From Clostridia bacterium (GTDB lineage: Bacteria; Bacillota; Clostridia; Christensenellales; Borkfalkiaceae): a stretch of DNA of 38,724 bases. The position numbers and the translations under genes are program-made. Location: assembly GCA_017468085.1 (NCBI GenBank), contig JAFUJR010000001.1, positions 1 through 38,724 on the forward strand, given 5' to 3'. Numbering within the stretch: position 1 is the first letter of the stretch; the number at the start of each line of letters is the position of its first letter. A model generated the notes under the pieces. The model saw only the letters and a list, made by a program, of their open reading frames with translations. It ran no database searches and was not told the origin of the DNA. Shown here in pieces: positions 1-38,724 of this stretch.

Positions 1-1
1 C

Positions 2-1078
2 GATAAGGGAACCAACACCTACACCGTATATAGCCCAGTAGGTCTCCTTGCATGGGGTGAAGCAGCGCGAGCCGTCATCTCCACAGGTACTGAAGACACG
101 AATGACGACTGGTATGCCGAATATACCACAGACATGCCTAACCTTACTCTGGCAGCCGACATCACATTAACGGGAGAAAACAACTGGACTCCTTTGGGAT
201 ATCGTGTTGAGGGTAACAGTAAATACACTTACTATCCATACATAGGTACCATTGATGGCAACGGGCATACCATTACCGGGCTAAATATAAACATCACAGG
301 AGATTGCATTGCTTTTGTGGGCAGCCTTGGCCCAAATAGCGAGGTGAAGAACCTCACATTCGAGGATGCCACTATTATCGGCGGAGAACGTGTGGCAACT
401 GTTGTAGCTGATTGCGGAGGTAATGTAACGAATTGCCATGTAACGGGCAGCTCCTCTGTTTCAGGGAATAATCAAGTAGCAGGTGTAATAGCTGTAAATA
501 CTGATGGTATCATATCAGGTTGTACCAATGCAGCGGCTGTTACTGTCAAAATTGGTAATGACTCCTATGGATCAGGTGGTGTCGTAGGATCCAATTTTAA
601 TGGAATTGTGATGGGATGTTTCAATAGTGGCGATATTACCGGTTCAGGTTCAGATAATTCACTAATTTGTGGTGGTGTCGTGGGATGCAATTATAATTAT
701 TCTTCTTCCCTTATAATAGCCTGCGGCAACACGGGCAATGTAGTGTCATCAGTAGGTAGAGTTGGCGGCATTGCAGGTGGCAACTATGGCGTTCCGGTAT
801 ATGCGTGCTGGACGAAAGAAACCACCGAGCTTAAAAGTGGGACAGAGGAATCCAATAAGGATGGAGTGGGAGCAGATAACAACAATACAAGTGTGCTAAA
901 AGCGTGCTACTCCTTTGCTAACGCCTCGGCAGTAGCAGATGCAATCACAGCAATGAATACCGCCATTGATGGGTATAATGCCTCGGCAGCCGAGGGCAGG
1001 AAATGTACTTATAAATGGCAAGTCGGCACCGATGACTATCCTACGCTGGTAGAAATCGATCAAACCCCTACAGAATAA
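2..1078 (+). CDS. GLUG-repeat surface protein, 5'-truncated by the window edge
   Basis: The reading frame is open from base 2, so the true start lies outside the window; 358 codons precede the stop. The visible protein is a run of Gly/Asn-rich beta-solenoid repeats, including GGVVGSNFNGIVMGCFNSGD and the later GGVVGCNYNY and GGIAGGNYG blocks. These match the GLUG-type pattern (GG-[IV]-[VA]-G-x-N ... C-[FYW]-x-x-G). GLUG repeats are known from extracellular and adhesin-like proteins. The C-terminus ends simply (DDYPTLVEIDQTPTE) with no LPxTG or hydrophobic anchor. Codon use (many aat/ata/aca/tat codons, few gcg) differs from the GCG- and GAC-rich genes from 1.5 kb onward, and the style is closest to Bacteroidota proteins. 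It may be a transferred gene or a misjoined contig end. The repeat call is solid; the role is inferred. Confidence 0.75.
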   Translation, partial: DKGTNTYTVYSPVGLLAWGEAARAVISTGTEDTNDDWYAEYTTDMPNLTLAADITLTGENNWTPLGYRVEGNSKYTYYPYIGTIDGNGHTITGLNINITGDCIAFVGSLGPNSEVKNLTFEDATIIGGERVATVVADCGGNVTNCHVTGSSSVSGNNQVAGVIAVNTDGIISGCTNAAAVTVKIGNDSYGSGGVVGSNFNGIVMGCFNSGDITGSGSDNSLICGGVVGCNYNYSSSLIIACGNTGNVVSSVGRVGGIAGGNYGVPVYACWTKETTELKSGTEESNKDGVGADNNNTSVLKACYSFANASAVADAITAMNTAIDGYNASAAEGRKCTYKWQVGTDDYPTLVEIDQTPTE

Positions 1079-1172
1079 CCGAATTATCGCAACGTAGCGC
1101 GTAGCGCAAAAGCTCTCAGCTTTTGGCTCACAAGGAGTACGCACAATGTACGCACAGACTTAAAAACAGTAT

Positions 1173-1212
1173 GGCGGTAGGCTACATAACGTAGTCTGCC
1201 GCCTATTTTTTA
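1173..1212 (+). terminator. Intrinsic terminator after the GLUG gene
   Basis: A 13-bp stem (GGCGGTAGGCTAC pairing with GTAGTCTGCCGCC through two G-U pairs) with a 5-nt loop is followed by TATTTTTTAT. It closes the GLUG transcription unit. A smaller AAAAGCT-CTC-AGCTTTT hairpin lies upstream at 1108-1124. Confidence 0.85.
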
Positions 1213-1412
1213 TAACGATTTTCAAAAACAAAAAACAATCCTATTCTATGATATTCCGCAAAAGATAATGATATGCAAAGGCTGAAAAAACGGACAAAAT
1301 TGCGGAGGGTTCGCGCGACGAGCGAAAAAAAGCGTTGACCGAGATAAATATGAGGGGTGTTGAGCGAGGACGCTTTGGCGTAGCCAAAATATTCATCCGA
1401 ACCGAAAAATAG

Positions 1413-1445
1413 GCGACGTTTAAAAGAACGTCGTTATTTTCATTT
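1413..1445 (+). terminator. Orphan rightward terminator hairpin
   Basis: GCGACGTT and AACGTCGT form a stem around a TAAAAG loop, followed by a T-rich tract (TATTTTCATTTTTTT). No gene ends just upstream in this window. Confidence 0.6.
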
Positions 1446-1461
1446 TTTTATGCAATTTATT

Positions 1462-1490
1462 TTGCTTTTTTGCGCATTATGTGATACAAT
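1462..1490 (+). promoter_or_regulatory. Probable promoter of the M13 peptidase gene
   Basis: TTGCTT (1462-1467), a 17-bp spacer and TACAAT (1485-1490). The expected start of transcription near 1497 gives a leader of about 48 nt. A GGAG ribosome site precedes the ATG at 1545. Confidence 0.6.
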
Positions 1491-1544
1491 AATATAAAGT
1501 AAATAAAAAAATTTGCTCAACGTTTAATAATTGGAGAAATATTT

Positions 1545-3443
1545 ATGGAAAATATCAGAATTCAAGACGACCTTTATATGCACGTAAACCAAGAAGCCTT
1601 GGAAGAGCTTGTTATCCCCGACGATAAACCCACGGCGGGCGGTTTTGCAAAGCTTTCCGACGGCGTTGAAAAGATTATGATGGACGAGTTTAAGACGTTG
1701 GCAGAGAACAAATCCTATCCCAACGACTACCTTAAGAGGGCGTGCGAGCTGTACGTCATCGCTATGGACGCGGACAGAAAAGAAAAGCACGGCGTCGCGC
1801 CTGCGCTTAAAGCGTTGTCGGCGCTTGACGAGGTAAAGACGGTAGAGGATTTCAGCCGTTTGTACAAGACGTTGTCGCTCAAGGGTATTCCTACGCCCAT
1901 CGATATCGGTGTGGATACGGACATGAAAAACACGAAGCGCCGTCTTGTTTATATTCAAGGCCCCGGCGTTATTCTTCCCGACGCGTCCTACTATAAGCCC
2001 GAAAGAGAAGCGCAAAAAACGCAACTTTTGGGGATTTGGACGAACGTTGCGAAAATGGTTATGGCAAAGACGGATCTCGCGCCTGAAGCACAAGCTAAGT
2101 ACGTAGAAGATACGCTTGCTTTCGACGCGATCCTCGGCGGACTTGTAAAGACGAGAGAGGAGTGGTCGAAGTACGTGGAGATGTATAATCCTACGGATAC
2201 GGCAGAGGTTGCAAAAACGCTTGCGACGATTGATTATCCGTCTATCCTTACCGACTTGTTTGGCAGTGTTCCCGATACGACTGTGGTTACCGAGCCGAGA
2301 TATTTCGGTGAATTTACAAAGGTATTCAATGCGGAAAATCTTGAGCTTTATAAGCACTGGGCATACGTTAAGGGGCTTTTAAAGGCTTGCTCCTACCTTT
2401 CCGAAGAGCTTCGCGAGATGGGCGGTATGTTCAGCCGTGCGATTATGGGCGTTGCAAAAATGCAATCCATCGAAAAGTTTGCCTACAATCTTGCTTCGGG
2501 TATGTATTCCGAACCCGTCGGCATTTACTACGGCGAAAAATACTTCGGTGAAGAAGCAAAGAAGGATATTACGGAAATCGTTTACCAAATCATCGATACT
2601 TACAAAGAGCGAATCAAGACGAACGATATCCTTGGCGAAGCAACCAAGGCGAAAGCCATTCTTAAACTTTCTACGATGGGCGTAAAGATGGGCTATCCCG
2701 ACAAGGTAAGGGCGATTTACGACGAGCTTGTATTCAACCCCGAGGACTCGCTCTTTGATATTATGCTTTCCTTGAAAGCGATTCGCGAATTGGATTCGTA
2801 TGCGAAACTCGACAAGCCCACCGAGCCTGAAAACTGGGCGATGCCCGGGCATATGGTCAACGCTTGCTACGACCCGTTCGTGAACGACATCACCTTCCCT
2901 GCCGCTATTTTGCAAGCTCCGTTCTATTCCTTGAAACAGACGAGAAGCGAAAACCTCGGCGGTATCGGCAGCGTTATCGGGCACGAAATTTCGCACGCGT
3001 TTGACAGCAACGGCGCAAAATGCGACGAAAACGGCAACATCAACGACTGGTGGACGGAAGACGACTTCAAGAGATTTGAAGAAAAGGTAAATCAAATGAT
3101 TGAACAGTTTGACGGTATCGAGCTTCCTCAAGGCAAGGTGAACGGCGCGTTTATCGTCAGCGAAAATATGGCGGATAACGGCGGTATGTCGGTTACGCTG
3201 GATATTATGTCAAAGACCGAGGGCGTATCCTACGAAGAGTATTTCCGCAACTGGGCAAGAGTATGGTGTCAAAAAGCGAAGCCTGAATATCTGCAAATGC
3301 TGCTTGCGGTGGACGTTCACGGTCCTTGCGTGCTTCGTGCAAATATGCCTCCCAGAAACTTCAAGGAATGGTATGCTGCATTTGACGTAAAAGAGACGGA
3401 TAAAATGTACCTCGCGCCTGAAAAACGTATTATCATTTGGTAA
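1545..3443 (+). CDS. M13 family zinc metallopeptidase (neprilysin/PepO type)
   Basis: This is a 632-residue zinc endopeptidase of the neprilysin/endothelin-converting-enzyme family (M13), the usual length for the bacterial PepO branch. The zinc site is HEISH at residues 480-484, inside GSVIGHEISHAFD, and the second zinc motif is ENMAD at 540-544 (family ExxxD), followed by NGG. The N-terminal half matches the all-helical M13 domain (MENIRIQDDLYMHVNQEAL at the start). No signal peptide or membrane segment is visible, so the enzyme should be cytoplasmic, as for PepO of lactic acid bacteria, where it cleaves oligopeptides. The gene is monocistronic, with its own promoter and a strong terminator. 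The start is supported by TTGGAG ten bases upstream. The family call is firm; the substrate is unknown. Confidence 0.95.
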   Translation: MENIRIQDDLYMHVNQEALEELVIPDDKPTAGGFAKLSDGVEKIMMDEFKTLAENKSYPNDYLKRACELYVIAMDADRKEKHGVAPALKALSALDEVKTVEDFSRLYKTLSLKGIPTPIDIGVDTDMKNTKRRLVYIQGPGVILPDASYYKPEREAQKTQLLGIWTNVAKMVMAKTDLAPEAQAKYVEDTLAFDAILGGLVKTREEWSKYVEMYNPTDTAEVAKTLATIDYPSILTDLFGSVPDTTVVTEPRYFGEFTKVFNAENLELYKHWAYVKGLLKACSYLSEELREMGGMFSRAIMGVAKMQSIEKFAYNLASGMYSEPVGIYYGEKYFGEEAKKDITEIVYQIIDTYKERIKTNDILGEATKAKAILKLSTMGVKMGYPDKVRAIYDELVFNPEDSLFDIMLSLKAIRELDSYAKLDKPTEPENWAMPGHMVNACYDPFVNDITFPAAILQAPFYSLKQTRSENLGGIGSVIGHEISHAFDSNGAKCDENGNINDWWTEDDFKRFEEKVNQMIEQFDGIELPQGKVNGAFIVSENMADNGGMSVTLDIMSKTEGVSYEEYFRNWARVWCQKAKPEYLQMLLAVDVHGPCVLRANMPPRNFKEWYAAFDVKETDKMYLAPEKRIIIW

Positions 3444-3456
3444 GACTGATAAGTCA

Positions 3457-3486
3457 AAAGGGATACCGCTCTGGTATCCCTTTTTC
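3457..3486 (+). terminator. Terminator of the M13 peptidase gene
   Basis: The perfect stem AGGGATACC/GGTATCCCT encloses a GCTCT loop and is followed by TTTTT. Confidence 0.92.
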
Positions 3487-3507
3487 AGCTTCTACGTAAG
3501 AAAGCTA

Positions 3508-3536
3508 TTTACGTAACCGAGATTTTGTGATATACT
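3508..3536 (+). promoter_or_regulatory. Promoter of the GNAT gene
   Basis: TTTACG (3508-3513), a 17-bp spacer, then TATACT (3531-3536) preceded by TGTGA, close to an extended -10. The same TGTGATATACTGA block recurs at the HAD-gene promoter (6227-6239). Confidence 0.6.
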
Positions 3537-3561
3537 GATAAAAAAGACGGGTGGGGGTAAT

Positions 3562-4047
3562 ATGCAGATACGAAGGACGGTAGAAACGGATCTTGCGCAG
3601 ATTGGCAAAATTTACGAAAACGCCAAAAAATTTATGCGTGAAACGGGCAATCCCAATCAATGGAACGGAGAAAAACCGAACGTGCAAACGGCGCGTGAGG
3701 ATATGGAAAAAGGCGTTGGTTACGTCGCGGAAGAGGACGGGGAAATCCTTGCCGTTTTTATGTTTACGCAAGCACCTGACCCTACCTATGCCAAGATATA
3801 TGACGGAGCGTGGCTGTCCGACGCGCCCTACGGCGTTATACACCGCATAGCCGTAACCAAGCCAGGGCGCGGGGTTATCGGCTTTTGCATAGACGAGTGT
3901 TTTTCCCGTTGTCAAAATTTACGGATAGACACCCATCGCGACAATTTACCTATGCAACGCGCGCTTTTAAAGCGCGGATTTGAATATTGCGGCATTATTC
4001 ATCTTGAAAACGGCGACGCGCGCCTTGCTTATCAAAAAATCAAATAA
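3562..4047 (+). CDS. GNAT family N-acetyltransferase
   Basis: A 161-residue protein of GCN5-related N-acetyltransferase size. The opening MQIRRTVETDLAQIGKIYENA is the typical first strand and helix of the fold. The acetyl-CoA motif region is VIHRIAVTKPGRGVIGFCID at about residues 91-110, where KPGRGVIG stands in for the usual Q/RxxGxG/A loop. It is followed by LRIDTHRDNLPMQRALLKRG, the conserved motif B segment (DTxxxNxxMxxLxxKxGF). These features predict transfer of an acetyl group from acetyl-CoA to a small-molecule or protein amine in the cytoplasm; the acceptor cannot be read from the sequence. GGGTGGGGG precedes the ATG. It is a single-gene unit that converges on ohrR across a shared terminator. 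Confidence 0.88.
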   Translation: MQIRRTVETDLAQIGKIYENAKKFMRETGNPNQWNGEKPNVQTAREDMEKGVGYVAEEDGEILAVFMFTQAPDPTYAKIYDGAWLSDAPYGVIHRIAVTKPGRGVIGFCIDECFSRCQNLRIDTHRDNLPMQRALLKRGFEYCGIIHLENGDARLAYQKIK

Positions 4048-4051
4048 AGGG

Positions 4052-4096
4052 AAAACACTCCCCACGCAAAGTACGTGGAGAGTGTTTGTTATTTTT
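4052..4096. terminator. Bidirectional terminator between the GNAT gene and ohrR
   Basis: AAACACTC-CCCACG pairs with CGTGG-AGAGTGTTT with one mismatch around a short loop. Rightward it is followed by GTTATTTTT; leftward it ends in an A/T-rich tract. The ohrR stop codon lies in the right arm. Confidence 0.8.
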
Positions 4097-4541
4097 GTTC
4101 GGGGTCGTTTAAAGTTTTTAATACTTTATTAAGAAGCTCGTATAATTGTACCGCCTCTTGCGATTGTAGCTTAACACAGCTTGTCAACGCGGTAGGGATC
4201 GGCAGAGCCTGCTCTCTTAACGCCATACCTTTTTTTGTGATTTCCACCGTTAAAACTCGTTCGTCGTCGACGGAGCGGCGTCTATGCACAAGCCCCTTTG
4301 CTTCAAGGCTTTTCAATACGGGCGTCAACGTTCCCGAATCGAGAAATAATTTTTGCCCAAGCTCTTTGGCGTTGATTTTTTTATGCTCCCAAAGCACCAT
4401 CATCGTGATATATTGTGTGTAAGTCAGCCCAAGCGCGTCCAAAAGCGGTCTGTATTTTTTTATCACTTCACGGGAAGCGGCGTATAACGGAAAACAAAGC
4501 TGATTTTCAAGTTTTAAGACCTCGTATTTGGATTCGTCCAT
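4089..4541 (-). CDS. ohrR: MarR-family organic peroxide sensor, OhrR-like
   Basis: A 150-residue winged-helix repressor that closely follows B. subtilis OhrR. The N-terminus has LENQLCFPLYAASRE with the peroxide-sensing cysteine at position 16, then YTQYITMMVLWEH, the recognition region LFLDSGTLTPVLKSLEAKGL, and the wing RRRSVDDERVL. In OhrR, oxidation of this cysteine by organic hydroperoxides releases the operator. A second cysteine, C122, is near the C-terminus, so this may be the two-cysteine type (as in Xanthomonas OhrR) rather than the one-cysteine Bacillus type. It lies directly downstream of a glutathione peroxidase gene on the same strand but has its own promoter. AGGAGG precedes the ATG. 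The usual partner ohr is absent from the window. Confidence 0.9.
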   Translation of the reverse strand: MDESKYEVLKLENQLCFPLYAASREVIKKYRPLLDALGLTYTQYITMMVLWEHKKINAKELGQKLFLDSGTLTPVLKSLEAKGLVHRRRSVDDERVLTVEITKKGMALREQALPIPTALTSCVKLQSQEAVQLYELLNKVLKTLNDPEQK

Positions 4542-4569
4542 ACAAACCTCCTTTGACGGATTTCGATTT

Positions 4570-4598
4570 ATTATAACATGATTTTATAAAAAATGCAA
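4570..4598 (-). promoter_or_regulatory. Promoter of ohrR
   Basis: On the minus strand: TTGCAT (4593-4598), a 17-bp spacer, TATAAT (4570-4575). Only a half-site AATTG is visible nearby, so autoregulation is not obvious from sequence. Confidence 0.8.
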
Positions 4599-4642
4599 TT
4601 CCCTTACATAGAGATATTTATTATAGACTTTCTTTTTGTGCG

Positions 4643-5182
4643 TCAAAGGCTTGCTTGAATTGCCTGCTTTAATTTTTTCATATCCGTAGGCTCGAAACGC
4701 GCGACGATCTCACCCTCTCTGTCAATCAAGAATTTGGTGAAATTCCATTTAATCTTGCCGTTATTTTTATAGTCCTTGTCCGTCTTTTTAACAACGCCCG
4801 AAAGAATAAACGCCATAGGGCTTTTTCCAAAGCCGTCGAATTTCGTATTTTCCGTCAGCCATTGAAAGAGCGGAATTGCGTTTTCGCCGTTCACGTCCAC
4901 CTTGGCAAACTGCGGGAAGGTGATGCCAAATCTGCCCGTACAAAAGGTGTGGATTTCCTCGTCGTTGCCGGGCGCTTGATTCCCAAATTGGTTGCAAGGG
5001 AAATCGAGAATTTCAAACCCTTGCGGCCCAAATTCCTTGTATAATTCTTCTAACGCCTCGTACTGCGGCGTAAATCCGCAGCCCGTAGCCGTGTTGACAA
5101 TCAACAGCACCTTGCCTTTGTAGTCCGACAGCGACTTTTCCTCGCCGTTGCGTGTTTTTACTGTAAAATCATAAACGTTCAT
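4643..5182 (-). CDS. Glutathione peroxidase-family thiol peroxidase
   Basis: A 179-residue peroxidase of the GPx/BtuE family. The catalytic tetrad is visible: C35 in NTATGCGFTPQYE, Q69 in FPCNQFGNQAPG, and W146-N147 in KWNFTKF. A further cysteine, C81 (HTFCTGRFGITFP), sits where thioredoxin-dependent GPx enzymes such as yeast Gpx3 keep the resolving cysteine. The likely electron donor is therefore thioredoxin, not glutathione, and the active residue is cysteine, not selenocysteine. It reduces hydrogen peroxide and organic or lipid hydroperoxides in the cytoplasm. I start at 5182 (MNVYDF), with GGGAG upstream, because a longer start at 5227 would fall inside the promoter and operator. The next gene on this strand is ohrR, and an OhrR-like operator covers its promoter. 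Confidence 0.93.
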   Translation of the reverse strand: MNVYDFTVKTRNGEEKSLSDYKGKVLLIVNTATGCGFTPQYEALEELYKEFGPQGFEILDFPCNQFGNQAPGNDEEIHTFCTGRFGITFPQFAKVDVNGENAIPLFQWLTENTKFDGFGKSPMAFILSGVVKKTDKDYKNNGKIKWNFTKFLIDREGEIVARFEPTDMKKLKQAIQASL

Positions 5183-5207
5183 AAAAATCTCCCTTATAAT
5201 AATTTTT

Positions 5208-5229
5208 CTCAATTCAATTGAGCTCAATT
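5208..5229 (-). promoter_or_regulatory. Overlapping palindromes: probable OhrR operator of the peroxidase gene
   Basis: CTCAATT-C-AATTGAG (5208-5222) is a 7-1-7 perfect palindrome. It overlaps a second perfect palindrome AATTGAGCTCAATT (5216-5229), giving three alternating half-sites. The first matches the core of the B. subtilis ohrA operator (CAATT-n-AATTG). The site covers the predicted transcription start (about 5224), just downstream of the -10 box, where a bound repressor would block transcription. Confidence 0.75.
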
Positions 5230-5230
5230 A

Positions 5231-5260
5231 ATTATACCACGATAGTATAGTCCCCGTCAA
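5231..5260 (-). promoter_or_regulatory. Promoter of the peroxidase gene
   Basis: Minus strand: TTGACG (5255-5260), an 18-bp spacer, TATAAT (5231-5236). Confidence 0.82.
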
Positions 5261-5295
5261 GATATCTTTATGCATTTTCAAAAAATTTTCAGCCC

Positions 5296-5324
5296 TTGAC
5301 AAAGGGGGCGGGCTATGCTATAAT
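5296..5324 (+). promoter_or_regulatory. Consensus promoter of the GDPD-like lipoprotein gene
   Basis: TTGACA (5296-5301), 17 bp, TATAAT (5319-5324). The word CTTGACAAAGGGG is shared with the promoter at 6208. Confidence 0.9.
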
Positions 5325-5351
5325 AAAAAAATCAAGAACAAAGAGGGAAAT

Positions 5352-6176
5352 ATGCGTAAAAAAATCCTCAATTTCATACTTGCCGTATGCGTATGTGCGG
5401 CGGGGAGCGCTTGCGGTCAAGGCGATACGTCAAACGAATTGTCGGATAAAAATGCGCCCACGGAGCTTATTGCCATTCTGCACGCAGGGGGAGAATTAGA
5501 CGGCAAGAGTTTGCTCAACTGCCAAGAGGCGTTCTATGCATATTACGAAAAGGGTTACCGTTTTTTTGAATACGATTTAAAGCTTTCCGCCGACGGCAAA
5601 CTTATCGGCACGCATAGCTGGGAGTATCTTGCGGACGGGTACGACGGTATGGACTATCAAGAATTTCTTTCCCTCCGTTTAGACGGCGGATATACGCCCG
5701 TCAACGAGGACTGGCTGTTGGACACGTTAAAGACGTATCCGGACGTAACGGTTATCGTGGACGCAAAAATGTCAACGACCTTGCAGGACGCGGAAGTGAT
5801 AAAAAGACTGCACGATTTGCAAGCGATACACGGCGTAGACCTCACAACCCGTATTATCCCCGAGGTTTTTTCGGTGGAAATGTGGGACGCGATAAAAGAG
5901 GAAACGTCGTTTAGCCAATATTTATTTTCGCGCTATAAAGAATATTATTCCATCGGCACGATTGAGCAATCTTTCCCCACGGATAAATTCGTTGGCGTCG
6001 CGCTTCCGTATGATTATCTTGACGGATATTATAAGGAAAATATCCCCTATTTAAAGGGGCTTGGATATTCGATATTTATGTTCGGTATCAACGGCGCGGA
6101 GGACGTAGGCGGGGCAATCGACCTCGGCGCGGACGCCGTATACGTAGACAGCGTGGAGTGGCTGCCGACTCCGTAA
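5352..6176 (+). CDS. Glycerophosphodiester phosphodiesterase-like lipoprotein
   Basis: A 274-residue protein of the GDPD/PI-PLC-like TIM-barrel superfamily, probably exported and lipid-anchored. The N-terminus MRKKILNFILAVCVCAAGSAC is a lipoprotein-type signal ending at C21, though the residue at -3 is Gly, which is not ideal for a lipobox. The GDPD signatures are present in modified form: AILHAGGELDGKS (the first catalytic His, normally AHRG), FFEYDLKLSADGKLIGTHSW (metal-binding E-x-D and the second catalytic His), and DVTVIVDAKM, which replaces the usual IExK strand. Family members hydrolyse glycerophosphodiesters or related phosphodiesters. The changed HRG loop makes the substrate uncertain. 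It has its own promoter and a GAGGG ribosome site; no terminator separates it clearly from the HAD gene. Confidence 0.82.
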   Translation: MRKKILNFILAVCVCAAGSACGQGDTSNELSDKNAPTELIAILHAGGELDGKSLLNCQEAFYAYYEKGYRFFEYDLKLSADGKLIGTHSWEYLADGYDGMDYQEFLSLRLDGGYTPVNEDWLLDTLKTYPDVTVIVDAKMSTTLQDAEVIKRLHDLQAIHGVDLTTRIIPEVFSVEMWDAIKEETSFSQYLFSRYKEYYSIGTIEQSFPTDKFVGVALPYDYLDGYYKENIPYLKGLGYSIFMFGINGAEDVGGAIDLGADAVYVDSVEWLPTP

Positions 6177-6207
6177 GGCGGAACAAGTGCGCTGAAACCT
6201 CCCCCTC

Positions 6208-6236
6208 TTGACAAAGGGGCTCGGTTGTGATATACT
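6208..6236 (+). promoter_or_regulatory. Promoter of the HAD phosphatase gene
   Basis: TTGACA (6208-6213), 17 bp, TATACT (6231-6236), followed by GAATAAAAA. Confidence 0.88.
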
Positions 6237-6266
6237 GAATAAAAATCCTTGTAAAGGAGTGAAACT

Positions 6267-7127
6267 ATGCGCAAAAAGCTGACGATTGCGTTTATGTACG
6301 ATTTTGATAAAACCTTGTGCGACCAAGATATGCAGGACTACGCCTTTATCCCCAACCTCAATATGACGAGCGAGGAGTTTTGGGGGGAAACGGAGGCTTT
6401 CCGTAAAAAAAATTATATGGAAGGGATTTTGGGGTATATGTACTATATGATGTATAAATGCCGCGAAAAAAACATACCCTTTACGCAGGAATATTTGCGT
6501 TCCTTAGGTAAAAATATCAATTTTTACAAGGGCGTACAAAACTGGTTTAAGCGTATCAATCAATACGGCGAATCCATCGGCGTGAATATCGAGCACTACG
6601 TGATTTCCAGCGGATTGAAGGATATCATCGACGGCTCGGCAATCAAGGACGAGTTTAAAAAAATCTTTGCCTGCCAATATTATTTTGACGAAAACGGGCA
6701 AGCCGTTTGGCCGAAAATCGCCATCAATTACACGCAAAAAACGCAGTATATTTTCCGTATTTCCAAAGGGATTTTTGACGAAACGGACAACAAAAAGGTC
6801 AACGAAAAAATGACTGACCGCCGCGTTGCCTACCAAAATATGATTTATTTCGGGGACGGGATCACAGACATTCCGTGTATGACCTTCGTAAAAAAGCAGG
6901 GCGGTATTTCCATCGCGCTCTATCCCAAAGGAAAGAAGAATAAGGTTACCAACTTGCTTTTGGATAATCGCGTCAATTATATTTGCTCGGCAGATTATCA
7001 GGAGGGGAGCGACTTAGATTCCCTCGTCAAGTGCATCATGCAGGAAATGCAGCTTTCGCATACTCTGTTGTTGAAACAGAAACAGCAACGCACGCGCGAA
7101 TCGAAAAAAGCTGAACCCAAAAATTGA
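6267..7127 (+). CDS. HAD-superfamily phosphatase (PSP-like)
   Basis: A 286-residue haloacid dehalogenase-superfamily hydrolase. Motif I is YDFDKTLCD, with the nucleophile D12 and acid/base D14. Motif II is the Ser in HYVISSGLKDII. The last motif is YFGDGITDIPCM, the metal-binding GDGxTD. The long helical insert between motif I and motif II (about residues 20-100) resembles the C1 cap of phosphoserine-phosphatase-like enzymes. It should remove phosphate from a small metabolite in the cytoplasm; the substrate is not readable. The charged Lys/Gln-rich tail (about 260-286) is beyond the fold. AAAGGAG precedes the ATG. A weak AAACGCG...CGCGTTTTT hairpin follows at 7145-7172. Confidence 0.88.
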   Translation: MRKKLTIAFMYDFDKTLCDQDMQDYAFIPNLNMTSEEFWGETEAFRKKNYMEGILGYMYYMMYKCREKNIPFTQEYLRSLGKNINFYKGVQNWFKRINQYGESIGVNIEHYVISSGLKDIIDGSAIKDEFKKIFACQYYFDENGQAVWPKIAINYTQKTQYIFRISKGIFDETDNKKVNEKMTDRRVAYQNMIYFGDGITDIPCMTFVKKQGGISIALYPKGKKNKVTNLLLDNRVNYICSADYQEGSDLDSLVKCIMQEMQLSHTLLLKQKQQRTRESKKAEPKN

Positions 7128-7144
7128 TTAAAATCCGCAAAGGC

Positions 7145-7172
7145 GAAACGCGTCTAAACCACGGCGCGTTTT
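7145..7172 (+). terminator. Weak terminator after the HAD gene
   Basis: A seven-base stem AAACGCG/CGCGTTT with an 11-14-nt loop is followed by TTTCG. A strong new promoter follows, which supports a transcription break here. Confidence 0.5.
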
Positions 7173-7194
7173 TCGTTATTTATTCCCCAAGCAT

Positions 7195-7223
7195 TTGACA
7201 TATTTTGCAAAATATGCTACACT
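7195..7223 (+). promoter_or_regulatory. Promoter of the small gene-pfp operon, with a perfect palindrome in the spacer
   Basis: TTGACA (7195-7200), 17 bp, TACACT (7218-7223). The spacer and the end of the -35 box form the perfect 18-bp palindrome CATATTTTGCAAAATATG (7199-7216), well placed for a repressor competing with RNA polymerase. No regulator gene is adjacent. Confidence 0.8.
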
Positions 7224-7253
7224 AAAAAAAGAAAAAACGTGAAGAGGACTTTC

Positions 7254-7580
7254 ATGAGGAAACTGACGGTCAACAGAAAAAAATATTGCGCAGGGGCTTG
7301 GTGCGCGATACATATTTACGCCGCGTTTGAACCGGTTTCCTTTCCGTGCATAAACAAAAAAACGCATAAGCTGTTGGGGAAGGTAAAAAACGGAAAATCT
7401 CTTGAATGTGAAATTCCGGAATGTGAAGTAACGGTTATGGCAGCGTACGATAATTTGGGCGTGTGCGCGATGACAGATTACGTTACGATCCCCAGCGGAA
7501 GCGAGGACGTTGTACTCAACGGAAAAACGAAGCTAAACCCTATGAGGGGCAATCCTTTTTATTTTGAAAAAGAAAATTAA
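7254..7580 (+). CDS. Small unknown protein co-transcribed with PPi-phosphofructokinase
   Basis: A 108-residue protein I do not recognise. It is predicted to be soluble and mainly beta-strand (AIHIYAAFEPVSFPCI, SLECEIPECEVTVMAAYDNLG, MTDYVTIPSGSEDVVLNGK), with five cysteines and no signal peptide. The alternation of strands and turns suggests a small beta-sandwich or transthyretin-like fold, which is only an impression. I start at the ATG at 7254 because GAAGAGG lies 7 bp upstream; a GTG at 7239 would leave the ribosome site inside the gene. It ends 15 bp before the phosphofructokinase start, with no terminator between, so the two form one operon under a promoter with a palindromic spacer. It could be an accessory or regulatory partner of the glycolytic enzyme, but nothing in the sequence proves this. 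Confidence 0.7.
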   Translation: MRKLTVNRKKYCAGAWCAIHIYAAFEPVSFPCINKKTHKLLGKVKNGKSLECEIPECEVTVMAAYDNLGVCAMTDYVTIPSGSEDVVLNGKTKLNPMRGNPFYFEKEN

Positions 7581-7595
7581 CAGCGAGGTGTTTGT

Positions 7596-8804
7596 ATGAA
7601 CGTAGTCGTAGGGCAGTCGGGTGGGCCGACGTCAGTGATCAACGCGAGCTTGGCAGGCGTATTCGTCGGCGCAAAACAAGCGGGTGCGAAAAAGATTTAC
7701 GGTATGCAGAACGGCATACAGGGATTTCTGCAAGAGAAATTTATTCGTTTGGACGAGGTGCTGACGGAGGAAAAAGTGGAACTTTTAAAACGCACGCCTG
7801 CGTGCTATCTCGGCAGCTGTCGTTATAAATTAAAGCCCGCGGAAAAGGACGGTTCGGATTATCAAAAAATCTTTGCGATTCTTGCAAAATACCAAATCGA
7901 TTGTTTTTTGTACATAGGCGGCAACGACAGTATGGATACGGTTGCAAAACTTTCTGCATACGGCAAAAAAATCGGCAGTCCCGTCCGCTTTGTCGGCGTG
8001 CCGAAAACGATTGACAACGATTTGATGATAACCGATCACACGCCCGGCTACGGCAGCGCGGCGAAGTTTGTGGCGACGGCGATGAAGGAGCTCGTTTGCG
8101 ATTCGACCATTTACGATTTGTATTCGGTAACCATTGTCGAGATCATGGGCAGAAACGCAGGCTGGCTGACTGCGGCAAGCGCGCTTGCCAAGGACGAAGA
8201 TTGCGAGGGCGTGGATATGATTTGTCTGCCCGAAACACCCTTTACGTTGGACGAATTCATCGGCAGAGTCGCCGCGCTTTTGAAAGAGAAAAAGTCGCTT
8301 GTAATCGCCGTTTCCGAGGGGGTAAAATTGCCCGATGGACGATACGTTTGCGAACTGGCAAGCGAGGCAAGCGAGGACGTGTTCGGACATAAAAATTTGA
8401 CGGGTACGGCAAGTTTTTTGGCGTCTGTTTGCGCCAAGGAATTGAAGACGAAAACGCGCGCTATCGAGCTTTCCACTTTGCAACGCTGCGCGGCGCATAT
8501 TGCCAGCTTGACGGACGTAAACGAAGCGTTTGAGGTAGGCAGGTACGCGTTGAACGCGGCTGTAAGCGGACAAAGCTGTGTGGCAGGGGTACTTATTCGC
8601 GACAATGATTCGCCGTATATTTGCAGAGCAGGCGTCGCGCCCGTGGACGAAATTGCAAATTTTGAAAAGACGGTGCCGCTTGGCTGGATCGACAGAGAAA
8701 ATTGGAGCTTGCGCGAACAGTTTTTAGTCTACGCAAGGCCGCTGATTATGGGCGAGCTTGCGCATACTTACGAAAACGGTTTGCCCAAACATATCAGTAA
8801 ATAA
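7596..8804 (+). CDS. pfp: Pyrophosphate-dependent 6-phosphofructokinase
   Basis: A 402-residue PfkA-superfamily enzyme that converts fructose 6-phosphate to fructose 1,6-bisphosphate. The start GQSGGPTSVINASL is the phosphoryl-donor loop. GGNDSMDT (108-115) carries Asp at the position that is Gly in ATP enzymes. VPKTIDNDL (135-143) carries Lys before the catalytic TIDND; this Asp/Lys pair is the known signature of PPi-dependent enzymes. MGRNAGWL is the substrate-binding MGR motif. PPi-PFKs are reversible and save ATP in fermenting anaerobes. GAGG precedes the ATG. The gene is second in an operon behind a small unknown gene and is followed by a strong terminator. One copy of the GGCAGGTACGCGTTGAA word lies in the coding region, at the codons for VGRYALNA. 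Confidence 0.95.
   Translation: MNVVVGQSGGPTSVINASLAGVFVGAKQAGAKKIYGMQNGIQGFLQEKFIRLDEVLTEEKVELLKRTPACYLGSCRYKLKPAEKDGSDYQKIFAILAKYQIDCFLYIGGNDSMDTVAKLSAYGKKIGSPVRFVGVPKTIDNDLMITDHTPGYGSAAKFVATAMKELVCDSTIYDLYSVTIVEIMGRNAGWLTAASALAKDEDCEGVDMICLPETPFTLDEFIGRVAALLKEKKSLVIAVSEGVKLPDGRYVCELASEASEDVFGHKNLTGTASFLASVCAKELKTKTRAIELSTLQRCAAHIASLTDVNEAFEVGRYALNAAVSGQSCVAGVLIRDNDSPYICRAGVAPVDEIANFEKTVPLGWIDRENWSLREQFLVYARPLIMGELAHTYENGLPKHISK
8538..8554 (+). repeat. Recurrent word, copy 1 (inside pfp)
   Basis: GGCAGGTACGCGTTGAA, an exact match to the word shared by seven sites in the window. It encodes part of GRYALN. Confidence 0.6.
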
Positions 8805-8823
8805 CTGCAAGAATGGTCATAAA

Positions 8824-8853
8824 AAAGAACGCTGATTTCGGCGTTCTTTTTCC
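8824..8853 (+). terminator. Terminator of the pfp operon
   Basis: The stem AAGAACGC/GCGTTCTT with an 8-nt loop is followed by TTTTCC. Confidence 0.92.
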
Positions 8854-8862
8854 GTTTTTCTA

Positions 8863-8907
8863 TTGAAAAATACGGATAAGTATGTTATAATAATAAAAAT
8901 ACTTATC
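8863..8907 (+). promoter_or_regulatory. Promoter of the helicase-nuclease gene, bracketed by an inverted repeat
   Basis: TTGAAA (8863-8868), 17 bp, TATAAT (8886-8891). The perfect 9-bp arms GATAAGTAT (8875-8883) and ATACTTATC (8899-8907) flank the -10 box and reach the predicted start of transcription, so a dimeric repressor bound there would occlude RNA polymerase. Confidence 0.78.
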
Positions 8908-8930
8908 AAATGGAAATAAGGGAAATTAAA

Positions 8931-11900
8931 ATGACGGACTACAACGGCACGGGAAACACGACTACGCGGAATAAATTGCGTGCGTGGGAAAATCTGCTTC
9001 TGGATACGGGCAAGCGAAATAATCTCGTCAATTTCAAAGACGCAAAGGGGAGCACGGTGGAAATCCTTGCCCCCGATTTTGCCACTCTTTTTTACAAAGC
9101 GGAACACGCCGCCGAGTTTGAGGTTTTCGACGTAGACGAGGGTAAAAAATCTAAGTCCTCGCAAACGGAGGAAGAACCCCAACCGCCTACCAAGGAAGAA
9201 GTTATTTCTTTATATGCAGACAAGCTGAAAAAGAAACAGATACTCGTATATAACCGTTCGGGACAGCCCATGCAGGCATTGAAAAACATTGGTAAAAAGG
9301 CGCAGACAGCGATAGAGGAAACGGGTATCAACATCGCGTATATGGCGTTTGGGTTTGTGCATTGGGCGGAAAAGGAAAATCCCACTCAAGTTTTGCGCGC
9401 GCCCGTACTGCTCGTGCCCGTCAGTATTCAAAACGAAAGCCCGCTTTCCCCCTATTATATCAAAGTTACGGACGACGTTTTGGTCAATCCCACTTTCTCG
9501 TTTAAGCTCAAACACGAGTACGGCGTTGCGTTGCCGGAATTTGACGAGGACGAAGGCTTGGACGGCTATTGGAGTAAACTTTCCGAAGTGCTTTTAAAGC
9601 TTCGTTGGTGGGTGGATAAAACGTGCAAAATCGGTTTGTTCTCTTTTCAAAAAATCAATATGTACGAGGATTTGAAAGAGAATGCCGAGCAGATATTACA
9701 AAACGAAAACGTCCGCTCGTTGCTTGGCGAGGCGAATGCCCGTTTTGAAACGGAACTCGTACCCGGCGCCGACCTTTTAGGGCTTTGCAACGTTGTGGAC
9801 GCCGATTCCAGCCAAGCGGAAGCCATTGCGCTTGCCAAGGCAGGGGGGAGTTTCGTTTTACAAGGCCCTCCCGGTACGGGCAAAAGTCAAACGATTACGA
9901 ATATGATTGCCGAATGTATCGGCGACGGAAAAAGGGTGCTCTTTGTGTCGGAAAAGCTCGCCGCGCTCAACGTTGTTTACGATAAGCTGAAAAAGGCGGG
10001 CTTGGAAGAATTTTGTTTGGAATTGCACAGCCATAAAGCAAACAAACGGCAGGTCATCGACGAGTTTTATCAAACTCTCCGTCTGCAAAAGAGCCGCGTT
10101 TCGGACAGCGCGGAAAAAATTCTGCGCGGTAAGCGCGAGGCGGTACAAAAGCTGGACGGATACGCAAACGAATTGCATCTCGTCCGTCCAATCATTCAAA
10201 AATCCCTTTATCAGCTTTTCGAGCTTTGCGCGAAATACAAAAATGCGCCCGATTTAGAGTTCGTGATAGAAAATCTTAATCAAAAAGGGGAAGCGTATAT
10301 CGAAAATGCGGAAACGGAGCTTGACCGTTACGCCGAGTTTACAAGTACTGTCGGCGCGGATTATCGGCAAAATCCTTGGTACGGATATTTCCCTGAGGAT
10401 ACGTCCTATCAATCCCTTTCACGGTTGAAAGCTGACCTTTTTGCGGCGGCTTCATATATACGAAAATTACAAGAACTTTGCCAAAAGGTGGCAGCCATGT
10501 ACGAGGCGAACGCAAATTCCGTCCAACACGCGCACGCCCTTGGCAAGCTGTTTACCCTTGCCAAAGACAGCCGCTTTATCACCCCTGCGCTGTTTAGCGT
10601 AAAGGAGGTGGAGCGCGCAATCTCGCTTGCGCAATCGCTTTCTTCGCTTGCAAAAGATCTGCTTTCCCGTAAGGCGGAATTAGATAAACGCTTCGACGGC
10701 GAAATTTATAAGCTGAACGCGCGTACGATGCATAAACAGCTTACAAGAGTATATTCAGGATTTTTCTCTCGCCTATTCAGCAAGGATTACCGCGATATTT
10801 TACGGAATATTCGTTTCTGTAAAAAGGACGGCAGAAAGCCCAAGTATGCCGAGGCGGTGCAAATTACCTCGGAGGTAGGCGAATACCAAGCGAAGGTGGA
10901 GGAATTCCTTTCTCTGCAAACGCAGACGGACGGGCTGTTCGGTAAGGCGTACGACGGCGTAAACACCAACTTTGAACGTTTACAAGCCGAGCTTGAAATT
11001 TTGCGTGAAATATGCTTGACGGGCGTTCCGTTCGGGCGCTTAGCGCGTATGAGCGCGGAGGAATTCTCCCTTAACGGCAGTACGTTTATGAATTTGGCGG
11101 GCGCGTTCGACAGCGCCGCTTATCTTGGCGGCGAGGCGGAATATCGGTTGGCTTCGGGCTTCGATACCACCGAATACGACCCTCGCTTAGCGTCGCTTGC
11201 CGATTTGGAAAGTAAGTACGAGGCGTGCAAACAGCGCATAGACGAAATAGAAAATTGGCGCGCATTCCAACTCAATTTGCGCGCGTTGAAAGATTTGGGC
11301 TTGCGTTCGTTTGTGGATAAGACGATAGAAAACGGGATTGTATCCGCCGACGTAACGGCGGCGTATTGTAAGGCGTTCTACCGTCAATGGGCGGATTGGG
11401 TTTTGCATCAATCGTCTGCGCTGATGGGCTTGTCCCGTATCCCGCACGACAATGCGGTACAGAGTTTTAAGGAAAAGGACGAGCTTCATTTTGAAATCAA
11501 TAAATCTAAAATTCGGGAGGCCCTCTCGGAAAAGCGCCCTGACCTTTCTATGGTGGCGCAGGGCAGCGCGATAGCCGTTCTTTTACGCGAGGCGGAGAAA
11601 AAACGCAAAAAGAAGAGTATACGCGATCTGCTTGCCGAAATCGGCGACCTTGCGCAGACGCTTAAACCTTGCTTCTTGATGTCCCCGTTAAGCGTTTCCA
11701 CTTACCTTTCCGCAAACGCGAAGTTCGACGTCGTCATTTTCGACGAGGCGTCGCAGATTTTTCCGCAGGACGCAGTGGGCGCGATTTATCGCGGAAAACA
11801 GCTTATCGTCGTGGGCGATTCCAAGCAGATGCCGCCCAGCAATTTCTTCACCAATACCCTTGAATTGGACGAGGATGAGGAACAGGACGACGTCGTCGAT

Positions 11901-13544
11901 TTCGAGTCCGTCCTCGATTTGTGCTCGGCTTCTTTCCCGCAACGCAGGTTGAAGTGGCATTATCGCAGTAAATTCGAGCCGCTTATCGCGTTTTCGAATA
12001 AGAATTTCTACGGCAACGATTTGGTTACCTTCCCGTCCGCCAAGGCTACGGGCGCGGATTTGGGCGTAGAGTTCGTTTTTGCGGGCGGTACGTTCGATAG
12101 ACGGAGCAAGACCAACCGCGTAGAGGCAGAGCTTATCACCGAAATGGTTTTCGAGCATTTTGAAAAATATCCCAGCCGCAGTTTGGGTGTGGTGGCGTTC
12201 AGTGTAGCGCAGCAAAATCTTATCGAACGGCTGATTTATAAACGCAGAAAAGACCTGCCCAACTTTGAGGAATTTTTCTCGCCCGAATCGGCAGAGCCTT
12301 TCTTTGTCAAAAACCTTGAAACGGTGCAAGGCGACGAGCGCGACGCGATTATTTTCAGCGTGGCTTACGCCAAGGACGCGCAGGGCAGACTGTTGATGAA
12401 CTTTGGTCCTATCAACCGCGAGGGGGGCGAGCGCCGTCTTAACGTTGCGTTTACGCGGGCGAAGTACAATATCAAGCTCGTTTCTTCCATGCGCGGCGCG
12501 GATATGGATATTTCGGGCGCAAAGTCGGAGGGCGTGCGCCTGCTCCGTGAATATTTAGACTATGCCGAAAACGGTCAGATTGCGTTGGAACGCGCCATCA
12601 ATTTAACGCGCGTGGACGAGGTAGATTCCGATTTCGAAGCGGACGTATTTGAATTCTTGCAACGCAACGGCTACGCCGTCGATACGCAGGTGGGCTGTTC
12701 GGGCTACCGTATCGATTTGGCGGTTAAGTACCCCGATTCGTCCGATTACGTGTTGGCGATAGAATGCGACGGCGCGAGCTATCATTCGTCTAAAACGGCG
12801 CGGGATAGGGATAGGCTTCGTCAATCCGTGCTCGAAAATATGGGCTGGAAATTTTACCGAATTTGGTCTACGGATTGGTTTAAATCCCCCGCGGAAGAGA
12901 AAAAGCGCTTGCTCGCGGCGGTGGAAAAAGCCTTTGCGGACGCGCCTAAACGCGCGGCGGGCGGGTCTATGCTAACAAGCGCGAAGCCTGTCGTCAGCTT
13001 TGACGAGGAGATGGAAGAACCGCCTTTCGCTTTTCCAATATACGAACGCGCGGACGATGAAACTATCATTTCGCGGAGCGGCGGAAGCCTTTCGCAAGCG
13101 ATAAAATCGATTGTGGAAATCGAAGCGCCCGTCAGCGAAGAATGGGTATTAAAACGGCTTATCCGTATGTTTAACAACCGCAAACAGCTCACCGTTGCCG
13201 TATGGCGGGAGTATGAGGAAAAGGTGAAAAATTTCCGTTGGAACGTTGTCAGAAAGGACGGATTTTTGTATAAAAAGGGGGGCGGCTCGCGTATGCTCCG
13301 CGTGCCTAAAGAGGGCGATATCCCGCGCGAGATCAAGTATATCGAGTTGCAAGAGCTGGCGAACGGCTTACGCGCGTTGCTTTCGCAAAACGTAACGGCG
13401 GAAAAGAACGGACTTTTCAGACTGTTGGCTAAGCAGCTCGGCTTTACGAGAGCGGGCGACGCCGCGCAGGAACGTATGGAAGCGGCGCTTAAATTGCTCG
13501 GCGACGAGGTGGAAACGGACGGGGATTTTCTTTCTCTTAAATAA
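8931..13544 (+). CDS. DUF4011-type superfamily 1 helicase fused to a PD-(D/E)XK nuclease
   Basis: A 1537-residue multidomain protein. The N-terminus (RAWENLLLDTGKRNNLVNF) is the DUF4011 signature. Walker A is GPPGTGKS (312-319); the Walker B-like VIFDEASQIFPQD has D938-E939. VVGDSKQMPPSNFF and the late VQGDERDAIIFS and NREGGERRLNVAFTRAKYN are SF1B (Dna2/Upf1-like) motifs. A long charged region (about 390-850) separates the two halves of the helicase. A PD-(D/E)XK nuclease follows (about 1240-1335), with D1262 in GYRIDLAV and E1278 in LAIECDGASYH. The end (about 1380-1537) resembles the DUF3320 helical domain. Such proteins act on DNA, and several relatives sit in defence islands; that role is inference here. 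I start at 8931 (AAGGG upstream) because the in-frame ATG at 8910 has no ribosome site. It is a single-gene unit with operator-like DNA in its promoter. Confidence 0.9.
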   Translation: MTDYNGTGNTTTRNKLRAWENLLLDTGKRNNLVNFKDAKGSTVEILAPDFATLFYKAEHAAEFEVFDVDEGKKSKSSQTEEEPQPPTKEEVISLYADKLKKKQILVYNRSGQPMQALKNIGKKAQTAIEETGINIAYMAFGFVHWAEKENPTQVLRAPVLLVPVSIQNESPLSPYYIKVTDDVLVNPTFSFKLKHEYGVALPEFDEDEGLDGYWSKLSEVLLKLRWWVDKTCKIGLFSFQKINMYEDLKENAEQILQNENVRSLLGEANARFETELVPGADLLGLCNVVDADSSQAEAIALAKAGGSFVLQGPPGTGKSQTITNMIAECIGDGKRVLFVSEKLAALNVVYDKLKKAGLEEFCLELHSHKANKRQVIDEFYQTLRLQKSRVSDSAEKILRGKREAVQKLDGYANELHLVRPIIQKSLYQLFELCAKYKNAPDLEFVIENLNQKGEAYIENAETELDRYAEFTSTVGADYRQNPWYGYFPEDTSYQSLSRLKADLFAAASYIRKLQELCQKVAAMYEANANSVQHAHALGKLFTLAKDSRFITPALFSVKEVERAISLAQSLSSLAKDLLSRKAELDKRFDGEIYKLNARTMHKQLTRVYSGFFSRLFSKDYRDILRNIRFCKKDGRKPKYAEAVQITSEVGEYQAKVEEFLSLQTQTDGLFGKAYDGVNTNFERLQAELEILREICLTGVPFGRLARMSAEEFSLNGSTFMNLAGAFDSAAYLGGEAEYRLASGFDTTEYDPRLASLADLESKYEACKQRIDEIENWRAFQLNLRALKDLGLRSFVDKTIENGIVSADVTAAYCKAFYRQWADWVLHQSSALMGLSRIPHDNAVQSFKEKDELHFEINKSKIREALSEKRPDLSMVAQGSAIAVLLREAEKKRKKKSIRDLLAEIGDLAQTLKPCFLMSPLSVSTYLSANAKFDVVIFDEASQIFPQDAVGAIYRGKQLIVVGDSKQMPPSNFFTNTLELDEDEEQDDVVDFESVLDLCSASFPQRRLKWHYRSKFEPLIAFSNKNFYGNDLVTFPSAKATGADLGVEFVFAGGTFDRRSKTNRVEAELITEMVFEHFEKYPSRSLGVVAFSVAQQNLIERLIYKRRKDLPNFEEFFSPESAEPFFVKNLETVQGDERDAIIFSVAYAKDAQGRLLMNFGPINREGGERRLNVAFTRAKYNIKLVSSMRGADMDISGAKSEGVRLLREYLDYAENGQIALERAINLTRVDEVDSDFEADVFEFLQRNGYAVDTQVGCSGYRIDLAVKYPDSSDYVLAIECDGASYHSSKTARDRDRLRQSVLENMGWKFYRIWSTDWFKSPAEEKKRLLAAVEKAFADAPKRAAGGSMLTSAKPVVSFDEEMEEPPFAFPIYERADDETIISRSGGSLSQAIKSIVEIEAPVSEEWVLKRLIRMFNNRKQLTVAVWREYEEKVKNFRWNVVRKDGFLYKKGGGSRMLRVPKEGDIPREIKYIELQELANGLRALLSQNVTAEKNGLFRLLAKQLGFTRAGDAAQERMEAALKLLGDEVETDGDFLSLK

Positions 13545-13553
13545 CGGATTAAA

Positions 13554-13582
13554 AAAACACCTGCTAAGCGGCAGGTGTTTTC
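13554..13582 (+). terminator. Terminator of the helicase-nuclease gene
   Basis: AAACACCTGC pairs perfectly with GCAGGTGTTT around a 6-nt loop, with A-tract and T-tract flanks. Confidence 0.92.
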
Positions 13583-13619
13583 TACGGATAAAGCGGCGTT
13601 TTTTGGGCAAATTATATTT

Positions 13620-14807
13620 ATGGAAAGATTATTGCAAGACGCAAAAAAACTGCAAAAGGATTTGGTAGAACACCGCCGTTATTTGCACCAAAACGCAGAG
13701 GTGGGTTTTGACTTACCCAAGACGGCGGAGTACGTAAAAACACAGCTAAAAAATATGGGATTTACCCCCAAAGAGGTGGGCAGGTATGCGTTGACGGCGG
13801 AGATCGGCAAGGGTAAGCCTGCCTTTTTACTCCGTGCGGATATGGACGGGTTGCCGATTGAGGAGCGGGCAAAAGAGCCGTTCGCTTGTAAATCGGGGCA
13901 TATGCACGCTTGCGGACACGATATGCACGCGGCAATGCTGCTCGGCGTGGCGAAGCTGTTAAAAGAGAGAGAAAAAGAATTAAAAGGACGGGTCAGGCTT
14001 CTTTTTCAACCCGCCGAAGAGCTTTTAGAAGGCGCGAAAACCGCCGTGGAAAACGGCGTATTGAAAAACCCGAAAGTTGACGGCGCAATGATGCTGCACG
14101 TATTGACGGGCGTTCCGCTCGATACGGGTTGCGTGGTCGTTGCGCACGGCGTAAGCGCGCCTGCCGCCGATTATTTTACGGTGGAGGTGCAGGGGAAGGG
14201 TTGCCACGGCTCTACCCCTTGGAAAGGGGTGGACGCGTCCGCTGTAGCGGCAAAAATTTTACTTGGTTTTCAGGAAATTACGGCGAAAGAGGTATCGTTC
14301 ACCACGCCGTCCGTCCTTTCCGTGGGAAGTATTTCAGCGGGAGAGGTAGGGAACGTAATTGCGGATAAGGCGGCGCTCAAAGGCACGCTTCGTACCTTTG
14401 ACGAGGGCGTACGCGCTTTTATCAAAACGCGGATAGAGGAAATTGCTAAATACACGGCGAAAGCCTTTCGAGCGAAAGCAAAAGTAAAATTCGGCGGCGG
14501 TTGCCCGTCCTTATTAAACGACGAAAAGCTGTCCGCACTTGCTTTGCAAACCGCCCAAGAATTGCTCGGCGAAAAGGCGTTTTCCTCTGTGGAGATGGGG
14601 AACAGCGAAGAAAAGGGGGGCTCGGAGGATTTTGCGTATATCAGCCGCGAAGTGCCGTCCGTGATGCTTGCTCTGTCGGCTGGGAACAGCAAAGAGGGGT
14701 ATGCATATCCCTTGCACCACCCCAAGGCAAGGTTTGACGAACGCGCGCTGTATATCGGCAGCGCGTTATACGCCGCCGTCGCGTTAAAATTTTTAGGAAA
14801 CGGATAA
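13620..14807 (+). CDS. M20 family amidohydrolase (hippurate hydrolase/N-acyl amino acid deacylase type)
   Basis: A 395-residue M20D-type metalloamidase. Metal-binding motifs are in order: LLRADMDGLPIEE, HACGHDMHAAMLLGVAKLL, LLFQPAEELLEGA (catalytic and metal Glu pair), MMLHVLTG, GGSEDFAY, and the C-terminal HHPKARFDE. HGSTPW belongs to the dimerisation lid. The family removes acyl groups from N-acyl amino acids, or acetyl from N-acetyl-diaminopimelate; motifs alone cannot separate these. I start at ATG 13620 (MERLLQDAKKLQKDLVEHRR), as in family members; an upstream GTG at 13575 lies in the preceding terminator. Only 37 bp separate that terminator from the ATG and no good ribosome site is visible, so expression may depend on partial readthrough. 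A copy of the recurrent word lies at 13779. Confidence 0.92.
   Translation: MERLLQDAKKLQKDLVEHRRYLHQNAEVGFDLPKTAEYVKTQLKNMGFTPKEVGRYALTAEIGKGKPAFLLRADMDGLPIEERAKEPFACKSGHMHACGHDMHAAMLLGVAKLLKEREKELKGRVRLLFQPAEELLEGAKTAVENGVLKNPKVDGAMMLHVLTGVPLDTGCVVVAHGVSAPAADYFTVEVQGKGCHGSTPWKGVDASAVAAKILLGFQEITAKEVSFTTPSVLSVGSISAGEVGNVIADKAALKGTLRTFDEGVRAFIKTRIEEIAKYTAKAFRAKAKVKFGGGCPSLLNDEKLSALALQTAQELLGEKAFSSVEMGNSEEKGGSEDFAYISREVPSVMLALSAGNSKEGYAYPLHHPKARFDERALYIGSALYAAVALKFLGNG
13779..13795 (+). repeat. Recurrent word, copy 2 (inside the M20 gene)
   Basis: GGCAGGTATGCGTTGAC differs from the consensus at two positions. It encodes GRYALT, the same peptide core as copy 1. Confidence 0.5.
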
Positions 14808-14810
14808 AAA

Positions 14811-14848
14811 GGGGCAGATATGCGTTCAACGCATACCTGCCCTAATTA
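14811..14848. terminator. Convergent terminator built from the recurrent word
   Basis: GGGCAGATATGCG and CGCATACCTGCCC form a 13-bp stem with one A-C mismatch and a short TTCAA loop, between the converging M20 and DUF4097 genes. The T-tract (TAATTATTTG) is poor. Read leftward, the second arm with its loop is exactly a copy of the recurrent word. Confidence 0.7.
14825..14841 (-). repeat. Recurrent word, copy 3 (in the convergent terminator)
   Basis: Minus strand GGCAGGTATGCGTTGAA. The partner arm (GGGCAGATATGCG on the plus strand) is a degenerate inverted copy, so this site is a near-palindromic pair. Confidence 0.65.
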
Positions 14849-14866
14849 TTTGCAGTAAATTTGCTA

Positions 14867-15922
14867 TTATTTTTCCGTGAATTTCGGTTGAAAAATTCCC
14901 TTAATATTTCCCGTGCCCGTATAAATTTTTAACGTTTTCGTTTTGGTAGGGTCGGGATAATCGTACAAATTGTTGTTTCCCGTATTCGTGTGCGCCTGTA
15001 TAGAATAGTCGCCGATTTCGCCTACAAGGGTAATGATTATATTGCCGGTATCTGCGGAAAAGTTCAAGGTTATGAAATCCAATAAGGACGTGCCAATCGA
15101 TTTTATATTCCCCGTATCCGTTTGCACCGTAAGGTTCGTACCCGAAAGATTGCCAAGGTGTACGTTGCCCGTATCCGTTTCAATCTTTAAAGTGGGGGAA
15201 GAAAGGGTGTGCAAAATGCTTACGTTACCCGTATCCGTTGTGATTTCTGCAGTATTCATTACAGAGCCGTGGCCGTCCAACGTAACGTTACCCGTATCCA
15301 CTTCAATAAACAAGCTATCCGAGGTAAAGGCATTCAAGAATATATTTCCCGTATCCGTAGAAAGGTCGATTTTGCCGTCGCAGACAATCGTTCCGCCAAG
15401 GTCTATCGTGCCCGTATCCGTTTCGATTTTTAAACTTTCCAAGGTAGCGTAACCGCTCATTCGAACGTCGCCCGTATCCGTTTTCAAATCCAACGCATAC
15501 GCATAGGCTTTGGGCATATATACGTTTACGCAAGGATTTTTGCCAACGTAAAAAGAAGTATGGACAAAGGAAATTCTTTCCTGCTCTATTTTAAGTGCGT
15601 TGTTTTCTTCCGTAACGGTGGTTTTGGTTAACAGCTTTCCTTTTTTACTATACGTTTCTGGGTATTCAACGCGTACCTGGGTGGTGCTTTCGTCAAAATA
15701 TACTTTAATATTGCTGACGTCAAAATCCAACGTAAGGCTTGTAACCTTATGCCTTTCCGTATATTCCTGATACACGTAATCCACGGTGTTCATCACGGTG
15801 AAATCCCAATCTGCCGCAGCCATAACAATCGTAAACACGCCTCCGCCGACGAGGGTCAATCCGCCGAATACGATAAGGAGAATCATTAAAATTTTGTTTG
15901 CGATAGCTTTCGTGATTTTCAT
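14867..15922 (-). CDS. Membrane-anchored DUF4097 beta-solenoid protein with ten TDTGN repeats
   Basis: A 351-residue protein with one N-terminal membrane segment (about residues 9-35, ILMILLIVFGGLTLVGGGVF) and a DUF4097-type right-handed beta-helix outside or inside it. From about residue 140 the chain has ten ~20-21-residue coils, each with a TDTGN-like turn (KTDTGDV, ETDTGTI, STDTGNI, EVDTGNV, TTDTGNV, ETDTGNV, QTDTGNI, SADTGNI, HTNTGNN, YTGTGNI). It is third in the padR-DUF1700-DUF4097 operon, a common Bacillota arrangement in envelope-stress-type regulation; its start overlaps the stop of the DUF1700 gene by 4 bp. Its biochemical role is unknown; it may be a sensor or scaffold at the membrane. 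At DNA level the repeats look like a ~60-bp periodic array. Confidence 0.88.
   Translation of the reverse strand: MKITKAIANKILMILLIVFGGLTLVGGGVFTIVMAAADWDFTVMNTVDYVYQEYTERHKVTSLTLDFDVSNIKVYFDESTTQVRVEYPETYSKKGKLLTKTTVTEENNALKIEQERISFVHTSFYVGKNPCVNVYMPKAYAYALDLKTDTGDVRMSGYATLESLKIETDTGTIDLGGTIVCDGKIDLSTDTGNIFLNAFTSDSLFIEVDTGNVTLDGHGSVMNTAEITTDTGNVSILHTLSSPTLKIETDTGNVHLGNLSGTNLTVQTDTGNIKSIGTSLLDFITLNFSADTGNIIITLVGEIGDYSIQAHTNTGNNNLYDYPDPTKTKTLKIYTGTGNIKGIFQPKFTEK
15665..15681 (-). repeat. Recurrent word, copy 4 (inside the DUF4097 gene)
   Basis: Minus strand CAGGTACGCGTTGAA preceded by CC rather than GG. It lies on the coding strand and encodes part of TQVRVEYP, unrelated to the GRYAL peptide of copies 1 and 2. 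Confidence 0.55.
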
Positions 15923-16503
15923 TTTAATATCCCTCCGTAAATGGTTTTCATCAGCTTATACGAATAAATTGCGCTGTATTTGGTGGCAAAATAGCCGCCC
16001 AACCCCAAAAATCCGCACACGCCCATTGCGCCGATCCCCATACCGATATGCGCCGCAATACCTGCTCCTTGCGCGCCGCTAAACGCACCCACGAAGATGT
16101 AAACGAAACCCGCGATCACGCCCGCGCCGCCGCTTATGCACACCGCGCCGAGCGAAGCGATAGCGACAACCAAAATCGCCGCAAGGGGGATACCCGCAAA
16201 GAGGGAAAACAGTACGCCGACCACGATTTTGCGCATATTATTCGCCGCTTGCCCTTCTGCATGATTGGGGGCAGAGGGGGGATTTTTCTTATCGTCGGTG
16301 TTTTCCGCCGCGTTTTCCGCCAAAATTTTTTCCGCGCAGGATTGGGGCGAACCGAACTCCGCCAAAATCGCTTCTTCGTTCATACCCGCGTCTAATCTGT
16401 CGCCGTACATTTCTTTATAATAATCTGTGATTTTTAAACATTCCGCCGTCGGTAAGCCTTTTAATTCTTCCACCAAACGGCTTTCCCATTCCTTATACGT
16501 CAT
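15919..16503 (-). CDS. DUF1700 (HAAS-domain) membrane protein
   Basis: A 194-residue integral membrane protein. The N-terminal ~60 residues (MTYKEWESRLVEELKGLP, then YYKEMYGDRLDAGMNEEAIL, AEFGSPQSCAEKIL) form the helical DUF1700/HAAS domain, recognisable by its D/E-rich helix and the LG/FGSPxxxAxxI end. A polar linker follows (about 65-85, rich in Asn, Pro and Ala), then about four Gly/Ala-rich hydrophobic segments (90-190). The family is usually coded between a PadR regulator and DUF4097, as here; it is thought to act with the regulator in membrane signalling. Both neighbours overlap it by 4 bp (ATGA), so the three are translationally coupled. No enzymatic role is known to me. Confidence 0.9.
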   Translation of the reverse strand: MTYKEWESRLVEELKGLPTAECLKITDYYKEMYGDRLDAGMNEEAILAEFGSPQSCAEKILAENAAENTDDKKNPPSAPNHAEGQAANNMRKIVVGVLFSLFAGIPLAAILVVAIASLGAVCISGGAGVIAGFVYIFVGAFSGAQGAGIAAHIGMGIGAMGVCGFLGLGGYFATKYSAIYSYKLMKTIYGGILK

Positions 16504-16814
16504 AACCCGCCTCCTTGGGTGATAAAATCGCTTATTTTCTTAAACTCGTACATGGTATCCACAAATTCCTGGATTTTCGCCTTGCCAACCTCTGTTATAC
16601 GGAAATATTTACGTAGCCTGCCGTTGTAGGCTTCCGTCCTCGTCGTTACCGAGCCGCTCGCCTCTAACCGTTTCAAAATAGGATACAGCGTCGACTCGGA
16701 TATTTCTATATAGGGTGCGATATCCGAAATGATTTTATAGCCGTACGATTCTTCTTTCCGTATTGCCGCAAGCACGCATACTTCCAGTAACCCCTTTTTT
16801 AACTGTGCGTCCAT
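16500..16814 (-). CDS. PadR-family transcriptional regulator
   Basis: A 104-residue winged-helix protein of the short PadR subfamily 2. MDAQLKKGLLEVCVLAAIRKEESYGYKI is the canonical PadR start (LLxxxVLxxLxxxExYGYxI). It is followed by SESTLYPILKRLEASGSV, the recognition helix, and TRTEAYNGRLRKYFRITEVGK, the wing. It most likely represses its own operon, as is usual for padR-DUF1700-DUF4097 units. AGGAGG precedes the ATG. The promoter is close to consensus. No clear ATGT-n-ACAT operator is visible, although the spacer contains the palindrome ATGCAT. Confidence 0.93.
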   Translation of the reverse strand: MDAQLKKGLLEVCVLAAIRKEESYGYKIISDIAPYIEISESTLYPILKRLEASGSVTTRTEAYNGRLRKYFRITEVGKAKIQEFVDTMYEFKKISDFITQGGGL

Positions 16815-16834
16815 AATACCCTCCTTTGCAACAT

Positions 16835-16863
16835 ATTATACAATGCATAGTATTCCTTGTCAA
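16835..16863 (-). promoter_or_regulatory. Promoter of the padR operon
   Basis: Minus strand: TTGACA (16858-16863), 17 bp, TATAAT (16835-16840), a full consensus match. PadR autoregulation would act here. Confidence 0.9.
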
Positions 16864-16909
16864 GTATTTTTGTGAAAAAACTTTTAAAAATTTTCAAAAA
16901 ATTGCAAAC

Positions 16910-16939
16910 AAAAAACGACGGATAAAAATCCGCCGTTTT
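16910..16939 (-). terminator. Terminator of the antiporter gene
   Basis: On the minus strand AACGGCGGAT pairs with ATCCGTCGTT (one G-U) around TTTT, followed by TTTTTTG. It lies upstream of the padR promoter and separates the two units. Confidence 0.88.
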
Positions 16940-16972
16940 GTAAACTTAACGCAAAGTTGAAAAACGGAAAAC

Positions 16973-18346
16973 TTACGCGTTCTTTTGGCGATGTTCGTGC
17001 CGTTCGCTGTGCGGCTTGTTTTTCGCGCCCTCGTGGCGGGCAGAGGTCTTGCCCTCGGGGTCGATTTCGCCTGCCTTTTGCAACGCCATTTTGGTGAGCA
17101 TAGGCCCGACAAGCTCGTAGATGAGCACGGCAAAAAGGGTGATACTGACGACGACCACGCCGACGTTCGAGCCCTCGATGCCCCTATAATAACTGCTGAC
17201 CGTGTTCGCCATACCCAGCGCAACGCCTGCCTGCGGTAAAAGGGTAATGCCGAGATATTTAACGATTTTATCGTCGCATTTGGATATTTTAGAACTAAGC
17301 AACGCGCCGCTGTATTTCCCTGCAGAACGGGAAATAAGATAAACCACGCCGATGATAACGATAGAAAGGCTGGTGAATACGGAAAGGTCAAGCTCTGCGC
17401 CGCTCGTTACGAAGAAAATGATCAAAAGGGGAGCGCTCCATCTATCCACTCTGTCCATAAGCTCTTCGGAAAAATCGCAGGTATTGCAGAAAATCGTACC
17501 CAACATCATGCACGAAAGCAGGGGCGAGAAGCCGATATGTACGGGCCCGATATGGAATTTCATAAGCGAAAGCGCAATCGTCGCAAACAGGAACGCCACC
17601 GACACCGCCATACGTTTAGAACGGGAATGGAAGAAGCGTTCGCACCAGCTAAACAGCAAGCCGAACAATGCGCCGACCCCGAGGGATAAAACGATTTCGA
17701 GCAAGGGCTCTACGACGATAGAAATCACGCTTACCGTGCCGGAACCTATACCCTTAGCCACGCCGAAGGATACGGCAAAGAGGATAAGACCGACTGCGTC
17801 GTCCAACGCAACGACGGGAAGCAAAATGTCCGTCAAAGGGCCTTTCGCCTTATATTGCTTCACGACCATAAGCGTAGCCGCGGGCGCGGTTGCCGACGCG
17901 ATTGCGCCGAGAATGATCGCCGCCTCCAAGGGCAACGCCTTAGGCATAGCAAAATGTAAGGCAATCAATGCAACGTCCACCAAAACGGTGGTTACGACAG
18001 CCTGCAAAATGCCGACGATGGTCGCCTGCTTACCGATTTTTTTAAGCTGAGAAAGACGGAATTCGTTCCCGATAGAAAAGGCGATAAACCCAAGCGCCGC
18101 TTCCTTTAAAATCCCAAAGTTTTCAAGGTATTGGCTGGTAAAGCCGCCGTTTCCGTTCGATATACTCGTAAAGCCCAAGCCGTCTACGCCGATGAGGGCG
18201 CTTAATTGCCCAAGCGCATATGGGCCGATTACGATACCTGCCACCAAATACGCGGTAACGGCAGGCAACTTTAAAAGTTTTGCCAGACGGGAAAAGAGCA
18301 GTCCCGCCAACAAGGCGATTGCCAAACAAAGCAAAGTATTCGCCAT
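16973..18346 (-). CDS. CPA2-family monovalent cation:proton antiporter (KefB/NapA type)
   Basis: A 457-residue polytopic membrane protein with about 12-13 hydrophobic segments. VVALDDAVGLILFAVSFG contains the D182-D183 pair that carries ions in electrogenic Na+/H+ antiporters of the NapA/NhaA type. ASATAPAATLMVVKQY is the family's unwound-helix region. No TrkA-N or KTN domain follows, so this is a bare transporter probably exchanging Na+ or K+ for protons. The cytoplasmic tail is short and histidine-rich (ARHEGAKNKPHSERHEHRQKN), which could sense pH or bind metal; that is inference. GGAGG precedes the ATG. A TATAAT box with a weaker TTGCTT box drives it, and a near-palindrome lies in its leader. 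Confidence 0.93.
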   Translation of the reverse strand: MANTLLCLAIALLAGLLFSRLAKLLKLPAVTAYLVAGIVIGPYALGQLSALIGVDGLGFTSISNGNGGFTSQYLENFGILKEAALGFIAFSIGNEFRLSQLKKIGKQATIVGILQAVVTTVLVDVALIALHFAMPKALPLEAAIILGAIASATAPAATLMVVKQYKAKGPLTDILLPVVALDDAVGLILFAVSFGVAKGIGSGTVSVISIVVEPLLEIVLSLGVGALFGLLFSWCERFFHSRSKRMAVSVAFLFATIALSLMKFHIGPVHIGFSPLLSCMMLGTIFCNTCDFSEELMDRVDRWSAPLLIIFFVTSGAELDLSVFTSLSIVIIGVVYLISRSAGKYSGALLSSKISKCDDKIVKYLGITLLPQAGVALGMANTVSSYYRGIEGSNVGVVVVSITLFAVLIYELVGPMLTKMALQKAGEIDPEGKTSARHEGAKNKPHSERHEHRQKNA

Positions 18347-18360
18347 AAAATGCCTCCAAT

Positions 18361-18409
18361 TTTGTCAAATTCGACAACATTATACTACTATCGCGCGCGA
18401 AAAGCAAAC
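18361..18409 (-). promoter_or_regulatory. Promoter of the antiporter gene with a leader near-palindrome
   Basis: Minus strand: TATAAT at 18379-18384, a 17-bp spacer and TTGCTT upstream. Just downstream is TTGTCGAATTTGACAA (18361-18376), a 16-bp inverted repeat with one mismatched pair, a candidate repressor site. Confidence 0.55.
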
Positions 18410-18484
18410 AAAGCAACGCCCAAAAATGAAAATTCTGTGAAAAAATTAATTGTTAAAAATTTTTTTTCAAGGTAGGCGCAGCCG

Positions 18485-18513
18485 TTGACAATTTTCTTTC
18501 ACTATATTATAAT
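18485..18513 (+). promoter_or_regulatory. Promoter of nfnAB
   Basis: TTGACA (18485-18490), 17 bp, TATAAT (18508-18513): full consensus. The leader is about 46 nt, and GGGAGGAG serves as the ribosome site. Confidence 0.92.
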
Positions 18514-18565
18514 ATAAACCAATCGAAAAAACCGTTTTTAAAAGACGGGAGGAGCATAACGCATT

Positions 18566-19408
18566 ATGTATCAAATCGTAGCAAAACAAGCTTTAAATCC
18601 CACGGTAACGAAAATGGAAATCCTCGCGCCGTTTGTGGCGAAAAAGGCGTTGCCCGGGCAATTTATTATTCTGCGCGTTACGGACGACGGCGAGCGTATT
18701 CCGCTCACGATTGCCGATTACGATAGAGAAAAGGGAACGATTACCATCATTTTTCAAATCGTTGGAGGCACGACGGAGTTGCTCAACCATAAAAACGCGG
18801 GAGAATTTATCCCCGATTTCGTCGGGCCTTTGGGCAAGCCCACCCATACGGCAGGGCTCAAAAAGGTGTGCGTGGTCGGCGGCGGCGTGGGCTGTGCAAT
18901 CGCTCTGCCCGTAGCCAAGGCTTTGCACGCGCAGGGCGCGGAGGTTACGTCGATTATCGGGTTTAGAAACAAAGACCTCGTCATTTTAGAGGAGGAATTT
19001 AAGGCTTGCTCGGATAATTTTTATATGATGACGGACGACGGCTCTTACGGCGGCCAAGGCAACGTTTGCGTGCCCTTAAAAGAGATTTTGGAAAGCGGAG
19101 AACGCTTTGACGAGGTCATCACCATCGGCCCGCTTATTATGATGAAATTCGTTTGCGCGACGACCAAGGAATACGGTGTTAAGACGATTGCGAGTATGAA
19201 TCCCATCATGATAGACGGCACGGGCATGTGCGGCGGCTGTCGTTTGACGGTTGGCGGAAAAATGAAATTCGCTTGCGTGGACGGCCCCGAATTTGACGGA
19301 CACGAAATCGATTTCGACGAGGCGATGAGCCGTTCGCGCGCGTATACCGATTTTGAAACGCGCGAAAGAGAGGCGGCTTGCAACCTCTTTAAAAAGGAGG
19401 TGGAATAA
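18566..19408 (+). CDS. nfnA: NAD(P)-binding small subunit of NADH-dependent ferredoxin:NADP+ oxidoreductase (NfnA/SudB type)
   Basis: A 280-residue ferredoxin-NADP reductase-like flavoprotein. The N-terminal beta-barrel binds FAD (ERIPLTIADYDREKGTITII, with the RxPLT motif at 44-48). VCVVGGGVGCAIALPVAKAL (101-120) is the dinucleotide-binding loop. The [2Fe-2S] site is C222, C225 and C237 with D217; in structurally known NfnA proteins the fourth ligand is an aspartate. The C-terminus (about 250-280) is the linker found in this family. It pairs with the large subunit coded 1 bp downstream to make NfnAB, which couples NADH and reduced ferredoxin to NADP+ reduction by electron bifurcation; the same protein pair is also annotated as sulfide dehydrogenase. 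Cytoplasmic. Confidence 0.93.
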   Translation: MYQIVAKQALNPTVTKMEILAPFVAKKALPGQFIILRVTDDGERIPLTIADYDREKGTITIIFQIVGGTTELLNHKNAGEFIPDFVGPLGKPTHTAGLKKVCVVGGGVGCAIALPVAKALHAQGAEVTSIIGFRNKDLVILEEEFKACSDNFYMMTDDGSYGGQGNVCVPLKEILESGERFDEVITIGPLIMMKFVCATTKEYGVKTIASMNPIMIDGTGMCGGCRLTVGGKMKFACVDGPEFDGHEIDFDEAMSRSRAYTDFETREREAACNLFKKEVE

Positions 19409-19409
19409 T

Positions 19410-20834
19410 ATGCCCCCGAAATTTAACATGAACCCCTTAAAAAATCCCATGCCGGCGCAAGACCCTAAAATCCGTAACGGAAACTTCGACGAGGTGGCGC
19501 TCGGTTACACGGCGGAGATGGCAATCGACGAGGCAAAGCGCTGTATCGGCTGTAAAAACAGACCCTGCGTTGCCGCTTGTCCCGTCAACATCAAAATCCC
19601 CGAATTTATTGCTAAGGTCGCGGAAGGGGATTTTGAGGCGGCTTATCAAATTATTGCGGAAGATTCTTCCTTGCCCGCCGTGTGCGGCAGAGTTTGCCCC
19701 CAAGAAACGCAGTGCGAAGGCAAATGTACGCGCGGCGTTAAGGCGGGGTGCGAATCGGTTGCAATCGGGCGTTTGGAGCGGTTCGTTGCCGACTGGCACA
19801 ATGCAAAAAATGATATTCAACGCGTACCTGCTCCCTCCAACGGGCATAAAGTGGCGGTTGTGGGAAGCGGACCTGCGGGCTTGACCTGTGCGGGCGATTT
19901 GGCGAAGCTCGGCTATGAAGTTACCGTTTTCGAGGCGTTCCACGTTGCGGGCGGCGTGCTCGTGTACGGCATTCCCGAATTCCGTCTGCCCAAAGCTATC
20001 GTACAACGCGAGGTGGAGGGCTTAAAGGCGCTTGGCGTGAAGATAGAAACGAACATGGTCATCGGGCGCGTCATTACGATTGAGGAATTAAAGACGGAGT
20101 ACGGCTTCGAGGCGGTATTTATCGGCACGGGCGCAGGCTTGCCTAAGTTTATGGGTATCCCCGGGGAAGCGCTGAAAGGCGTGTATTCCGCAAACGAGTT
20201 TTTGACCCGTTCCAATTTGATGAAAGCATATAAAGCGAACAGCCGCACCCCCATACAGCACGGTAAGTGCGTGGCAGTCGTAGGCGGCGGCAACGTAGCG
20301 ATGGACGCGGCGCGCACGGCGAAGCGTTTGGGCGCGGAAGTGCATATCATCTACCGCCGCGGCGAGGAGGAATTGCCCGCCCGCCGTGAGGAAATCGAAC
20401 ACGCCAAGGAAGAGGGTATCATTTTTGACCTGCTCACCAACCCCACCCGTATTTTGGCTACGCCGACGGACAACCCTCGCGACCCGTCCTACGGTTGGGT
20501 GAACGGTATCGAGTGCGTGAGAATGGAGCTTGGCGAGCCTGACGAGAGCGGCAGACGCGCGCCTAAGGCTGTGGCAGGGAGCGAATTTACCCTTCCCGTC
20601 GATTGCGTGATTATGTCGCTCGGCACTTCGCCCAATCCGTTGATTAAAGATACCACTCCCGATTTACAGACCCTGCGCCGCGGTGAAATTGCGGTGGACG
20701 AGGTAGGCAAAACGTCTATTGAGGGCGTGTACTGCGGTGGCGACGCGGCAACGGGCGCGGCTACCGTTATCAAAGCGATGGGCGCAGGTAAAGTGGCGGC
20801 GCAAGCCATTCACGAATATATTCAAAGCAAATAA
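19410..20834 (+). CDS. nfnB: Large subunit of NfnAB (GltA/SudA type flavin oxidoreductase)
   Basis: A 474-residue protein like the small subunit of glutamate synthase. Two [4Fe-4S] clusters are in the N-terminal domain: RCIGCKNRPCVAACPVNIKI (about 44-63) and VCGRVCPQETQCEGKC (about 90-107). The FAD-binding VVGSGPAGLTCAGDLAKLGY follows, then a second Rossmann motif VVGGGNVAMDAARTAKRLG for NADP(H), and VYCGGDAATGAATVIKAMGAG near the end. The start at 19410 is set by AGGAGGTGG just upstream, inside the end of nfnA; a longer frame from 19353 overlaps nfnA. No separate large GltB-type glutamate synthase gene is next door, which supports the Nfn role over glutamate synthase. The minus strand carries a copy of the recurrent word at 19816. 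A terminator follows. Confidence 0.94.
   Translation: MPPKFNMNPLKNPMPAQDPKIRNGNFDEVALGYTAEMAIDEAKRCIGCKNRPCVAACPVNIKIPEFIAKVAEGDFEAAYQIIAEDSSLPAVCGRVCPQETQCEGKCTRGVKAGCESVAIGRLERFVADWHNAKNDIQRVPAPSNGHKVAVVGSGPAGLTCAGDLAKLGYEVTVFEAFHVAGGVLVYGIPEFRLPKAIVQREVEGLKALGVKIETNMVIGRVITIEELKTEYGFEAVFIGTGAGLPKFMGIPGEALKGVYSANEFLTRSNLMKAYKANSRTPIQHGKCVAVVGGGNVAMDAARTAKRLGAEVHIIYRRGEEELPARREEIEHAKEEGIIFDLLTNPTRILATPTDNPRDPSYGWVNGIECVRMELGEPDESGRRAPKAVAGSEFTLPVDCVIMSLGTSPNPLIKDTTPDLQTLRRGEIAVDEVGKTSIEGVYCGGDAATGAATVIKAMGAGKVAAQAIHEYIQSK
19816..19832 (-). repeat. Recurrent word, copy 5 (inside nfnB, opposite the coding strand)
   Basis: Minus strand AGCAGGTACGCGTTGAA. The coding strand reads IQRVPAP, so the word is not explained by a common peptide. 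Confidence 0.6.
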
Positions 20835-20837
20835 GTT

Positions 20838-20872
20838 AAAAGGGCGGAAAATATCCGTCCTTTTACGTTTTT
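20838..20872 (+). terminator. Terminator of nfnAB
   Basis: AAAAGGGCGGA pairs with TCCGTCCTTTT (one G-U) around AAATA. The T-tract is interrupted (TTTTACGTTTTT). Confidence 0.82.
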
Positions 20873-20885
20873 GTACGGAATAGTA

Positions 20886-20942
20886 TTGACTTGAAATGGA
20901 AAAAATGCTACAATAAGGAATAATCAACGTTCTATGAACGTT
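20886..20942 (+). promoter_or_regulatory. Promoter of the YfhO-type gene with an inverted repeat at the start site
   Basis: TTGACT (20886-20891), 17 bp, TACAAT (20909-20914). AACGTTC-TAT-GAACGTT (20926-20942) is a perfect 7-3-7 inverted repeat a few bases after the expected transcription start, a candidate operator. Confidence 0.75.
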
Positions 20943-20967
20943 ATCACGCGCAAAGGAGGATAAAAAA

Positions 20968-23862
20968 TTGCATACGCAAACCACGTTTTGTAACGTAAAA
21001 TGTCCTCATTGCGACAGAACGCTGAGGGCGGTAACCATACCCGGCGTGCACCTTTGTAACGGGTGTGCGGGCAGGTTTACTCTGCGCATACGCAAAAAGG
21101 CGGAACTTGCGCCAGAAAGCAACAAAAAGCAAGCCTTGTCGGCTGGCGCAGTATTCCGCAAAATCGGAAAGGCGTGTTGGCGGTTTTTGAAAAAGAATTG
21201 GGCGTATTTCCTTGCGCCGTTCCTTGTTGGGCTGTTGTATTTATTCGCGCTTTGGCAGGGGGACGTATTCCCGTTTGGGAAATATACGGCGGCAAGCTAC
21301 GATCTTTCCGCGCAGATTTGCCCGTTTATCGAACACCTTTTCGACGTTATGCGAGGAAAATCTACCTTGACTTACACCTATGCCTTGGGCGGCGGTATGG
21401 ACGTCGTGGGTACGTTTTTATATTTCTTCGTCAGTCCGTTCAGCTTTATTTTCTTGCTGTTTAGGGACGGACGAGTGGCGCACGCGTGCAGTATCGTTAT
21501 GCTGTTAAAGCTGATGGCAATCGCCTTTGCCGGTACTTGGTTTGCCAAAAAATTATTTAAAGAAATTCCCGATTATCTTTGCGTGGCGGTGGGCGTCGTC
21601 TACACCTATTGCGGTTATACCTTTGTCGCCAACACTTATATCAACTGGCTAGATTTCTTAATTTACCTGCCTTTCTGCGCGGGCGCGTTTAAGCATTTTG
21701 TCAAAACGGATAATTTTTGGCCTTTCGCGCTTTTGATGTCGGCGTGCATTTACACCTGCTTTTCCATTGCTTGTTTCTCGATGTTCGTCGTGTTCCCCAC
21801 TTTAATTCTTTACGGCGTTTTGTGCGTGGAAAAAGGTAAGAAAAATAAGTTCATCGCCTATCTGTGCTTATCGTTTGTCGTTGCGGTGCTTACTGCATTA
21901 CCCGTTTTACTGCCCGCGCTTGCCTCGTATATGCGCAGTGGCAGAGGAGGCGGACTTTTCGATAATTTCTGGTTTGGGTATTCGTTTTCTTCCCAAACGG
22001 GGGAAATTATCGGGTTTGATTCTTCTTTCTATATCAGTAGTGTAGAACTTGCGTTCTATCGCAAATTATCGTATATTATCGCGGACTCCGTATTCCTTGC
22101 CTTGACGTTGATTTGGTTCTGCCGTAAGGGATTAAAGGACCGCTTTGCAAAGTTTATGCTTATCGCAGGTATTTTTACGATGGTACCCGTTCTTGTCGAC
22201 GAGGCGACGCTCTTGATGAATATGGGCTCGTATATGTCCTATGCGCTTCGTTTCGGGTTTTTAAACGCGCTCTATTTCTTGGGCGGCGCCTGCCTTTGTT
22301 TAGAAAATATCTGTTTTAAACGCGCTTGCACTTACGACGGCGCGCCCTTGTGGGGGCGGGTCGAAAAGGAAGACGCTGTTTTCGATAAAAATGAACGGAA
22401 AACACAAAACAAACTACCCATGTCCGCGTTGAAAGTTAAAAAATCAGCGCCTATCAGCAAAAAAACGTACGTTGTATGGCTGGTGATCTGTGTGGTTGTC
22501 GGCGCGCTTGCAACGGCGTTCCTTATCTATTACGTCAACAATTATAGAAGTTTCCTGCTCCTTTTTGCAAAAGATAAAGAATCAACGGCAAATGCGTTGA
22601 AGGGATTTGCGTCCAGTTACGCGCATTCCTTGGGCGGTTTGGACGTTATCGTCCCGTTGTTTATCGTTGCGTTGGCTGTGGTCGGACTCGGTTGTATACT
22701 TATCTATAAAAAACGTATCAGCCCGCGCCTGCTTTCCTTTATCTTAATTGCCGTGGTCGGTACGCAGGTTATGTTTTATAACGACGCGCTCGTGTTCGGA
22801 AACCGTTCCGCGCAGCATATCGAGCTTGCCGATTATCAGGCGCTTTGTCAGGAATTGGACGAGCGGGAGGACGGCTATTTCCGTGTAAAGGATTACGGCG
22901 ATGAAATGACGGCGTGCGCGCCTTTGACGGGAAATACGAACGCTTTCAGCGTTTTCTCGTCGATGCTCGACGCAGACAATTTGCCCACCTATCAGCTTTT
23001 TGCCTATAAGGGCAACGGAAAAAATAGCTTTAAGAGTTCGCACAACACTAGCAAAGGCAACCGCGCGGAGGAATTTGGCGATTCCTTCTTGGGCTATAAA
23101 TACGTGATGGTTCCTAAGTCCAAAGTCAATGAAGTGGACAAAAAATCTTATCTTAAAAAGGTGATGACGACGGACGCGGAGGGCAACGAGGTGCAGCTTT
23201 CCAACGGCAGCTTTTTCGTCTATGAAAATCAATACGTATTCCCGATGGGCTACACCCTCAAAAGCGGTGATTTTGCCTTCGTTTCACCCAATGAGGCAAA
23301 CGCGACCTACCGCAAGCAAAACCAAGCGGCGCTCTACGAGTTTTTACGCGGTGAAAATTTGATGGAATTTAGAAAAAATACCCTTGTTACCGCCTCCGAC
23401 ACGGCAGAGCTTTCCGAATATTTATGGAGCAGAGCCGCCGACGTCGAGGTGGGCGCAGGAAAAATCACCGCCAAGGTTACGGCGGAGGAAGGGGAGTTCC
23501 TTTTCTTGAATTTCGTGGCGTCCAAAGGATATTCGGTAACGGTGAACGGCAAAAAGGCGGAGTTAGTCGAAAACGATATAAAATTCTTGTCCGTAGCCTT
23601 AGAGACAGGGGAAAACGAGGTAGTGTTCACTTATTCTTCGCCTTACGTAAAATACGTATGGATAGGCGCAGGCGCGACGGTTGTTGCGCTTTGCGCGGTG
23701 GCGTTCGTAACGAAGAAAACCAAGCTCATGGATAAGTGCGCCCCCGTCATTGCGTGGACGGGTATAGGGCTTGCCGTTGCGGTTGTTGCGGTGTTCATGG
23801 TCTACCCCACGGGCGCTTTCGCGGCGAAACTCGTCGAAATATTAAAACTCGCCATCGCTTAA
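20968..23862 (+). CDS. YfhO-family polytopic membrane protein with N-terminal zinc ribbon
   Basis: A 964-residue membrane protein starting at TTG; AAAGGAGG 7 bp upstream fixes this start. Residues 1-45 hold a zinc ribbon (C8, CPHC at about 13-16, CNGC at about 31-34). The first membrane helix begins at about 78, and some 13 hydrophobic segments follow. YLFALWQGDVFPFGKYTAAS and the later SYDLSAQICPFIEHL and SFIFLLFR regions match YfhO (GT-C-like fold; B. subtilis YfhO and its relatives glycosylate cell-envelope polymers). An extracytoplasmic region of about 220 residues rich in beta-strands (about 600-900) precedes the last two helices. The role is probably transfer of sugar from a polyprenyl donor. 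The fused zinc ribbon is unusual. It is a single-gene unit ended by a long hairpin terminator. Confidence 0.87.
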   Translation: MHTQTTFCNVKCPHCDRTLRAVTIPGVHLCNGCAGRFTLRIRKKAELAPESNKKQALSAGAVFRKIGKACWRFLKKNWAYFLAPFLVGLLYLFALWQGDVFPFGKYTAASYDLSAQICPFIEHLFDVMRGKSTLTYTYALGGGMDVVGTFLYFFVSPFSFIFLLFRDGRVAHACSIVMLLKLMAIAFAGTWFAKKLFKEIPDYLCVAVGVVYTYCGYTFVANTYINWLDFLIYLPFCAGAFKHFVKTDNFWPFALLMSACIYTCFSIACFSMFVVFPTLILYGVLCVEKGKKNKFIAYLCLSFVVAVLTALPVLLPALASYMRSGRGGGLFDNFWFGYSFSSQTGEIIGFDSSFYISSVELAFYRKLSYIIADSVFLALTLIWFCRKGLKDRFAKFMLIAGIFTMVPVLVDEATLLMNMGSYMSYALRFGFLNALYFLGGACLCLENICFKRACTYDGAPLWGRVEKEDAVFDKNERKTQNKLPMSALKVKKSAPISKKTYVVWLVICVVVGALATAFLIYYVNNYRSFLLLFAKDKESTANALKGFASSYAHSLGGLDVIVPLFIVALAVVGLGCILIYKKRISPRLLSFILIAVVGTQVMFYNDALVFGNRSAQHIELADYQALCQELDEREDGYFRVKDYGDEMTACAPLTGNTNAFSVFSSMLDADNLPTYQLFAYKGNGKNSFKSSHNTSKGNRAEEFGDSFLGYKYVMVPKSKVNEVDKKSYLKKVMTTDAEGNEVQLSNGSFFVYENQYVFPMGYTLKSGDFAFVSPNEANATYRKQNQAALYEFLRGENLMEFRKNTLVTASDTAELSEYLWSRAADVEVGAGKITAKVTAEEGEFLFLNFVASKGYSVTVNGKKAELVENDIKFLSVALETGENEVVFTYSSPYVKYVWIGAGATVVALCAVAFVTKKTKLMDKCAPVIAWTGIGLAVAVVAVFMVYPTGAFAAKLVEILKLAIA

Positions 23863-23931
23863 CGGAAACGAAAACCGCACGTTACTTTAAAATTTATGTT
23901 CCAATAAAATCCCCGAGGACGGAATTTTGAT

Positions 23932-23974
23932 ATGCACCCCAAAAGTTAGACAAACTTTTGGCGGTGCATTTTTT
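23932..23974 (+). terminator. Long hairpin terminator after the YfhO gene
   Basis: A 16-bp stem with one bulged base (ATGCACC-CC-AAAAGTT pairing with AACTTTTGG-C-GGTGCAT, loop AGACA) is followed by six T. The outer word TGCACCCCAAAAGTTAGACA resembles ends of IS3-family elements as I remember them, so the hairpin may derive from such an end. Confidence 0.85.
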
Positions 23975-24018
23975 GTGAAAAAAACAAACGTTACGCAATC
24001 AAGTTATGCACGTGCAAA

Positions 24019-24047
24019 TTGACCAATCGGCTTGCTTTGAGAATATA
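24019..24047 (+). promoter_or_regulatory. Possible promoter of the lipase gene
   Basis: TTGACC (24019-24024), 17 bp, AATATA (24042-24047). The -10 box is poor, but the position just behind a strong terminator and 18 bp before the ATG makes it the best candidate. Confidence 0.4.
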
Positions 24048-24065
24048 GTAAAGCAGGAGGGATTT

Positions 24066-24692
24066 ATGACTCTGCATAAATTATTTTCTGTTTGCTTGCA
24101 TATCCCGTATTCCCAAGTCGGGAAGTCTGCCAATTACGCCGTCAAAAGGGAAAACGGTACGCTGTACATATTTTTTCAAGGCTCGGACGGAAAAAACGAC
24201 TGGAAAAACAACCTGGATTTTCCCGTAAAGCCCTATAAGCGTATGGGAAAAACGATATGGTTTGCGCATCGCGGATTTTTACGGACTTGGAAAGAGCTGG
24301 AGCCCTTTCTTTATGAAAAGATTGTCGATAGGACAGTGGAAAAGGTGGTGATTGCAGGCTATTCCCACGGTGGCGCTTTGGCTATGCTCTGCCACGAGTA
24401 CGTTTGGTATCATCGCCCCGATTTGCGCGCGACGACGGAGGGCTACGGTTTTGGCGCGCCGCGCGTCTTTTGGGGCGCACAAACCGCAGAGTTGAAATCG
24501 CGTTGGGAAAAATTCACCGTTATCCGTAACTTAGACGATCTCGTTACGCACCTGCCCCCTGCGTTTTTGGGTTTTTCGCACGTCGGCGAATTGTTGAACG
24601 TCGGAAAAAAGGGGAAATATTCGTCTATCCAAGCGCACTTTCCCCAAAATATTTTAACCGAATTGCAAGCATATGATAATAAAACCGATTGA
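24066..24692 (+). CDS. Class 3 lipase-like alpha/beta hydrolase
   Basis: A 208-residue fungal-lipase-type (class 3) hydrolase. The nucleophile elbow is GYSHGGALAMLCHEYVW (GxSxG). NLDDLVTHLPP is the family's catalytic Asp segment. SIQAHFPQNI near the end supplies the His. ENGTLYIFFQGSDGKNDWKNNLDFPV is the usual oxyanion-side strand (family F-R/Q-G-T/S). The protein has no signal peptide, so it should act in the cytoplasm on a lipid or ester; the substrate is unknown. I start at 24066, where AGGAGGG lies 5 bp upstream; a longer reading from 24006 has no ribosome site and covers the promoter. It is a single-gene unit with its own terminator. Confidence 0.88.
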   Translation: MTLHKLFSVCLHIPYSQVGKSANYAVKRENGTLYIFFQGSDGKNDWKNNLDFPVKPYKRMGKTIWFAHRGFLRTWKELEPFLYEKIVDRTVEKVVIAGYSHGGALAMLCHEYVWYHRPDLRATTEGYGFGAPRVFWGAQTAELKSRWEKFTVIRNLDDLVTHLPPAFLGFSHVGELLNVGKKGKYSSIQAHFPQNILTELQAYDNKTD

Positions 24693-24723
24693 GGTAAGGG
24701 GGAACAAAAAAGTAAAAAAAATA

Positions 24724-24755
24724 GCAGAGAGTTTTTAAAGCTCTCTGCGTTTTTT
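24724..24755 (+). terminator. Terminator of the lipase gene
   Basis: The perfect 8-bp stem GCAGAGAG/CTCTCTGC with a 9-nt loop is followed by GTTTTTT. Confidence 0.92.
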
Positions 24756-24796
24756 GGTTGAGCAGATTGAATGTATCTTGAATCGATAATGAAAAA

Positions 24797-25111
24797 TTAT
24801 AAATCTAAGTCCGAAAATATCCCATACCAATACACTTGATTGTAAGTTGTCTTTACTGCTTCTTGACTTACTTGCTCTCCATTTTTTCGGCGTTGATATA
24901 AATCAAACATACTTTCAAATAATTCTCTTTTTAAAATACGTTTTCCTTGAATTACACTATTAACAAATTCTGTCTTTCCCGATTCAATAATAATAGTGTT
25001 ATTCTCTACCGTTACCCAAAACCAACGAGGGAGACGATTTGACAAAGGCGCAGTACGAACATTTCTTGGTTTTTTACTAAACTCTTGAACCAAGTTTTCA
25101 TAAGTAAGCAT
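24797..25111 (-). CDS. Small unknown protein, AT-rich gene
   Basis: A 104-residue protein I do not recognise. It is basic, with no signal peptide or membrane segment. There is an Arg/Pro-rich opening (about 14-32, KPRNVRTAPLSNRLPRWFW), two beta-strands (VTVENNTIIIESG) and a helical rest ending YWYGIFSDLDL. Aromatic Trp/Tyr residues cluster at both ends. The base composition is clearly more AT-rich than that of the neighbouring genes (ATT, AAA, TTT, ACT codons), which suggests recent acquisition. AAAGGAT precedes the ATG. It sits downstream of a tRNA-Pro gene on the same strand, a frequent landing site for mobile DNA, but no integrase or att repeat is visible. Confidence 0.65.
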   Translation of the reverse strand: MLTYENLVQEFSKKPRNVRTAPLSNRLPRWFWVTVENNTIIIESGKTEFVNSVIQGKRILKRELFESMFDLYQRRKNGEQVSQEAVKTTYNQVYWYGIFSDLDL

Positions 25112-25155
25112 AATATTATCCTTTATTAGAAAATGAATTTTACTTTTTTATAACA

Positions 25156-25190
25156 ATAGACCTAAGTTGAATGGTTCAACTTAGGTCTAT
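25156..25190 (-). terminator. Perfect 16-bp hairpin directly behind tRNA-Pro(AGG)
   Basis: ATAGACCTAAGTTGAA and its exact complement are separated by 3 nt. The hairpin starts 2 bases beyond the encoded CCA. On the minus strand it is followed by TGTTATAAAAAAG, so the T-tract is weak. It probably ends or processes the tRNA transcript. Confidence 0.65.
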
Positions 25191-25192
25191 CT

Positions 25193-25269
25193 TGGTTGAG
25201 GCAACGGGACTTGAACCCACGACCTCTTGGTCCCTAACCAAGCGCGCTACCAAACTGCGCTATGCCTCA
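25193..25269 (-). tRNA. tRNA-Pro (anticodon AGG)
   Basis: The cloverleaf can be drawn: acceptor TGAGGCA/TGCCTCA, D-arm GCGC...GCGC with loop AGTTTGGTA, anticodon stem CTTGG/CCAAG with loop TTAGGGA, T-loop TTCAAGT, discriminator A and encoded CCA. The D- and anticodon arms follow the bacterial tRNA-Pro pattern. The wobble base would be A34, and the first acceptor pair is U1-A72 instead of the usual C1-G72 of bacterial tRNA-Pro. Both are atypical; it may be a diverged but working tRNA. Confidence 0.88.
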
Positions 25270-25303
25270 ATATATTGCGCTATTTCTCAAAACAGCATAA
25301 CTT

Positions 25304-25332
25304 ATTATACTTATACCAAAACTTTTAGTCAA
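25304..25332 (-). promoter_or_regulatory. Promoter of tRNA-Pro(AGG)
   Basis: Minus strand: TTGACT (25327-25332), 17 bp, TATAAT (25304-25309). A strong promoter supports active transcription of the tRNA. Confidence 0.87.
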
Positions 25333-25528
25333 GCGTTTTTACGCGAAAATTATGAAATTTTAATATTTTTTTAAAAAATGAATCTATTTGTTGATTAGAC
25401 GTGGCAATCCAAAAAGCAAAACGCATAAAAACAGGTATTAACAGAAGGATTTTTTAATATACATACGGATAACGTTTACAAAATACGGCGCGGTGAAAAC
25501 GGATGTGTCGAGTTTTGTTTATAGACTA

Positions 25529-25558
25529 TTGACTTTTGCTTGCGTGTTGTGTTACAAT
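25529..25558 (+). promoter_or_regulatory. Promoter of the cytidine deaminase-like gene
   Basis: TTGACT (25529-25534), an 18-bp spacer, TACAAT (25553-25558). Confidence 0.75.
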
Positions 25559-25577
25559 ATAAGAAAAGAGGAAAATT

Positions 25578-25988
25578 ATGAAATTTTACGAGATTACAAA
25601 CGAGGATAAAGAACTTATAAAAATTGCCTTAAAAACTTTGGCGGAAAACTTTGACGACGGCGTGTATCGCCATACCGTCGGCGCGGCGTTGCGCTGTAAA
25701 AACGGTAAGGTGTACAGCGGCGTAAATTGCGACGGAATTCACGGCTCGTGCGCGGAATACGTGGCGATGGGCATAGCAATTTCGGCGGGGGAACGGGAGT
25801 TTGATACCATCGTTGCCGTGCATGAAAAGGCGGTAAATTGTTTACTTTCACCTTGCGGAAACTGCCGTCAAATGTTGGTGGAATATTGCCCTGATATCAA
25901 GGTGATTTTAAACGATGACGAAGGGAATATGCGTAAGGTTTCTGCAAGGGAGTTGTTGCCGTTCGCATGGAAACCCGTAATCTGCTAA
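25578..25988 (+). CDS. Cytidine/blasticidin-S deaminase-like zinc hydrolase
   Basis: A 136-residue deaminase of the homotetrameric cytidine deaminase fold. The zinc and proton-shuttle residues are C58-A-E60 (GSCAEYVAMG) and C93/C96 (SPCGNCRQML), the three-Cys site of Cdd and blasticidin-S deaminase. The end ILNDDEGNMRKVSARELLPFAW, together with LSPCGNCRQML..CPDIKVIL, follows blasticidin-S deaminase (RELLP) more closely than the housekeeping CDAs. The reaction is hydrolytic removal of an amino group from a cytosine-type ring. Pyrimidine salvage is the default expectation; a role against nucleoside antibiotics is possible. GAGG precedes the ATG. It may be co-transcribed with the 93-residue gene 72 bp downstream. 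Confidence 0.9.
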   Translation: MKFYEITNEDKELIKIALKTLAENFDDGVYRHTVGAALRCKNGKVYSGVNCDGIHGSCAEYVAMGIAISAGEREFDTIVAVHEKAVNCLLSPCGNCRQMLVEYCPDIKVILNDDEGNMRKVSARELLPFAWKPVIC

Positions 25989-26004
25989 AAACACGTTTGA
26001 CGGG

Positions 26005-26021
26005 GGTAGGTACGCGTTGAA
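26005..26021 (+). repeat. Recurrent word, copy 6 (intergenic)
   Basis: GGTAGGTACGCGTTGAA, preceded by GGG, between the deaminase gene and the 93-residue gene. One base (T for C) differs from the consensus. Confidence 0.6.
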
Positions 26022-26060
26022 TGCGTTATTTGACGAAAAAAGCGAGCGAGGATAAGGGGT

Positions 26061-26342
26061 ATGGAAAATAGAAAGTGGCTGTTCGTGGGGGTGAGCCCTT
26101 ACCCTTACCGCGGTAAAGGATATTGGTATATAGACGAAAGCGGTACAACGGCGCCGCGTACTTACGTTTGGGCGCGTATGGGTAGACGCGATAGAGAACA
26201 GATCGTGTACGTAGATTGCGTGCGTTGGTGTGATGAGGGAAATGTGCCTTATCCGCCCGATAAAGCAAAGCGAATCCTTCGTCAAACCACCTTGGAGGAA
26301 GCGGAAAAGGCTGAGGAAAGCTGGCGTGAAATTTTGGATTAA
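26061..26342 (+). CDS. Small unknown protein rich in Tyr, Trp and Arg
   Basis: A 93-residue protein I do not recognise. It opens with beta-strand-like MENRKWLFVGVSPYPYRGKG, has a central basic part (WARMGRRDREQIVYVDCVRW) and ends in an acidic helix (TLEEAEKAEESWREIL). No signal peptide, membrane helix or known motif is visible. The composition matches neighbouring native genes, and GAGGATAAGGGG precedes the ATG, so it is probably a real gene. It follows the deaminase gene with no terminator in between. The short length, a single beta unit and a C-terminal helix would fit a small nucleic-acid- or protein-binding domain, which is only a guess. Confidence 0.6.
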   Translation: MENRKWLFVGVSPYPYRGKGYWYIDESGTTAPRTYVWARMGRRDREQIVYVDCVRWCDEGNVPYPPDKAKRILRQTTLEEAEKAEESWREILD

Positions 26343-26368
26343 ACGGCGTTTTTTAGCGAAAGATAGGG

Positions 26369-26385
26369 GGCAGGTACGCGTTGAA
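26369..26385 (+). repeat. Recurrent word, copy 7 (intergenic)
   Basis: GGCAGGTACGCGTTGAA, an exact match to the consensus, preceded by GGG, 27 bp after the 93-residue gene. Confidence 0.65.
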
Positions 26386-26457
26386 TATAAAAATTTTGTT
26401 CATAGGAAGGGCGAAAAATATTCTTTGCAAAACTTTTGCGATAGGCAAGAAAAAGGT

Positions 26458-26486
26458 TTGACAATCGCGTACTGATTTGCTATAAT
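26458..26486 (+). promoter_or_regulatory. Promoter of tRNA-Pro(CGG)
   Basis: TTGACA (26458-26463), 17 bp, TATAAT (26481-26486): full consensus. Confidence 0.92.
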
Positions 26487-26529
26487 ATTTTCGTTTCCGT
26501 GCTAAGCAGACAACGAGAAACTTACAATT

Positions 26530-26605
26530 CGAGGCGTAGCGCAGCTGGTAGCGCGCAGCGTTCGGGACGCTGAGGTCGTGGGTTCGATCCCCGTCGCCTC
26601 GACCA
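26530..26605 (+). tRNA. tRNA-Pro (anticodon CGG)
   Basis: Acceptor CGAGGCG/CGCCTCG, D-arm GCGC/GCGC with loop AGCTGGTA, anticodon stem CAGCG/CGCTG around TTCGGGA (anticodon CGG), T-loop TTCGATC, discriminator A, encoded CCA. The C1-G72 pair is the usual tRNA-Pro identity element. Confidence 0.95.
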
Positions 26606-26643
26606 AAAACACGGCGTAACCTTGTGGTTGCGCCGTGTTTTTA
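26605..26643 (+). terminator. Terminator of tRNA-Pro(CGG)
   Basis: AAAAACACGGCG pairs with CGCCGTGTTTTT, with an inner ACC/GGT pairing; the T-rich end completes it. Confidence 0.92.
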
Positions 26644-27103
26644 TGTATTGTCGACGATTGTAAGAAAGCACGTATTACCGTGGGTTCGCGCGCTCAGCTT
26701 GCTATTTTGCGAAGCAAAGAAACGTCCGCAAGAACGACTTTGAAAATAATACGAGGCTTGTCGGCGTTTCGAAGCCCTGCCCTCTGGGCAGATGCCCGTC
26801 GCCTTTTTTGATTACCGCGTATAAAATTTGGGGGTTGACAATCACGGTCAACCCTTTTATCGTCGTGCTTTTTTCAGTTTTGTGCTTTTCGCTTTTTTCG
26901 GTTATCAATTTCGCGAGCGGTCAGCGCGAAAGCCGCCGTTTTTTCGGCATTTAAGTCGGTAAGTTCGTAAGTAAAAATGGGGCGACGTTAAAACCTAAGC
27001 GCCGCAGGCTCGCTCGCAAAAGTCAAGGCGTCGTATTGTGCTCCCCAATAAACTAAAAGCCGTTATAGTCAGCGCATAGATAATTAAAGAACTTTTCGGC
27101 AGA
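26644..27103. other. 460-bp gene-free region with several hairpins
   Basis: No convincing gene. A perfect CTGCCC-TCT-GGGCAG hairpin lies at 26777-26791. A rightward terminator (GGGTTGAC...GTCAACCC, then TTTT) is at 26831-26858. The rest is rich in CGC/GCG words. A 68-codon minus-strand frame (26702-26908) has no ribosome site and an uneven composition, so I do not call it. The part at 26695-26790 resembles a dispersed noncoding repeat, loosely matching 1320-1400. Confidence 0.5.
26831..26858 (+). terminator. Terminator-like hairpin in the gene-free region
   Basis: The perfect 8-bp stem GGGTTGAC/GTCAACCC with loop AATCACG is followed by TTTTAT. No protein gene ends at its left, which hints at an unannotated short transcript. 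Confidence 0.7.
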
Positions 27104-28174
27104 TTACTCATTTTCATCCCCGATAATTTTTATCGGGAATTTTTTTGTTTGTATTTGTTTATCGCCCATGATTTGTTTATATACGTAATGCGCGGCGTAA
27201 TATCCGATATTTTTCCCGTCCTGTTCTATTATGTAGGGACGTATGGCTTTTCTTTCCGCGAAAGAAATTTCGTTGTCGAATACTACGACTCGGAGGCGTT
27301 CGGGCGTGGGAATATTAAGTTCAGTGATAGCTGAATAAGCAGTTGATAAGTATACGTCTGTAATGATAAGCGCGTCCGTTGCCGGATTTTTTTGAAGGAA
27401 ATCCTTGATGCTTTTATAAACGTAGTCGCGGTTGTTTGATTTAAGAATAAGTAAGTTGGAGTTTTTTACAGACCCATAATATTTTAATAATCCCGTGTTG
27501 TATCCGTTGATTCTTTCTTCTACGGCAGTAGCAAGAGAGGATTCGTGGGTTGCAAAAACAGGTTTTTTATATCCCTTTAAATGTAAATATTTTATAACGT
27601 CGATCATGGCGTTATAGTGATCGGTAGAGATAAAAGACAAATTGAGCGCTTTCAAATATCTATCGATGATAACCAAGGGATATTTGCTGATAGAAATTTT
27701 TAAAAGGGTTTCGTTATAATATTCGTTATCGATAGGGAAAAGAATAACTCCGTCATAGTTGGAATAAAATGCGAGCTCTAAAATTTGTTTTTCTTTTTTT
27801 AGAGTTTCTTCCGTGATTTTAATAGAAACGTCAATATTGTTCTTTTCGCAAAATTCCATAATGCCGGAATAGATTTGCTGCATAAACGCCGTTTTTAAAG
27901 AAGGCGTAATAAATAACATATGTAATTTTATGCGATTTTTTCCTCCAACCGATTTGTCGTTATTTTTAATAAAGTAACCTTTTCCGTGAACTACTTCGAC
28001 GTAGCCCTGTTTAATCAGCTTTTGATAAGCGACTCGAACGGATGGACGGCTTGCGTTGAATTTAATGGATAACATTCTTTCGCTGGGCAATTTGTAGTCT
28101 TTAATATTACGGTTGGCTTTGATGATATCAAGGAGCTCTTGCCGAATTCGATCACATAATTTAATTGGGGGCAT
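27104..28174 (-). CDS. GntR/LacI-type (AraR-like) sugar-responsive repressor
   Basis: A 356-residue regulator with an N-terminal GntR winged helix (about 1-72: PSERMLSIKFNASRPSVRVAYQKLIKQGYVEVVHGKGYF, read in parts) fused to a LacI-type periplasmic-binding-protein domain (about 80-350: NRIKLHMLFITPS, DGVILFPIDNEYY, YPLVIIDRYLKAL, TDALIITDVYLSTAY, RVVVFDN). This is the B. subtilis AraR architecture, in which a sugar releases the dimer from DNA. It is transcribed away from the carbohydrate operon, and an inverted repeat lies between the two promoters, so it most likely represses both. The inducer is unknown. AAGGAGG sits 13 bp from the ATG, a slightly long gap. The gene is AT-richer than most neighbours. 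Confidence 0.93.
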   Translation of the reverse strand: MPPIKLCDRIRQELLDIIKANRNIKDYKLPSERMLSIKFNASRPSVRVAYQKLIKQGYVEVVHGKGYFIKNNDKSVGGKNRIKLHMLFITPSLKTAFMQQIYSGIMEFCEKNNIDVSIKITEETLKKEKQILELAFYSNYDGVILFPIDNEYYNETLLKISISKYPLVIIDRYLKALNLSFISTDHYNAMIDVIKYLHLKGYKKPVFATHESSLATAVEERINGYNTGLLKYYGSVKNSNLLILKSNNRDYVYKSIKDFLQKNPATDALIITDVYLSTAYSAITELNIPTPERLRVVVFDNEISFAERKAIRPYIIEQDGKNIGYYAAHYVYKQIMGDKQIQTKKFPIKIIGDENE

Positions 28175-28224
28175 AGCGGACTTTTAACCTCCTTTTTTTA
28201 TAAAAACGTGGAAAATACACGAGT

Positions 28225-28254
28225 ATTGTAACATTTTTTTTACGGTATGTCCAA
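28225..28254 (-). promoter_or_regulatory. Promoter of the GntR/LacI-type regulator gene
   Basis: Minus strand: TTGGAC (28249-28254), an 18-bp spacer, TACAAT (28225-28230). Confidence 0.65.
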
Positions 28255-28263
28255 TAATTTTTA

Positions 28264-28299
28264 ACTGGTAAAAAAAAGAATATACCACTTTTACCAGTT
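28264..28299. promoter_or_regulatory. Inverted-repeat operator between the divergent promoters
   Basis: ACTGGTAAAA and TTTTACCAGT are 10-bp exact arms about 15 bp apart, with a further TACCA half-site inside (ATACCAC) giving several TGGTA half-sites. The site lies upstream of the -35 box of the sugar operon and of the -35 box of the regulator gene, a natural place for an AraR-like repressor. The T-run after the right arm also allows a terminator hairpin. Confidence 0.65.
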
Positions 28300-28313
28300 T
28301 TTTTATTTTTTTG

Positions 28314-28341
28314 TTGACGATTTAAAAAAATATGATAAAAT
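28314..28341 (+). promoter_or_regulatory. Promoter of the carbohydrate operon
   Basis: TTGACG (28314-28319), a 16-bp AT-rich spacer, TAAAAT (28336-28341), followed by another GGTAAA half-site (28342-28348). The leader is about 130 nt and includes a small AAGCC-GTA-GGCTT hairpin followed by TTT (28423-28438). Confidence 0.7.
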
Positions 28342-28479
28342 GGTAAATGTATAAAAGCAGTACTGTAAAAAATAGGCGGTTGCCTTGCGAAAATTTTATG
28401 GAGTCCCGAAGGTAGGATAAAGAAGCCGTAGGCTTTTTAGTTATATTTAACAGTTAAGGCGGAAAAGAGGAGTAATATT

Positions 28480-29391
28480 ATGAGTGCAAAGCCAACGAAA
28501 ATGGCAAATAAAAAAGCAAAAGATTACGCTTTTGTTGCGTTTATGTTGCTGATTCCCGTAATTCATTTTATTATTTTTTGGGGAGTAGTCAATTTCAATT
28601 CGATTTTGCTTGCCTTTCAACGCTTGGATCGTTCGACGGGAGAAAAGTATCTTACGTGGAAAAACTTTGAGGCGCTGATTGAACTTTTCCAAACGAAGGA
28701 ATTAAGAAACGCGTTGGTCAATACGCTGCTTACGGCGGGTTTCCAAATCGTATTTTTATTGCCTTGGGGATTTTTCCTTACCTACTTTCTTTACAAAAAA
28801 ATTCCCTTGCGCGGGCTTTGGAGAACTTTTTTATTCTTACCCAGCATTTTACCCGCGATTTTCCTTACGGGGCTGTTTATCAACGCAATTACGCAATCCG
28901 GGCCGATAGGAAAGGCTTGGGAGTTTTTATTCAATCGTGCGATTCCCGAGTTTTTCGTGGACGAGCGTTTCGGGAAATGGGGCGTATTGTTATATTTCTT
29001 CTGGACGAATTTCGGCGGACAATTTATTTTGTTTACGGGCGCGATGACGCGTATTCCCAACGAGATTTTAGAAGCGGCGCAAATCGACGGCGCAGGAATG
29101 CGCGTTGAGTTGTTTAAAATCGTTTTACCCCTTTGCTGGCCGACCTTCTCTATGTTATTGATTTTGAACGTGGCAAGCGTCTTTACTTCCACGGGGCCTA
29201 TTTTGTTGCTTACGAAAGGGGCGGCGGACACCAAGACGATTTCTTATTGGATCTTCGAGCAAGTAAATCAACCTGCTCCTGCGTTATACATACCTTCGGC
29301 TTTGGGTGTGGCTTGTACGATCATATTGTTCCCGATCATTACGCTTACGAGATGGGGACTTGGAAAAGTTTATGCGGACGTGGAGTTTTAA
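28480..29391 (+). CDS. Carbohydrate ABC transporter permease (MalF/LplB type)
   Basis: A 303-residue inner membrane permease with six predicted helices; the first is at about 17-40 (FVAFMLLIPVIHFIIFWGVV). The EAA loop that contacts the ATPase is EILEAAQIDGAGMRVELFKI at about residues 192-211, with the invariant G. This is the first of two permeases in a CUT1-type importer for oligosaccharides. It leads the operon, with GAGGAG 8 bp upstream. No ATP-binding subunit gene is present in the visible operon; Bacillota often use a shared MsmX-type ATPase for such transporters. The substrate is not readable from the permease. Confidence 0.92.
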   Translation: MSAKPTKMANKKAKDYAFVAFMLLIPVIHFIIFWGVVNFNSILLAFQRLDRSTGEKYLTWKNFEALIELFQTKELRNALVNTLLTAGFQIVFLLPWGFFLTYFLYKKIPLRGLWRTFLFLPSILPAIFLTGLFINAITQSGPIGKAWEFLFNRAIPEFFVDERFGKWGVLLYFFWTNFGGQFILFTGAMTRIPNEILEAAQIDGAGMRVELFKIVLPLCWPTFSMLLILNVASVFTSTGPILLLTKGAADTKTISYWIFEQVNQPAPALYIPSALGVACTIILFPIITLTRWGLGKVYADVEF

Positions 29392-29392
29392 T

Positions 29393-30355
29393 ATGGCACA
29401 GAGTCGAAAAGTATTTAATAACGTAACGAATCTATTATGGGGGATTGCCAGTTTTCTCATTCCCATTATCGGTATCGTCCGTATTTGCATATCTAAAAAG
29501 GGCAGCGTAGGGGCGAAAATTGCGACCAGCGTCGTATATATGATTTTCTGGCTTTATACGGCTTCGTTAATGTTCTTTATCGTATGGGCTTTTTATAATT
29601 CCGTAAAAACGGACGACGAGTTCTTCGATAATATGAATGCGTTGCCTACCGTTTGGCATTTTTCAAACTACGCAGACGCATACCGCTTTATCGAGCATAA
29701 CGACGTAGGCTTTATCGGCATGTTTATCAACAGCATTTGGTTTGCGGCAGGCTCGTCCTTTTTGGCAACCTTATCTCATGCGGTAACGGGATATATCTTT
29801 GCGAAATACCGTTTCCCCGGAAAAGAGATTGCGTTTAGTTTTATTTTATTCACAATCGCGTTGCCTATCGTCGGTTCGCTGCCTTCGATGTATAAAGTAG
29901 TATATACGTTGCATTTGGAGGAAAGTCCGCTGTTCCTCGTTACCTATTTGGGCGGGTTTGGAAGCAATTTCTTAATCATGTACGCTTTCTTTAACGGTAT
30001 AGATAAAACGTATATGGAAGCTGCTGAAATGGACGGCGCTACTCGGTTCGGCATATTTTTCAAAATCATGTTGCCGCTTGCAGTCGGGCCGAGCCTTTCG
30101 CTCTTCCTTTTAACCTTTATAACGCAATGGAATAATTATGAAACGCCTATATTGTTTTTGAGTATGATGCCTACGTTATCTTCGGGCTTATACGAGTTCA
30201 GCGTGATTATGCGCTTCCCGCAAGAAGATATCGTATCGCCGCAAATGACGTTTTATGCAGGCACGTTGCTTGCGTCCGTGCCCGTGATTATTTTGGTAAT
30301 TTGCTTTGGCGAAAAATTGATGACCAACGTGAACATCGGCGGTATCAAAGGATAA
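29393..30355 (+). CDS. Carbohydrate ABC transporter permease (MalG/YtcP type)
   Basis: A 320-residue permease with six main helices plus an extra N-terminal hydrophobic pair (about 12-33 and 44-67). The EAA loop is YMEAAEMDGATRFGIFFKIM at about 214-233. It starts at 29393, 1 bp after the stop of the first permease, with GGAG inside the end of that gene; a frame from 29306 would overlap it by 86 bp and has no support. The short N-terminal segment before the first helices (ISKKGSVGAKIATSVVYMIF) is not typical of MalG and may be a family feature. It forms a heterodimer with the upstream permease. Confidence 0.92.
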   Translation: MAQSRKVFNNVTNLLWGIASFLIPIIGIVRICISKKGSVGAKIATSVVYMIFWLYTASLMFFIVWAFYNSVKTDDEFFDNMNALPTVWHFSNYADAYRFIEHNDVGFIGMFINSIWFAAGSSFLATLSHAVTGYIFAKYRFPGKEIAFSFILFTIALPIVGSLPSMYKVVYTLHLEESPLFLVTYLGGFGSNFLIMYAFFNGIDKTYMEAAEMDGATRFGIFFKIMLPLAVGPSLSLFLLTFITQWNNYETPILFLSMMPTLSSGLYEFSVIMRFPQEDIVSPQMTFYAGTLLASVPVIILVICFGEKLMTNVNIGGIKG

Positions 30356-30426
30356 TATCGATTAAGCGTGTTTATGAAAACGAGCGCAATTTAATAAATT
30401 TCAAAAAATAATGGGAGGAAACCACA

Positions 30427-32076
30427 ATGAATAAAAAGTACAGAATCGGTGCGAGCCTTTTGGGCTTTATACTGCTGTCGACGGGCGCAATGGTCGGCTG
30501 CGGAGGAAACGGCGGCGGTACGACCTCTGACGGCGAGGTAAAAGAGGTGCAAATCGGCGTTGTATCCAAGGGCTATGGCAACGAATTTGCCAAAGCGCTT
30601 GCGGAAGCGTACAATAAAACGCAAACGGGCGTAAAAGTAGTCGTGAAAAAGACGACGCCTACCGCTACCTATCAAGATACGCAGTTGCAGCTTGGCAAAA
30701 AGAAGAATAAAATCGATATTTTCTTCACCGTAACGAATACGGTATTTTCTACGCAAAGCGACGCGACGTTATATCATTGGGCGGATTTGTCCGACGTCTA
30801 CGATTCCGTTGCGGTGGGCTATGCCGAAGCGGACGGCGTAAAAACGATAGAGGATTTGTTGGATCCTTCCTTCGTTCGTGATTTTACCTATTCGGACGAT
30901 AAGCAATATTCTATTCCTTGGACGTCTGGGGTCGTCGGCTTGTTGTATAACAAGACGAAGTGGGACGCAACGAACGCGAATTTAAAAAGCGCGGGGAAAG
31001 AGGAGTTGACCCTCCCCAAGACGACGGACGAAATGTTCGCTTTGTTCGACAAAATCAAAACGGACGACGTAAAGAGCGCCAGCGGTAATGCATACGCATT
31101 CTCGTATTCGGGGCAAAACTCGTATATGCATTTCATGTTCAACAGCTTGTGGCCTCAATACGAAGGAAAAACGGCGTCGGAAAATTTCTTCGAGGGTAAA
31201 AACGAGCAAGGCGTATATACAGCGGATATTTACAACACGAAGGGTAGAGAGTACGCTTACGATATTATTAGAAGTATGATTTTGAAGTCGAACGGCTACG
31301 TAAGCGACGGCGATAGCACGCAGACCTACGACCAAGAACAGTTGTCCTTCCTGCGCGGAAACGCGTTGTTTAGCTGTAACGGCGACTGGATGGAAAGAGA
31401 GGCTTCGGCAAACTTTAACCCCGGCGACGCGGACGTAGTGCTTTTGAGAACGCCCGTGATGAGCGAAATCGTAAACAACGAAAAAATAGCGGCGGACTTT
31501 ACGGGCACGGACGCGGAAAAAGACGCGAAGCTCTCCGCAATCGTATCCTTTATCGACGGTAATTATATCGACGGTGAAAGTGAGCCTACCGAAGCGGACG
31601 CAACTTCGCTCGGCGTTTCGTTGACGACGTTAGAATTTATCCACCACGCCCGTCTTGTAAGACACACCTTGCCCGATTTCGTTGCGGTTATTCCCGAATA
31701 TTCGGCGGAATTGGAAGAAGCGAAAGATTTCTTAAAATTCGTATATTCCAAAGCAGGGCAGGAAATCGTTATGCAGGAAACCTACGGTTGCGGCGCGCCT
31801 TTGACGGTTGATTACAGCCAAATGGATTATTATCAGAACGGCACGTACTACACCCGTTCGAGATTGGATTTGATTAAAGAATCCATTCCTTACGGCAACG
31901 CAATGAATTTCCCTATGGAATATCTTGGCAGAATCATGGCTTGTGCAGAGCTGAAAATCGCATCGGCGTTCGGTACGACGTCCCCGAAATCGGCGGCAAC
32001 GTTTATGAAGGAAGAATACGACGACTATAAAACGACTTGGGACACGAAAATGGAACTTTCAGGGGTAAGAAATTAA
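30427..32076 (+). CDS. Extracellular sugar-binding lipoprotein of the ABC importer
   Basis: A 549-residue family 1 extracellular solute-binding protein. The signal peptide ends in MVGC, with lipidation at C25, followed by a Gly/Thr linker. Typical features are FAKALAEAYNKTQTGVKVVV (substrate-domain start), QYSIPWTSGVVGLLYNKTKW (hinge), GNALFSCNGDWMEREA, and EEAKDFLKFVYSKAGQEIVM near the end. It captures a sugar or oligosaccharide outside the membrane and delivers it to the two permeases coded just upstream. GGGAGG precedes the ATG. It is longer than most family members (400-450), owing mainly to the segment around 290-400. The substrate is unknown. Confidence 0.93.
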   Translation: MNKKYRIGASLLGFILLSTGAMVGCGGNGGGTTSDGEVKEVQIGVVSKGYGNEFAKALAEAYNKTQTGVKVVVKKTTPTATYQDTQLQLGKKKNKIDIFFTVTNTVFSTQSDATLYHWADLSDVYDSVAVGYAEADGVKTIEDLLDPSFVRDFTYSDDKQYSIPWTSGVVGLLYNKTKWDATNANLKSAGKEELTLPKTTDEMFALFDKIKTDDVKSASGNAYAFSYSGQNSYMHFMFNSLWPQYEGKTASENFFEGKNEQGVYTADIYNTKGREYAYDIIRSMILKSNGYVSDGDSTQTYDQEQLSFLRGNALFSCNGDWMEREASANFNPGDADVVLLRTPVMSEIVNNEKIAADFTGTDAEKDAKLSAIVSFIDGNYIDGESEPTEADATSLGVSLTTLEFIHHARLVRHTLPDFVAVIPEYSAELEEAKDFLKFVYSKAGQEIVMQETYGCGAPLTVDYSQMDYYQNGTYYTRSRLDLIKESIPYGNAMNFPMEYLGRIMACAELKIASAFGTTSPKSAATFMKEEYDDYKTTWDTKMELSGVRN

Positions 32077-32117
32077 AATTCGTAAAATTCGTAATATAGA
32101 AATATATAAGGAGAAAA

Positions 32118-34646
32118 ATGATGAAAGCAAAAAAAATTTTTGTATGGCTCGTAGCGACGGTTTTTTCGTTTATATTTGTATTGGCTGGCTGTCAAGGCGG
32201 AAATGAAAGCGAAAAAATCACGGTTGGCTTTGATTTGAATTTCAGAACGATAGTCGACGACCCCGAGAATATCGAGGTAGAGCCGGGCAAGGCTTACGGC
32301 GAACTGCCTACCGTGGACGTGGAAAACGAGGGGTACACCTTTGTCGGTTGGAACACGAAAGCAAACGGCAAGGGGGACGAAATCACCGAAGACTCTATTG
32401 TTCCCGAGGAAAAAGGCGATCATACCTTATATGCGATTTGGCAGGGAAAGACGTACACCGTTTCTTACGAATTGAACGGCGGTACGGTAAACGGCGCAGA
32501 CTCTTTGCAAACGCAAACGGTAACGTTTGGCAATAAGTACGGAGCAATGGTTATCCCCAACGACCCCGAAAAGCCGCTTTCCGAATTTTTGGGTTGGTAT
32601 CTTAACCCCGAGGGGACGGGCGCGCCCGTTTCTTACAATTCGGAGGTTAGAACGGCAAAAGACCATACGCTTTATGCAATTTATAGAGATTTAAGAGAAG
32701 TATACGATTTCACGACGGCAGATCAACTTAACGATTTTATCAACGTTGACCATGCGGGTATGGAAATCGTGGAAGATGAAAACGGCAATTACTTAAAGCT
32801 TACGCCCATCAACTTTGAGGATGGTACGCCCGCGAAGGATCTCTATTCCATCTTAATGTTGAAAACGCCTTTGAAGGCTGGTAGAGTTGTCGAAATCGAC
32901 TGCGAATTGGTAGGCGAAGTCGTTGACGGCTGGGGCTTTTGGACGTGGGGCGCCGTTTCGACGGGCGAAATTCAGTTTGACGGTCAAGTAGTAACGGCTT
33001 GGGATACTCCCGCGATGTGGGAAAGCGGTAAATTCACCTCCGTTACGTCGATTACGGAAAACTGCGCAGGGTTGAGAATTCAATTCCGTTACGTTGGTAA
33101 CGCCGACGCGTATTGGAAAATCACGGGCATCAGAATTAAGGACGCAAGCGATACGCCTACCCCTCCTCCCGAAGTAGAAACAAGAACGGAATACGACTTC
33201 ACGACGGACGACCAAATCAACGATTTTGACCATGCGCAAAACGTAACTTATTCCATCGTGGAAGATGAAAACGGCAATTATTTGAAAGTGGACGGCATAG
33301 AAGGCAGCTCGAATTTCCTTGTATTAAAGAAAGAGCTTACCGCAGGTATGAAGGTAACGGTAGACGTAGAATACGTTGGCGAAAATTTGGCGTATGAAGC
33401 AGGTCAAATCACTTTCTTAACTTACGGCTCTAACGTCAACGGCGACGCGGACGGCAATACCTATGCGGTCATTGGAAACGCAAATTGGGACGGCGCTTGG
33501 GATTGCGCTAAGGTAAGAACGGTAAGCGAAATCGCGGCGGATTGCGCCGGCTTGAGAATGCAATTTGTATTCAACGCAGAAGAAAACGCGTATTTCAAGA
33601 TTACGAATATTAGAATTTACGAGGCGGGCGAGGAAGTGGAAGAGCTCCCCGTAGAACCCGACCCCGTTATTCCCGACCCTCCCGTAGTAGAAACGAGAAC
33701 GGAATACGACTTCACGACGGAAGACCAAATCAACGATTTCGGTAAAGAAAAGAACGTTACGTATGAAATCGTCGACGGATATTTGAAGGTAGTCGGTACT
33801 GCAGGAAGCGAGAGTATCCTCGTGCTTAACAGAGAACTTACCGCAGGTATGAAGGTAACGGTAGACGTAGAATACGTGGCAAACGACGTAACCTTCGTCA
33901 ACGGTGTAAATCAAGTTACTTTCTTAACCTACGGCGCAAACGAGGCAGGCGATTCCGACGGCAACACCTATGCCGTAATGGGTAGCGCGCCTTGGGACGG
34001 CGCTTGGGATTGCGCTAAGGTAAGAACGGTAAGCGAAATCGCGACGGATTGCGCGGGCTTGAGAATGCAGTTCGTAATGAACGGCGAAGCGGGCGCGTAT
34101 TTCAAAATTACAAACGTTAGAATTTATGCGGCAGGCGAGGAAGTGGAAGAACTCCCCGCAGAGTCCGATCCCGTTATTCCCGACCCTCCCGTAGTAGAAA
34201 CGAGAACGGAATACGACTTTACGACGGACGACCAAATCAACGATTTCGGTAAAGAAAAGAACGTTACGTATGAAATCGTCGACGGATATTTGAAAGTAGT
34301 CGGTACGGCGGGAAGCGAAAGCATTCTTGTACTTAACAGAGAACTTACGGCTGGTCAAGCTGTGGAAATCGACGTGGAATACGTAGCAAACGACGTAACC
34401 TTTGTCAACGGCTCCAACCAGATTACTTTCTTGGCGTATACCGCAAACGCAGCGGGGGACGCCGACGGAAATACGACTGCCGTAATGGGCAACGCGTCTT
34501 GGGACGGCGGTTGGGATTGTACCACCGCGACGGTAACGGCAACCGTTACGCAGGATTGCGCCGGTATTAGAATGCAGTTCGTAATGAACGGCGAAGAGGG
34601 CGCATATTTCAAGATTACGGCGATTAGAATCGTCGACGCGCAGTAA
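32118..34646 (+). CDS. Lipoprotein with two InlB-type repeats and four tandem glycan-binding-like modules
   Basis: An 842-residue surface lipoprotein; the signal ends VLAGC with lipidation at C25. Two Listeria-Bacteroides (InlB B-type) repeats follow at about 36-112 and 113-190 (GYTFVGWNTKANGKGDEI; LSEFLGWYLNPEGTGAPVSY). Then come four modules starting at Y196, about 358, 529 and 698, each opening YDFTT-DQ-NDF and ending DCAGxRxQF...YxKITxIRI. The modules look like single beta-sandwiches, as in carbohydrate-binding domains, but I cannot match them to a named family. Pro/Glu linkers (VEPDPVIPDPPVVE) join modules 2-4. Modules 3 and 4 are almost identical at DNA level. It probably captures glycan beside the binding protein. 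AAGGAG precedes two adjacent ATGs (32118, 32121). Confidence 0.85.
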   Translation: MMKAKKIFVWLVATVFSFIFVLAGCQGGNESEKITVGFDLNFRTIVDDPENIEVEPGKAYGELPTVDVENEGYTFVGWNTKANGKGDEITEDSIVPEEKGDHTLYAIWQGKTYTVSYELNGGTVNGADSLQTQTVTFGNKYGAMVIPNDPEKPLSEFLGWYLNPEGTGAPVSYNSEVRTAKDHTLYAIYRDLREVYDFTTADQLNDFINVDHAGMEIVEDENGNYLKLTPINFEDGTPAKDLYSILMLKTPLKAGRVVEIDCELVGEVVDGWGFWTWGAVSTGEIQFDGQVVTAWDTPAMWESGKFTSVTSITENCAGLRIQFRYVGNADAYWKITGIRIKDASDTPTPPPEVETRTEYDFTTDDQINDFDHAQNVTYSIVEDENGNYLKVDGIEGSSNFLVLKKELTAGMKVTVDVEYVGENLAYEAGQITFLTYGSNVNGDADGNTYAVIGNANWDGAWDCAKVRTVSEIAADCAGLRMQFVFNAEENAYFKITNIRIYEAGEEVEELPVEPDPVIPDPPVVETRTEYDFTTEDQINDFGKEKNVTYEIVDGYLKVVGTAGSESILVLNRELTAGMKVTVDVEYVANDVTFVNGVNQVTFLTYGANEAGDSDGNTYAVMGSAPWDGAWDCAKVRTVSEIATDCAGLRMQFVMNGEAGAYFKITNVRIYAAGEEVEELPAESDPVIPDPPVVETRTEYDFTTDDQINDFGKEKNVTYEIVDGYLKVVGTAGSESILVLNRELTAGQAVEIDVEYVANDVTFVNGSNQITFLAYTANAAGDADGNTTAVMGNASWDGGWDCTTATVTATVTQDCAGIRMQFVMNGEEGAYFKITAIRIVDAQ
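33177..34646 (+). repeat. Three tandem ~510-bp copies of the module-coding DNA
   Basis: Copies start at 33177, 33690 and 34197 (periods 513 and 507 bp), each with GAAACRAGAACGGAATACGA. The 33690 and 34197 copies share long near-identical stretches, differing mainly at third codon positions, so the duplication is recent. Confidence 0.85.
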
Positions 34647-34655
34647 AAAAGTTAT

Positions 34656-34679
34656 GTGTACCGCTTTCGAGCGGTACAC
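34656..34679 (+). other. Perfect 10-bp hairpin with UUCG loop inside the operon
   Basis: GTGTACCGCT and its exact complement enclose TTCG, an extra-stable tetraloop. No T-tract follows, so it is not a terminator. Its place between the modular lipoprotein and glycosidase-like genes suggests an mRNA processing or stability element. Confidence 0.75.
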
Positions 34680-34724
34680 GCAAATTCAATCCATATAAGG
34701 ATAAATGCAAATAAGAGGTTTAAC

Positions 34725-35981
34725 ATGAAAAAGAAAACGTCTTTTGGCTTAGCAATGATGCTTGCGGCGGCGGTTGGATTATCCGCTTGCGGGACGGGGG
34801 AAAATTATCAATTTGATCCGCCCAGCTATGATGAGGACACCGCAATTACAATCGGTGTTTGGAACGGCTCGCACTTTGATTTAAGTGAAACGGAATTAAG
34901 CAATTTACAGGAAGCAGGAGTTAATTTGCTTGTGGGTACGTATACGAAAAATACCCCCTTGGAAACGTTTATCGACCTTTGTGCGAAATATGAATTGAAC
35001 GTGATTGCCGACCAACGCCCTTGGAACGGCTTAACGCCTTCTTATATCAATAAAGATAACTTCTGGGGTTTCTGCGTTTACGACGAACCCTTTATGGAAG
35101 ATTTGGCTACTTTAACGAAGATGAAGCAAGAATATTCGCAAAAAATGGGGGATAGGTTGTTTTACGTCAACTTAAATCCCAGTTATGCGAATATAGGTAC
35201 GTCTTACGAAAAGTATTTGGAGGCGTACGTTGACGAGTGCGGTTTAGATATGCTGTCTTTCGATAATTATTCCTTAATGAAAGACGAAGGAACGGGCGAG
35301 CCTTACGTTCGAGAAGAATATTTATACGATTTTGACGTTTGCAGTTATTATGCGAGAGAGGCGGGGATCCCGCTTTGGTATACGCTGTTGACGTCGGGGC
35401 ATCTTTGGTACGTCAACCCTACCGCGGAAGATTTGATATGGCAAATGAACTTAGCGATGACCTACGGTTCTAAATACTTGTTGCATTATATTTATTCCTC
35501 GCACGAGCCGACCTATTTATATCCTATTGTGGATATGAGCGGCAACCCCACGGAAACCTATTATAAGGTGGCGGAAGCAAACGAAGCCATTCGCGCTTGG
35601 GATCATATTTATATGAATTACGAATGGTTAGGTACGTCTGCGGTTGAAGGCAGTAAAGAGCAGACGGGGTTGTTCGATTGTTTAAAATATAACGTGGACA
35701 TCGATGAAACGTATGCGTTAGAGTCGGCTTCGTCTAATTACGACGTTTTGGTTGGGCATTTTGAAGATGAAGACGGATATAGGGGGTATATGGTTACCAA
35801 CGCCACAAGTCCTTACGACGAAAAAACGGCGGAAGTTTCTCTTAAATTCTCGTCAAAATATAAGGGCGCGTTAGTCGTTCAAAATGGAGAAGAAAAGGTG
35901 GTAACCTTGAAAAACGGAAAACTTTCCTTAGACGTCTCGGCAACGGGCGCCGCGTTTGTGATCCCGTTAAAAGCAAAGTAA
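34725..35981 (+). CDS. Glycoside hydrolase-like TIM-barrel lipoprotein
   Basis: A 418-residue exported protein; the signal ends LSAC with lipidation at C22. The body reads as a beta/alpha barrel: TIGVWNGSHFDLSE, GVNLLVGTYTK, LNVIADQRPWNG, WGFCVYDEPFME (Glu at the end of strand 4, the acid/base position in clan A glycosidases), RLFYVNLNPSY, LDMLSFDNYSLM (Asp-rich strand), IPLWYTLLTSGH, SKYLLHYIYSS. The last ~90 residues (DVLVGHFEDEDGYRGYMVTN onward) form a small beta domain like those closing GH42-type and related enzymes. I cannot assign a numbered family. It probably trims glycans held by its neighbours. I start at 34725, with AGAGG upstream; a longer frame from 34656 covers the hairpin. Confidence 0.75.
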   Translation: MKKKTSFGLAMMLAAAVGLSACGTGENYQFDPPSYDEDTAITIGVWNGSHFDLSETELSNLQEAGVNLLVGTYTKNTPLETFIDLCAKYELNVIADQRPWNGLTPSYINKDNFWGFCVYDEPFMEDLATLTKMKQEYSQKMGDRLFYVNLNPSYANIGTSYEKYLEAYVDECGLDMLSFDNYSLMKDEGTGEPYVREEYLYDFDVCSYYAREAGIPLWYTLLTSGHLWYVNPTAEDLIWQMNLAMTYGSKYLLHYIYSSHEPTYLYPIVDMSGNPTETYYKVAEANEAIRAWDHIYMNYEWLGTSAVEGSKEQTGLFDCLKYNVDIDETYALESASSNYDVLVGHFEDEDGYRGYMVTNATSPYDEKTAEVSLKFSSKYKGALVVQNGEEKVVTLKNGKLSLDVSATGAAFVIPLKAK

Positions 35982-36035
35982 AAAGCAGGGAAGAAAAGAG
36001 AATTATTCATAAGAAATAAAACAGGAGGATATCTT

Positions 36036-36173
36036 ATGGAAGAAAGAAAATATTACGAAAAGTTTTCTATCGACGTCATTGTGTTTGAACGTATGGACGT
36101 TTTAACTGTCTCCGGAGGAGAAAACATGCAACCGTCGGGCGATTACGACGACGGTAGCGGTTGGAACGAATAA
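36036..36173 (+). CDS. 45-residue peptide with a Ser-Gly-Gly/Asp-rich tail
   Basis: A short gene with a strong AGGAGG 7 bp before the ATG, inside the operon (54 bp after the glycosidase-like gene, 12 bp before the next gene). The protein opens KYYEKFSIDVIVFERMDVLTVSGG and ends in a Gly/Asp/Trp-rich tail (GDYDDGSGWNE). I recall many Bacillota small proteins with the same plan: Tyr-Glu-Lys, a DVIxFxxxDVLTxSGG core and an acidic glycine tail. I know no function for them. The plan (conserved leader-like part, Ser-Gly-Gly, variable tail) resembles a peptide precursor, but no modifying enzyme is nearby. It is a real gene by ribosome site and spacing; its role is open. Confidence 0.7.
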   Translation: MEERKYYEKFSIDVIVFERMDVLTVSGGENMQPSGDYDDGSGWNE

Positions 36174-36185
36174 GAGGCGCAACCT

Positions 36186-36521
36186 ATGAAGAAGCTATGG
36201 ATAAGCATTATGGCGGTCTTGACGGCGTTTGGAATTATGGGTTGCTCTCACGGCGGAGAAAATGAAAACGGCGCAAGCGCGCCGAGCGGTCAAACCTCGC
36301 AAACGGCAAGCGATTCTACCGACGATTTGGATAGCGAAGATAAGTCGAGTTCGGATAGCGCCAATCGTGAATCAGATTCAGATAGCTCCAACGATGGGTC
36401 AAGCTCGAATTCCGGTTCAAATTCTTCCGAGGAAGACAGCTCGGGCACGGAAAATTCGCCTCCCAGCGGAACGGTTGTTCCCCCTATAACGGACGGCGGA
36501 AATTTTGACGGGACGGTATAA
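36186..36521 (+). CDS. Ser/Asp-rich surface lipoprotein
   Basis: A 111-residue lipoprotein. The signal peptide ends IMGC with lipidation at C20. The rest is low complexity: Gly/Asn/Ser up to about 45, a Ser/Asp/Glu-rich stretch (about 45-90, DSDSSNDGSSSNSGSNSS) similar to SD-repeat spacers, then Pro/Gly/Thr and a GGNFDGTV end. No folded domain is visible. It could act as a flexible, highly negative spacer at the cell surface, perhaps an anchor for its neighbours. GAGG precedes the ATG. It lies 12 bp after the 45-residue gene and 25 bp before the large secreted protein. Confidence 0.78.
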   Translation: MKKLWISIMAVLTAFGIMGCSHGGENENGASAPSGQTSQTASDSTDDLDSEDKSSSDSANRESDSDSSNDGSSSNSGSNSSEEDSSGTENSPPSGTVVPPITDGGNFDGTV

Positions 36522-36546
36522 CGGATATAATTAAGGAGATAGAAAC

Positions 36547-38724
36547 ATGAAAAAATTAAGCGTGTACATACTTTCACTTTTATGTGGACTTTGTATGGTG
36601 TTCGGCCTTGCGTTTTCGTTGAATACGGCGGTGGCAAGCGCGGACGCGGTAGTAGGCACGGTGCCTACGCTTTCAACGACGAAATATAAAATTTCTAAAT
36701 CGCAAGAGCATATGCTGCTTGCGACGGGCATTAAGGATTACGACGACGTGTATGAAGTAGGCTATGCCTTCAAGGATACGGAAGGGGTTACGAAGTATCA
36801 CGCCGTTACGACCAAATATTATACGTCTATCACAAGCGGTAACTCCACCTGGACGGTAGAGGATATGTTTGGCGATGAATATACGGGTATGATCGTATGG
36901 GAAATTGCCTACGACCAAGCCCAAGCATATACCTATCAAGCCTACGCGAAGGTGGGCGACAGGGTCGACGGCAATTTGGTTACGTCCGATACTATCGTAT
37001 ACGGCAACAGAAAAGACCTTGGCGTTACGACTTGCGTCATCACCTTTGACTTAAACGGCGGCGCGGTAGACGGAAAAACAGCGGTTGCCAATAAAACGGT
37101 GGCGTACGGTAGCGCTTACGGCGAACTGCCTACTCCTATAAAGGAATACGCGACCTTTACGGGGTGGAATACCAAGCCCGACGGCACGGGTGATACCGTT
37201 ACCGCAGAAACGATTTCCAATGAAAAAGGCGATATCGTTTTGTATGCAATTTATGAAGACGAACGCAGAAGCTGGGACTTCACGACGGAAGACCAACTCG
37301 ATGCACTGGGCTATGCGGAAACGGACGAAGTCCAAAATTTGTCTTATAGCCTTGATTCCGACGGTTTAATTATAGAAGGCGTTGGCGGCACGGACAATAT
37401 TTTAGTATTTTATAACCAATTAAAGGCAGGTATGACGGTAGAAATCGACGTAGCGTACGTAACCGCGGACGCAACGTTTGTCAACGGCGTCAACCAATTT
37501 ACCTTTTTGGCGTACACCGCAAACGCAGCGGGCGACCCCGACGGCAATACGACGGCGGTTATGGGCAACGCGACTTGGGACGGCGGTTGGGACGGTTCAA
37601 AAACGACGGTTTCGGCTGCGGTTACGCAAGATTGCTCCGGTATTAGAATGCAATTCGTCTTTAACGACGTGGACGATTCCTATTTCTTAATTACGGGTAT
37701 TAGAGTTTTAGAATATCCTTTGATTTACGATTTCAGCGACGAAAGCCAGCTGAATACGCTCGCAAATGCGAACAATACGACGTATTCGATTGTAGACGAT
37801 TATTTAAAGGTGGTCGGCGTACACGGTAGCGAAAGCACGTTGCTTTTCAAATCCGCTTTAAAAACGGGCGCTAAAGTGGAAATCGACGTGGAATACGTAG
37901 CAAACGACGTAACGTTTGTCAACGGCGTCAACCAAGTAACCTTCTTGGCGTATACCGCAAATGCGGCAGGCAATAACGACGGCGTTACGACTTCCGTTAT
38001 GGGCAGCGCGCCTTGGGACGGCGGATGGGATTGCTCCAAAACGACGGTTTTGACGGAAATCACGCAAGATTGCTACGGTATCAGAATGCAGTTCGTTATG
38101 AACAGCGAAGCGGGCGCGTATTTTAAAATTACGGGTATTAGAGTATTCTATCCTGAATACCCCACTTATACGGTTACGTATAACGCAACGCTTGCTACGC
38201 AGGAAGTTACCTACGGCAGCGCGTACGGTACGCTCGCAACCGCGCCCGATAAGGCAGGCTACGTGTTCAAGGGTTGGTATTTGAATGCGGACGGCAGCGG
38301 CGAAGCGGTAACGGAAAGTACGCTTGTAAGCACGGCAAAAGACCACGTGTTGTATGCGTTCTATGAAAAAGAAGAAGAGGTGGAAGAACGTTTAGTATAC
38401 GATTTCTCGACTGGCGATCAGCTTGACGAATTCGTTGAACTCGAACACGGCGGTAAGGAAATCGTAACGGAAACTACGGGCAACTACGCGAAATTCACGC
38501 CGACGGATACGAATAACCTGTATTCAATTTTCTGGTTTAAGAAGGATTTGAAAGCAGGCGCCGTTGTGGAAATGGATTTCGAGCTCGTAGGCACGATTGC
38601 GACAAACCACGGCATTTGGACGTGGGGCGCGGACGCAAGCGGCGGGGCGTCGTTTGACGGTCAGTTCGTAACCGGTTGGGACGCGCCTACCGTATGGAAC
38701 GGCGGTAAGTTTACGTCCACGACG
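36547..38724 (+). CDS. Large secreted multi-module protein, 3'-truncated by the window edge
   Basis: The frame is open for 726 codons and leaves the window. A signal peptide ends VASADA (cleavage near residue 33), with no lipobox. Residues ~35-155 form an N-terminal beta-rich domain (KYKISKSQEHMLLATGIKDY, WTVEDMFGDEYTGMIVWEIA). An InlB-type repeat follows at ~160-238 (FTGWNTKPDGTGDTVTAETI), then copies of the unnamed module starting at W243, Y394 and Y618, with a second InlB-type repeat at ~541-612 between the last two. The modules match those of the 842-residue lipoprotein (DVTFVNGVNQ, GAYFKITGIR). It may be a wall-attached or released glycan binder; the anchor, if any, is outside the window. 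AAGGAGA precedes the ATG. Confidence 0.85.
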   Translation, partial: MKKLSVYILSLLCGLCMVFGLAFSLNTAVASADAVVGTVPTLSTTKYKISKSQEHMLLATGIKDYDDVYEVGYAFKDTEGVTKYHAVTTKYYTSITSGNSTWTVEDMFGDEYTGMIVWEIAYDQAQAYTYQAYAKVGDRVDGNLVTSDTIVYGNRKDLGVTTCVITFDLNGGAVDGKTAVANKTVAYGSAYGELPTPIKEYATFTGWNTKPDGTGDTVTAETISNEKGDIVLYAIYEDERRSWDFTTEDQLDALGYAETDEVQNLSYSLDSDGLIIEGVGGTDNILVFYNQLKAGMTVEIDVAYVTADATFVNGVNQFTFLAYTANAAGDPDGNTTAVMGNATWDGGWDGSKTTVSAAVTQDCSGIRMQFVFNDVDDSYFLITGIRVLEYPLIYDFSDESQLNTLANANNTTYSIVDDYLKVVGVHGSESTLLFKSALKTGAKVEIDVEYVANDVTFVNGVNQVTFLAYTANAAGNNDGVTTSVMGSAPWDGGWDCSKTTVLTEITQDCYGIRMQFVMNSEAGAYFKITGIRVFYPEYPTYTVTYNATLATQEVTYGSAYGTLATAPDKAGYVFKGWYLNADGSGEAVTESTLVSTAKDHVLYAFYEKEEEVEERLVYDFSTGDQLDEFVELEHGGKEIVTETTGNYAKFTPTDTNNLYSIFWFKKDLKAGAVVEMDFELVGTIATNHGIWTWGADASGGASFDGQFVTGWDAPTVWNGGKFTSTT

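Follow-up and report, generated by a model that had tools for sequence, protein, structure and literature searches.

Why does one word of 17 bp recur so often, on either strand and both within and between genes, in a single 38,724-nt stretch of a clostridial genome (hereafter the window)? A first-pass annotation had recorded seven copies and suggested that the word might serve in DNA uptake, act in segregation or repair, or belong to a REP family. All seven were recovered at the coordinates given (8538+, 13779+, 14825-, 15665-, 19816-, 26005+ and 26369+), with 0-2 mismatches each. An eighth copy (14813+, 3 mismatches) forms the opposite hairpin arm to 14825. The annotation had considered such recurrence far beyond chance, and this is borne out: the eight sites with up to 3 mismatches compare with a mean of 0.09 in shuffled sequence, and eight were reached in 0 of 100 shuffles.

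Word copies in the window

A weight matrix extends the set to 17 sites in the window. The 13 that score at least 14, seven of them copies from the earlier annotation, are as follows.

8538..8554, plus strand: word, 0 mismatches, in the phosphofructokinase ORF 7596-8804; score 28.9
10494..10510, plus strand: word variant GCCATGTACGAGGCGAA, in ORF 8910-13544, absent from the first-pass annotation; score 29.0
13779..13795, plus strand: word, 2 mismatches, in the amidohydrolase ORF 13575-14807; score 31.2
14813..14829, plus strand: word, 3 mismatches, left arm of the hairpin; score 19.8
14825..14841, minus strand: word, 1 mismatch, intergenic, forming the right arm of the hairpin, which resembles a terminator on the minus strand; score 30.8
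15665..15681, minus strand: word, 2 mismatches, on the sense strand of the LiaG-like ORF 14867-15922; score 29.8
16540..16556, minus strand: word variant ACCATGTACGAGTTTAA; score 18.3
19816..19832, minus strand: word, 1 mismatch, antisense inside ORF 19353-20834; score 28.4
21850..21866, minus strand: weak word variant; score 17.2
22417..22433, plus strand: word variant CCCATGTCCGCGTTGAA, similar to the dialect of the other genus (see below); score 27.1
24540..24556, minus strand: word variant; score 21.6
26005..26021, plus strand: word, 1 mismatch, 17 bp past ORF 25578-25988 and inside a doubtful short antisense ORF; score 31.4
26369..26385, plus strand: word, 0 mismatches, upstream of the tRNA at 26530 and inside a doubtful short ORF; score 35.3

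Four copies had been described as genic, and these do lie in long ORFs. Of the three described as intergenic, 14825 is so, and for 26005 and 26369 the assignment is plausible, not certain, as automatic ORF calls place them in short ORFs of 378 and 246 bp that are of doubtful reality. The near-palindrome that had been likened to a terminator is the 14813/14825 pair; its hairpin is a strong one, with z values of -5.5 and -6.2, and on the minus strand CCCCUUUUU comes next, as expected of a terminator. At Rfam gathering thresholds, the window contains two tRNAs and nothing else. ORF 8910-13544 encodes a protein of 1544 aa with a strong match to the NCBIfam anti-phage ProA model, which nevertheless stays below the cut-off (1262 vs 1500 bits).

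Abundance and full extent of the word

The dispersed word is real, and it is more abundant than the first-pass annotation had it. The assembly that contains the window (G000; 2.06 Mb in 62 contigs, with 81.67% completeness and 5.44% contamination) has 24 copies of the exact 15-mer core against 0 for the reversed control, and 235 copies of the 17-mer at up to 3 mismatches against 8. These genome-wide totals are somewhat inflated, because C23:1-80000 and C29:13115-93114 are an 80-kb duplicate in opposite orientation (99.997% identical), an assembly redundancy. In 839 kb of G000 an iterated matrix found 243 sites, the reversed sequence giving 10; with the duplicate removed, 208 sites remain in 759 kb. 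Contigs differ in site density, the lowest being C25 with 69 per Mb and the highest having about 440 per Mb. The excess also survives comparison with a codon-matched model, which had been proposed as the decisive check: when 658 predicted coding sequences of the G000 sample (694,692 bp, duplicate removed) were shuffled synonymously within genes, 55 coding sites compared with a shuffle mean of 9.2 and a maximum of 14 in 20 rounds.

The full word is about 27 bp long. A logo of 87 sites reaches an upstream A-tract and reads AAAnGnnGGGGCAGGTAYGCGTTGAA, with an asymmetric core. The logo is similar in G049, a member of the same genus (24 sites; reversed control 5), and the word count in G095 is 209 against 2 in the control. 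Most sites are genic and occur in several reading frames; in G000, 71 of 243 are intergenic against 22.4 expected (duplicate contig included). The sites are mostly single: among 208 sites there are 8 pairs within 200 bp, 4 of them inverted, and some inverted pairs are offset by 12 bp.

Distribution among genomes and dialects

A scan of 301 genomes of the family found CAGGTAYGCGTTGAA at least once in 48 of the 53 genomes of the genus, with up to 54 copies, and no copy in five members (G020, G060, G102, G108 and G132). Outside the genus it occurs in 3 of 248 family genomes, once in each. Named genomes yielded at least 115 stretches; among the 80 matches listed, metagenome-assembled Clostridia or Clostridiales account for 76, many of them from the gut of deer, sheep and goats, and the other four, from unrelated bacteria, are probably due to chance. 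In the viral collection, the exact 17-mer was found in 2 stretches. As far as the titles and opening lines of abstracts indicate, the literature on uptake sequences and natural transformation in Clostridia, Firmicutes, gram-positives and Christensenellales mentions no such word.

De novo counting in G009, a genome of a second genus, gave CGGACATGGTA as the top word. The sites of this genome read AAAcG..CATGTCCGCGAT, and the distance from A-tract to core is the same as in the first genus. The shared pattern AAAnG-N7-CAnGTnCGCG, for which 297 genomes of the order were scanned, occurs 62 times in G000 against 0 in the control. It is also frequent in 5 of 9 second-genus genomes (51 times in G009, 27 in G084, 13 in G066, 12 in G092 and 7 in G042; controls 0-2), and elsewhere in the order 5 times at most. 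A masked G009 matrix gave 127 matches against 2 or 3 in reversed sequence. Top scores of de novo counting were 28.7, 11.9 and 9.7 in the word-bearing G000, G049 and G009; in samples of 400, 107 and 86 kb from G060, G006 and G007 no word was judged comparable, the top scores being 7.8, 7.1 and 7.4. Presence of the second-genus dialect in G060 was rejected, its 12-mer excess there (155 vs 33 per Mb) being lost in a matrix scan (5 vs 1 at a score of at least 14). With its dialects and its patchy presence within each of two genera, the word lends itself to comparisons in search of its reading protein.

Phased A/T content around the sites

A/T content rises and falls around the sites with a period of ~11.6 bp; the oscillation is strong out to ±95 bp and, in pooled sites, extends to about ±150 bp. 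Against AAAnG-centred controls with an equal number of sites and 200 draws, the amplitude within ±95 bp is 0.093/0.096 in G000 (controls at most 0.026), 0.072/0.081 in G049 (at most 0.043) and 0.056/0.047 in G009 (at most 0.036/0.029); in G095 it is 0.101/0.113 (at most 0.037). When 361 sites of three species are pooled, the amplitude declines from 0.11 near the core to 0.038/0.036 at 95-150 bp, where 200 control draws give at most 0.023. Beyond 110 bp neither G049 nor G009 by itself tops its control, and G000 is marginally above (0.027 and 0.026 vs 0.023), likewise at -250 to -180. The period is 11.4-11.7 bp, with local periods of 11.3-12.0 bp. The oscillation is found at both genic (144) and intergenic (63) sites, is larger at better-scoring sites, and is also present in 106 sites picked for at most 2 mismatches to the 17-mer.

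The layout is a central region of ~40 bp with periodic arms that begin near ±20. Picked A/T maxima mirror each other from ±20 outward, those past ±100 barely exceeding the mean, and the dyad can be placed only to within half a period, with about equal fits for mirror centres at +0.5, -5.5 and +6.5 from word position 3. On the textbook plectoneme relation, a period of 11.6 bp would translate into a superhelical density near -0.095. A period of ~11 bp is commonly taken as the pitch of negatively supercoiled DNA, as stated in PMC4132750; PMC7537859 presents a contrary view.

Placement on the chromosome

Sites are scarce in the terminus as inferred from GC skew: with boundaries drawn after the site densities had been seen, observed and expected numbers are 4 vs 43 in G000, 3 vs 28.5 in G049 and 0 vs 21 in G095. 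The three regions are partly homologous. The sign change of the skew is clear in G095 and confined to the final 10 kb of the stretch taken in G000; the G049 region has no sign change, its skew merely nearing zero at the contig end. The core genes of the inferred terminus are poor in sites as well. Sparse or missing sites are also seen outside these regions: in G000 on C17, at 171 per Mb, and in G095 in two low-GC pieces among the 17 others; a 30-kb defence-like stretch is free of the word. A scan for dif-like sequences with an approximate query gave best values of 19-20/28, and dnaA lies at C60:130,820 in G000, with no skew flip there. The spacing of sites is more even than random in C20, barely so in C23, and not in C60 or C34.

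In G000, 63 of 71 intergenic sites are on the leading strand, where composition predicts 82%, as are 116 of 172 genic sites; 113 of 172 genic sites are on the sense strand of their gene. No strand bias was seen in G009, whose skew is too weak for safe strand assignment. KOPS and Chi are, like this word, over-represented and strand-biased on the chromosome, and a polarity function of their kind was considered. It was rejected, as the intergenic leading-strand excess is largely explained by strand composition. KOPS and Chi are also about 8 bp or less in length, and the density of KOPS rises toward the terminus, whereas that of the word drops at the inferred terminus.

Turnover between relatives

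An all-against-all comparison was dropped for counts of conservation because many of its loci had been chosen for carrying the word; the alignment counts given here come from unselected relative stretches only. When G000 sites were aligned with unselected G049 sequence, 2 of 24 alignments were gapped within the word. Mean identity of the word was 0.775, against 0.694 in the flanks (p 0.04) and 0.745 in random windows, and 13 of 24 sites reached at least 14/17 identity, as did 42.5% of random windows. Conservation of the word between these genomes is only slightly above background, and a drive process could give the same. Comparison with the word-less G060 (9 alignments; word 0.58, flanks 0.65, 6 of 9 gapped) and with G009 (6 alignments; word 0.66, flanks 0.70, 2 of 6 gapped) is weak, the numbers being small. 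Sites of the word appear to turn over by substitution, mostly without gaps.

A candidate site of chromosome architecture

Few dispersed chromosome words have a known function. The reading that we favour places this one among chromosome-organising sites, by a mechanism that we infer. From the word, its dialects, its phased flanks, its scarcity in the skew-inferred terminus and its mostly gapless turnover, we consider it about an even chance that the word is the binding site of a putative DNA-bending, chromosome-organising protein; the binding, the bending, the equation of the empty region with the terminus and the organising role are all parts of this proposal. Measured against the suggestions of the first-pass annotation, a role in segregation or chromosome organisation fits best, although the role itself is conjectural.

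In the proposed mechanism, a sequence-specific DNA-bending or wrapping protein would bind the ~27-bp core, and the A/T tracts phased at ~11.6 bp on both sides would bend the negatively supercoiled DNA around it over a length of 200-300 bp. Such bending would bring a supercoil tip to the word or close to it; plectonemes are described in PMC6301789 as pinned by curved DNA. Sites would be held at about one per 2-5 kb across much of the chromosome and largely kept out of the terminus, and the protein could thereby tell the terminus apart from other regions, a distinction that SlmA and Noc sites provide in the timing of division. More tentatively, the word may lie in up to ~300 bp phased to the pitch of the negatively supercoiled plectoneme, the genome encoding both the positions of the tips and what is displayed there, while a terminus almost free of such signals could be treated differently in segregation or division. 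If the word is not an uptake signal, it would be an architectural site with a long bending code, scarce at the terminus, and the organisation of supercoils would be readable from sequence and the reading protein could be sought.

The sites of Noc (NBS) and SlmA (SBS) are likewise dispersed on the chromosome, and they are under-represented in Ter (PMC4726725), which would be matched here by the scarcity in the skew-inferred terminus. In the account of the same source, however, those sites are palindromic and number ~70 and 24-52, whereas the word is asymmetric and occurs in hundreds of copies. ParB_N is also mostly below cut-off here: it exceeds the cut-off in 3 of 57 genomes of the genus and reaches E <=0.001 in 17 of 57, with no evident link to the word. 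Its absence or sub-threshold score in the other 54 suggests that ParABS is either diverged or absent. Among the candidates searched none emerged as the reading protein: topoisomerase copy number, ParB_N and one phage portal family gave no lead.

Alternative explanations

The word could be a DNA uptake sequence, word-bearing DNA being preferentially taken up and recombined so that copies accumulate by molecular drive. We regard this as unlikely, although several properties speak for it. As with the DUS of Neisseriaceae and the USS of Pasteurellaceae, there are hundreds of dispersed copies on both strands, genic and intergenic, with lineage dialects (here in two genera), change by point mutation mostly without gaps, and some inverted pairs, here including hairpins; in copy number, dialects and turnover the word resembles uptake sequences as portrayed in PMC3630211 and PMC7811141. 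According to PMC7811141, USS too are flanked by segments rich in A/T and change through point mutations, and the genic sites here lean toward the sense strand much as uptake sequences prefer one orientation (PMC2346458). The lack of the word in the 30-kb defence-like stretch and its rarity in the viral collection point the same way.

The first-pass annotation had proposed a search for competence genes, and its outcome is divided. The ComEC channel (PF03772) is present in 57 of 57 genomes of the genus. The pilus platform T2SSF (PF00482) has no match in 54 of these incomplete assemblies, including G000, G049, G095 and G080, and of the 3 with a match one, G266, bears the word. In the word-bearing second-genus genomes G009, G084, G066, G092 and G042 nothing exceeds the cut-off, G066 having a sub-threshold match; among 14 other genomes of the family only the word-less G099 does. 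Besides the mostly missing platform, the phased A/T of 200-300 bp far exceeds the flanks of USS, the bacteria are unrelated to those with DUS or USS, and scarcity in the core genes of the inferred terminus is unexpected. The uptake proposal of the first-pass annotation thus keeps its support from dispersal, dialects, turnover and hairpin pairs, and is weakened because the pilus platform was mostly not found and the scarcity at the inferred terminus is not predicted. A strong preference for particular sequences during the uptake of DNA is described in PMC7811141 for species of two families; were the word an uptake signal, the known list would extend beyond Neisseriaceae and Pasteurellaceae to Clostridia. 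The ComEC of G000 (L059, C20:56805-58484) has 559 aa, with Competence as its sole domain detected at E 1e-5, and its gene adjoins that of DNA polymerase III delta.

It is also conceivable, though we think it quite improbable, that the sites are strong gyrase sites, gyrase binding the core and wrapping the phased arms, and the sites setting supercoiling outside the terminus. The central ~40 bp and the mirrored, helically phased arms from near ±20 bp do resemble the E. coli gyrase motif, which has a centre from -16 to 19 and periodic AT/GC flanks (PMC6379681), and gyrase preferences are reported in PMC12324340 to be species-specific, with arms of 10-11 bp periodicity. In E. coli, however, the flank period is 10.75 bp and the periodicity ends near ±65 (PMC6379681), whereas here it is ~11.6 bp and extends beyond ±95 bp; the known motif is moreover degenerate, unlike a fixed word. 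Type IIA topoisomerase A subunits are equally numerous with and without the word, 2 in 22 of 24 genomes (G232 has 1 match place and G207 has 3).

A packaging word of a gene transfer agent with import via ComEC is a very remote prospect. Some gene transfer agents import through ComEC, which is present here with the pilus platform mostly not found, and biased packaging could drive accumulation of the word; but the one portal family searched, HK97-type Phage_portal (PF04860), was detected in just 4 of 57 genomes of the genus, G000 included.

Least credible of all is the spread through the genome of copies of terminator hairpins or of a mobile or REP-like repeat, a REP family being among the suggestions of the first-pass annotation: inverted pairs offset by 12 bp, the intergenic excess and the gapped alignments with G060 would suit it, but the sites are mostly single and genic, in several reading frames, and gaps are rare against the unselected relative G049.

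Two copies of the word on one strand, spaced 31-32 bp, are met repeatedly in different genomes, at G000:C1:27782/27813, G002:C4:128181/128212 and G000:C60:106908/106940.
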